Source of the DNA: Heliocidaris erythrogramma
Lineage: Eukaryota > Echinodermata > Echinoidea > Camarodonta > Echinometridae
Length of the DNA stretch: 64,000 bases
Direction: 5' to 3'
NCBI GenBank assembly: GCA_025617745.1
Contig: CM046870.1
Span: forward strand, 10,716,410-10,780,409
Positions 1 through 64,000 of this stretch are shown piece by piece. Made by a program: the position numbers and the translations under genes. The notes under the pieces were generated by a model. It was not told where the DNA came from, made no database searches, and saw only the letters and a list, made by a program, of their open reading frames with translations. The stretch's first letter is position 1, and each line of letters begins with the position of its first letter.

Positions 1-167
1 TAAGTTTTATAAAAAGACGAGCTACAAAACATAAGATATTTTGGAAAAATATTAATTGTATTTCATTCTAAAGCTATGATATTTGGATAGGAAATAAAGT
101 AGGGTGAAGTTAGGATTTAGTGTCCGCTGCATGCCATTAACATTCTTTCATGTCATCACGCTTCTAG

Positions 168-263
168 AAATCGAGACAACCGTGTTTACTACACGTGAAG
201 GCGTAGAAACAACAACAGTGACTACTACCACTCTAGCTCCGACTGAGATCATTGTTACCACTA
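168..263 (+). CDS. Thr-rich linker exon (B-type) upstream of the array
   Basis: A 96-nt open stretch lies between acceptor CTTCTAG and donor GTGAGT. It is phase 1 at both ends and encodes a 32-residue-equivalent Thr/Val/Glu-rich segment containing VETTTVTTTT. It sits where a B exon would lie in a unit and is followed, after a 9-kb intron, by a C microexon in frame. Its last base is A, so the shared codon with the next exon reads AGA instead of the usual GAA. It is more diverged than the array copies. It is called from splice signals and composition only. Confidence 0.65.
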
Positions 264-3200
264 GTGAGTAAAATTAAGAATTATCTAGTATGTGGTATTA
301 CTAGAGCAGACTTGACAACAAATCGACACAGGTATATATACGGAAGAGGGGGAACCTGCACTGAGTCGATCCTCTTGAGTATCACATTTTTTTTAGTTTG
401 AATTATTAGCACCTTGAAAAGGGCTCATTTGAATATAATTTTTTTTTTACAATTGCAATGATTGCATGGTTGCCAATGGGCAAAAAACAATAGGCACCAA
501 TGAACAGAAGGATTGCATCTTGCATGACAAACATTTCACATAATAACACGTTTCCGGTACAGCTGTACGTACTTCTAAATTGTTTTACTGGAAATTGTGA
601 AATAAAATACAATCAATTGGTAAAATACACCGTGAGAAGTAAAGCGTTGCAAACGAACGTTATTTTATTGGTACATAAAGATTTTAAAATGTACATATTT
701 CACTCGTAATGACGGTACAGGGTAGTAGTAAAAAGGGGTACTTTGCTATTTAGAGCATGTAGAGCGGACTATGCTCTCTCGGTACTAGAACTATTAAAAC
801 ATTTGAAGAGCCACTTCATACATAAATGAGAACAAGCATAATTATATAGTGGAACCTCTTTAGAACGAAATCTTTGGCACCAAGGAAATTACCCTGTAAA
901 ATTGAAATCTTGTTTATTGTACAACTTGTTTCAGTGACAATGTTCTATATAACGAGGTCCCACTGTATGCTGTGTTGAAAGGCAATCTGTGATTTTGGAA
1001 AAGTGCATGATATGGGATAAAAGGTGATAATTTGTGTTTCAAAATGCTGCTAAAACAGATAAATATGACACGCCACGTTGTCTTGGTTTTAGGGAGAATA
1101 GTTTAGTATCGAAATGGGCATGTTTCTTATAATTATAGAAAGAGTGTCAAAGAAAAAGGAGGAAGTAAAGGGAGAAGTAAACGGCAATAAATGGCCACAG
1201 GGGCCATGATTATGCTTTAAAAAATACAATTTTTGTGCTTGTGGTCGTTGTGGTAACAGGGGTTACTACACAAAATTATGACACTAAAATTCCCCTAGTT
1301 TAAGAGAAAGTAGGGAGTAAAAGTGGCACTTATTATAAGTAACAGGAGCACTTATCTGAACTGCTGAAAGAATTTCGGCAGAAGTGAAAATGGGAAGTCT
1401 TGATAAATAAAATGAGCACTGTTGTGTACTGAAAAAGCGTGTGTGTGGGGGGGGGGGGGGGGGGCATAGGGCCCCAAGGCCTGACCTCTCCCCGGACCGT
1501 CGCCTCTACCCGTAAATAAGGCCGTGTGCTCAGAAATGCCGCCAATGTTATATGAGCTTTCCTTTTCTTCTGTCAACTTATCCAGTCCTTCCAGAAGCTT
1601 ACAAAATAATGCACATGAAGTGTAATGGGCCTACTAAAGACAGTACAAAGGGCATGCACTGGTTCAAACGATGATTGCATTAACATTGACAAGAGAGATA
1701 TCGCTATGGAGAATAGAGTCACTTTATAGATGAGAACGTGTTAAAACATAGAAGGCTGAATTTTTCCCTTTTTTAATGGCGGTTTATTTCTTTTCCTTTA
1801 AAAGAGATAATCACTGTTAATATTGAATGAAAAGTTCATAAGATGAAAATGAATGAAGTAAGAGTGCCAGTAAGTGCTTTCTTTATCTGCTCTTTCTACC
1901 ACTTTATTGTTGAATATTCTACTCTTTGAGTACCGTTTCATATTTCTTTTCCTCATGGTAACAGAATGTTTAAAATTTTACAAAGACACACCCAAGGTTG
2001 AAATTTCAAATATAATAATAATGATAATGATAATGACAATATTTGTATAGCGCACATATCGATCTCTGAAGATGCTCAAAATAATTTCAATTAACGAGAG
2101 AAAGAAAGAAATCAACATACATAAAAAAATTTACTTGAATTAAAGAAGGGAAATTAACTGTACACAGTAAGCATTCGGTAAATTTCAAGTCCAGTTTTGA
2201 AGGTTTGAAGGGTATTGGCTGTTTGAAGAGAAATGGCTAACTGAAGGAGATTCTGATACATATGTGACCCGACGCCTCAAAACCTACAATAAGTCGCCAA
2301 AATTATTATTTTTGTTTTATACATTTTCTGAAAGTAGAGATTCCCAACTTTCCAATGGTATATCACTTGCCTAGATTACTCAATGATAACACCTTTAAAT
2401 ATCACATTTAGAATCAGTATTTAACCAGCAATCAATAACTCCTATTCAGAGAAAATGGCCATTTAAGTTCGGAACAAAAGAGTGCTAAACCTTCGCTTTC
2501 TGTGCGCCCAAGTAAAACTGGGTATTCAAATGGCCACAGCAACCAGTATGAAGGGATTATTAGATTAGGCTGAATTTTGGCACGCTGCTTCCAGGAGTAC
2601 CTATTCATTACTCACTCCAAAAATCAATGTAATACCTTTAGAGGTAAAGTAGTAATTTGGCATTGAATGAAAGTATTACAAAAGCTCTCCAAACGTATCC
2701 GGACACCTACCCCCTGGACAACCACCCACGGATAACCACCCCTAGGATAACCACCCTCTAGGACAACTACCCCTAGGACAACTACCCCCTAGGGCAACCA
2801 CCCTCTAGGACGACTACCCCCCTAGGACAAGTACCCCCGGATAACTACCCCCCAGACAACTACCCCCTAGGACAACTACCCCCTAGGACAACTACCCCCA
2901 GGACAACTACCCCCGGACAACTACCCGTAGGACAACTACCCCCCGGACAACCACCCCTAGGACAACTACCCCCAGGAAAACTACCCCCCCCCCGGACAAC
3001 TACCCCCGGACAATCACCCCTAGGACAACTACCCCCTGGACAACTAACCCTTGGTCAACTACCCCTCCGGACAACCACCCCCTCGACAACTACCCCCAGA
3101 CAACTACCCCCCAGACAACTACCCCCTAGGACAACCACCCTCTAGGACACCTACCACCTAGGACAACCACCCTTTAGGGCAAGTACCCCCGGACAACCAC

Positions 3201-6200
3201 CCCCTGGACAACCACCCCCAGACAACTACCCCCTAGGACAACTACCCCCAGGACAACTACCCCCGGACAACCATCCCCTGGACAACTACCCCCCCCCCCC
3301 CCCCAGACAACCACCCCCTAGGACAACCACCCTCTAGGACAATTACCCCAGACGCGTATTTTTTCTGTCAGGATTTGCGCCACTGACAAGAGAGGGCAGT
3401 ATTTGAGCATCAAAAAGCCCCGTTTTGGAGACTGAGAGAGAGAGAGAGACTACAACTTTAAGACTTGTATTTTCTCTCAGTTTCACCTTACTTTATTTCA
3501 GCAAAAGAAAATTTTGTCAATGATACTTTCCTAAATTCTAATACCCCTTAGCCTGCCGAGACTCGAACTCATGATTCCTTCATGACAAGCACAGCGTGAA
3601 TCCGAATGCGCCACACAAGGAACTGCGTGACTGGTTCGTTCATTTTATTATATCCCTACAATTTGTATTTCATGAATATTCATGCCGACTAGTCAAGACG
3701 GAATAAACCGTATTGTCACGCCTCTTGACGCTCAAATACTGCCCTCTCTCGTCGGGTGGCTCAAGTCCTGACAGAAAAAAATATAGCCCCCCGGACAACT
3801 ACCCCAGGACAACCACCCTCTAGGAAAAGTACCCCAAATTGAACAAAATTGTGCTCATTCGCTACGCTCGCTCGCCAAAAATAGAATTAATATGGCCTTT
3901 AGCAAAATTTCTGCCCCGACCTGTAACAATAAAGCCCAGATAATATACCAAATTTTATTAAAAGAGAAGTGTTTGTTTTCGCTCATGCTTGCTCGCTTAA
4001 ATTGTTCCTCCTCCAACTTCCAAAAATAAAACTTAGTTTATCATATTAAAAAAAAAACAACAACAAAAACTAGTTTATATATACTATCATTTAAAAAGAA
4101 TTGTTTGTTTGTTTTTGTTTTTTTTGTTGTTTTTTTTTTTCTTCAATGCATGAAGGCAGGTATTCCCATGTGCAATATCAACTCTCTATTAGATGTTTTG
4201 CATGATCAACAATTAAGGGGGGGCGGGAAGGAAAAAAAAATATTCCAGCCGTTTGTCACACACCCCCACCCCTCTCCCTCACGCACTCTACAATTATGCA
4301 ACTCGTTACAAAGCTACCAGCCAATCGAGTATTAAAGGAAACTAGCATTGTGGTTGGTCGATTTAAAAAAATAGTATGGGGTATACAATCATGTTAAGAT
4401 GGATGAGAAATTCAACTGTACAATGCACCATCAAACACCGAGTTTAAACACCCAACTTTTAAAACAAAAATGTAATACCAGGGGAAATCTCCCCCCCCCC
4501 CCCCCCCCCCCCCCCCCCGTGATCATGGGTATAGACACTTTTAACTCACGTGGTGAGGTGAATTTTATCATTATAATGCACAAAAATCCTATTTATAACC
4601 AGATTTCCAAAACGTTCTTACCGTGGGAGGTGGGTACCCTCTCCTCTGGATACTCATTATATCCTTACTGATTGTTGGTAACCCCTTCATGCATTGAAGA
4701 AAAAACAAAAAACAAAAAACAACAACAAACAAAAAAACAAAAACAAACAATTCTTTTTAAATGATAGTATATATAAACTAGTTTTTGCTGTTGGTTTTTT
4801 TAGGTGATAAACTAAGTTTTATTGTTGGAAGTTGGAGGAGGAACAATTAAGCGAGCAAGCATGAGCGAAAACAAACACTTCTCTTTTAATAAAATTTGGT
4901 ATATTTTCTGGGCTTTATTGTTGCAGGTCGGGGCAGAAATTTTGCTAAAGGCCATATTAATTCTATTTTGGCGAGCGAGCGTAGCGAACGAGCACAATCT
5001 TGTTCAATGTGATGTTAAGTCCAATTTGGGGTAGTTTTCCTAGAGGGTGGTTGTCCTAGGGGGTAGTTGTCTGGGGGTAGTTGTCCAGGGGGTGGTTGTC
5101 CGGGGGGTAGTTGTCCTGGGGGTAGTTGTCCTAGGGGGTGGTTGTCCGGGGGGTAGTTGTCCGGGGGTAGTTGTCCGAGGGTAGTTGTCCTAGGGGAAAG
5201 TTGTCCTAGGGGGTAGTTGTCTGGGGGTAGTTATCCGGGGGGTAGTTGTCCTAGAGGGTGGTTGTCCTAGGGGGTAGTTGTCTGGGGGGTAGTTATCCGG
5301 GGGGTAGTTTTCCTAGGGGGGTAGTCGTCCTAGAGGGTGGTTGCCCTAGGGGGTAGTTGTCCTAGGGGGTAGTTGTCCTAGAGGGTGGTTATCCTAGGGG
5401 TAGTTATCCGAGGGGTGGTTGTCCAGGGGGTAGGAGTCCTAGAACCCTCTCCAAACATTCATTAGCTGGACAGGTAAAAAAAGGAGTCATTTTAAAATGC
5501 CCCAAAACATATTTCTAAGTAGAATTACGACTCACAAACTTGAGACATGATAGAATGATAATGAAACTACCCATTTCTAACAAAAACAGAAAATCGACTG
5601 ATCCAAGCAAATTTACTATTTTGGGCGGTTTGCTACGTTGTGGTCCGTGCGACTTATTGTAGGTTTTGAGACGGCGGGTCACATATGCTCTGTCCCCCAG
5701 ATTCTTTTAGTTCTGATTTCCTTAAACCTAATGTTACTGGATGAACGTAAACCAGAACGACTTGTAGAATGGGGGTGTCACAAGGGATGAAATGTATTCA
5801 GGAGTTAGGTCATGTAGTGCGCGATAGGCTAGGAGCAAAATTTTGTAGATTATACGTTGTTGAACAGGAAGCCAGTGGAGAGATTTCAGAATAGGAGTGA
5901 TAGATGATTTTCCTGAGTTTGTCACAAGGCGATCAGCAGCATTTTGAACTTCTTGCAGTCGGTTAATCTGTTTGTTCGGTAATCTGTAGAGTAATAAATT
6001 GCAATTATCAAGGTGAGAAGTAATAACCGGATGTACTAACTGCTGGGAGATATTTTCTAATAACACGCATATTACGGAGATTACATTTTACCATTTTAAC
6101 ACAATTTGCATTGAATATTAACAAGATTCCTAGCTTGCCCTACAGGAAATGCACGGGCAGAGCCAGTGTGAACATAAGAGGCGTTAATTTTTCAAAGCTG

Positions 6201-9200
6201 TTCCGAAGTAGGAGGAACTCTGTCTTCTCATCATTAAGTTTTTAGGTACTGTCGATCATCCACTTCCTTACATCAAATATACAACTTTCAAATTTTGTTC
6301 ATGTTTTCATCGATGTCTTTCTGCACTGCAGTCATACCCAACTTCGGAAAACCGAGCACAGGTATATACTCCGAAAACGGCGTATGAATATAGAGCCCTC
6401 ATCGTTCAGTGCGAGGCAGTGTGTACAAAAGGCATGGGGGAAATCTTGCAAAGTCAACCTGCCAACGATATATATATATATATATATATTCTTAAAATAA
6501 TGCTGCGTGTCAATTACCTTCAAAATACGAGAATGATTCGCCATATGAAATGACTTTTAAATGACAAACATTTGACATAAATATATCCGCAGCATTATTT
6601 TTGAAAATTATATAATCAACAGCAGGTCGACATTGCAGGATTTTCCCCATACCTTTTGCACACACTGTCTCGCACTGAACGATGAGGGCTCTATATTCAT
6701 CTTGCTCTATACGCCGTTTTCGCAGTATAAACCTGTGCTCGGTTGGGTCTGACTGGACTGGTCTACAGGTAAAATAAAATTGTAATTCACCCGCATGAAT
6801 ATGATGATTAATATTCTGCTTCTTGACGATACTCTAAATAGGAAATGTGTAAACATTAAACAATTGCGGATTAACAACAGATTCCTGGGGACAGAAAAAC
6901 TTAAATTTACTGAAGCATCTTTCTTCATCACGAAGACAAACTGCCTGTGATCTACAAGAAAGATATCAAGTAACCACTGTATTACCACACCATGTACTTC
7001 TATTTTTTTTTAGTCTATTCAGCAAAATGCAATGTTCCGCTGTATCAAATCACTGCTAAGATCAAGCAGCACTAAACCAGAACCATTTCCATTATCCACA
7101 CCAATTAATATATCACTGTGTACTCGTAACAGTGCACATTCTACACTATGCATCTCCATGTATGCAGATTGGAAAGGGTTTAGCAGATTCTCATCTTTCA
7201 AGTAAGATTGTAAACGACTGGAGAAAATCCATTATATCACCTTCCCTATGTATTTGAGGTTTGCAACAGGTCTGTAGTTTTTCTTGCCTGTTAAGGGAAG
7301 GGTTTTTTCAGAAGAGGTTCGATAAGAGCATGCTGCAGGCATTAAGGGAAAATCCCACACCGCAGAGACTTGTTAACCCGTTGCCTACTGGGGGGCGTTT
7401 CATGAAAGGACTTGTCAGATATTTTATCCGACAAATTTGCTCTCAGCCAATCAGATGCAAGGATTTCAGTACCTTATAACAGTTGTCGGATAAAATATCC
7501 GACAACTGGGCGTTGTGGCGTGCGCCTGTAATCCAGCTACCAGTGGAAGTTATAAAATAATTCAGCGGACCCAGGTTCGAGACTGAGTCACGTCTTTCGG
7601 ATGGTGACGTTAAACATAAATAATCATATCTGATTGATACACGTCTGTAAAAACCCAATTACACACACACACACACACACTTTCATGAAACGCTCCCCTG
7701 AATTCTCTAACTCTCATATGCTTGATACAGAAGCCATCCGGTTCCCGTAGTCTATGGGTTAACTATCTCAGTGGTATAGGGATAAAGGTCATTCACAAAA
7801 ATACTTTATTTAGACATGTAGGTATAGCATCTAATTCACATGAAGATACAGGAGAATTCAAAATGATATTTCTGACTTCAGAAAATGTGGCGACAAGAAA
7901 ATACTGTCATGCCAAACTCTTGCCGAAACTCTTACCAACAAAACAAGCACAAATATAACGCCTCAAAAATGGTGTTGCTCTGCCACACGATACATGTATG
8001 CAGATGATGTTGCCCACACTGTCTCAGCCCTCAAGTGAGGGAAGCAGAAGAAAGCCTTTCCTCTGATATGAATACCACCAAAACAGTTTCATCGATCTTC
8101 CCACTTACGCAATCACATGGCTAGCTATCAACTGAAAGTAAAGCTAGACTCTGGTCTCCTCAAATTCGACCCAACTTCTGCCTAACTTAGAGTTAAACTG
8201 GACCGTAGCCTCACCTTCAAAAACCACCTCTCAAACATGAAAATGCAAAGTTTCCTCCAGAGTGGCCCTAATCAGGCGCCTAGCCGGCATGAACTAGGGT
8301 GCTTCCTTTAACACACTCAGCACCTCTGCCATGGCCTTGGTACAGTCTGCAGCAGAGTACTGCGCACCTGTTTGGACGCAGATTTTTTTACACCCATAGA
8401 ATTGATGTTCCTATTCATGAGGCTATGAGGCTTATTTCGGGTTCTGTTACATCCACTCCTCTGAGTCATCTGCCATTCTTGTCTGGGATCCTATCCCCAC
8501 AAGTCCGCCGAGACATCACCTGCAGACGACTCTACAATAAATCCGCTAAGGAAAATCACCTCCTGCACCACATCCTCTACGAAAAGGAGGCCCCACACAG
8601 GCTGCGGTCAAGGAAGCCCCTCCGCACACTCCTTGAAAATCTGGAAGAAGCAGAACCTGCAACTTCAGAAATACCAGAGCGGCTCCAGCCTTACTTTGAT
8701 GCCTGGACATCTCACCCCCAGGTTGCAATCTACCAAGAAAGCCCTGGGTACAATTGAACAGATTGCGGTCTGGTTTTGGCCGATATGCAGCAACCATGAA
8801 AAGATGGGGAATCACAGACTCTGACCTCCGCCCATGTGGACAAGTCCAAACACATGTACATGTTATCAATGAGTGTCCTGTGATGAGACCCCCATGCCCA
8901 CTCACAGAGGTAGACAACCCAGACCTGGTCACGTACCTCAGTAACTGCCAATTTTGACTGATGTGGATGACATACGAGAGAAGAAGAAGACGCTTAAAAG
9001 AATAGCCCCTTTCCTGTCTCATCGAACAATCCCAACTGCTACAAGAGGGAAAGAAGAATAGAACAGTAATTGTTTTCTTCCTCTTCTATTCTAACCACTT
9101 TTATTTTGAAAGTAGTACTCTTCATTGCTTTTTCCATTTTTTTTCATTGTGGTATGAACATCAACTTCGAAATATTTAAAAGATTTGAGCTTTTGAATTT

Positions 9201-12200
9201 CAATATATAACTATCTATTTTATATAACTATCTCATCCCCTTCTTTCACATTCGACAGGAACAACCGAACAGGGTGACACTGGTACGTATGAATACCTAT
9301 TTTCAAATATTTCGATGTGATTACTTTCATTGGAAATAAAAGGAACTCTAAATGAACAATATCAGATGATAATTTCAATTGTTATGTTGCTAGAACCCAC
9401 ATTGTGAACATAGGCATTGTTGTGCAAGAGCGTGGAAGTGTAAATGAAGAATCCTAATTCGATCCCTTGAACGGAATAATTAAGACACTTCAAAGTGCAC
9501 CTAACCTGTAGAGAGAAAAGCGCATTTTAATTAACATTGTGTGTGTGTGCGCGCGCGTAGAAGTGACACAAAATGCATCGTACATATTTGTTAGAAGCAG
9601 GAGCAGACGTTTTCGTCTGGAAACGTAAGCCTACTGATTCAACGGCTTAAACGAAGAAGGAACGTCATCACACGCATCTTGTCTCTGTAAAAGGAGCAAA
9701 GCTTTGAAACAAATAACTCTAGTCTTCTCGCATCTTTTAGCTTTTTGGAAAATAGGGAGGTTGGAAAGTTGGAGCATCGCAAAGTTTATACGATTCAGTT
9801 ATCACAATTTTCTTTATGATGTATGTTCTCATGTATCACTCTGTTGCATTTCTACTGCCCTGTTGTAACAGAAACGACGACAACAAGGACGCGAACAGCA
9901 GCTGTTACTACACCCACAACATCAACCACTGAGACGACCACTATGTATACAACTACTGTGGGTCAAACACCTGGTATGATTGCCAAATGTCGTATATTTC
10001 CTTTGTGCCTTATTGAAAGCATGCTTGGTAAAAAAAAAAATGTCCATGTTTCATGCCACTACAACTGTCTGCACTGAACTGTCATGACCGTTTACACGTA
10101 CGAGGATGATACGCTTCTATGTGCCCAAGTTAGAGATCAGCGTTGAATTCGATGATAGGTACCACTTCTCCATAAAATCCACTGACCTATCTCATAATCT
10201 AGGGTTCTATAAATACTTGAACCTCATTTTGCTCTGTTGGGCTTTCTGATTTTCTATCCTACCGTACTCCGCAAACGCAAATGCGGGATAACTGGAAAGT
10301 TTCCATTGCGCTGATAATCATAAGAACTCTATACCTCTTTTCTTTTCCGTGACATTTGATATCGTGCCAGGTGACTGTGCGCTACAACTTGGCGATGGTG
10401 AAGGAGACGATCCAGTGATCACCCTTAAAACATCAGACATGTCCCAACCGACTGAAGGTCAAAACATTACACTTCAAGAAGGGAACACACCGATCACTGC
10501 TCGCTTCGGAAGTAGCGATCCTCTATACGTAGTCCGGACCACAGTGACCGCAGTCACAATCGATTTTACACAGGGAGGTATGAATTTCCCTCCCAAAGAG
10601 ATTTCTGTCACCGACATCACTCGACCAGATGGAACGAGAGCAGATAATATAACTTCAGTTAACTCAACTGCCCCAACTAGCGGAATGTTTATACTTGAGC
10701 CATTCATCATGGAACCCGTTACCAGTTTCGTCATCACCGTTGAGGATGATTCTCTCACCGAGGGCCCACTTGACGTTAAGGTCCTATTTAGAGGCTGCAT
10801 CAAATCAGGTGAATGGCACTTTCCTTCATGAAATTGTTTCCGTCGAATACGCCAGATCTGCAATACCAACTCCACAATTATAATTCTGGTCTGATACCAC
10901 GCACCAGATGTCCATGTTTCATACCACTACAACTGTCTGCACTGAATTTTTCCCACTGTCATGACCGTTTACACGTACGAGGATATAAAATAAAGTGAAA
11001 ATTCATGTACGATCCTTTGCTCCTGCTTCGCTCAGGCTATTCCAATAACTAAAACATTCCAACATTACTAGGTGAAATAATGGAGTTTTGCCTTCCCTAG
11101 ATGACAATGAATCATTTTATTTGCCTGCCAGAACTAATGATAATCATGTTTTAAAATCCTGCATTGAAATACAGAGCGTGTAACTACTGTGACGACGACA
11201 AGTGTTGCTACCACCACCACCCCAGCAACTCCTACTACTCCAACTACCACGGCAACGGAAGAAATCACGACAACAGTCACAACAGGTATACCTCTATTCC
11301 TTATCCAACTGTTCACTTTATTGTATCAAGATATGATCACTATTAATATAGTATGAAGAGATCACATGTCGAATATCAATGATGTAAGTGTGCCATTAAG
11401 TGCTATCTTCATCTTCTCTTTCTACCAACTTATTGTTGGAGATTGTAAACTTCAGTGCTGCTCCTTATTTCTTTTCTTCGGACTAAGAGAATGTTTCAAA
11501 CTTTACAAACACCCAAACTCTGACACTTCAAATTGATATGAAGCTTGAAATAATAGTCCCATCGTCTTCTCTCACATTAAGGTAATACTACAGAAATGGC
11601 GGTATAATAATATTTTCTGCAATATACCCGTACCCCATTTTATGTATCATACTGTACTCTTGTCGCTTTTCATTTCTATCCACGTGATAAAAAGAGCACG
11701 TTAGAAATGTTTCAAAGATCCAAGCTTTTGAAATTTGAAATGATTTAACATTTAAACGGGTATCTCATCACTTCTCTCATATTCAACAGAAACAACCGAA
11801 AAGGGTGACACCGGTACGTATGAATACCAAGATGCAAATATTTCAATTCGATTTAAAGTGAAAATAATAGGAACTCTAGCATCAAGCATTGTACAAATCT
11901 TTTTTTAAGGCAGAAAATGATACCTTAATTGGCCCCTTCCCAGATTAGCCTGTCAAATTTGTTAATATAAGCAATATTTGGCCCGAGTGTGAATGTGTAA
12001 ATCAGGAATTCAAAATTCAATACATTGAACGGAAATATTGGACGCTTTAAAGCGTACCGAAGGCTTAGCTGTAAGCAAAATGAGCAATATACAAAACATT
12101 TGTTAACAATAGTTATTTCTTGTTTAGAATTGAAGTAAAAGGCATCTTGCATGTTCCAAGTTTTTACATTTCGAGTAGAACGTGTTGTCTGGAAAAGTAC

Positions 12201-15200
12201 TGATTCAAAGGCTTTCACAAAGAATTGATGTCATATTACGCATGAGTATGGTGTCTGCAACAGAAGCTAAGGTTTTCGTGCATCATTAAAGGCATGTTGC
12301 ACTCATAAGATTTGGGAAGTGGGGAGGTTGGGATGTTGGACCGTCGCGAAGTTTATACGGCTCAGTAGTCAAAATTACTCTAATTTCTTTAAACAACATG
12401 TTTCCAAAGATCTTCAGCTGATATTACTATTGATGGCTTTTCTTTCATTTGTATTGCCCTCTTATCACAGAAACTACGACCACTAGGGTCAGAACAACAG
12501 CTGTGACTACGCCCACAACATCGACCGCTGAGGCTACCACAATGACAACAACGACTATGGGCCAAACATCGCCTGGTATGAATGACAGCTTCTGTGAAGT
12601 TTTCTTCTACCTGATTACAATTATGACTAATAACATAAATTCAAGTGATAACATACACCTTAGCTTGAAGTCTCTTGGATGATATGCTTCTATGTGCCCA
12701 AGTTAGAGATCAGCGTTGAATTCGATGATAGGTAGCCACTTCTCCATAAAATCCACTGACCTATCTCATAATCTAGGGCTCTATAAATACTTGAACCTCA
12801 TTTTGCTCTGTTGGGCTTTCTGATTTTCTATCCTACCGTACTCCGCAAACGCAAATGCGGGATAACTGGAAAGTTTCCATTGCGCTGATAATCATAAGAA
12901 CTCTATACCTCTTTTCTTTTCCGTGACATTTGATATCGTGCCAGGTGACTGTGCGCTACAACTTGGCGATGGTGAAGGAGACGATCCAGTGATCACCCTT
13001 AAAACATCAGACATGTCCCAACCGACTGAAGGTCAAAACATTACACTTCAACAAGGGAACACACCGATCACTGCTCGCTTCGGAAGTAGCGATCCTCTAT
13101 ACGTAGTCCGGACCACAGTGACCGCAGTCACAATCGATTTTACACAGGGAGGTATGAATTTCCCTCCCAAAGAGATTTCTGTCACCGACATCACTCGACC
13201 AGATGGAACGAGAGCAGATAATATAACTTCAGTTAACTCAACTGCCCCAACTAGCGGAATGTTTATACTTGAGCCATTCATCATGGAACCCGTTACCAGT
13301 TTCGTCATCACCGTTGAGGATGATTCTCTCACCGAGGGCCCAGTTGACGTTAAGGTCCTATTTAGAGGCTGCATCAAATCAGGTGAATGGCACTTTCCTT
13401 CATGAAATTGTTTCCGTCGAATACGCCAGATCTGCAATACCAACTCCACAATTATAATTCTGGTCTGATACCACGCACCAGATGTCCATGTTTCATACCA
13501 CTACAACTGTCTGCACTGAATTTTTCCCACTGTCATGACCGTTTACACGTACGAGGATATAAAATAAAGTGAAAATTCATGTACGATCCTTTGCTCCTGC
13601 TTCGCTCAGGCTATTCCAATAACTAAAACATTCCAACATTACTAGGTGAAATAATGGAGTTTTGCCTTCCCTAGACGACAATGAATCATTTTATTTGCCT
13701 GCCAGAACTAATGATAATCATGTTTTAAAATCCTGCATTGAAATACAGAGCGTGTAACTACTGTGACGACGACAAGTGTTGCTACCACCACCACCCCAGC
13801 AACTCCTACTACTCCAACTACCACGGCAACGGAAGAAATCACGACAACAGTCACAACAGGTATACCTCTATTCCTTATCCAACTGTTCACTTTATTGTAT
13901 CAAGATATGATCACTATTAATATAGTATGAAGAGATCACATGTCGAATATCAATGATGTAAGTGTGCCATTAAGTGCTATCTTCATCTTCTCTTTCTACC
14001 AACTTATTGTTGGAGATTGTAAACTTCAGTGCTGCTCCTTATTTCTTTTCTTCGGACTAAGAGAATGTTTCAAACTTTACAAACACCCAAACTCTGACAC
14101 TTCAAATTGATATGAAGCTTGAAATAATAGCCCCATCGTCTTCTCTCACATTAAGGTAATACTACAGAAATGGCGGTATAATAATATTTTCTGCAATATA
14201 CCCCTACCCCATTTTATGTATCATACTGTACTCTTGTCGCTTTTCATTTCTTTCCTCGTGATATAAAGAGCAAGTTAGAAATGTTTCAAAGATCCAAACT
14301 TTTCAATCTTGAAATGATTTAACATTTTAACGGCTATCTCATCACTTCTCTCATATTCAACAGAAACAACCGAAAAGGGTGACACCGGTACGTATGAATA
14401 CCAAGATGCAAATATTTCAATTCGATTTAAAGTGAAAATAATAGGAACTCTAGCATCAAGCATTGTACAAATCTTTTTTTAAGGCGGAAAATGATACCTT
14501 AATTGGCCCCTTCCCAGATCAGCCTGTCAAATTTGTTAATATAAGCAATATTTGGCCAGAGTGTGAATGTGTAAATCAGGAATTCAAATTCAATACATTG
14601 AACGGAAATATTGGACGCTTTAAAGCGTACCGAAGGCTTAGCTGTAAGCAAAATGTGCCATATACAAAACATTGGTTAACAATAGTTATTTCTTGTTTAG
14701 AATTGAAGTAAAAGGCATCTTGCATGTTCCAAGTTTTTACATTTCGAGTAGAACGTGTTGTCTGGAAAAGTACTGATTCAAAGGCTTTCACAAAGAATTG
14801 ATGTCATATTACGCATGAGTATGGTGTCTGCAACAGAAGCTAAGGTTTTCGTGCATCATTAAAGGCATGTTGCACTCATAAGATTTGGGAAGTGGGGAGG
14901 TTGGGATGTTGGACCGTCGCGAAATTTATAAAGCTCAGCAGTCAAAATTACTCTAATTTCTTTAAACAACATGTTTCCAAAGATCTTCAGCTGATATTTC
15001 TATTGATGGCTTTTCTTTCATTTGTATTGCCCTCTTATCACAGAAACTACGACCACTAAGGTCCGAACAACGGCTGTGACTACACCCACAACATCGACCG
15101 CTGAGGTTACCACAATGACAACAACAACTATGGGCCAAACATCGCCTGGTATGAATGACAGCTTCTGTGAAGTTTTCGTCTACCTCATTACAATTATGAC

Positions 15201-18200
15201 TAATAACATAAATTCAAGTGATAACATACACCTTAGCTTGAAGTCTCTTGGATGATATGCTTCTATGTGCCCAAGTTAGAGATCAGCGTTGAATTCGATG
15301 ATAGGTAGCCACTTCTCCATAAAATCCACTGACCTATCTCATAATCTAGGGCTCTATAAATACTTGAACCTCATTTTGCTCTGTTGGGTTTTCTGATTTT
15401 CTATCCTACCGTACTCCGCAAACGCAAATGCGGGATAACTGGAAAGTTTCCATTGCGCTGATAATCATAAGAACTCTATACCTCTTTTCTTTTCCGTGAC
15501 ATTTGATATCGTGCCAGGTGACTGTGCGCTACAACTTGGCGATGGTGAAGGAGACGATCCAGTGATCACCCTTAAAACATCAGACATGTCCCAACCGACT
15601 GAAGGTCAAAACATTACACTTCAACAAGGGAACACACCGATCACTGCTCGCTTCGGAAGTAGCGATCCTCTATACGTAGTCCGGACCACAGTGACCGCAG
15701 TCACAATCGATTTTACACAGGGAGGTATGAATTTCCCTCCCAAAGAGATTTCTGTCACCGACATCACTCGACCAGATGGAACGAGAGCAGATAATATAAC
15801 TTCAGTTAACTCAACTGCCCCAACTAGCGGAATGTTTATACTTGAGCCATTCATCATGGAACCCGTTACCAGTTTCGTCATCACCGTTGAGGATGATTCT
15901 CTCACCGAGGGCCCAGTTGACGTTAAGGTCCTATTTAGAGGCTGCATCAAATCAGGTGAATGGCACTTTCCTTCATGAAATTGTTTCCGTCGAATACGCC
16001 AGATCTGCAATACCAACTCCACAATTATAATTCTGGTCTGATACCACGCACCAGATGTCCATGTTTCATACCACTACAACTGTCTGCACTGAATTTTTCC
16101 CACTGTCATGACCGTTTACACGTACGAGGATATAAAATAAAGTGAAAATTCATGTACGATCCTTTGCTCCTGCTTCGCTCAGGCTATTCCAATAACTAAA
16201 ACATTCCAACATTACTAGGTGAAATAATGGAGTTTTGCCTTCCCTAGACGACAATGAATCATTTTATTTGCCTGCCAGAACTAATGATAATCATGTTTTA
16301 AAATCCTGCATTGAAATACAGAGCGTGTAACTACTGTGACGACGACAAGTGTTGCTACCACCACCACCCCAGCAACTCCTACTACTCCAACTACCACGGC
16401 AACGGAAGAAATCACGACAACAGTCACAACAGGTATACCTCTATTCCTTATCCAACTGTTCACTTTATTGTATCAAGATATGATCACTATTAATATAGTA
16501 TGAAGAGATCACATGTCGAATATCAATGATGTAAGTGTGCCATTAAGTGCTATCTTCATCTTCTCTTTCTACCAACTTATTGTTGGAGATTGTAAACTTC
16601 AGTGCTGCTCCTTATTTCTTTTCTTCGGACTAAGAGAATGTTTCAAACTTTACAAACACCCAAACTCTGACACTTCAAATTGATATGAAGCTTGAAATAA
16701 TAGCCCCATCGTCTTCTCTCACATTAAGGTAATACTACAGAAATGGCGGTATAATAATATTTTCTGCAATATACCCCTACCCCATTTTATGTATCATACT
16801 GTACTCTTGTCGCTTTTCATTTCTTTCCTCGTGATATAAAGAGCAAGTTAGAAATGTTTCAAAGATCCAAACTTTTCAATCTTGAAATGATTTAACATTT
16901 TAACGGCTATCTCATCACTTCTCTCATATTCAACAGAAACAACCGAAAAGGGTGACACCGGTACGTATGAATACCAAGATGCAAATATTTCAATTCGATT
17001 TAAAGTGAAAATAATAGGAACTCTAGCATCAAGCATTGTACAAATCTTTTTTTAAGGCGGAAAATGATACCTTAATTGGCCCCTTCCCAGATCAGCCTGT
17101 CAAATTTGTTAATATAAGCAATATTTGGCCAGAGTGTGAATGTGTAAATCAGGAATTCAAATTCAATACATTGAACGGAAATATTGGACGCTTTAAAGCG
17201 TACCGAAGGCTTAGCTGTAAGCAAAATGTGCCATATACAAAACATTGGTTAACAATAGTTATTTCTTGTTTAGAATTGAAGTAAAAGGCATCTTGCATGT
17301 TCCAAGTTTTTACATTTCGAGTAGAACGTGTTGTCTGGAAAAGTACTGATTCAAAGGCTTTCACAAAGAATTGATGTCATATTACGCATGAGTATGGTGT
17401 CTGCAACAGAAGCTAAGGTTTTCGTGCATCATTAAAGGCATGTTGCACTCATAAGATTTGGGAAGTGGGGAGGTTGGGATGTTGGACCGTCGCGAAATTT
17501 ATAAAGCTCAGCAGTCAAAATTACTCTAATTTCTTTAAACAACATGTTTCCAAAGATCTTCAGCTGATATTTCTATTGATGGCTTTTCTTTCATTTGTAT
17601 TGCCCTCTTATCACAGAAACTACGACCACTAAGGTCCGAACAACGGCTGTGACTACACCCACAACATCGACCGCTGAGGTTACCACAATGACAACAACAA
17701 CTATGGGCCAAACATCGCCTGGTATGAATGACAGCTTCTGTGAAGTTTTCGTCTACCTCATTACAATTATGACTAATAACATAAATTCAAGTGATAACAT
17801 ACACCTCAGCTTTTCAGTCTCTTGGATGATATGCTTCTATGTGCCCAAGTTAGAGATCAGCGTTGAATTCGATGATATGTAGCCACTTCTCCATATAATC
17901 CACAGACCTATCTCATAATCTAGGGCTCTATAAATACTTGAACCTCATTTTGCTCTGTTGGGTTTTCTGATTTTCTATCCTACCGTACTCCGCAAACGCA
18001 AATGCGGGATAACTGGAAAGTTTCCATTGCGCTGATAATCATAAGAACTCTATACCTCTTTTCTTTTCCGTGACATTTGATATCGTGCCAGGTGACTGTG
18101 CGCTACAACTTGGCGATGGTGAAGGAGACGATCCAGTGATCACCCTTAAAACATCAGACATGTCCCAACCGACTGAAGGTCAAAACATTACACTTCAACA

Positions 18201-21200
18201 AGGGAACACACCGATCACTGCTCGCTTCGGAAGTAGCGATCCTCTATACGTAGTCCGGACCACAGTGACCGCAGTCACAATCGATTTTACACAGGGAGGT
18301 ATGAATTTCCCTCCCAAAGAGATTTCTGTCACCGACATCACTCGACCAGATGGAACGAGAGCAGATAATATAACTTCAGTTAACTCAACTGCCCCAACTA
18401 GCGGAATGTTTATACTTGAGCCATTCATCATGGAACCCGTTACCAGTTTCGTCATCACCGTTGAGGATGATTCTCTCACCGAGGGCCCAGTTGACGTTAA
18501 GGTCCTATTTAGAGGCTGCATCAAATCAGGTGAATGGCACTTTCCTTCATGAAATTGTTTCCGTCGAATACGCCAGATCTGCAATACCAACTCCACAATT
18601 ATAATTCTGGTCTGATACCACGCACCAGATGTCCATGTTTCATACCACTACAACTGTCTGCACTGAATTTTTCCCACTGTCATGACCGTTTACACGTACG
18701 AGGATATAAAATAAAGTGAAAATTCATGTACGATCCTTTGCTCCTGCTTCGCTCAGGCTATTCCAATAACTAAAACATTCCAACATTACTAGGTGAAATA
18801 ATGGAGTTTTGCCTTCCCTAGACGACAATGAATCATTTTATTTGCCTGCCAGAACTAATGATAATCATGTTTTAAAATCCTGCATTGAAATACAGAGCGT
18901 GTAACTACTGTGACGACGACAAGTGTTGCTACCACCACCACCCCAGCAACTCCTACTACTCCAACTACCACGGCAACGGAAGAAATCACGACAACAGTCA
19001 CAACAGGTATACCTCTATTCCTTATCCAACTGTTCACTTTATTGTATCAAGATATGATCACTATTAATATAGTATGAAGAGATCACATGTCGAATATCAA
19101 TGATGTAAGTGTGCCATTAAGTGCTATCTTCATCTTCTCTTTCTACCAACTTATTGTTGGAGATTGTAAACTTCAGTGCTGCTCCTTATTTCTTTTCTTC
19201 GGACTAAGAGAATGTTTCAAACTTTACAAACACCCAAACTCTGACACTTCAAATTGATATGAAGCTTGAAATAATAGCCCCATCGTCTTCTCTCACATTA
19301 AGGTAATACTACAGAAATGGCGGTATAATAATATTTTCTGCAATATACCCCTACCCCATTTTATGTATCATACTGTACTCTTGTCGCTTTTCATTTCTTT
19401 CCTCGTGATATAAAGAGCAAGTTAGAAATGTTTCAAAGATCCAAACTTTTCAATCTTGAAATGATTTAACATTTTAACGGCTATCTCATCACTTCTCTCA
19501 TATTCAACAGAAACAACCGAAAAGGGTGACACCGGTACGTATGAATACCAAGATGCAAATATTTCAATTCGATTTAAAGTGAAAATAATAGGAACTCTAG
19601 CATCAAGCATTGTACAAATCTTTTTTTAAGGCGGAAAATGATACCTTAATTGGCCCCTTCCCAGATCAGCCTGTCAAATTTGTTAATATAAGCAATATTT
19701 GGCCAGAGTGTGAATGTGTAAATCAGGAATTCAAATTCAATACATTGAACGGAAATATTGGACGCTTTAAAGCGTACCGAAGGCTTAGCTGTAAGCAAAA
19801 TGTGCCATATACAAAACATTGGTTAACAATAGTTATTTCTTGTTTAGAATTGAAGTAAAAGGCATCTTGCATGTTCCAAGTTTTTACATTTCGAGTAGAA
19901 CGTGTTGTCTGGAAAAGTACTGATTCAAAGGCTTTCACAAAGAATTGATGTCATATTACGCATGAGTATGGTGTCTGCAACAGAAGCTAAGGTTTTCGTG
20001 CATCATTAAAGGCATGTTGCACTCATAAGATTTGGGAAGTGGGGAGGTTGGGATGTTGGACCGTCGCGAAATTTATAAAGCTCAGCAGTCAAAATTACTC
20101 TAATTTCTTTAAACAACATGTTTCCAAAGATCTTCAGCTGATATTTCTATTGATGGCTTTTCTTTCATTTGTATTGCCCTCTTATCACAGAAACTACGAC
20201 CACTAAGGTCCGAACAACGGCTGTGACTACACCCACAACATCGACCGCTGAGGTTACCACAATGACAACAACAACTATGGGCCAAACATCGCCTGGTATG
20301 AATGACAGCTTCTGTGAAGTTTTCGTCTACCTCATTACAATTATGACTAATAACATAAATTCAAGTGATAACATACACCTCAGCTTTTCAGTCTCTTGGA
20401 TGATATGCTTCTATGTGCCCAAGTTAGAGATCAGCGTTGAATTCGATGATATGTAGCCACTTCTCCATATAATCCACAGACCTATCTCATAATCTAGGGC
20501 TCTATAAATACTTGAACCTCATTTTGCTCTGTTGGGTTTTCTGATTTTCTATCCTACCGTACTCCGCAAACGCAAATGCGGGATAACTGGAAAGTTTCCA
20601 TTGCGCTGATAATCATAAGAACTCTATACCTCTTTTCTTTTCCGTGACATTTGATATCGTGCCAGGTGACTGTGCGCTACAACTTGGCGATGGTGAAGGA
20701 GACGATCCAGTGATCACCCTTAAAACATCAGACATGTCCCAACCGACTGAAGGTCAAAACATTACACTTCAACAAGGGAACACACCGATCACTGCTCGCT
20801 TCGGAAGTAGCGATCCTCTATACGTAGTCCGGACCACAGTGACCGCAGTCACAATCGATTTTACACAGGGAGGTATGAATTTCCCTCCCAAAGAGATTTC
20901 TGTCACCGACATCACTCGACCAGATGGAACGAGAGCAGATAATATAACTTCAGTTAACTCAACTGCCCCAACTAGCGGAATGTTTATACTTGAGCCATTC
21001 ATCATGGAACCCGTTACCAGTTTCGTCATCACCGTTGAGGATGATTCTCTCACCGAGGGCCCAGTTGACGTTAAGGTCCTATTTAGAGGCTGCATCAAAT
21101 CAGGTGAATGGCACTTTCCTTCATGAAATTGTTTCCGTCGAATACGCCAGATCTGCAATACCAACTCCACAATTATAATTCTGGTCTGATACCACGCACC

Positions 21201-24200
21201 AGATGTCCATGTTTCATACCACTACAACTGTCTGCACTGAATTTTTCCCACTGTCATGACCGTTTACACGTACGAGGATATAAAATAAAGTGAAAATTCA
21301 TGTACGATCCTTTGCTCCTGCTTCGCTCAGGCTATTCCAATAACTAAAACATTCCAACATTACTAGGTGAAATAATGGAGTTTTGCCTTCCCTAGACGAC
21401 AATGAATCATTTTATTTGCCTGCCAGAACTAATGATAATCATGTTTTAAAATCCTGCATTGAAATACAGAGCGTGTAACTACTGTGACGACGACAAGTGT
21501 TGCTACCACCACCACCCCAGCAACTCCTACTACTCCAACTACCACGGCAACGGAAGAAATCACGACAACAGTCACAACAGGTATACCTCTATTCCTTATC
21601 CAACTGTTCACTTTATTGTATCAAGATATGATCACTATTAATATAGTATGAAGAGATCACATGTCGAATATCAATGATGTAAGTGTGCCATTAAGTGCTA
21701 TCTTCATCTTCTCTTTCTACCAACTTATTGTTGGAGATTGTAAACTTCAGTGCTGCTCCTTATTTCTTTTCTTCGGACTAAGAGAATGTTTCAAACTTTA
21801 CAAACACCCAAACTCTGACACTTCAAATTGATATGAAGCTTGAAATAATAGCCCCATCGTCTTCTCTCACATTAAGGTAATACTACAGAAATGGCGGTAT
21901 AATAATATTTTCTGCAATATACCCCTACCCCATTTTATGTATCATACTGTACTCTTGTCGCTTTTCATTTCTTTCCTCGTGATATAAAGAGCAAGTTAGA
22001 AATGTTTCAAAGATCCAAACTTTTCAATCTTGAAATGATTTAACATTTTAACGGCTATCTCATCACTTCTCTCATATTCAACAGAAACAACCGAAAAGGG
22101 TGACACCGGTACGTATGAATACCAAGATGCAAATATTTCAATTCGATTTAAAGTGAAAATAATAGGAACTCTAGCATCAAGCATTGTACAAATCTTTTTT
22201 TAAGGCGGAAAATGATACCTTAATTGGCCCCTTCCCAGATCAGCCTGTCAAATTTGTTAATATAAGCAATATTTGGCCAGAGTGTGAATGTGTAAATCAG
22301 GAATTCAAATTCAATACATTGAACGGAAATATTGGACGCTTTAAAGCGTACCGAAGGCTTAGCTGTAAGCAAAATGTGCCATATACAAAACATTGGTTAA
22401 CAATAGTTATTTCTTGTTTAGAATTGAAGTAAAAGGCATCTTGCATGTTCCAAGTTTTTACATTTCGAGTAGAACGTGTTGTCTGGAAAAGTACTGATTC
22501 AAAGGCTTTCACAAAGAATTGATGTCATATTACGCATGAGTATGGTGTCTGCAACAGAAGCTAAGGTTTTCGTGCATCATTAAAGGCATGTTGCACTCAT
22601 AAGATTTGGGAAGTGGGGAGGTTGGGATGTTGGACCGTCGCGAAATTTATAAAGCTCAGCAGTCAAAATTACTCTAATTTCTTTAAACAACATGTTTCCA
22701 AAGATCTTCAGCTGATATTTCTATTGATGGCTTTTCTTTCATTTGTATTGCCCTCTTATCACAGAAACTACGACCACTAAGGTCCGAACAACGGCTGTGA
22801 CTACACCCACAACATCGACCGCTGAGGTTACCACAATGACAACAACAACTATGGGCCAAACATCGCCTGGTATGAATGACAGCTTCTGTGAAGTTTTCGT
22901 CTACCTCATTACAATTATGACTAATAACATAAATTCAAGTGATAACATACACCTCAGCTTTTCAGTCTCTTGGATGATATGCTTCTATGTGCCCAAGTTA
23001 GAGATCAGCGTTGAATTCGATGATATGTAGCCACTTCTCCATATAATCCACAGACCTATCTCATAATCTAGGGCTCTATAAATACTTGAACCTCATTTTG
23101 CTCTGTTGGGTTTTCTGATTTTCTATCCTACCGTACTCCGCAAACGCAAATGCGGGATAACTGGAAAGTTTCCATTGCGCTGATAATCATAAGAACTCTA
23201 TACCTCTTTTCTTTTCCGTGACATTTGATATCGTGCCAGGTGACTGTGCGCTACAACTTGGCGATGGTGAAGGAGACGATCCAGTGATCACCCTTAAAAC
23301 ATCAGACATGTCCCAACCGACTGAAGGTCAAAACATTACACTTCAACAAGGGAACACACCGATCACTGCTCGCTTCGGAAGTAGCGATCCTCTATACGTA
23401 GTCCGGACCACAGTGACCGCAGTCACAATCGATTTTACACAGGGAGGTATGAATTTCCCTCCCAAAGAGATTTCTGTCACCGACATCACTCGACCAGATG
23501 GAACGAGAGCAGATAATATAACTTCAGTTAACTCAACTGCCCCAACTAGCGGAATGTTTATACTTGAGCCATTCATCATGGAACCCGTTACCAGTTTCGT
23601 CATCACCGTTGAGGATGATTCTCTCACCGAGGGCCCAGTTGACGTTAAGGTCCTATTTAGAGGCTGCATCAAATCAGGTGAATGGCACTTTCCTTCATGA
23701 AATTGTTTCCGTCGAATACGCCAGATCTGCAATACCAACTCCACAATTATAATTCTGGTCTGATACCACGCACCAGATGTCCATGTTTCATACCACTACA
23801 ACTGTCTGCACTGAATTTTTCCCACTGTCATGACCGTTTACACGTACGAGGATATAAAATAAAGTGAAAATTCATGTACGATCCTTTGCTCCTGCTTCGC
23901 TCAGGCTATTCCAATAACTAAAACATTCCAACATTACTAGGTGAAATAATGGAGTTTTGCCTTCCCTAGACGACAATGAATCATTTTATTTGCCTGCCAG
24001 AACTAATGATAATCATGTTTTAAAATCCTGCATTGAAATACAGAGCGTGTAACTACTGTGACGACGACAAGTGTTGCTACCACCACCACCCCAGCAACTC
24101 CTACTACTCCAACTACCACGGCAACGGAAGAAATCACGACAACAGTCACAACAGGTATACCTCTATTCCTTATCCAACTGTTCACTTTATTGTATCAAGA

Positions 24201-27200
24201 TATGATCACTATTAATATAGTATGAAGAGATCACATGTCGAATATCAATGATGTAAGTGTGCCATTAAGTGCTATCTTCATCTTCTCTTTCTACCAACTT
24301 ATTGTTGGAGATTGTAAACTTCAGTGCTGCTCCTTATTTCTTTTCTTCGGACTAAGAGAATGTTTCAAACTTTACAAACACCCAAACTCTGACACTTCAA
24401 ATTGATATGAAGCTTGAAATAATAGCCCCATCGTCTTCTCTCACATTAAGGTAATACTACAGAAATGGCGGTATAATAATATTTTCTGCAATATACCCCT
24501 ACCCCATTTTATGTATCATACTGTACTCTTGTCGCTTTTCATTTCTTTCCTCGTGATATAAAGAGCAAGTTAGAAATGTTTCAAAGATCCAAACTTTTCA
24601 ATCTTGAAATGATTTAACATTTTAACGGCTATCTCATCACTTCTCTCATATTCAACAGAAACAACCGAAAAGGGTGACACCGGTACGTATGAATACCAAG
24701 ATGCAAATATTTCAATTCGATTTAAAGTGAAAATAATAGGAACTCTAGCATCAAGCATTGTACAAATCTTTTTTTAAGGCGGAAAATGATACCTTAATTG
24801 GCCCCTTCCCAGATCAGCCTGTCAAATTTGTTAATATAAGCAATATTTGGCCAGAGTGTGAATGTGTAAATCAGGAATTCAAATTCAATACATTGAACGG
24901 AAATATTGGACGCTTTAAAGCGTACCGAAGGCTTAGCTGTAAGCAAAATGTGCCATATACAAAACATTGGTTAACAATAGTTATTTCTTGTTTAGAATTG
25001 AAGTAAAAGGCATCTTGCATGTTCCAAGTTTTTACATTTCGAGTAGAACGTGTTGTCTGGAAAAGTACTGATTCAAAGGCTTTCACAAAGAATTGATGTC
25101 ATATTACGCATGAGTATGGTGTCTGCAACAGAAGCTAAGGTTTTCGTGCATCATTAAAGGCATGTTGCACTCATAAGATTTGGGAAGTGGGGAGGTTGGG
25201 ATGTTGGACCGTCGCGAAATTTATAAAGCTCAGCAGTCAAAATTACTCTAATTTCTTTAAACAACATGTTTCCAAAGATCTTCAGCTGATATTTCTATTG
25301 ATGGCTTTTCTTTCATTTGTATTGCCCTCTTATCACAGAAACTACGACCACTAAGGTCCGAACAACGGCTGTGACTACACCCACAACATCGACCGCTGAG
25401 GTTACCACAATGACAACAACAACTATGGGCCAAACATCGCCTGGTATGAATGACAGCTTCTGTGAAGTTTTCGTCTACCTCATTACAATTATGACTAATA
25501 ACATAAATTCAAGTGATAACATACACCTCAGCTTTTCAGTCTCTTGGATGATATGCTTCTATGTGCCCAAGTTAGAGATCAGCGTTGAATTCGATGATAT
25601 GTAGCCACTTCTCCATATAATCCACAGACCTATCTCATAATCTAGGGCTCTATAAATACTTGAACCTCATTTTGCTCTGTTGGGTTTTCTGATTTTCTAT
25701 CCTACCGTACTCCGCAAACGCAAATGCGGGATAACTGGAAAGTTTCCATTGCGCTGATAATCATAAGAACTCTATACCTCTTTTCTTTTCCGTGACATTT
25801 GATATCGTGCCAGGTGACTGTGCGCTACAACTTGGCGATGGTGAAGGAGACGATCCAGTGATCACCCTTAAAACATCAGACATGTCCCAACCGACTGAAG
25901 GTCAAAACATTACACTTCAACAAGGGAACACACCGATCACTGCTCGCTTCGGAAGTAGCGATCCTCTATACGTAGTCCGGACCACAGTGACCGCAGTCAC
26001 AATCGATTTTACACAGGGAGGTATGAATTTCCCTCCCAAAGAGATTTCTGTCACCGACATCACTCGACCAGATGGAACGAGAGCAGATAATATAACTTCA
26101 GTTAACTCAACTGCCCCAACTAGCGGAATGTTTATACTTGAGCCATTCATCATGGAACCCGTTACCAGTTTCGTCATCACCGTTGAGGATGATTCTCTCA
26201 CCGAGGGCCCAGTTGACGTTAAGGTCCTATTTAGAGGCTGCATCAAATCAGGTGAATGGCACTTTCCTTCATGAAATTGTTTCCGTCGAATACGCCAGAT
26301 CTGCAATACCAACTCCACAATTATAATTCTGGTCTGATACCACGCACCAGATGTCCATGTTTCATACCACTACAACTGTCTGCACTGAATTTTTCCCACT
26401 GTCATGACCGTTTACACGTACGAGGATATAAAATAAAGTGAAAATTCATGTACGATCCTTTGCTCCTGCTTCGCTCAGGCTATTCCAATAACTAAAACAT
26501 TCCAACATTACTAGGTGAAATAATGGAGTTTTGCCTTCCCTAGACGACAATGAATCATTTTATTTGCCTGCCAGAACTAATGATAATCATGTTTTAAAAT
26601 CCTGCATTGAAATACAGAGCGTGTAACTACTGTGACGACGACAAGTGTTGCTACCACCACCACCCCAGCAACTCCTACTACTCCAACTACCACGGCAACG
26701 GAAGAAATCACGACAACAGTCACAACAGGTATACCTCTATTCCTTATCCAACTGTTCACTTTATTGTATCAAGATATGATCACTATTAATATAGTATGAA
26801 GAGATCACATGTCGAATATCAATGATGTAAGTGTGCCATTAAGTGCTATCTTCATCTTCTCTTTCTACCAACTTATTGTTGGAGATTGTAAACTTCAGTG
26901 CTGCTCCTTATTTCTTTTCTTCGGACTAAGAGAATGTTTCAAACTTTACAAACACCCAAACTCTGACACTTCAAATTGATATGAAGCTTGAAATAATAGC
27001 CCCATCGTCTTCTCTCACATTAAGGTAATACTACAGAAATGGCGGTATAATAATATTTTCTGCAATATACCCCTACCCCATTTTATGTATCATACTGTAC
27101 TCTTGTCGCTTTTCATTTCTTTCCTCGTGATATAAAGAGCAAGTTAGAAATGTTTCAAAGATCCAAACTTTTCAATCTTGAAATGATTTAACATTTTAAC

Positions 27201-30200
27201 GGCTATCTCATCACTTCTCTCATATTCAACAGAAACAACCGAAAAGGGTGACACCGGTACGTATGAATACCAAGATGCAAATATTTCAATTCGATTTAAA
27301 GTGAAAATAATAGGAACTCTAGCATCAAGCATTGTACAAATCTTTTTTTAAGGCGGAAAATGATACCTTAATTGGCCCCTTCCCAGATCAGCCTGTCAAA
27401 TTTGTTAATATAAGCAATATTTGGCCAGAGTGTGAATGTGTAAATCAGGAATTCAAATTCAATACATTGAACGGAAATATTGGACGCTTTAAAGCGTACC
27501 GAAGGCTTAGCTGTAAGCAAAATGTGCCATATACAAAACATTGGTTAACAATAGTTATTTCTTGTTTAGAATTGAAGTAAAAGGCATCTTGCATGTTCCA
27601 AGTTTTTACATTTCGAGTAGAACGTGTTGTCTGGAAAAGTACTGATTCAAAGGCTTTCACAAAGAATTGATGTCATATTACGCATGAGTATGGTGTCTGC
27701 AACAGAAGCTAAGGTTTTCGTGCATCATTAAAGGCATGTTGCACTCATAAGATTTGGGAAGTGGGGAGGTTGGGATGTTGGACCGTCGCGAAATTTATAA
27801 AGCTCAGCAGTCAAAATTACTCTAATTTCTTTAAACAACATGTTTCCAAAGATCTTCAGCTGATATTTCTATTGATGGCTTTTCTTTCATTTGTATTGCC
27901 CTCTTATCACAGAAACTACGACCACTAAGGTCCGAACAACGGCTGTGACTACACCCACAACATCGACCGCTGAGGTTACCACAATGACAACAACAACTAT
28001 GGGCCAAACATCGCCTGGTATGAATGACAGCTTCTGTGAAGTTTTCGTCTACCTCATTACAATTATGACTAATAACATAAATTCAAGTGATAACATACAC
28101 CTCAGCTTTTCAGTCTCTTGGATGATATGCTTCTATGTGCCCAAGTTAGAGATCAGCGTTGAATTCGATGATATGTAGCCACTTCTCCATATAATCCACA
28201 GACCTATCTCATAATCTAGGGCTCTATAAATACTTGAACCTCATTTTGCTCTGTTGGGTTTTCTGATTTTCTATCCTACCGTACTCCGCAAACGCAAATG
28301 CGGGATAACTGGAAAGTTTCCATTGCGCTGATAATCATAAGAACTCTATACCTCTTTTCTTTTCCGTGACATTTGATATCGTGCCAGGTGACTGTGCGCT
28401 ACAACTTGGCGATGGTGAAGGAGACGATCCAGTGATCACCCTTAAAACATCAGACATGTCCCAACCGACTGAAGGTCAAAACATTACACTTCAACAAGGG
28501 AACACACCGATCACTGCTCGCTTCGGAAGTAGCGATCCTCTATACGTAGTCCGGACCACAGTGACCGCAGTCACAATCGATTTTACACAGGGAGGTATGA
28601 ATTTCCCTCCCAAAGAGATTTCTGTCACCGACATCACTCGACCAGATGGAACGAGAGCAGATAATATAACTTCAGTTAACTCAACTGCCCCAACTAGCGG
28701 AATGTTTATACTTGAGCCATTCATCATGGAACCCGTTACCAGTTTCGTCATCACCGTTGAGGATGATTCTCTCACCGAGGGCCCAGTTGACGTTAAGGTC
28801 CTATTTAGAGGCTGCATCAAATCAGGTGAATGGCACTTTCCTTCATGAAATTGTTTCCGTCGAATACGCCAGATCTGCAATACCAACTCCACAATTATAA
28901 TTCTGGTCTGATACCACGCACCAGATGTCCATGTTTCATACCACTACAACTGTCTGCACTGAATTTTTCCCACTGTCATGACCGTTTACACGTACGAGGA
29001 TATAAAATAAAGTGAAAATTCATGTACGATCCTTTGCTCCTGCTTCGCTCAGGCTATTCCAATAACTAAAACATTCCAACATTACTAGGTGAAATAATGG
29101 AGTTTTGCCTTCCCTAGACGACAATGAATCATTTTATTTGCCTGCCAGAACTAATGATAATCATGTTTTAAAATCCTGCATTGAAATACAGAGCGTGTAA
29201 CTACTGTGACGACGACAAGTGTTGCTACCACCACCACCCCAGCAACTCCTACTACTCCAACTACCACGGCAACGGAAGAAATCACGACAACAGTCACAAC
29301 AGGTATACCTCTATTCCTTATCCAACTGTTCACTTTATTGTATCAAGATATGATCACTATTAATATAGTATGAAGAGATCACATGTCGAATATCAATGAT
29401 GTAAGTGTGCCATTAAGTGCTATCTTCATCTTCTCTTTCTACCAACTTATTGTTGGAGATTGTAAACTTCAGTGCTGCTCCTTATTTCTTTTCTTCGGAC
29501 TAAGAGAATGTTTCAAACTTTACAAACACCCAAACTCTGACACTTCAAATTGATATGAAGCTTGAAATAATAGCCCCATCGTCTTCTCTCACATTAAGGT
29601 AATACTACAGAAATGGCGGTATAATAATATTTTCTGCAATATACCCCTACCCCATTTTATGTATCATACTGTACTCTTGTCGCTTTTCATTTCTTTCCTC
29701 GTGATATAAAGAGCAAGTTAGAAATGTTTCAAAGATCCAAACTTTTCAATCTTGAAATGATTTAACATTTTAACGGCTATCTCATCACTTCTCTCATATT
29801 CAACAGAAACAACCGAAAAGGGTGACACCGGTACGTATGAATACCAAGATGCAAATATTTCAATTCGATTTAAAGTGAAAATAATAGGAACTCTAGCATC
29901 AAGCATTGTACAAATCTTTTTTTAAGGCGGAAAATGATACCTTAATTGGCCCCTTCCCAGATCAGCCTGTCAAATTTGTTAATATAAGCAATATTTGGCC
30001 AGAGTGTGAATGTGTAAATCAGGAATTCAAATTCAATACATTGAACGGAAATATTGGACGCTTTAAAGCGTACCGAAGGCTTAGCTGTAAGCAAAATGTG
30101 CCATATACAAAACATTGGTTAACAATAGTTATTTCTTGTTTAGAATTGAAGTAAAAGGCATCTTGCATGTTCCAAGTTTTTACATTTCGAGTAGAACGTG

Positions 30201-33200
30201 TTGTCTGGAAAAGTACTGATTCAAAGGCTTTCACAAAGAATTGATGTCATATTACGCATGAGTATGGTGTCTGCAACAGAAGCTAAGGTTTTCGTGCATC
30301 ATTAAAGGCATGTTGCACTCATAAGATTTGGGAAGTGGGGAGGTTGGGATGTTGGACCGTCGCGAAATTTATAAAGCTCAGCAGTCAAAATTACTCTAAT
30401 TTCTTTAAACAACATGTTTCCAAAGATCTTCAGCTGATATTTCTATTGATGGCTTTTCTTTCATTTGTATTGCCCTCTTATCACAGAAACTACGACCACT
30501 AAGGTCCGAACAACGGCTGTGACTACACCCACAACATCGACCGCTGAGGTTACCACAATGACAACAACAACTATGGGCCAAACATCGCCTGGTATGAATG
30601 ACAGCTTCTGTGAAGTTTTCGTCTACCTCATTACAATTATGACTAATAACATAAATTCAAGTGATAACATACACCTCAGCTTTTCAGTCTCTTGGATGAT
30701 ATGCTTCTATGTGCCCAAGTTAGAGATCAGCGTTGAATTCGATGATATGTAGCCACTTCTCCATATAATCCACAGACCTATCTCATAATCTAGGGCTCTA
30801 TAAATACTTGAACCTCATTTTGCTCTGTTGGGTTTTCTGATTTTCTATCCTACCGTACTCCGCAAACGCAAATGCGGGATAACTGGAAAGTTTCCATTGC
30901 GCTGATAATCATAAGAACTCTATACCTCTTTTCTTTTCCGTGACATTTGATATCGTGCCAGGTGACTGTGCGCTACAACTTGGCGATGGTGAAGGAGACG
31001 ATCCAGTGATCACCCTTAAAACATCAGACATGTCCCAACCGACTGAAGGTCAAAACATTACACTTCAACAAGGGAACACACCGATCACTGCTCGCTTCGG
31101 AAGTAGCGATCCTCTATACGTAGTCCGGACCACAGTGACCGCAGTCACAATCGATTTTACACAGGGAGGTATGAATTTCCCTCCCAAAGAGATTTCTGTC
31201 ACCGACATCACTCGACCAGATGGAACGAGAGCAGATAATATAACTTCAGTTAACTCAACTGCCCCAACTAGCGGAATGTTTATACTTGAGCCATTCATCA
31301 TGGAACCCGTTACCAGTTTCGTCATCACCGTTGAGGATGATTCTCTCACCGAGGGCCCAGTTGACGTTAAGGTCCTATTTAGAGGCTGCATCAAATCAGG
31401 TGAATGGCACTTTCCTTCATGAAATTGTTTCCGTCGAATACGCCAGATCTGCAATACCAACTCCACAATTATAATTCTGGTCTGATACCACGCACCAGAT
31501 GTCCATGTTTCATACCACTACAACTGTCTGCACTGAATTTTTCCCACTGTCATGACCGTTTACACGTACGAGGATATAAAATAAAGTGAAAATTCATGTA
31601 CGATCCTTTGCTCCTGCTTCGCTCAGGCTATTCCAATAACTAAAACATTCCAACATTACTAGGTGAAATAATGGAGTTTTGCCTTCCCTAGACGACAATG
31701 AATCATTTTATTTGCCTGCCAGAACTAATGATAATCATGTTTTAAAATCCTGCATTGAAATACAGAGCGTGTAACTACTGTGACGACGACAAGTGTTGCT
31801 ACCACCACCACCCCAGCAACTCCTACTACTCCAACTACCACGGCAACGGAAGAAATCACGACAACAGTCACAACAGGTATACCTCTATTCCTTATCCAAC
31901 TGTTCACTTTATTGTATCAAGATATGATCACTATTAATATAGTATGAAGAGATCACATGTCGAATATCAATGATGTAAGTGTGCCATTAAGTGCTATCTT
32001 CATCTTCTCTTTCTACCAACTTATTGTTGGAGATTGTAAACTTCAGTGCTGCTCCTTATTTCTTTTCTTCGGACTAAGAGAATGTTTCAAACTTTACAAA
32101 CACCCAAACTCTGACACTTCAAATTGATATGAAGCTTGAAATAATAGCCCCATCGTCTTCTCTCACATTAAGGTAATACTACAGAAATGGCGGTATAATA
32201 ATATTTTCTGCAATATACCCCTACCCCATTTTATGTATCATACTGTACTCTTGTCGCTTTTCATTTCTTTCCTCGTGATATAAAGAGCAAGTTAGAAATG
32301 TTTCAAAGATCCAAACTTTTCAATCTTGAAATGATTTAACATTTTAACGGCTATCTCATCACTTCTCTCATATTCAACAGAAACAACCGAAAAGGGTGAC
32401 ACCGGTACGTATGAATACCAAGATGCAAATATTTCAATTCGATTTAAAGTGAAAATAATAGGAACTCTAGCATCAAGCATTGTACAAATCTTTTTTTAAG
32501 GCGGAAAATGATACCTTAATTGGCCCCTTCCCAGATCAGCCTGTCAAATTTGTTAATATAAGCAATATTTGGCCAGAGTGTGAATGTGTAAATCAGGAAT
32601 TCAAATTCAATACATTGAACGGAAATATTGGACGCTTTAAAGCGTACCGAAGGCTTAGCTGTAAGCAAAATGTGCCATATACAAAACATTGGTTAACAAT
32701 AGTTATTTCTTGTTTAGAATTGAAGTAAAAGGCATCTTGCATGTTCCAAGTTTTTACATTTCGAGTAGAACGTGTTGTCTGGAAAAGTACTGATTCAAAG
32801 GCTTTCACAAAGAATTGATGTCATATTACGCATGAGTATGGTGTCTGCAACAGAAGCTAAGGTTTTCGTGCATCATTAAAGGCATGTTGCACTCATAAGA
32901 TTTGGGAAGTGGGGAGGTTGGGATGTTGGACCGTCGCGAAATTTATAAAGCTCAGCAGTCAAAATTACTCTAATTTCTTTAAACAACATGTTTCCAAAGA
33001 TCTTCAGCTGATATTTCTATTGATGGCTTTTCTTTCATTTGTATTGCCCTCTTATCACAGAAACTACGACCACTAAGGTCCGAACAACGGCTGTGACTAC
33101 ACCCACAACATCGACCGCTGAGGTTACCACAATGACAACAACAACTATGGGCCAAACATCGCCTGGTATGAATGACAGCTTCTGTGAAGTTTTCGTCTAC

Positions 33201-36200
33201 CTCATTACAATTATGACTAATAACATAAATTCAAGTGATAACATACACCTCAGCTTTTCAGTCTCTTGGATGATATGCTTCTATGTGCCCAAGTTAGAGA
33301 TCAGCGTTGAATTCGATGATATGTAGCCACTTCTCCATATAATCCACAGACCTATCTCATAATCTAGGGCTCTATAAATACTTGAACCTCATTTTGCTCT
33401 GTTGGGTTTTCTGATTTTCTATCCTACCGTACTCCGCAAACGCAAATGCGGGATAACTGGAAAGTTTCCATTGCGCTGATAATCATAAGAACTCTATACC
33501 TCTTTTCTTTTCCGTGACATTTGATATCGTGCCAGGTGACTGTGCGCTACAACTTGGCGATGGTGAAGGAGACGATCCAGTGATCACCCTTAAAACATCA
33601 GACATGTCCCAACCGACTGAAGGTCAAAACATTACACTTCAACAAGGGAACACACCGATCACTGCTCGCTTCGGAAGTAGCGATCCTCTATACGTAGTCC
33701 GGACCACAGTGACCGCAGTCACAATCGATTTTACACAGGGAGGTATGAATTTCCCTCCCAAAGAGATTTCTGTCACCGACATCACTCGACCAGATGGAAC
33801 GAGAGCAGATAATATAACTTCAGTTAACTCAACTGCCCCAACTAGCGGAATGTTTATACTTGAGCCATTCATCATGGAACCCGTTACCAGTTTCGTCATC
33901 ACCGTTGAGGATGATTCTCTCACCGAGGGCCCAGTTGACGTTAAGGTCCTATTTAGAGGCTGCATCAAATCAGGTGAATGGCACTTTCCTTCATGAAATT
34001 GTTTCCGTCGAATACGCCAGATCTGCAATACCAACTCCACAATTATAATTCTGGTCTGATACCACGCACCAGATGTCCATGTTTCATACCACTACAACTG
34101 TCTGCACTGAATTTTTCCCACTGTCATGACCGTTTACACGTACGAGGATATAAAATAAAGTGAAAATTCATGTACGATCCTTTGCTCCTGCTTCGCTCAG
34201 GCTATTCCAATAACTAAAACATTCCAACATTACTAGGTGAAATAATGGAGTTTTGCCTTCCCTAGACGACAATGAATCATTTTATTTGCCTGCCAGAACT
34301 AATGATAATCATGTTTTAAAATCCTGCATTGAAATACAGAGCGTGTAACTACTGTGACGACGACAAGTGTTGCTACCACCACCACCCCAGCAACTCCTAC
34401 TACTCCAACTACCACGGCAACGGAAGAAATCACGACAACAGTCACAACAGGTATACCTCTATTCCTTATCCAACTGTTCACTTTATTGTATCAAGATATG
34501 ATCACTATTAATATAGTATGAAGAGATCACATGTCGAATATCAATGATGTAAGTGTGCCATTAAGTGCTATCTTCATCTTCTCTTTCTACCAACTTATTG
34601 TTGGAGATTGTAAACTTCAGTGCTGCTCCTTATTTCTTTTCTTCGGACTAAGAGAATGTTTCAAACTTTACAAACACCCAAACTCTGACACTTCAAATTG
34701 ATATGAAGCTTGAAATAATAGCCCCATCGTCTTCTCTCACATTAAGGTAATACTACAGAAATGGCGGTATAATAATATTTTCTGCAATATACCCCTACCC
34801 CATTTTATGTATCATACTGTACTCTTGTCGCTTTTCATTTCTTTCCTCGTGATATAAAGAGCAAGTTAGAAATGTTTCAAAGATCCAAACTTTTCAATCT
34901 TGAAATGATTTAACATTTTAACGGCTATCTCATCACTTCTCTCATATTCAACAGAAACAACCGAAAAGGGTGACACCGGTACGTATGAATACCAAGATGC
35001 AAATATTTCAATTCGATTTAAAGTGAAAATAATAGGAACTCTAGCATCAAGCATTGTACAAATCTTTTTTTAAGGCGGAAAATGATACCTTAATTGGCCC
35101 CTTCCCAGATCAGCCTGTCAAATTTGTTAATATAAGCAATATTTGGCCAGAGTGTGAATGTGTAAATCAGGAATTCAAATTCAATACATTGAACGGAAAT
35201 ATTGGACGCTTTAAAGCGTACCGAAGGCTTAGCTGTAAGCAAAATGTGCCATATACAAAACATTGGTTAACAATAGTTATTTCTTGTTTAGAATTGAAGT
35301 AAAAGGCATCTTGCATGTTCCAAGTTTTTACATTTCGAGTAGAACGTGTTGTCTGGAAAAGTACTGATTCAAAGGCTTTCACAAAGAATTGATGTCATAT
35401 TACGCATGAGTATGGTGTCTGCAACAGAAGCTAAGGTTTTCGTGCATCATTAAAGGCATGTTGCACTCATAAGATTTGGGAAGTGGGGAGGTTGGGATGT
35501 TGGACCGTCGCGAAATTTATAAAGCTCAGCAGTCAAAATTACTCTAATTTCTTTAAACAACATGTTTCCAAAGATCTTCAGCTGATATTTCTATTGATGG
35601 CTTTTCTTTCATTTGTATTGCCCTCTTATCACAGAAACTACGACCACTAAGGTCCGAACAACGGCTGTGACTACACCCACAACATCGACCGCTGAGGTTA
35701 CCACAATGACAACAACAACTATGGGCCAAACATCGCCTGGTATGAATGACAGCTTCTGTGAAGTTTTCGTCTACCTCATTACAATTATGACTAATAACAT
35801 AAATTCAAGTGATAACATACACCTCAGCTTTTCAGTCTCTTGGATGATATGCTTCTATGTGCCCAAGTTAGAGATCAGCGTTGAATTCGATGATATGTAG
35901 CCACTTCTCCATATAATCCACAGACCTATCTCATAATCTAGGGCTCTATAAATACTTGAACCTCATTTTGCTCTGTTGGGTTTTCTGATTTTCTATCCTA
36001 CCGTACTCCGCAAACGCAAATGCGGGATAACTGGAAAGTTTCCATTGCGCTGATAATCATAAGAACTCTATACCTCTTTTCTTTTCCGTGACATTTGATA
36101 TCGTGCCAGGTGACTGTGCGCTACAACTTGGCGATGGTGAAGGAGACGATCCAGTGATCACCCTTAAAACATCAGACATGTCCCAACCGACTGAAGGTCA

Positions 36201-39200
36201 AAACATTACACTTCAACAAGGGAACACACCGATCACTGCTCGCTTCGGAAGTAGCGATCCTCTATACGTAGTCCGGACCACAGTGACCGCAGTCACAATC
36301 GATTTTACACAGGGAGGTATGAATTTCCCTCCCAAAGAGATTTCTGTCACCGACATCACTCGACCAGATGGAACGAGAGCAGATAATATAACTTCAGTTA
36401 ACTCAACTGCCCCAACTAGCGGAATGTTTATACTTGAGCCATTCATCATGGAACCCGTTACCAGTTTCGTCATCACCGTTGAGGATGATTCTCTCACCGA
36501 GGGCCCAGTTGACGTTAAGGTCCTATTTAGAGGCTGCATCAAATCAGGTGAATGGCACTTTCCTTCATGAAATTGTTTCCGTCGAATACGCCAGATCTGC
36601 AATACCAACTCCACAATTATAATTCTGGTCTGATACCACGCACCAGATGTCCATGTTTCATACCACTACAACTGTCTGCACTGAATTTTTCCCACTGTCA
36701 TGACCGTTTACACGTACGAGGATATAAAATAAAGTGAAAATTCATGTACGATCCTTTGCTCCTGCTTCGCTCAGGCTATTCCAATAACTAAAACATTCCA
36801 ACATTACTAGGTGAAATAATGGAGTTTTGCCTTCCCTAGACGACAATGAATCATTTTATTTGCCTGCCAGAACTAATGATAATCATGTTTTAAAATCCTG
36901 CATTGAAATACAGAGCGTGTAACTACTGTGACGACGACAAGTGTTGCTACCACCACCACCCCAGCAACTCCTACTACTCCAACTACCACGGCAACGGAAG
37001 AAATCACGACAACAGTCACAACAGGTATACCTCTATTCCTTATCCAACTGTTCACTTTATTGTATCAAGATATGATCACTATTAATATAGTATGAAGAGA
37101 TCACATGTCGAATATCAATGATGTAAGTGTGCCATTAAGTGCTATCTTCATCTTCTCTTTCTACCAACTTATTGTTGGAGATTGTAAACTTCAGTGCTGC
37201 TCCTTATTTCTTTTCTTCGGACTAAGAGAATGTTTCAAACTTTACAAACACCCAAACTCTGACACTTCAAATTGATATGAAGCTTGAAATAATAGCCCCA
37301 TCGTCTTCTCTCACATTAAGGTAATACTACAGAAATGGCGGTATAATAATATTTTCTGCAATATACCCCTACCCCATTTTATGTATCATACTGTACTCTT
37401 GTCGCTTTTCATTTCTTTCCTCGTGATATAAAGAGCAAGTTAGAAATGTTTCAAAGATCCAAACTTTTCAATCTTGAAATGATTTAACATTTTAACGGCT
37501 ATCTCATCACTTCTCTCATATTCAACAGAAACAACCGAAAAGGGTGACACCGGTACGTATGAATACCAAGATGCAAATATTTCAATTCGATTTAAAGTGA
37601 AAATAATAGGAACTCTAGCATCAAGCATTGTACAAATCTTTTTTTAAGGCGGAAAATGATACCTTAATTGGCCCCTTCCCAGATCAGCCTGTCAAATTTG
37701 TTAATATAAGCAATATTTGGCCAGAGTGTGAATGTGTAAATCAGGAATTCAAATTCAATACATTGAACGGAAATATTGGACGCTTTAAAGCGTACCGAAG
37801 GCTTAGCTGTAAGCAAAATGTGCCATATACAAAACATTGGTTAACAATAGTTATTTCTTGTTTAGAATTGAAGTAAAAGGCATCTTGCATGTTCCAAGTT
37901 TTTACATTTCGAGTAGAACGTGTTGTCTGGAAAAGTACTGATTCAAAGGCTTTCACAAAGAATTGATGTCATATTACGCATGAGTATGGTGTCTGCAACA
38001 GAAGCTAAGGTTTTCGTGCATCATTAAAGGCATGTTGCACTCATAAGATTTGGGAAGTGGGGAGGTTGGGATGTTGGACCGTCGCGAAATTTATAAAGCT
38101 CAGCAGTCAAAATTACTCTAATTTCTTTAAACAACATGTTTCCAAAGATCTTCAGCTGATATTTCTATTGATGGCTTTTCTTTCATTTGTATTGCCCTCT
38201 TATCACAGAAACTACGACCACTAAGGTCCGAACAACGGCTGTGACTACACCCACAACATCGACCGCTGAGGTTACCACAATGACAACAACAACTATGGGC
38301 CAAACATCGCCTGGTATGAATGACAGCTTCTGTGAAGTTTTCGTCTACCTCATTACAATTATGACTAATAACATAAATTCAAGTGATAACATACACCTCA
38401 GCTTTTCAGTCTCTTGGATGATATGCTTCTATGTGCCCAAGTTAGAGATCAGCGTTGAATTCGATGATATGTAGCCACTTCTCCATATAATCCACAGACC
38501 TATCTCATAATCTAGGGCTCTATAAATACTTGAACCTCATTTTGCTCTGTTGGGTTTTCTGATTTTCTATCCTACCGTACTCCGCAAACGCAAATGCGGG
38601 ATAACTGGAAAGTTTCCATTGCGCTGATAATCATAAGAACTCTATACCTCTTTTCTTTTCCGTGACATTTGATATCGTGCCAGGTGACTGTGCGCTACAA
38701 CTTGGCGATGGTGAAGGAGACGATCCAGTGATCACCCTTAAAACATCAGACATGTCCCAACCGACTGAAGGTCAAAACATTACACTTCAACAAGGGAACA
38801 CACCGATCACTGCTCGCTTCGGAAGTAGCGATCCTCTATACGTAGTCCGGACCACAGTGACCGCAGTCACAATCGATTTTACACAGGGAGGTATGAATTT
38901 CCCTCCCAAAGAGATTTCTGTCACCGACATCACTCGACCAGATGGAACGAGAGCAGATAATATAACTTCAGTTAACTCAACTGCCCCAACTAGCGGAATG
39001 TTTATACTTGAGCCATTCATCATGGAACCCGTTACCAGTTTCGTCATCACCGTTGAGGATGATTCTCTCACCGAGGGCCCAGTTGACGTTAAGGTCCTAT
39101 TTAGAGGCTGCATCAAATCAGGTGAATGGCACTTTCCTTCATGAAATTGTTTCCGTCGAATACGCCAGATCTGCAATACCAACTCCACAATTATAATTCT

Positions 39201-42200
39201 GGTCTGATACCACGCACCAGATGTCCATGTTTCATACCACTACAACTGTCTGCACTGAATTTTTCCCACTGTCATGACCGTTTACACGTACGAGGATATA
39301 AAATAAAGTGAAAATTCATGTACGATCCTTTGCTCCTGCTTCGCTCAGGCTATTCCAATAACTAAAACATTCCAACATTACTAGGTGAAATAATGGAGTT
39401 TTGCCTTCCCTAGACGACAATGAATCATTTTATTTGCCTGCCAGAACTAATGATAATCATGTTTTAAAATCCTGCATTGAAATACAGAGCGTGTAACTAC
39501 TGTGACGACGACAAGTGTTGCTACCACCACCACCCCAGCAACTCCTACTACTCCAACTACCACGGCAACGGAAGAAATCACGACAACAGTCACAACAGGT
39601 ATACCTCTATTCCTTATCCAACTGTTCACTTTATTGTATCAAGATATGATCACTATTAATATAGTATGAAGAGATCACATGTCGAATATCAATGATGTAA
39701 GTGTGCCATTAAGTGCTATCTTCATCTTCTCTTTCTACCAACTTATTGTTGGAGATTGTAAACTTCAGTGCTGCTCCTTATTTCTTTTCTTCGGACTAAG
39801 AGAATGTTTCAAACTTTACAAACACCCAAACTCTGACACTTCAAATTGATATGAAGCTTGAAATAATAGCCCCATCGTCTTCTCTCACATTAAGGTAATA
39901 CTACAGAAATGGCGGTATAATAATATTTTCTGCAATATACCCCTACCCCATTTTATGTATCATACTGTACTCTTGTCGCTTTTCATTTCTTTCCTCGTGA
40001 TATAAAGAGCAAGTTAGAAATGTTTCAAAGATCCAAACTTTTCAATCTTGAAATGATTTAACATTTTAACGGCTATCTCATCACTTCTCTCATATTCAAC
40101 AGAAACAACCGAAAAGGGTGACACCGGTACGTATGAATACCAAGATGCAAATATTTCAATTCGATTTAAAGTGAAAATAATAGGAACTCTAGCATCAAGC
40201 ATTGTACAAATCTTTTTTTAAGGCGGAAAATGATACCTTAATTGGCCCCTTCCCAGATCAGCCTGTCAAATTTGTTAATATAAGCAATATTTGGCCAGAG
40301 TGTGAATGTGTAAATCAGGAATTCAAATTCAATACATTGAACGGAAATATTGGACGCTTTAAAGCGTACCGAAGGCTTAGCTGTAAGCAAAATGTGCCAT
40401 ATACAAAACATTGGTTAACAATAGTTATTTCTTGTTTAGAATTGAAGTAAAAGGCATCTTGCATGTTCCAAGTTTTTACATTTCGAGTAGAACGTGTTGT
40501 CTGGAAAAGTACTGATTCAAAGGCTTTCACAAAGAATTGATGTCATATTACGCATGAGTATGGTGTCTGCAACAGAAGCTAAGGTTTTCGTGCATCATTA
40601 AAGGCATGTTGCACTCATAAGATTTGGGAAGTGGGGAGGTTGGGATGTTGGACCGTCGCGAAATTTATAAAGCTCAGCAGTCAAAATTACTCTAATTTCT
40701 TTAAACAACATGTTTCCAAAGATCTTCAGCTGATATTTCTATTGATGGCTTTTCTTTCATTTGTATTGCCCTCTTATCACAGAAACTACGACCACTAAGG
40801 TCCGAACAACGGCTGTGACTACACCCACAACATCGACCGCTGAGGTTACCACAATGACAACAACAACTATGGGCCAAACATCGCCTGGTATGAATGACAG
40901 CTTCTGTGAAGTTTTCGTCTACCTCATTACAATTATGACTAATAACATAAATTCAAGTGATAACATACACCTCAGCTTTTCAGTCTCTTGGATGATATGC
41001 TTCTATGTGCCCAAGTTAGAGATCAGCGTTGAATTCGATGATATGTAGCCACTTCTCCATATAATCCACAGACCTATCTCATAATCTAGGGCTCTATAAA
41101 TACTTGAACCTCATTTTGCTCTGTTGGGTTTTCTGATTTTCTATCCTACCGTACTCCGCAAACGCAAATGCGGGATAACTGGAAAGTTTCCATTGCGCTG
41201 ATAATCATAAGAACTCTATACCTCTTTTCTTTTCCGTGACATTTGATATCGTGCCAGGTGACTGTGCGCTACAACTTGGCGATGGTGAAGGAGACGATCC
41301 AGTGATCACCCTTAAAACATCAGACATGTCCCAACCGACTGAAGGTCAAAACATTACACTTCAACAAGGGAACACACCGATCACTGCTCGCTTCGGAAGT
41401 AGCGATCCTCTATACGTAGTCCGGACCACAGTGACCGCAGTCACAATCGATTTTACACAGGGAGGTATGAATTTCCCTCCCAAAGAGATTTCTGTCACCG
41501 ACATCACTCGACCAGATGGAACGAGAGCAGATAATATAACTTCAGTTAACTCAACTGCCCCAACTAGCGGAATGTTTATACTTGAGCCATTCATCATGGA
41601 ACCCGTTACCAGTTTCGTCATCACCGTTGAGGATGATTCTCTCACCGAGGGCCCAGTTGACGTTAAGGTCCTATTTAGAGGCTGCATCAAATCAGGTGAA
41701 TGGCACTTTCCTTCATGAAATTGTTTCCGTCGAATACGCCAGATCTGCAATACCAACTCCACAATTATAATTCTGGTCTGATACCACGCACCAGATGTCC
41801 ATGTTTCATACCACTACAACTGTCTGCACTGAATTTTTCCCACTGTCATGACCGTTTACACGTACGAGGATATAAAATAAAGTGAAAATTCATGTACGAT
41901 CCTTTGCTCCTGCTTCGCTCAGGCTATTCCAATAACTAAAACATTCCAACATTACTAGGTGAAATAATGGAGTTTTGCCTTCCCTAGACGACAATGAATC
42001 ATTTTATTTGCCTGCCAGAACTAATGATAATCATGTTTTAAAATCCTGCATTGAAATACAGAGCGTGTAACTACTGTGACGACGACAAGTGTTGCTACCA
42101 CCACCACCCCAGCAACTCCTACTACTCCAACTACCACGGCAACGGAAGAAATCACGACAACAGTCACAACAGGTATACCTCTATTCCTTATCCAACTGTT

Positions 42201-45200
42201 CACTTTATTGTATCAAGATATGATCACTATTAATATAGTATGAAGAGATCACATGTCGAATATCAATGATGTAAGTGTGCCATTAAGTGCTATCTTCATC
42301 TTCTCTTTCTACCAACTTATTGTTGGAGATTGTAAACTTCAGTGCTGCTCCTTATTTCTTTTCTTCGGACTAAGAGAATGTTTCAAACTTTACAAACACC
42401 CAAACTCTGACACTTCAAATTGATATGAAGCTTGAAATAATAGCCCCATCGTCTTCTCTCACATTAAGGTAATACTACAGAAATGGCGGTATAATAATAT
42501 TTTCTGCAATATACCCCTACCCCATTTTATGTATCATACTGTACTCTTGTCGCTTTTCATTTCTTTCCTCGTGATATAAAGAGCAAGTTAGAAATGTTTC
42601 AAAGATCCAAACTTTTCAATCTTGAAATGATTTAACATTTTAACGGCTATCTCATCACTTCTCTCATATTCAACAGAAACAACCGAAAAGGGTGACACCG
42701 GTACGTATGAATACCAAGATGCAAATATTTCAATTCGATTTAAAGTGAAAATAATAGGAACTCTAGCATCAAGCATTGTACAAATCTTTTTTTAAGGCGG
42801 AAAATGATACCTTAATTGGCCCCTTCCCAGATCAGCCTGTCAAATTTGTTAATATAAGCAATATTTGGCCAGAGTGTGAATGTGTAAATCAGGAATTCAA
42901 ATTCAATACATTGAACGGAAATATTGGACGCTTTAAAGCGTACCGAAGGCTTAGCTGTAAGCAAAATGTGCCATATACAAAACATTGGTTAACAATAGTT
43001 ATTTCTTGTTTAGAATTGAAGTAAAAGGCATCTTGCATGTTCCAAGTTTTTACATTTCGAGTAGAACGTGTTGTCTGGAAAAGTACTGATTCAAAGGCTT
43101 TCACAAAGAATTGATGTCATATTACGCATGAGTATGGTGTCTGCAACAGAAGCTAAGGTTTTCGTGCATCATTAAAGGCATGTTGCACTCATAAGATTTG
43201 GGAAGTGGGGAGGTTGGGATGTTGGACCGTCGCGAAATTTATAAAGCTCAGCAGTCAAAATTACTCTAATTTCTTTAAACAACATGTTTCCAAAGATCTT
43301 CAGCTGATATTTCTATTGATGGCTTTTCTTTCATTTGTATTGCCCTCTTATCACAGAAACTACGACCACTAAGGTCCGAACAACGGCTGTGACTACACCC
43401 ACAACATCGACCGCTGAGGTTACCACAATGACAACAACAACTATGGGCCAAACATCGCCTGGTATGAATGACAGCTTCTGTGAAGTTTTCGTCTACCTCA
43501 TTACAATTATGACTAATAACATAAATTCAAGTGATAACATACACCTCAGCTTTTCAGTCTCTTGGATGATATGCTTCTATGTGCCCAAGTTAGAGATCAG
43601 CGTTGAATTCGATGATATGTAGCCACTTCTCCATATAATCCACAGACCTATCTCATAATCTAGGGCTCTATAAATACTTGAACCTCATTTTGCTCTGTTG
43701 GGTTTTCTGATTTTCTATCCTACCGTACTCCGCAAACGCAAATGCGGGATAACTGGAAAGTTTCCATTGCGCTGATAATCATAAGAACTCTATACCTCTT
43801 TTCTTTTCCGTGACATTTGATATCGTGCCAGGTGACTGTGCGCTACAACTTGGCGATGGTGAAGGAGACGATCCAGTGATCACCCTTAAAACATCAGACA
43901 TGTCCCAACCGACTGAAGGTCAAAACATTACACTTCAACAAGGGAACACACCGATCACTGCTCGCTTCGGAAGTAGCGATCCTCTATACGTAGTCCGGAC
44001 CACAGTGACCGCAGTCACAATCGATTTTACACAGGGAGGTATGAATTTCCCTCCCAAAGAGATTTCTGTCACCGACATCACTCGACCAGATGGAACGAGA
44101 GCAGATAATATAACTTCAGTTAACTCAACTGCCCCAACTAGCGGAATGTTTATACTTGAGCCATTCATCATGGAACCCGTTACCAGTTTCGTCATCACCG
44201 TTGAGGATGATTCTCTCACCGAGGGCCCAGTTGACGTTAAGGTCCTATTTAGAGGCTGCATCAAATCAGGTGAATGGCACTTTCCTTCATGAAATTGTTT
44301 CCGTCGAATACGCCAGATCTGCAATACCAACTCCACAATTATAATTCTGGTCTGATACCACGCACCAGATGTCCATGTTTCATACCACTACAACTGTCTG
44401 CACTGAATTTTTCCCACTGTCATGACCGTTTACACGTACGAGGATATAAAATAAAGTGAAAATTCATGTACGATCCTTTGCTCCTGCTTCGCTCAGGCTA
44501 TTCCAATAACTAAAACATTCCAACATTACTAGGTGAAATAATGGAGTTTTGCCTTCCCTAGACGACAATGAATCATTTTATTTGCCTGCCAGAACTAATG
44601 ATAATCATGTTTTAAAATCCTGCATTGAAATACAGAGCGTGTAACTACTGTGACGACGACAAGTGTTGCTACCACCACCACCCCAGCAACTCCTACTACT
44701 CCAACTACCACGGCAACGGAAGAAATCACGACAACAGTCACAACAGGTATACCTCTATTCCTTATCCAACTGTTCACTTTATTGTATCAAGATATGATCA
44801 CTATTAATATAGTATGAAGAGATCACATGTCGAATATCAATGATGTAAGTGTGCCATTAAGTGCTATCTTCATCTTCTCTTTCTACCAACTTATTGTTGG
44901 AGATTGTAAACTTCAGTGCTGCTCCTTATTTCTTTTCTTCGGACTAAGAGAATGTTTCAAACTTTACAAACACCCAAACTCTGACACTTCAAATTGATAT
45001 GAAGCTTGAAATAATAGCCCCATCGTCTTCTCTCACATTAAGGTAATACTACAGAAATGGCGGTATAATAATATTTTCTGCAATATACCCCTACCCCATT
45101 TTATGTATCATACTGTACTCTTGTCGCTTTTCATTTCTTTCCTCGTGATATAAAGAGCAAGTTAGAAATGTTTCAAAGATCCAAACTTTTCAATCTTGAA

Positions 45201-48200
45201 ATGATTTAACATTTTAACGGCTATCTCATCACTTCTCTCATATTCAACAGAAACAACCGAAAAGGGTGACACCGGTACGTATGAATACCAAGATGCAAAT
45301 ATTTCAATTCGATTTAAAGTGAAAATAATAGGAACTCTAGCATCAAGCATTGTACAAATCTTTTTTTAAGGCGGAAAATGATACCTTAATTGGCCCCTTC
45401 CCAGATCAGCCTGTCAAATTTGTTAATATAAGCAATATTTGGCCAGAGTGTGAATGTGTAAATCAGGAATTCAAATTCAATACATTGAACGGAAATATTG
45501 GACGCTTTAAAGCGTACCGAAGGCTTAGCTGTAAGCAAAATGTGCCATATACAAAACATTGGTTAACAATAGTTATTTCTTGTTTAGAATTGAAGTAAAA
45601 GGCATCTTGCATGTTCCAAGTTTTTACATTTCGAGTAGAACGTGTTGTCTGGAAAAGTACTGATTCAAAGGCTTTCACAAAGAATTGATGTCATATTACG
45701 CATGAGTATGGTGTCTGCAACAGAAGCTAAGGTTTTCGTGCATCATTAAAGGCATGTTGCACTCATAAGATTTGGGAAGTGGGGAGGTTGGGATGTTGGA
45801 CCGTCGCGAAATTTATAAAGCTCAGCAGTCAAAATTACTCTAATTTCTTTAAACAACATGTTTCCAAAGATCTTCAGCTGATATTTCTATTGATGGCTTT
45901 TCTTTCATTTGTATTGCCCTCTTATCACAGAAACTACGACCACTAAGGTCCGAACAACGGCTGTGACTACACCCACAACATCGACCGCTGAGGTTACCAC
46001 AATGACAACAACAACTATGGGCCAAACATCGCCTGGTATGAATGACAGCTTCTGTGAAGTTTTCGTCTACCTCATTACAATTATGACTAATAACATAAAT
46101 TCAAGTGATAACATACACCTCAGCTTTTCAGTCTCTTGGATGATATGCTTCTATGTGCCCAAGTTAGAGATCAGCGTTGAATTCGATGATATGTAGCCAC
46201 TTCTCCATATAATCCACAGACCTATCTCATAATCTAGGGCTCTATAAATACTTGAACCTCATTTTGCTCTGTTGGGTTTTCTGATTTTCTATCCTACCGT
46301 ACTCCGCAAACGCAAATGCGGGATAACTGGAAAGTTTCCATTGCGCTGATAATCATAAGAACTCTATACCTCTTTTCTTTTCCGTGACATTTGATATCGT
46401 GCCAGGTGACTGTGCGCTACAACTTGGCGATGGTGAAGGAGACGATCCAGTGATCACCCTTAAAACATCAGACATGTCCCAACCGACTGAAGGTCAAAAC
46501 ATTACACTTCAACAAGGGAACACACCGATCACTGCTCGCTTCGGAAGTAGCGATCCTCTATACGTAGTCCGGACCACAGTGACCGCAGTCACAATCGATT
46601 TTACACAGGGAGGTATGAATTTCCCTCCCAAAGAGATTTCTGTCACCGACATCACTCGACCAGATGGAACGAGAGCAGATAATATAACTTCAGTTAACTC
46701 AACTGCCCCAACTAGCGGAATGTTTATACTTGAGCCATTCATCATGGAACCCGTTACCAGTTTCGTCATCACCGTTGAGGATGATTCTCTCACCGAGGGC
46801 CCAGTTGACGTTAAGGTCCTATTTAGAGGCTGCATCAAATCAGGTGAATGGCACTTTCCTTCATGAAATTGTTTCCGTCGAATACGCCAGATCTGCAATA
46901 CCAACTCCACAATTATAATTCTGGTCTGATACCACGCACCAGATGTCCATGTTTCATACCACTACAACTGTCTGCACTGAATTTTTCCCACTGTCATGAC
47001 CGTTTACACGTACGAGGATATAAAATAAAGTGAAAATTCATGTACGATCCTTTGCTCCTGCTTCGCTCAGGCTATTCCAATAACTAAAACATTCCAACAT
47101 TACTAGGTGAAATAATGGAGTTTTGCCTTCCCTAGACGACAATGAATCATTTTATTTGCCTGCCAGAACTAATGATAATCATGTTTTAAAATCCTGCATT
47201 GAAATACAGAGCGTGTAACTACTGTGACGACGACAAGTGTTGCTACCACCACCACCCCAGCAACTCCTACTACTCCAACTACCACGGCAACGGAAGAAAT
47301 CACGACAACAGTCACAACAGGTATACCTCTATTCCTTATCCAACTGTTCACTTTATTGTATCAAGATATGATCACTATTAATATAGTATGAAGAGATCAC
47401 ATGTCGAATATCAATGATGTAAGTGTGCCATTAAGTGCTATCTTCATCTTCTCTTTCTACCAACTTATTGTTGGAGATTGTAAACTTCAGTGCTGCTCCT
47501 TATTTCTTTTCTTCGGACTAAGAGAATGTTTCAAACTTTACAAACACCCAAACTCTGACACTTCAAATTGATATGAAGCTTGAAATAATAGCCCCATCGT
47601 CTTCTCTCACATTAAGGTAATACTACAGAAATGGCGGTATAATAATATTTTCTGCAATATACCCCTACCCCATTTTATGTATCATACTGTACTCTTGTCG
47701 CTTTTCATTTCTTTCCTCGTGATATAAAGAGCAAGTTAGAAATGTTTCAAAGATCCAAACTTTTCAATCTTGAAATGATTTAACATTTTAACGGCTATCT
47801 CATCACTTCTCTCATATTCAACAGAAACAACCGAAAAGGGTGACACCGGTACGTATGAATACCAAGATGCAAATATTTCAATTCGATTTAAAGTGAAAAT
47901 AATAGGAACTCTAGCATCAAGCATTGTACAAATCTTTTTTTAAGGCGGAAAATGATACCTTAATTGGCCCCTTCCCAGATCAGCCTGTCAAATTTGTTAA
48001 TATAAGCAATATTTGGCCAGAGTGTGAATGTGTAAATCAGGAATTCAAATTCAATACATTGAACGGAAATATTGGACGCTTTAAAGCGTACCGAAGGCTT
48101 AGCTGTAAGCAAAATGTGCCATATACAAAACATTGGTTAACAATAGTTATTTCTTGTTTAGAATTGAAGTAAAAGGCATCTTGCATGTTCCAAGTTTTTA

Positions 48201-51200
48201 CATTTCGAGTAGAACGTGTTGTCTGGAAAAGTACTGATTCAAAGGCTTTCACAAAGAATTGATGTCATATTACGCATGAGTATGGTGTCTGCAACAGAAG
48301 CTAAGGTTTTCGTGCATCATTAAAGGCATGTTGCACTCATAAGATTTGGGAAGTGGGGAGGTTGGGATGTTGGACCGTCGCGAAATTTATAAAGCTCAGC
48401 AGTCAAAATTACTCTAATTTCTTTAAACAACATGTTTCCAAAGATCTTCAGCTGATATTTCTATTGATGGCTTTTCTTTCATTTGTATTGCCCTCTTATC
48501 ACAGAAACTACGACCACTAAGGTCCGAACAACGGCTGTGACTACACCCACAACATCGACCGCTGAGGTTACCACAATGACAACAACAACTATGGGCCAAA
48601 CATCGCCTGGTATGAATGACAGCTTCTGTGAAGTTTTCGTCTACCTCATTACAATTATGACTAATAACATAAATTCAAGTGATAACATACACCTCAGCTT
48701 TTCAGTCTCTTGGATGATATGCTTCTATGTGCCCAAGTTAGAGATCAGCGTTGAATTCGATGATATGTAGCCACTTCTCCATATAATCCACAGACCTATC
48801 TCATAATCTAGGGCTCTATAAATACTTGAACCTCATTTTGCTCTGTTGGGTTTTCTGATTTTCTATCCTACCGTACTCCGCAAACGCAAATGCGGGATAA
48901 CTGGAAAGTTTCCATTGCGCTGATAATCATAAGAACTCTATACCTCTTTTCTTTTCCGTGACATTTGATATCGTGCCAGGTGACTGTGCGCTACAACTTG
49001 GCGATGGTGAAGGAGACGATCCAGTGATCACCCTTAAAACATCAGACATGTCCCAACCGACTGAAGGTCAAAACATTACACTTCAACAAGGGAACACACC
49101 GATCACTGCTCGCTTCGGAAGTAGCGATCCTCTATACGTAGTCCGGACCACAGTGACCGCAGTCACAATCGATTTTACACAGGGAGGTATGAATTTCCCT
49201 CCCAAAGAGATTTCTGTCACCGACATCACTCGACCAGATGGAACGAGAGCAGATAATATAACTTCAGTTAACTCAACTGCCCCAACTAGCGGAATGTTTA
49301 TACTTGAGCCATTCATCATGGAACCCGTTACCAGTTTCGTCATCACCGTTGAGGATGATTCTCTCACCGAGGGCCCAGTTGACGTTAAGGTCCTATTTAG
49401 AGGCTGCATCAAATCAGGTGAATGGCACTTTCCTTCATGAAATTGTTTCCGTCGAATACGCCAGATCTGCAATACCAACTCCACAATTATAATTCTGGTC
49501 TGATACCACGCACCAGATGTCCATGTTTCATACCACTACAACTGTCTGCACTGAATTTTCCCACTGTCATGACCGTTTACACGTACGAGGATATAAAATA
49601 AAGTGAAAATTCATGTACGATCCTTTGCTCCTGCTTCGCTCAGGCTATTCCAATAACTAAAACATTCCAACATTACTAGGTGAAATAATGGAGTTTTGCC
49701 TTCCCTAGACGACAATGAATCATTTTATTTGCCTGCCAGAACTAATGATAATCATGTTTTAAAATCCTGCATTGAAATACAGAGCGTGTAACTACTGTGA
49801 CGACGACAAGTGTTGCTACCACCACCACCCCAGCAACTCCTACTACTCCAACTACCACGGCAACGGAAGAAATCACGACAACAGTCACAACAGGTATACC
49901 TCTATTCCTTATCCAACTGTTCACTTTATTGTATCAAGATATGATCACTATTAATATAGTATGAAGAGATCACATGTCGAATATCAATGATGTAAGTGTG
50001 CCATTAAGTGCTATCTTCATCTTCTCTTTCTACCAACTTATTTTTGGAGATTGTAAACTTCAGTGCTGCTCCTTATTTCTTTTCTTCGGACTAAGAGAAT
50101 GTTTCAAACTTTACAAACACCCAAACTCTGACACTTCAAATTGATATGAAGCTTGAAATAATAGCCCCATCGTCTTCTCTCACATTAAGGTAATACTACA
50201 GAAATGGCGGTATAATAATATTTTCTGCAATATACCCCTACCCCATTTTATGTATCATACTGTACTCTTGTCGCTTTTCATTTCTTTCCTCGTGATATAA
50301 AGAGCAAGTTAGAAATGTTTCAAAGATCCAAACTTTTGAATTTTGAAATGGTTTAACATATTAACGGCTATCTCATCACTTCTCTCATATTCAACAGAAA
50401 CAACCGAAAAGGGTGACACCGGTACGTATGAATACCAAGATGCAAATATTTCAGTTCGATTTAAAGTGAAAATAATAGGAACTCTAGCATCAAGCATTGT
50501 ACAAATCTTTTTTTAAGGCGGAAAATGATACCTTAATTGGCCCCTTCCCAGATCAGCCTGTCAAATTTGTTAATATAAGCAATATTTGGCAAGAGTGTGA
50601 ATATGTAAATCAGGAATTCAAATTCAATACATTGAACGGAAATATTGGACGCTTTAAAGTGTATCGAAGGCTTAGCTGTAAGCAAAATGCTCCCCACACT
50701 TTGAAAGGCGCTTTGTCAATGCCTTAATTATTAAAAACCGATGTCTAATCCATACATATACATGGAAGAGAGGACCCCCTCCTCATCCATACACCCAACA
50801 CACTCTCACATACATACACACATAAATATCCAGATCCACTCGTTTCTCAACTCCTTTTTGGAGACCTATATAATGCTTGCCCTTTATCTCAAGTTCCAAC
50901 AATCGTCCATTTGGGGGAGCTGAGGGGTAAGTTGTGCGGGGAGGGGGGGGGGGGGGGGGGCGATTGTCGTAGGGGGTAGTTGTTAGTTTAGGGGGGGGGG
51001 GTTGGTAGTTGCCCGGATACGGGCTTATAAATTGCTGTGAGAAATTTGTTTTTGTTTTTATTTTGGGGTGGGATATCAAGCCCTCTATATAGAAATATTT
51101 TCATAATATGTGATTTTAGTAAAGTACAATTTATTTATCTACCGTTCTTACAGTGTGCCCCTGTTTATGGCCATGGGCGTGGGAATGAAGTATGCCCTCC

Positions 51201-54200
51201 CACGGTTTTTTTTTCCTTGAGTGATAATCACCTTTCAGAGCATTTGAGTGTGGTTTCATTGTAATTACTTACCCTGATAGCAGAAAGTGGTAAAAATTAC
51301 GTGATATTTACGTCGTGGTTTTCGTCTTTTTTACGTCCTGTAATTACGTCAATAAGACGACAACTTGCACCAACGCAAGACGTCAAGAGGACGTCTTATT
51401 TTGACGTCATCTGTACACTGTAAAAACTGAAGTGCATGCTGTATATAGCATTTTTAAGGGGAATGCATAGGGACTGCACTCAGAGTGCTATTGAATGCAC
51501 ACAGCGTGCTATTTCAGCACTTTCACGGGAGTTGGACCGGCTCCTTAAACTGCTAAACATTCATAAAAAAAAAAAGATTTGGGCGAGCTTCGAACCAGGG
51601 TCCGCTGATCGAGAATTGCTGACATTGCCGCTAGACTAACTCACATTGTACGATTTAGAGCAGATCATATTGTTACATAGTGAATTTACGACACAACATA
51701 GTTCATGTTATCTACTTGACTCCCATGACTAAACTGGATTGCAAGAAGCATTCGTTAGTCCATCGGTAACGTCAGCGCCTCTCAATCAGCGGAACCTGGT
51801 TCGAGGCTCGCCACGGTCACATTTTTTTTTGCTGGTAAATTAGCACACTACAAGTGCTATAAACAGCATTTCAGGTGCAGTCACTATACGTGCCCCTAAA
51901 AGTAGCACTTTAGTTTTTACAGTGTACAAGACGTAGAGATGACGTCAAAATAAGACGTCCTCTTGACGTCTTGCGTTGGTGCAAGTTGTCGTCTTATTGA
52001 CGTAATTACAGGACGTAAAAAAGACGAAAACCGCGACGTAAATATCACTTCATTTTTAACACTTTTTGCTATCAGGGAAGAGGAATGACGACGTAGGGAT
52101 GACGTAAAAATAAGACGTCCTCTTGACGTCTTGCGTTGGTGCAAGTTGTCGTCATATTGACGTAATTACAGGACGTAAAAAATACGAAAACCACGACGTA
52201 AATATCACGTCATTTTTTAACACTTTCTGCTATCAGGGAACTTGCTTAATTTCATTATTTTCTTTGAAATCTTTATTTCGGTCTTCCTAATCATAATCTA
52301 AACAAAAGTCATGACAAAAATTATGACCATGTTGATCGATCATGATCCTATGAATAATAATCATCATGGTCCTCCTCCTCCTGATCATATTATTTGATCA
52401 TGTCATTTATTGAACGTGATTTATTGCAGGGGGGGGGGGGTCTTTGATGATACAGGCTAATCCAACAGGCCATCCCCCCTCCTGAACTATTTGGGAAATA
52501 TATCACACATCCTCCCCCTCCTGGGATTGATACCCATGCTTCCATAGCATTTAACCCTTTCAATCCCAAATTATGGTGAAATGTTCAGATATGTTCTGTG
52601 ATTTTTTTCTGCACTATTTTCATACTAAATATGACAGAATTTTTTTAAAAAGTGGAAAAAAATGTAGTGTTAATTAAATCACTGAATAGGGACTCAAAAG
52701 TCCCATCAGACAGGAAAGGGGTGAAGAATGCATGGCATTGTTTTACAAACAAGCTTAGTCTGATCTGGGACTGAAAAGTACCGTCGGCCTTGAAAGGGTT
52801 AAAATATAAATTCTACTAATCATGCTAATAGAACCGTCATTTATGAACTCCCCTCTTGAAAAAAAGTGCAGGGTATACATGTGTATATTGTATCCTGACA
52901 ACTACCCCCGGGTCAATTCCCCCCGGACAACTACCCCCTTAGCTCAACTACCCCCAGGACATCTCTTCCTAATGTTCGTTCATATTTTCATCCTTTTATC
53001 TATTCTTCTGTCCTAAACTTAATCTTTCTGATCTGTTTTCCCTAACTTTCCTTATGTTTTTCTTTGTTTTAGTATCATTTTATCTTTGTCTTTCCTTTAA
53101 TTTGTCCCCTTCATCTTTACTTCTATCCTTCCCTTCGTCTCTCTCTTTATTTTCATCTTTCTCTTTTCTTTCCTTCTTTGCTTATGTTATTCTTTGTTTT
53201 GGGCTTTCTTTCATCTTCTCTTTCTGTCCTTTGTTATGTTATTCTTTGTTTTGATCTTTCTTCATCTTCTCTTGTTGTCTTCTTTCATGTTCTTTTATGT
53301 TTTTATCTTTCTTTGTTCTTCTCTTTCTGTATTTTGATCTTTCTTGGGGTTTTTTTTTTTGTCCTTTTATCATCTTGTCTTCTTTCTCTCCTTATGCTTT
53401 CCTTTATCGCTTCCTTCTTTCATCTCTTTCATCTCTTCGTTGCCCGTAATGAGGTGATAGTCGAGCGAATATTGCTCTTCTCAAAATCCTCAAGGGGCTG
53501 CAGCCTATATCCCCCTCCAAGTTATCTACGGTGTTGTACAAGCTAGGGAGCCAAGCGATTTCTGGGGGGGGGGGGGGCATTTTTAAGCTGCTAAAATGTC
53601 ATTTCTTATTCGATGCAGTGGCGGATTTAGAGGGGGGGGGGCACATCCGGCCCGTGCCCCACCCCCTTTTTTTAAACGTGCCCCCTTTTAGAATGAAAAC
53701 TTTTTTTAATTTTGTTTTGGCTTGTCAGGGAATTATGGAGGGAACCTGGACCCCCATAACCCTCCCCCCCCCCCCCCCCCCCCCATTAAGCGAGCAACTT
53801 TTAGAGAGCTGGTGAGAACCCAAAAATACGGGTCTCTCTTTTCCAATAGTTGACAAACCTGCATTTGTGTGCCCCTCCCCCCCCCCCCCCCTTTATACAA
53901 AACCCTGGATCCGCCCCTGATTCGATGTACCAAGGAAATTCACAAATGACGACTGCGATCTAGGCCAAGATCCAACTACTGAACATTGATAAAAGTCCCT
54001 TTCTCACTTATTTCTCAAATGGGTGCACAACACTGACGGAACAAGTGAGAAATAATCAAAGAATTTAGGAAGGCCACCGGAAGTTTTTTTTTTTTTCAAA
54101 TGTATATAGAACATATGAAAATCCGATTTTATTATGCTTTAACATAATTATACTGAGGTATATAAAATATTGAAGAAAAAAAAAACAGGGGCGTAACTAG

Positions 54201-57200
54201 TACTACCGACATGGAGTATGGGGAAAAAAGAGCAAAAGATGAGGGAGAGGAAATAAAGCGGTTAAAGTAGCTATCCAAAGAAAATCACAAATATGGAAAT
54301 TAATGTATCACTAGATAGTGGGAAGCTTACAGATGGAAATCGTATAAGTTTTATGTCAACTGCGTATCTGATGATTATAAAAACAACATAAATAAAAACT
54401 CTTCTCAGAATCTGGAATATCCGAGGATTCGCCAGAACTATAGCGATGTTTTGATGTCGTCGCACTAGGGACCAATCCTGCTTAAGTAGACGACGTCCTA
54501 TAATGAATGAACGTAATTTCAATGCAATTATTTATCAAATTATAAAGAGTTTTGTATGTTTAAACATGACCTTATTTCACACCATTCTAAATTGGAAAGT
54601 GAAACTGATTCTGATAAATAAAACCGTTTGATTGTAAATACACAGGGGAAGGGTCAATGATCAATGATATAAGTGGGAAAAACCCTCCGAATAATAGCAC
54701 GGATGGTATTCGTTCCCTCTTGAAACGCCGAACATGCCCCGGTGCAAGCAGCTGAAAATACAATGGCGTCTTATTTTGTTTACAAGTGACTGATTCCTTA
54801 ATTTTTTTAACGCTGCATTTTTCATCAAAATAATACCATACACGAAGTTAAGAGTGAGGCAACAGACTAACATTAAGACTGACGTTAGTCAAAGAGAAAT
54901 AGGGGAAGAGGAGATGACAAAACAGGCACTGAAAATGTGTAAGATGTTATGGGACATCGTCTGCTTAGACAGGACTGGTCCCTTGTGTGTCGTCACACAT
55001 CTCAGTAGCGTTCGAGGAGCTCTTCAGCTGCTATATCGGGGGCTGTATTTTACCGTTTTATAATTAATAATAATCATTACTTCAAATGTTTCCAAGCGTT
55101 GAATTTGGATAACCTTGTTTAATTTATGCCATCTATGCCATAATAAGTATTAAGCCAATATTTGTGTTGATGGAATTTCCTTGTAATGTGATCTTTAATT
55201 CAAACTTGTGTGATCACAATGAAGTATGATGAGGGGCTCTATTACCTGAATGTGGTTGGTTAAATGATTTTTATTAACTTTGAAATCATTTTCCTGTAGG
55301 GTATAGATAATAATAATAATAATGGATGGCTTTATTTCATGGAATACCAGAAAATATTCCACTCGTTAGGGCCAATATTGCACTTATCTTCGATTCGTGC
55401 AATATTGGCCCTATCTCGTGGAATATTCTCTGGTATTCCATTCAGAGCCATCCAATATATAAATATTCAATTTGTTGCATTCTCACTCCTACGTTATAAC
55501 AGAAACTACCACAACTAACATCCAAATATCAGCTGCGACTACGCCCACAACATCAACCGCAACGACTACCACCGTGTTTACAACTACTCTGGGCCAAACA
55601 ACGCCTGGTAGGATTTCTATTAATTTGTTTATACAATTTTCTTTCATTATCGATGTAATTCTCTTTTTAAAAAAGATCTATCAGGTGATAATCAATCACC
55701 TTCGTTTGGTAGCTACATCAGTCCCCCTTCCCGATATCATTCCTCCTGCCAATATCCCGTGTGCATATATGATTCAATATTTTCTGAAGAGAAAAATGGA
55801 AATTTATTAATTTTTTTAAACAGGGCAATGGGAGAGGGCCGCGCAAGATACGTCAAGGAGTTCCCGATTAGTGTTTGCTTGACTACAAGTTAAATATTCA
55901 GAACTTCCTTATTTCTTATTGCATTTTGCTCAAACTTTCATTTACCTGTTTTTTTTTGGTTGTTGTTTTTTTTTTTTTGTTTTTTTTTTTGGGGGGGGGG
56001 GTCTGCTTTTTTAAACCAACTTAATATCAGCGTTGACTTCTCTTTCAAATTAAATGGATTTGATTGTTGCCAGAACATACATTCATATTTTACTTTAAAA
56101 ATAACTTCTTAACGTCTTTGTAACTCCTGTGGTCCATTACTCTTCACCAACGTTAATATGCTTCATTTTCTCCTCCAGAGTTAACTACTGAGACAACTAC
56201 CACAGTTGCTACCACTAAGACACCAGCAACTACAACTACCCCGGCCACTACAACAACAGAAGAAACAACAACTACAGTGACAACGACAGCAGCTATTACA
56301 ACAGCCAAAGAAACAACTGCTGTCACCATAACTACACCTGAGGTCACCACCACTGAAGCAACTACCACAATGACTACCACGAGTCCAGGTACTTAATTAC
56401 AGATTTATTAACTTCTCATAACGACACGACATGAAATCAAGATCAAAACCTGCTCATCATTACGACCATATTTTGTGTGTGTGTTTTGTTTTTAAGTTGT
56501 TTTTTTTTACACAAGACAGTGAAGGAAACATTTCAATTTTTTTTCAGTCAGATGTAATGATATGTTTATTTTACAAAATCTGAATTGAAATATGTAGAGC
56601 CCATAACTACTACGACGACGACAAGTGCTGCTACCACTACTACCCCTGAAACCACTACCACTCCGGCTACTACAACAACGAAAGAAATCACAACTACAGT
56701 CACGACACAAGGAAGTACTGCAACAGTAGAGGAGACAACAACCGTCACGACAACTACGCCTGAAGTCACCACCACTGAAACAACTACCACAATGACTACA
56801 ACAACTCCAGGTATTCCTCCTTTACTACGATGAAATGAATATATCTTCGATAGATATCCAGAGTAAATGCATTCTTTAATTTTCAAATTAAAGATTTCCT
56901 GTAACAGATTTCTCGTAACATTACAAACTTACAATGAAGTTTGAATTCAAATACAAAAATTATATAATTGTTGATTTTTTTCCTGTATGCCTACAAACAT
57001 GGCTTTTCTTGAACCAATATGACATGACATGTATAGATTTTTATATGCATCTTCAACTGAAAACACCCTCTTTTATTCTAATCTATTCTCTTGAAACAGA
57101 AGCAACCGAAAAGGGCGACGCGGGTATGTGCAAGTTTTTTTACTTTCTTTAATGTTTTTGCCATTATGCTTTTCAAATTTATAGGCAAATTCATCGAGAC

Positions 57201-60200
57201 CAATCGATGGGAAATAGGATTTCAGCAGCAGCCTTTTAATCAGGGTTAGATCCAGGATTGTGTAAAAGAAAGTGTTGTGTCTATTGCAAAAGAAAATCGT
57301 AAAAAGGAATAAAAGGTCGCATTTTTTCAGGTGCCTTGTAGGTCAGTTGTGCCTCTCAATGCTGTCTGTTATTTCCCTCAGATCTTACATTCATGCTGGC
57401 CCGAATTCACAAAGGAGATTTAAACCTCCATAAGCGTACTAAAATAAGCATAAAAGAAAATATATGATTGGATTGGATTCCGTGCGCACGTATACGCTTA
57501 AAAACCCCAGGAGGGGGTTTAAAACATGGTTTAAACCTAATCTCCTTTGTGAATTCAGGCCGCTAAGTGCATACTATATTTGTCACTAAAATATTGAAAC
57601 ATAAGTTTTTAAGTCGAGGTGGCCTGAATATACTATCATATTGAATCGACAAGGCAGATCATACTTCCAGCGGACGATGGCAATTAGAAGGAAAATGTGA
57701 CGTGTCCAAAACCACTGTCTACCGCATCCGATGTATGAGCCTTTGATAATAATATTCATGATTAATAATCATCATAGTATTATTAATAGTAATTGCAATG
57801 ATTATGATGGTAAATAATACTGACAATATTATTAATGGTAATAATAAAGATAAAAATTATGATTTATACTGATTTATATTCTTTAAAAAAACAAGATATG
57901 AAATTAAAATAAAACTTAAATAACCAACACATACTGACAAATGACAGTCATCAGATAAAATATGATTACAACTATTGTCATTTTTTTTTTCAAAAGGAAA
58001 GTTGTATGGTTCGTGTAGAAGATTAAAGCTGATGTAATCAGGTAAGGCAATCCAGAGACGCGGGGAGGCTGAGCAGAGGCAGACCTTAAAGCAGCAGGTT
58101 CCAGTGACAAATATACTGTATATATATATAGTGACATATATACTGTATTGCACATCCAGCAATCAAATCATTATTAATGTTTAACACTTTGCTTCATTTT
58201 TGCAACTAGCCACCCAACCAACCCGAACACGGAAGCCACCAGAAGGTACCCCCACAACAACCGGTAAGCCAATTATGGGGCACCAAGTGTTCGCTTGATA
58301 AGTCTGTCCAAGTTTACACAATTTCGTACGAAATTCACTTTGCTTTTTTACAAAATGCAATTTCGTACACGTAATTCTTTTTGACCCATGCGAAATAGAT
58401 TTCTTTGTGACGAAATCTTCTTTCGGTGGTACGTCATGTAATTGCGTGCAAGAAATTAATTTCCCGCCATACGAAATTAATTTCGTATTAATTCACCACG
58501 AAATACACTTTCGCGGTACGAAATGTAAATTGCGTACACAAATTTCATTTCGTACCATAGAAATGACTTTCGTGGCAACGAAAGCCATTTCGTTTTGTTC
58601 TTAACACAATTCCGTACACGAAATATATTTTGTACCATACGAAATGGCTTTCGTTGAACGAAATCCAATTTGTGTGGTACCTAACGCAATTCCGTACACG
58701 AAATACATTTCGTTGTAACGAAATTTATTTCGTGCGCAATTCTGTACACGAAATGTATTTCCTGGTACACCCAAATCCACTTTGTCTGTGTCTGTCAAGT
58801 AAGGGATATAAGAAGGTCGCTGATTGGCTGCCGTGTTGATCGTGCTTTGCTAGGACCACGTGCCACTGATCTGTACGGAAAGAATTATCTCCGTATATCG
58901 TGCCACGTGTATCGTCGTCAGGGATCCTACATCCAACTAGGATGCAAGTCGACTCGCCACCGAGTTGTCTCGGCATCCCTTAACTTTAACCATGAGGAGA
59001 GAGCGACAAGAATTGCATTGTGGCACTATTTGCTTCATACAGGTGTACTCCAGGCTGAAAATTATGTCATTTGAATAGACAGAGTAAAATCAAACAAGCA
59101 AAACACACGAAAAAAAGTTATCAAAATCGGACAACGAAGTTATTACATTTTAAACTTTTTTGAATTATTTTCGTGAAACAGTTCTGTCAGGAACGAGCGA
59201 CCCGATGACATCGTACCGCCACTTTTACCGTTGTAATTTATTATATAAAATTATAATTATTCAAAATTTCTCCTCCAAGAAAAAAAAAATTGAACTGAAT
59301 GCTGATTTAATGTGTATAAGATCATCACTTTTGCTGAGGCTTGTTACCACTGTCTACAATAGCTGCAATGTCAACTCCAGAATCATTATTCTGGTCTGAT
59401 ACCACGCAACAGATGTTTCATTTCATGTTTCATGCCACTACAACTTTCTGCACTGAAATCTTCCCACAGTCACGACTGTTTCCACGTATGGGGATATAAA
59501 ATAAAGTGACGATTCATCTACGCTCATTTGTGCTTATCTCGGGCTATTCCAATAAAGTACCGAAGTGTGACGTCATACCGCCCAAGTTGTCAAGGTTGCT
59601 GGTTCTAAACCATTTTGTGCTGAACAATGTCGTGGTGATCACACCAGCACCATACACTGAATTTGCCCTGCTCCAGCCCGTTGCTTGACTGATTTCGCGG
59701 TGAACCTCAAGCGCGGGCTTTCTTGTTTAGAACCAGTAACCTGGACGACGAGCGAATATGACGTCAGCACTTCGGTAATCTATAACGAAAACCTTCGAAC
59801 ATAACGTAGGTGAAATAATAGATTTGTGTTCCCTCGACGTTGATGAATCATTTTATTTGCCGGCCAGAACTAATGATAATCATGTTTTAAAAAACCTGCA
59901 TTGAAATACAGAGCTCGTTACTACTGTGACGACAAGTATTGCTACCACAACCCCCGCAACTACTACTACTCCGGCTACCACGGCAACGGAAGAAGTTACA
60001 ACTGCAGTTACAACTACAGCTAGTACAACAACTGTTCAGGAGACCACCACCATCACGACAACTACGCCTGAAGTTACCACCACTGAAGCTGCTACCACGA
60101 TGACCACAACAGCTCGAGGTATGATAGTGCAGTTAATAATTACAATATTATTTGCAGATTTGCAGATAACCGTCATTTCTACTTGGTGCAAATGACCTTG

Positions 60201-60595
60201 AATATGCTCTCGTATAGTGCACGTACAATGATGATTTTAGTTGTTAACAGTGCACTTGCGGGTACAAATTTGGGTCATTTTGTACAATCCACTAATTAAT
60301 TATAGCTCATTTTTGTGTTTATTAAGTGGTACATGTATTTATGGAAATTCGTCGATATTGGGTTGGAGTTTTGATTCATGTCCGGGTTTTTGTTTTTTCA
60401 TTTCTTGATGAATTTGTCAAACTTTCCCATCACTTTGAAGTGAACATCTAATCGTTACTGTCTTAAGAAGATGCTTACAAAGGAAGACAAATATGGTATA
60501 AATTTTTCAAATAATGACAACTTGATATGAAGCGAATAACAGTTAACTCTCTATTTTGTTCTAATCAACAGAACCAACTGACAAAGGCGATACGG
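168..60595 (+). CDS. Giant mucin-like repeat glycoprotein gene (multi-exon, open at both ends)
   Basis: Seen: 73 exons with GT-AG borders, all phase 1-1. Order: 168-263, 9259-9282, then 16 units of D-A-B-C from 9872 to 50421, then 55503-55607, 56179-56388, 56598-56810, 57100-57123, 58210-58263, 59912-60118 and 60572-60595. Joined they give 11,802 nt without a stop. The product alternates a 145-residue Cys-bracketed module with Thr/Pro linkers of about 80 residues in which over half the residues are Thr. Known: such PTS linkers are O-glycosylated in mucins. Inferred: a secreted or surface mucin-like protein, perhaps of a mucus, coelomic or immune surface. No signal peptide, membrane segment, start or stop lies in the window, so location is a guess. 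The exon model comes from reading frames and splice signals, not transcripts. I do not recognise the gene by name. Confidence 0.8.
847..965. mobile_element. Pogo/Tigger-like MITE with TA target duplication
   Basis: The left end TAGTGGAACCTCTTTAGAAC is the near inverse of the right end, whose reverse complement begins CAGTGGGACCTCGTTATATA. The ends are flanked by TA at 845-846 and 966-967. CAGTGG-A/G-ACCTCG ends with a TA duplication are typical of pogo-group Tc1/mariner elements. At 119 bp it has no coding capacity. Confidence 0.6.
2010..2258 (-). mobile_element. 3' tail of CR1/L2-like LINE, minus strand
   Basis: An ATAATAATGATAATG microsatellite followed by TTTGTATAGCGCACATAT resembles the 3' tail common in marine-invertebrate LINEs and related SINEs. 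The LINE reverse transcriptase on the same strand resumes at 5700, just beyond the foldback at 2259-5687, so both pieces are likely one element split by that insertion. Confidence 0.5.
2690..3355 (+). repeat. Minisatellite, unit GGACAACTACCCCCTA
   Basis: About 40 degenerate 15-17-bp units vary in C-run length and in AAC-TAC versus AAC-CAC. The array resumes at 3785-3835 after a MITE insertion. It forms the left arm of the large foldback. Related fragments occur at 50920-51015 and 52890-52965. Confidence 0.9.
3357..3783. mobile_element. 427-bp MITE carrying a tRNA-like sequence, inserted in the minisatellite
   Basis: The left end TATTTTTTCTGTCAGGA and right end TCCTGACAGAAAAAAATA are inverted. 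The arms continue through GAGAGGGCAGTATTTGAGC on the left and its complement at 3730-3750. Minisatellite units flank it on both sides. In its middle, on the minus strand, is a tRNA-like stretch. Confidence 0.7.
3545..3621 (-). repeat. tRNA-like sequence with A- and B-box motifs inside a MITE
   Basis: Read on the minus strand, TGGCGCATTCGG resembles a Pol III A box and GAGTTCGAGTCTC fits a B box (GGTTCGANTCC) at about the spacing of a tRNA. I could pair only about five acceptor bases, so this is a tRNA-derived remnant and not a functional tRNA. Confidence 0.5.
3836..5035. repeat. Long inverted repeat in the core of the foldback
   Basis: The left arm 3836-4163 and right arm 4684-5035 are near reverse complements. 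Shared blocks are GCTCGCTCGCCAAAAATAG, GCAAAATTTCTGCCCCGACC, TATATATACTATCATTTAAA and CTTCAATGCATGAAGG. The loop (about 4164-4683) contains a 28-bp C run and no convincing gene. Confidence 0.85.
5036..5440 (-). repeat. Minisatellite, inverted arm (unit TAGGGGGTAGTTGTCC)
   Basis: About 24 degenerate units are the reverse complement of the 2690-3355 array. They form the right arm of the large foldback. Confidence 0.9.
5696..6332 (-). mobile_element. CR1/L2-like LINE, C-terminal reverse transcriptase fragment
   Basis: On the minus strand, 5734-6066 encodes 110 residues with the motifs HLDNCNLLLYRLP, EVQNAADRLVT, LKSLHWLPVQQRIIYKIL and YRALHDLTPEYI. These are hallmarks of the thumb and C-terminal part of CR1/L2-group reverse transcriptases. 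The frame is broken on both sides, so it is a dead copy. It continues upstream across a MITE into 6753-7390. Confidence 0.85.
6333..6752. mobile_element. 420-bp MITE with long inverted repeats, nested in the LINE
   Basis: The left arm begins CAGTCATACCCAACTTCGG and the right arm ends in the complement TTGGGTCTGACTG. The arms share GAGCCCTCATCGTTCAGTGC over about 120 bp. A TA microsatellite (6469-6490) and AT-rich sequence fill the centre. LINE coding sequence resumes on both sides. Confidence 0.75.
6753..7389 (-). mobile_element. CR1/L2-like LINE, central reverse transcriptase fragment
   Basis: Minus-strand frames encode NYRPVANLKYIGKVI (near 7205-7290, one stop after it), then LLNPFQSAYMEMHSVECALL (7019-7201), then WLLDIFLVDHRQFV (6707-6988). 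These match in order the RT blocks of CR1/L2 LINEs. The catalytic FADD-type block was not found intact. Frameshifts and stops show it is inactive. Confidence 0.8.
7390..7698. mobile_element. MITE with GGGGGCGTTTCATGAAAG ends, holding a SINE
   Basis: The left end 7391-7408 and right end 7681-7698 are inverted copies. Inside, 7478-7507 is a palindrome with 12-bp arms (CAGTTGTCGGAT and its complement). A SINE-like insertion at about 7508-7680 separates the arms. The MITE itself interrupts the minus-strand LINE. Confidence 0.7.
7508..7680 (+). mobile_element. SINE with a 7SL/Alu-like head and (CA)n tail
   Basis: The 5' part reads GTGGCGTGCGCCTGTAATCC followed by AGCTAC, closely like the Pol III promoter region of 7SL RNA and Alu. 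Then come GGTTCGAGACTGAGTC (B-box-like) and GTCTTTCGGATGGTGACGTT, a SINE body motif common in marine invertebrates. The tail is (CA)n at 7662-7680. About 170 bp in total. Confidence 0.6.
7703..7950 (-). mobile_element. CR1/L2-like LINE, N-terminal reverse transcriptase fragment
   Basis: Minus-strand reading gives ELDAIPTCL-like and LYPYTTEIVN-like blocks, interrupted by stops. They match the region just upstream of the RT domain in CR1 elements (PLDPIPTxLLK, ITxIVNxSL). Position and strand fit the LINE fragments at 6753-7389. Confidence 0.5.
7960..8990 (+). mobile_element. Plus-strand LINE remnant (Jockey/I-type reverse transcriptase), frameshifted
   Basis: Seen in three different frames: YMYADDVAHT at 7991-8020 (catalytic YADD), MALVQSAAEYCAPVW near 8331, AMRLISGSVTSTPLSHLPFL (8299-8757) and LRSGFGRYAATMKRWGITDS followed by CGQ-QTHVHVINECP (8754-8957). 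The last is the Cys/His motif often found at the C terminus of these non-LTR elements. At least two frameshifts make it a pseudogene. It lies tail to head against the minus-strand LINE. Confidence 0.85.
9259..9282 (+). CDS. C microexon 0 (24 nt)
   Basis: Acceptor TTCGACAG and donor GTACGT bound 24 nt encoding TTEQGDT, phase 1 at both ends. It aligns with the array C exon (TTEKGDT) and uses the same donor context GTACGTATGAATACC. Confidence 0.75.
9283..9871 (+). other. Diverged C-D intron
   Basis: It starts like the array C-D introns (GTACGTATGAATACC, then GGAACTCTA) and ends with a similar purine-rich and pyrimidine tract, so it is an older copy of the same intron. A GTGTGTGTGCGCGCGCG microsatellite lies near 9541. 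No other feature is seen. Confidence 0.6.
9872..9973 (+). CDS. Unit 1, exon D (Thr-rich linker)
   Basis: Acceptor TTGTAACAG and donor GTATGATT bound 102 nt, phase 1-1, encoding a Thr-rich linker (ETTTTRTRTAAVTTPTTST at the start, GQTP at the end). It is 3 nt shorter than and clearly diverged from the array D exons, so it lies outside the homogenised part. Confidence 0.8.
10040..10110 (+). repeat. Misplaced fragment of the A-B intron
   Basis: This stretch in the D-A intron of unit 1 contains CACTACAACTGTCTGCACTG and CCGTTTACACGTACGAGGAT. Elsewhere these belong to the A-B intron (10902-10984). It joins the normal D-A intron at about 10108, marking a recombination junction at the left edge of the array. 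Confidence 0.75.
10371..10808 (+). CDS. Unit 1, exon A: Cys-bracketed beta-rich module
   Basis: It has acceptor ATCGTGCCAG, donor GTGAAT, 438 nt and phase 1-1. The 145-residue module starts GDCALQLGDG and ends VLFRGCIKS, so one Cys sits at each end, a likely disulfide. The interior alternates short hydrophobic strands (VITLKT, TAVTIDF, SFVITVEDD), suggesting a beta-sandwich. Three N-glycosylation sequons are visible (NIT, NIT, NST). The Cys-at-both-ends layout resembles discoidin-type modules, but the core motifs of that family are absent, so I leave the fold unassigned. The unit 1 copy has Glu in LQEGNTP and Leu in EGPLDVK where the later units have Gln and Val. The same frame extends in from the intron, but the likely exon starts at the splice acceptor, not at an internal start codon. 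Confidence 0.85.
11175..11285 (+). CDS. Unit 1, exon B (Thr-rich linker)
   Basis: Acceptor GAAATACAG and donor GTATACC bound 111 nt, phase 1-1, with about 20 of 36 full codons Thr (RVTTVTTTSVATTTTPATP, then EEITTTVTT). The sequence matches only the first half of the longer downstream exons at 56598 and 59912. The array exon therefore ends early at a donor where those continue. Confidence 0.85.
11790..11813 (+). CDS. Unit 1, exon C (24-nt microexon)
   Basis: Acceptor TATTCAACAG and donor GTACGTATG bound 24 nt, phase 1-1, encoding ETTEKGDT with the first Glu and last Gly codons split across introns. The same microexon recurs in every unit and in diverged copies at 9259, 57100 and 60572. That conservation supports it as a real exon despite its size. 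Confidence 0.8.
12945..13382 (+). CDS. Unit 2, exon A
   Basis: Same module as unit 1 with Gln in LQQGNTP and Val in EGPVDVK. Partner exons of this unit: D 12471-12575, B 13749-13859, C 14364-14387. The D exon here differs from later units (TRVR for TKVR, AEATT for AEVTT) and its introns carry several private bases. Confidence 0.85.
15518..15955 (+). CDS. Unit 3, exon A
   Basis: Module identical to unit 2. Partners: D 15044-15148 (first copy with the core TKVR and AEVTT form), B 16322-16432, C 16937-16960. The D-A intron still has the older form of CACCTTAGCTTGAAGTC, which units 4-16 replace with CACCTCAGCTTTTCAGTC. Confidence 0.85.
18092..18529 (+). CDS. Unit 4, exon A
   Basis: Partners: D 17617-17721, B 18896-19006, C 19511-19534. 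First unit with the core form of every exon and intron. The D-to-A distance is 475, one base longer than in units 2 and 3. Confidence 0.85.
20666..21103 (+). CDS. Unit 5, exon A
   Basis: Core copy. Partners: D 20191-20295, B 21470-21580, C 22085-22108. Confidence 0.85.
23240..23677 (+). CDS. Unit 6, exon A
   Basis: Core copy. Partners: D 22765-22869, B 24044-24154, C 24659-24682. Confidence 0.85.
25814..26251 (+). CDS. Unit 7, exon A
   Basis: Core copy. Partners: D 25339-25443, B 26618-26728, C 27233-27256. Confidence 0.85.
28388..28825 (+). CDS. Unit 8, exon A
   Basis: Core copy. Partners: D 27913-28017, B 29192-29302, C 29807-29830. Confidence 0.85.
30962..31399 (+). CDS. Unit 9, exon A
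   Basis: Core copy. Partners: D 30487-30591, B 31766-31876, C 32381-32404. Confidence 0.85.
33536..33973 (+). CDS. Unit 10, exon A
   Basis: Core copy. Partners: D 33061-33165, B 34340-34450, C 34955-34978. Confidence 0.85.
36110..36547 (+). CDS. Unit 11, exon A
   Basis: Core copy. Partners: D 35635-35739, B 36914-37024, C 37529-37552. Confidence 0.85.
38684..39121 (+). CDS. Unit 12, exon A
   Basis: Core copy. Partners: D 38209-38313, B 39488-39598, C 40103-40126. Confidence 0.85.
41258..41695 (+). CDS. Unit 13, exon A
   Basis: Core copy. Partners: D 40783-40887, B 42062-42172, C 42677-42700. Confidence 0.85.
43832..44269 (+). CDS. Unit 14, exon A
   Basis: Core copy. Partners: D 43357-43461, B 44636-44746, C 45251-45274. 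Confidence 0.85.
46406..46843 (+). CDS. Unit 15, exon A
   Basis: Core copy. Partners: D 45931-46035, B 47210-47320, C 47825-47848. Confidence 0.85.
48980..49417 (+). CDS. Unit 16, exon A (last A copy)
   Basis: The protein sequence is the same as the core. Partners: D 48505-48609, B 49783-49893, C 50398-50421. The A-B intron has lost one T (near 49556), the B-C intron has a G-to-T change near 50042, and from 50330 to the break near 50689 there are several changes. Some of them (CTTTTGAA before the C exon) match unit 1 and not the core. Confidence 0.85.
51272..52238. mobile_element. Nested foldback with CCCTGATAGCAGAAAGTG ends
   Basis: The left arm (51272-51415) and right arm (51925-52077) are near reverse complements of about 145 bp. 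A second copy of the right arm follows in tandem (52078-52238). The arms are packed with GACGTC/TTACGTC motifs, including TGACGTCA. Inside lies a second inverted pair with ends CACTGTAAAAACTGAAGTGC (51416-51924), which holds two opposed tRNA-like B-box stretches. There is no coding capacity. Confidence 0.75.
51416..51924. mobile_element. Inner foldback with CACTGTAAAAACT ends and two opposed tRNA-like arms
   Basis: The left end CACTGTAAAAACTGAAGTGC is the near complement of the right end GCACTTTAGTTTTTACAGTG. A B-box-like GGTTCGAAGCTCGCCC lies on the minus strand near 51580 and GGTTCGAGGCTCGCC on the plus strand near 51800. Each has a plausible A-box-like stretch at tRNA spacing. Neither folds convincingly into a cloverleaf. 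Confidence 0.55.
52555..52798. mobile_element. PiggyBac-like MITE with TTAA target duplication
   Basis: The ends CCCTTTCAA and TTGAAAGGG are inverted, flanked by TTAA at 52551-52554 and 52799-52802. This is the signature of piggyBac-group elements. 244 bp, AT-rich, non-coding. Confidence 0.7.
52890..52965 (+). repeat. Short minisatellite fragment (GGACAACTACCCCC type)
   Basis: Four to five units of the same minisatellite as 2690-3355, here isolated. Confidence 0.75.
52975..53440 (+). repeat. Pyrimidine-rich low-complexity tract
   Basis: About 460 bp of mostly T and C with loosely repeated TTATGTTNTTCTTTG blocks. The open frames across it are low-complexity Phe/Leu/Ser strings and are not gene evidence. 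Confidence 0.7.
53616..53919. mobile_element. hAT-like MITE with exact 8-bp target duplication
   Basis: The left end CAGTGGCGGATTTAG and right end CTGGATCCGCCCCTG are inverted. ATTCGATG occurs exactly on both sides (53608-53615 and 53920-53927). An 8-bp duplication and CAG-GGCGGAT ends are typical of hAT-derived MITEs. 304 bp with several long G or C runs. Confidence 0.85.
55324..55453. mobile_element. 130-bp hairpin MITE
   Basis: It is nearly wholly self-complementary. The left arm GGATGGCTTTATTTCATGG continues to AGGGCCAATATTGCAC, and the right arm is its complement ending GCCATCC. The loop is about 12 bp near 55388. An AATAAT microsatellite precedes it. Confidence 0.75.
55503..55607 (+). 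CDS. D-type exon downstream of the array
   Basis: Acceptor GTTATAACAG and donor GTAGGATT bound 105 nt, phase 1-1. The linker runs from ETTTTNIQISAATTPTTST to TTTLGQTTP and aligns with array D exons over its length. It joins in frame to the long B exon at 56179; no exon A is found between them. Confidence 0.8.
55608..56178 (+). other. D-B intron where exon A is missing
   Basis: A short match to the D-A intron (ATCAGCGTTGACTTC, compare ATCAGCGTTGAATTC in the array) remains near 56028, but nothing like exon A follows. Long T and G runs lie at 55950-56000. This suggests loss of A or an origin before A was inserted. Confidence 0.5.
56179..56388 (+). CDS. Long B-type Thr-rich exon, copy 1
   Basis: Acceptor CTCCTCCAG and donor GTACTTAA bound 210 nt, phase 1-1, about 70 codons of Thr/Ala/Val/Pro repeat with ETTTTVTTTAAITTAKETT in the middle and EVTTTEATTTMTTTSP at the end. 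It is about twice the length of the array B exon. Confidence 0.8.
56598..56810 (+). CDS. Long B-type Thr-rich exon, copy 2
   Basis: Acceptor TATGTAG and donor GTATTCC bound 213 nt, phase 1-1. The first half aligns with the array B exon (ITTTTTSAATTTTPETT); the second half (VEETTTVTTTTPEVTTTETT) aligns with the end of copy 1. The intron between copies is only 209 bp, so this looks like a local exon duplication. Confidence 0.8.
57100..57123 (+). CDS. C microexon, downstream unit
   Basis: Acceptor TTGAAACAG and donor GTATGTG bound 24 nt encoding EATEKGDA, phase 1-1. It is a diverged copy of the array microexon. Confidence 0.75.
57124..58209 (+). other. Intron with a MITE and AT-rich repeats
   Basis: It holds a MITE at 57398-57561, an ATAATAATCATGATT-type microsatellite region at 57740-57860 and a TATATA stretch near 58120. 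No exon signal is seen. Confidence 0.5.
57398..57561. mobile_element. 164-bp MITE with GGCCTGAATTCACAAAGGAG ends
   Basis: The left end GGCCCGAATTCACAAAGGAG and right end CTCCTTTGTGAATTCAGGCC are inverted, followed inward by TTTAAACC on each side. Non-coding. Confidence 0.75.
58210..58263 (+). CDS. Short Thr/Pro exon in the D position
   Basis: Acceptor TTGCAACTAG and donor GTAAGCC (close to the consensus donor) bound 54 nt, phase 1-1, encoding ATQPTRTRKPPEGTPTTT. It lies between a C and a B exon, where D belongs, but is half as long and richer in Pro, Arg and Lys. The call rests on frame, phase and splice sites only. Confidence 0.6.
58320..58770. repeat. Palindromic ATTTCGTAC/ACGAAAT-rich repeat
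   Basis: More than a dozen CGAAAT or ATTTCG motifs occur, many as facing pairs (ACGAAATTAATTTCGT, TACACGAAATACATTTCG), spaced irregularly at roughly 20-40 bp. It behaves like a satellite made of short hairpins and has no coding potential. Confidence 0.7.
58771..59340 (+). other. Unrecognised intronic sequence replacing exon A
   Basis: Between the palindromic repeat and the A-B intron remnant there is no match to exon A. Small open frames lack any feature. It could be another inserted repeat family. Confidence 0.4.
59350..59911 (+). repeat. Diverged A-B intron of a unit lacking exon A
   Basis: ATTCTGGTCTGATACCACGC, GGGATATAAAATAAAGTGA and GGCTATTCCAATAA match the intron that follows exon A in the array (compare 10881-11050). 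ACTAATGATAATCATGTTTT before the acceptor matches as well. An insert of about 200 bp (59570-59790) interrupts the match. The exon A that should precede it is absent. Confidence 0.75.
59912..60118 (+). CDS. Long B-type Thr-rich exon, copy 3
   Basis: Acceptor GAAATACAG (as in the array) and donor GTATGATA bound 207 nt, phase 1-1. The first half (LVTTVTTSIATTTPATTTT) is the closest relative of the array B exon; the second half (VQETTTITTTTPEVTTTEAA) is what the array exon lacks. Confidence 0.8.
60572..60595 (+). CDS. C microexon, last recognised exon
   Basis: Acceptor TAATCAACAG and donor GTATGTA bound 24 nt encoding EPTDKGDT, phase 1-1. The gene must continue, since the donor is good and no stop follows in frame, but no later exon was recognised before 64000. 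Confidence 0.7.
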
Positions 60596-60639
60596 GTATG
60601 TATCAATATGTGTTTTTTATATCATTTTATTCAGCTAGT

Positions 60640-60900
60640 TCGTTAAATGTTGAGTAAGAACGCATGATGTCGAAAATTTAAAGCTTGTCTGCACGACAGT
60701 CTCACATAAATGTTTTAGAACTGTAAAAGAATGCACCCCATGCCAGGAACAAATTGTGTCTGTTCTTCCGTAGTCGTAAAACCTGTTTACAGAACTGGGT
60801 TTGCAAAAGTTCTGAGAAATTTTTCTATGTCCCCAAATTTCACTTCCGTACAGAAGAATTGGCACGACAATGCAATACAATGCGCGTACAACGCAGTACA
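60640..60900 (-). mobile_element. LINE reverse transcriptase fragment
   Basis: The minus strand encodes VVPILLYGSEIWG followed by NFCK, the conserved block after the RT domain in many non-LTR elements. About 85 residues with no intact flanking domain: a remnant. Confidence 0.6.
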
Positions 60901-61314
60901 ATGCGCGCTTAGCTATGACAACTTAGATCTTCGGGCGCGCGGCCGGCACCCATACACATGTACGCCGAACGAAATTTCGAAAGAACGGTCGATGAGAATT
61001 ACGTTACGGTACCGTATTTCATTTCTTTGAAATGAATTTCTGAGCTAAGGAAGGATGAGGTATAAAAACAAATGTTGACTGCTTCTTTTTCCCGTCACGG
61101 TTAAAAACATGGCCCTCGGTGATCCTGCAACTGTGCTATGCCCCTTGACTGTCGTCTCTGGGTAAAGCTCAGTTGCAAGCTCACCTCGAGCCATAGTTTT
61201 CACCGTGCCCCTCAAAACAGTCAACATTTGTATATTATTACTTATAATAAGCCATTTTAGCGGCGCATTAACGCATATTTTTCTCCGCTTGAATTGCGCG
61301 TGCAATATGAGAGG

Positions 61315-61509
61315 ATATTGCACGGAACGCTGAATTTCCCATAGGTTGCAGTAATAAACTTGCCGTGCAATATTATACAAATAATGCACAGTGGTGAGTG
61401 CGTTTGGACAGTGCGGCGCACCGAGGCGCACCGCGCCGAGTTCGCCGCACCATCTCAGAGTGCGCCGCACTGTCTCAACGTCACGAACATCACACTGTGC
61501 ATTATTTGT
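61315..61509. repeat. Cluster of nested inverted repeats
   Basis: Three pairs: ATATTGCACGG (61315-61325) with its complement at 61363-61373; ACAAATAATGCACAGTG (61377-61393) with 61493-61509; and inside that the GC-rich ACAGTGCGGCGCAC (61408-61421) with 61460-61473. All arms are exact. Confidence 0.8.
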
Positions 61510-61591
61510 TTTATAAGACAGGTCATAGGTATAAAATATTTTACTCACCATGAAAATTTGCCCCAAAACAGCAACTTCAGTCCAAAGTCCA

Positions 61592-61676
61592 ACACATTTA
61601 CATTGAAGTCGCAGTCTCAAACTTGTAAAGAACATATTTACATTGAAGTTTCAGTCTCAAACTTGTAATGAACATA
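61592..61676 (+). repeat. 40-bp tandem duplication
   Basis: ATTTACATTGAAGT followed by CAGTCTCAAACTTGTAA occurs twice at a 40-bp period, with the start of a third copy. Confidence 0.75.
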
Positions 61677-61825
61677 TTTACAGTGTCTAGTTCTCTACAT
61701 AGCCGAGGCCACAACATCTTTATGTTATAGACGTGTAACTCACAGTTACTGAAATTAAACTGAGGTTGACTGCTAGTTTCACACAGCTGTGGTGACCCCT
61801 GGTTCTGAGTTTGAATTGAAACACG

Positions 61826-62728
61826 CTAAAAGCGGCGATATTCATGAACTTGCTGGCTGTGCGGAGAACCACTTGAAACTATGGTGGACTGGTCTTCCCT
61901 CGTGCTGGTACAAGCAGTGCTTATTTCATTTTCAGTCTGAGTGATAACAGTTTCTGATTGATTTTGAGGTCTAAGAGGAGTGTGCACTGGTCGATTTCTC
62001 TTAGGTGTGTTCTTGACATCAGATCGAGAGAAACATTCAGAATTTGAGGAACTGGTTGCTTTTGAGTTTGATGGATACAGGTTCGCTGCCAAATGCATCA
62101 CATCTCACGTTTCCGCTCCCCACTTGTTCTGCTGTAGTGTTTCAGAGATGATGTCACGGGATTCAAAGCCTGCGCGGTCCAGCGAGTTAATGCATGTTGC
62201 CCGGATGGAGTGATTAGTGTAGGTTTGTGCGCAGCCTGCATTGGTGGATATGTTCTTCATTTTGTTGGCAATGCTGTTAACCCCAATAGGCACATTTGCG
62301 TACCACGGTTCTCCATCTTGTGGTGTGGTTTCCCTAGGCCGTTGCCAAAGAAACGGACAGTTAGAATTCAGTTTTGAGATTTAGAACAAATATGACTTGA
62401 CAGGACACTTTTCAGAGTTAGGCAGTTCATACATGACCCCAGTATTTGAGGATTCATGTTTGTCTTCTCCATTGTACGGTTTATGTTGCACAATACCTTT
62501 TCCTTCTTTTTTCAGCTTGACCATCACTGCTCGGAAGACTTTGTTGCTTTTGGGAAATTTCACTTTATTGCAGATATCAAAATCACGCTCGTCGACAAAG
62601 CGTCGTTGCACTGCATAGCGAATTGCTTGCATTGACCGCTTGGTAAAATCTGAGCCGTCTTCTTTGCGTATCGCTGGATAGAAAGTAGACAAGAAAGTGT
62701 CCAAACTTTCAACAGAAATGTTCTCCAA
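61826..62728 (-). pseudogene. Crypton-type (DUF3504-like) tyrosine recombinase, broken
   Basis: Three minus-strand open segments (62381-62728, 62105-62293, 61826-62101) lie in one frame, separated by a TAA near 62378 and a TGA near 62102. The first has FLSTFYPAIRKEDGSDFTKR and SMQAIRYAVQRRF, as in the N-terminal part of DUF3504/KIAA1958-like proteins. The second has NVPIGVNSIANKM (across the gap) and YTNHSIRATCINSL, where HSIR fits the HxxR of tyrosine recombinases. Known: these proteins derive from Crypton transposons. The middle of the domain, including the first catalytic Arg block, seems deleted after KKEGKG. The third segment is a Ser/Thr/Gln-rich tail. Inferred: a dead transposon copy, not a host gene. 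Confidence 0.75.
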
Positions 62729-62858
62729 GTTTGTAGCAAGCGAAGAAGCTTGACTGGGGAGGAATTTTTAATTTGTAAACAAATCTTTCGGCATATTACT
62801 CCCAGTGTTAAAGATCGTATGCTCGATCTGTAATGAAAAACACAAGTCAGAAAAAATT

Positions 62859-62931
62859 GGAACCAGCGGGATTCGAACCTGTCATCTACTGCTAACCGGG
62901 CAGCGACTTAACCACCAGGCTATTCTGGTTC
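62859..62931 (-). repeat. tRNA-like 73-nt sequence, left arm copy 1
   Basis: Acceptor arms GAACCAG and CTGGTTC pair over all 7 bp. It has a B box GGTTCGAATCC (exact consensus), an A-box-like TAGCCTGGTGG, and an anticodon-like stem GCTGC/GCAGT. Against a real tRNA: the loop lacks the T before the anticodon position, the D stem does not pair, and the T stem has a mismatch. Confidence 0.6.
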
Positions 62932-63147
62932 ACGGCCAAGTCACGACGAACTAGAATCAAATACCCAAGATCCTCTTCTTTCTGACTCATTAATATTCAA
63001 ACGGTCCGCCGTAGACAATGGTTAGTAAGCGAAGAAGCTTGACTGGGGAGGAATTTTTAATTTGTAAACAAATCTTTCGGCATATTACTCCCAGTGTTAA
63101 AGATCGTATGCTCGATCTGTAATGAAAAACACAAGTCAGAAAAAATT

Positions 63148-63220
63148 GGAACCAGCGGGATTCGAACCTGTCATCTACTGCTAACCGGGCAGCGACTTAA
63201 CCACCAGGCTATTCTGGTTC
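63148..63220 (-). repeat. tRNA-like sequence, left arm copy 2
   Basis: Same sequence as 62859-62931, 289 bp downstream. Confidence 0.6.
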
Positions 63221-63329
63221 ACGGCCAAGTCACGACGAACTAGAATCAAATACCCAAGATCCTCTTCTTTCTGACTCATTAATATTCAAACGGTCCGCCG
63301 TAGACAATGGTTAGTAAGCGAAGAAGCTG

Positions 63330-63369
63330 CGGTTAGCAGTAGATGACAGGTTCGAATCCCGCTGGTTCC
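63330..63369 (+). repeat. tRNA-like sequence, 3' half at the inversion junction
   Basis: It starts within the anticodon stem (GGTTAGCAGT), directly at the point where the array flips. The 5' half is missing. Confidence 0.6.
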
Positions 63370-63585
63370 AATTTTTTCTGACTTGTGTTTTTCATTACAG
63401 ATCGAGCATACGATCTTTAACACTGGGAGTAATATGCCGAAAGATTTGTTTACAAATTAAAAATTCCTCCCCAGTCAAGCTTCTTCGCTTACTAACCATT
63501 GTCTACGGCGGACCGTTTGAATATTAATGAGTCAGAAAGAAGAGGATCTTGGGTATTTGATTCTAGTTCGTCGTGACTTGGCCGT

Positions 63586-63658
63586 GAACCAGAATAGCCT
63601 GGTGGTTAAGTCGCTGCCCGGTTAGCAGTAGATGACAGGTTCGAATCCCGCTGGTTCC
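63586..63658 (+). repeat. tRNA-like sequence, right arm copy 1
   Basis: Reverse-oriented full 73-nt copy with both Pol III box motifs. Confidence 0.6.
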
Positions 63659-63874
63659 AATTTTTTCTGACTTGTGTTTTTCATTACAGATCGAGCATAC
63701 GATCTTTAACACTGGGAGTAATATGCCGAAAGATTTGTTTACAAATTAAAAATTCCTCCCCAGTCAAGCTTCTTCGCTTACTAACCATTGTCTACGGCGG
63801 ACCGTTTGAATATTAATGAGTCAGAAAGAAGAGGATCTTGGGTATTTGATTCTAGTTCGTCGTGACTTGGCCGT

Positions 63875-63947
63875 GAACCAGAATAGCCTGGTGGTTAAGT
63901 CGCTGCCCGGTTAGCAGTAGATGACAGGTTCGAATCCCGCTGGTTCC
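63875..63947 (+). repeat. tRNA-like sequence, right arm copy 2
   Basis: Full copy, 289 bp after the previous one, at the window edge. Confidence 0.6.
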
Positions 63948-64000
63948 AATTTTTTCTGACTTGTGTTTTTCATTACAGATCGAGCATACGATCTTTAACA

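Follow-up and report, generated by a model that had tools for sequence, protein, structure and literature searches.

What kind of gene carries the same four-exon cassette 16 times in succession, introns included? The question is raised by a 64,000-nucleotide stretch of the Heliocidaris erythrogramma genome, the whole of which is referred to here as the window (C18:10,716,410-10,780,409), and for which the original prediction had proposed a giant mucin-like protein built by the expansion of multi-exon units. We analysed the exon model of this array, the relatives and predicted fold of its folded module, and the DNA surrounding it, and searched the 1.06-Gb assembly (26 contigs) for sequences of the same families.

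An in-frame array of four-exon units

The array occupies positions 9,872-50,421 of the window (+ strand) and consists of 16 tandem units, each containing four exons in the order D-A-B-C. Successive A exons are spaced by 2,574 bp in 14 of 15 steps and by 2,573 bp in the other one. The exons of a unit measure 105 bp (D), 438 bp (A), 111 bp (B) and 24 bp (C) and jointly contribute 226 residues. In unit 4, which we used as the reference, the Thr-rich exon D is located at 17617-17721, exon A, encoding the folded module, at 18092-18529, the Thr-rich exon B at 18896-19006, and the micro-exon C at 19511-19534, all on the + strand. All four exons are phase 1-1, with AG before and GT after, such that any number of units preserves the reading frame. 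The AG acceptor is present at all 64 array exons and GT is found at the homologous donor position of 63; the exception is the divergent exon D of unit 1 (9872-9973, +, 102 bp), which is one codon shorter and has its own GT. When the array exons are joined in the predicted order, no stop is encountered over 3,616 codons (3,615 with the real D1), and Thr accounts for 27.5% of the predicted protein across the array. Thus, the coordinates, the number of units and exons, the length, and the open frame with 226 residues per unit that had been proposed for this array all hold.

Additional copies of the linker exons are found outside the array and provide further evidence on its coding status. Directly upstream, there is a C-like exon (9259-9282, +), and farther upstream a candidate Thr-rich exon, also phase 1-1 (168-263, +; EIETTVFTTREGVETTTVTTTTLAPTEIIVTT). 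Downstream, we identified four older D-, B- and C-like copies at 55-88 kb, in which pieces longer than 400 bp are 86-99% identical to one another; in the part of these copies that lies within the window, no exon A was seen. The older D copies are located at 55.5, 67.7, 76.2 and 83.3 kb (window coordinates), the first of them at 55503-55607 (+). Older and longer B-like exons, with borders set by eye, were identified at 56179-56388, 56598-56810 and 59912-60118 (all +), the last of these preceded by an intron that is still array-like, and older C-like exons at 57100-57123 and 60572-60595 (both +). The array D exon is 74-77% identical to the four older D copies within the exon and 27-47% identical in the 60-bp flanks (ungapped), and for three older C copies, two downstream and one upstream, the corresponding values are 71-88% and 28-53%. 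BLAST alignments with D and C stop near the splice sites, and some of those with B run into the intron. Differences among D copies fall on codon positions 1/2/3 in numbers ranging from 8/6/10 to 8/6/13, and this small bias supports conservation of an exon block more than fine constraint on the protein. Given the open exons, the intact splice sites and the conservation of D and C above their flanks, we rejected a non-coding satellite as an explanation of the array.

Identity of the units and copy number

Units 4-15 (17617-48504, +) are byte-identical, introns included (12 units, 30,888 bp), and all differences between units are confined to units 1-3 and unit 16. In unit 16 (48505-50421 as far as its C exon, +), the exons match the consensus, whereas the introns carry two small differences and the last third of the unit has diverged. 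A homogenized interior with diverged edges is the expected product of unequal crossing-over or gene conversion, and the identical units, if real, would have a very recent common ancestor. The array combines in-frame, multi-exon tandem units with near-identity that extends through the introns, as in coding VNTRs of the LPA KIV-2 class; the region is likely a coding VNTR, and the number of units is predicted to vary among individuals.

The same uninterrupted identity could also be an assembly artifact, in which case the array would have been inflated or deflated and the true number of units would differ, perhaps being far smaller. We regard this as rather improbable, because units 1-3 and 16 are distinct from the remaining units, no N is present anywhere in the window, and an adjoining array with a 4.0-kb period (see below) retains small differences, its successive units differing by 40, 8, 6, 2 and 1 bases plus gaps. 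The assembler could nevertheless have contributed in part to the twelve byte-identical units, and because byte-identical repeats can mislead an assembler, the unit number of 16 is to be taken as an estimate.

The folded module encoded by exon A

Seven ORFs on other contigs (ENA) match exon A across 97-100% of its length with 46-56% identity, and all are exon-sized (147-205 residues). The motif GC(I/V)(K/T)(S/T)G is present at the 3' end in all seven, and in four of them the ORF stops right there. As far as translated ORFs can indicate, exon A and its relatives appear to have common splice borders. In three of the seven relatives (P0001, P0002 and P0004), the similarity continues a short way upstream past the predicted A acceptor, where the window reads VTFDIVP. 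This could reflect either a conserved acceptor region or additional coding sequence, and for this reason the 5' border of exon A is less secure than the 3' border. Within the genome, exon A was found only inside the array: all 16 scored candidates of a DNA search lie there, and of 21 candidates scored with P0003 as the query, the 16 that matched at E up to 1 lie there as well. A search for long homologs covered 276 candidates and gave no score at E up to 1.

The residue C142 is invariant in all nine aligned rows and C2 in all seven rows that reach this position, suggesting a C2-C142 disulfide that would bracket the module. A Cys pair at the two module ends is a feature of the F5/8 type C (discoidin) domain. 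A discoidin-type jelly-roll fold was predicted for module A, based on five AlphaFold models, two of which reach no more than 62.5 and 59.1 in mean pLDDT. In the Foldseek search, virus capsid jelly rolls ranked above CBM32 and factor VIII (FVIII) chains by E-value, but with lower TM-scores. The F5/8 type C family (PF00754) is absent among the eight Pfam families listed for nine sequences (E up to 10, with filters that drop most matches above 0.1), and we therefore term module A discoidin-like rather than assigning it to the F5/8 type C family. A sequence search of the PDB with module A gave best E-values of only 0.25 and 0.54. Taken together, module A is probably a discoidin-like jelly roll.

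Several other identities were considered. The best Pfam match for the A exon of the window, Pgp3_N (E 0.088), was not taken as its domain identity. Gp77 (best E 4.5e-4) was rejected because it is matched by only three of the nine family members and the fold search points elsewhere. No SEA domain is listed by Pfam for exon A or its homologs, so a repeat of the MUC16 type was not found, and a kringle or other Pfam domain was rejected likewise, with no such domain listed for A or its homologs.

The locus around the array

We also read 100 kb on each side of the window, where the exons are mostly candidates without modelled borders. Upstream, an array with a 2.7-kb period spans -99.8 to about -84.6 kb relative to the window and extends beyond the DNA read; it includes at least five copies of a marker exon between -99.8 and -86.3 kb, with one step doubled, and its adjacent units differ by 5, 9 and 13 bases. 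Next come a TIL match at -73.5 kb and the 4.0-kb-period array, in which a Thr-rich exon occurs seven times between -49.6 and -25.4 kb. Nearer to the window, there are two Cys-rich ORFs (-10.3 and -8.5 kb), a long Thr/Pro ORF (-4.1 kb) and what seem to be two halves of another module (-2.7 and -1.1 kb); the half at -2.7 kb matches F5/8 type C below threshold (E 0.19). When profiles were compared, A showed no significant similarity to the module of the 4-kb array or to that at -2.7 kb, although half-domains make such comparisons underpowered. Downstream, the older D-, B- and C-like copies described above form a third flanking array, with 7-12-kb units, from +55 to +88 kb. For the Cys-rich ORFs at -8.5, +92.3 and +98.8 kb, the Pfam search gave no significant match. 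Thr-rich open stretches, which are candidate exons, occur from -88 to +91 kb, and further Thr-rich ORFs precede an ORF at 100.2-100.6 kb that matches the cystine knot (PF00007, E 2.1e-10). Counted with these neighbours, the 16-unit array brings the number of tandem arrays to at least four within what looks like a single gene, an extent that the original prediction understated.

Within the 10-11 Mb interval of C18, the cystine-knot match (10816657-10816947) is the only one. At the other end, a whole-genome family search identified, among the matches listed, VWD at C18:10503256 and 10526780 and C8 at C18:10499070, 10505932 and 10528249, all on the + strand, with one TAG within the matched stretch of the third C8. 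Two more VWD/C8 sets were found farther upstream on the same strand (C18:10251837-10269618 and C18:10397434-10418695, among the matches listed); these probably belong to neighbouring related genes.

The locus thus presents VWD and C8 N-terminally, upstream and on the strand of the array, Thr/Ser/Pro-rich repeats in the centre and a cystine knot at the C-terminal end, which is the domain layout that PMC9080433 outlines for the gel-forming mucins MUC2, MUC5AC, MUC5B and MUC6. Accordingly, we consider it likely that the array forms the middle of one very large secreted, polymerizing (gel-forming) mucin-type gene at approximately C18:10.499-10.817 Mb (~318 kb), with the window covering only part of it. 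Likewise supported is the expected alternation, in a mucin-type context, of Thr-rich linkers and a folded module bracketed by Cys, to which the flanks add the VWD, C8, TIL and cystine-knot matches and the Thr-rich arrays. The DNA read covers only a small part of C18:10.506-10.526 Mb and is interrupted between 10.528 and 10.616 Mb, so that the array, the VWD/C8 exons and the cystine knot probably, rather than demonstrably, belong to a single gene.

This interval between the C8 exons and the arrays leaves room for a different arrangement, in which the array and its Thr-rich neighbours would be a separate gene or a dead cluster, unlinked to the VWD/C8 exons or to the cystine knot, and the additional VWD/C8 sets at 10.25-10.27 and 10.40-10.42 Mb do suggest several related genes side by side. 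Such an arrangement is very unlikely, in our assessment, considering that every array exon is open with intact splice sites, that the older D and C exons are better kept than their flanks, and that a single cystine knot was found in the stretch.

Another reading concerns function: the product could be a secreted adhesive or cohesive glycoprotein, such as a glue of the tube feet or epidermis, and not a barrier mucin, with the discoidin-like modules binding surfaces or glycans. Indeed, the temporary adhesives of sea urchins, sea stars, flatworms, limpets and cnidarians repeatedly contain VWD and discoidin (FA58C) domains, as covered in PMC10057474 and PMC12472103. The long Thr-rich arrays, the C8 matches and the terminal cystine knot are a closer fit to the gel-forming mucin layout, so that we hold the glue reading to be unlikely, although the two readings overlap.

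Several other features were observed in and around the window. A 289-bp satellite starts at 62734, continues through the window end (64000) to about +66,930, and occurs in two opposite orientations that switch near 63,329; the copies compared are 99.7-100% identical. A 15/16-bp minisatellite (GGACAACTACCCCCT and its reverse complement) is present at 2701-3293 and 5028-5442 in opposite orientations, ~1.7 kb apart, and a GACGT-rich 160-bp unit is repeated about twice at 51930-52240 (94% matches). Two consecutive ORFs with a ~32-residue repeat (ALAGDDSHTANACPAEVMQGCSGPSVDKTSQR) at +134,812 to +136,101 apparently belong to another gene. Retrotransposon-like ORFs (pieces of polyprotein, integrase and reverse transcriptase, recognized by eye) were identified at +118 to +123 kb, +145 to +147 kb and 5734-6087 (- strand). 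No Rfam matches or tRNAs were found in the window.

Proposed mechanism, precedents and implications

In mucins of the MUC2 type, the chains dimerize via the cystine knot and assemble via the VWD/C8 regions. By analogy, chains of the gel-forming mucin proposed here would be joined by disulfides into a polymer, through the VWD/C8 assemblies at the N-terminal end and the cystine knot at the C-terminal end. Between the two ends, Thr-rich linkers encoded by exons D, B and C, presumably O-glycosylated, would alternate with the discoidin-like modules encoded by exon A. Unequal crossing-over or gene conversion would add or remove whole units, and because all four exons are phase 1-1, such events would not break the frame and would result in the homogenized interior, the diverged edges and the likely coding VNTR. 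Recurring every 226 residues, module A would probably act as a compact spacer or as a sticky point for contact with glycans or proteins. In vertebrate gel-forming mucins, CysD modules interrupt the Thr/Ser regions and occupy the place that the discoidin-like modules have at this locus; the role of module A probably resembles that of CysD. A more specific and decidedly speculative version, to which we give little credence, is a self-binding mucin, in which A would bind the glycans on its own Thr-rich linkers to form non-covalent cross-links, and the stiffness of the gel would be adjusted in each individual by the copy numbers of several independent exon arrays of one gene, continually homogenized together with their introns.

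The organization of the array has precedents, and the original claim that expansion of multi-exon units is unusual for mucins was overstated. In gene design, the closest cases are MUC16, chicken Muc13 and LPA KIV-2. As reported in PMC3431878, MUC16 (CA125) is a giant mucin with a folded module per repeat, each repeat being encoded by five exons; its module is a SEA domain, for which no match is listed in exon A, and a transmembrane region is predicted for the protein. In chicken Muc13, the mucin repeats are distributed over exons, each repeat in one exon, according to PMC1552070, but the repeats are 20 residues long and the protein is transmembrane. The KIV-2 units of LPA are near-identical, introns included, with a 5.5-kb two-exon unit present in 1 to >40 copies (as given in PMC4378929), but they encode kringle domains and the protein is not a mucin.

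In terms of parts, the closest relatives are the gel-forming mucins and the echinoderm adhesives, for which PMC10057474 and PMC12472103 report FA58C and VWD domains. The locus resembles MUC2, MUC5AC, MUC5B and MUC6 in having VWD and C8 upstream, a Thr-rich middle and a terminal cystine knot (following the outline in PMC9080433), and differs in that the middle is divided among numerous small phase-1 exons (this array by itself has 64) in several tandem arrays. Sea urchin Nectin is a secreted glycoprotein with tandem discoidin (FA58C) domains, but it comprises 984 residues and six domains, and the account of it in PMC10057474 describes no mucin array. Our literature search found no description of the gene, nor of a gel-forming layout combined with discoidin-like modules and with four or more tandem arrays at one locus.

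Another multi-exon array sits in an unrelated locus of the same genome, at C9:6012313-6063224 (- strand; L045). This tandem array of VWD-C8-TIL units, which we take to be FCGBP/zonadhesin-like, includes at least 21 equal VWD rows, and its spacing, mostly 2,574-2,575 bp, is near that of the unit in the window, without sequence similarity between the two; the near-equal periods may be a coincidence.

To conclude, the locus suggests that a giant mucin can be built by multiplying entire multi-exon cassettes that each include a folded module, rather than by enlarging a single repeat exon. If confirmed, the array would provide a natural series for relating module copy number to the mechanics of mucus or glue, and a clean system for studying the expansion and sustained identity of phase-1 exon arrays.
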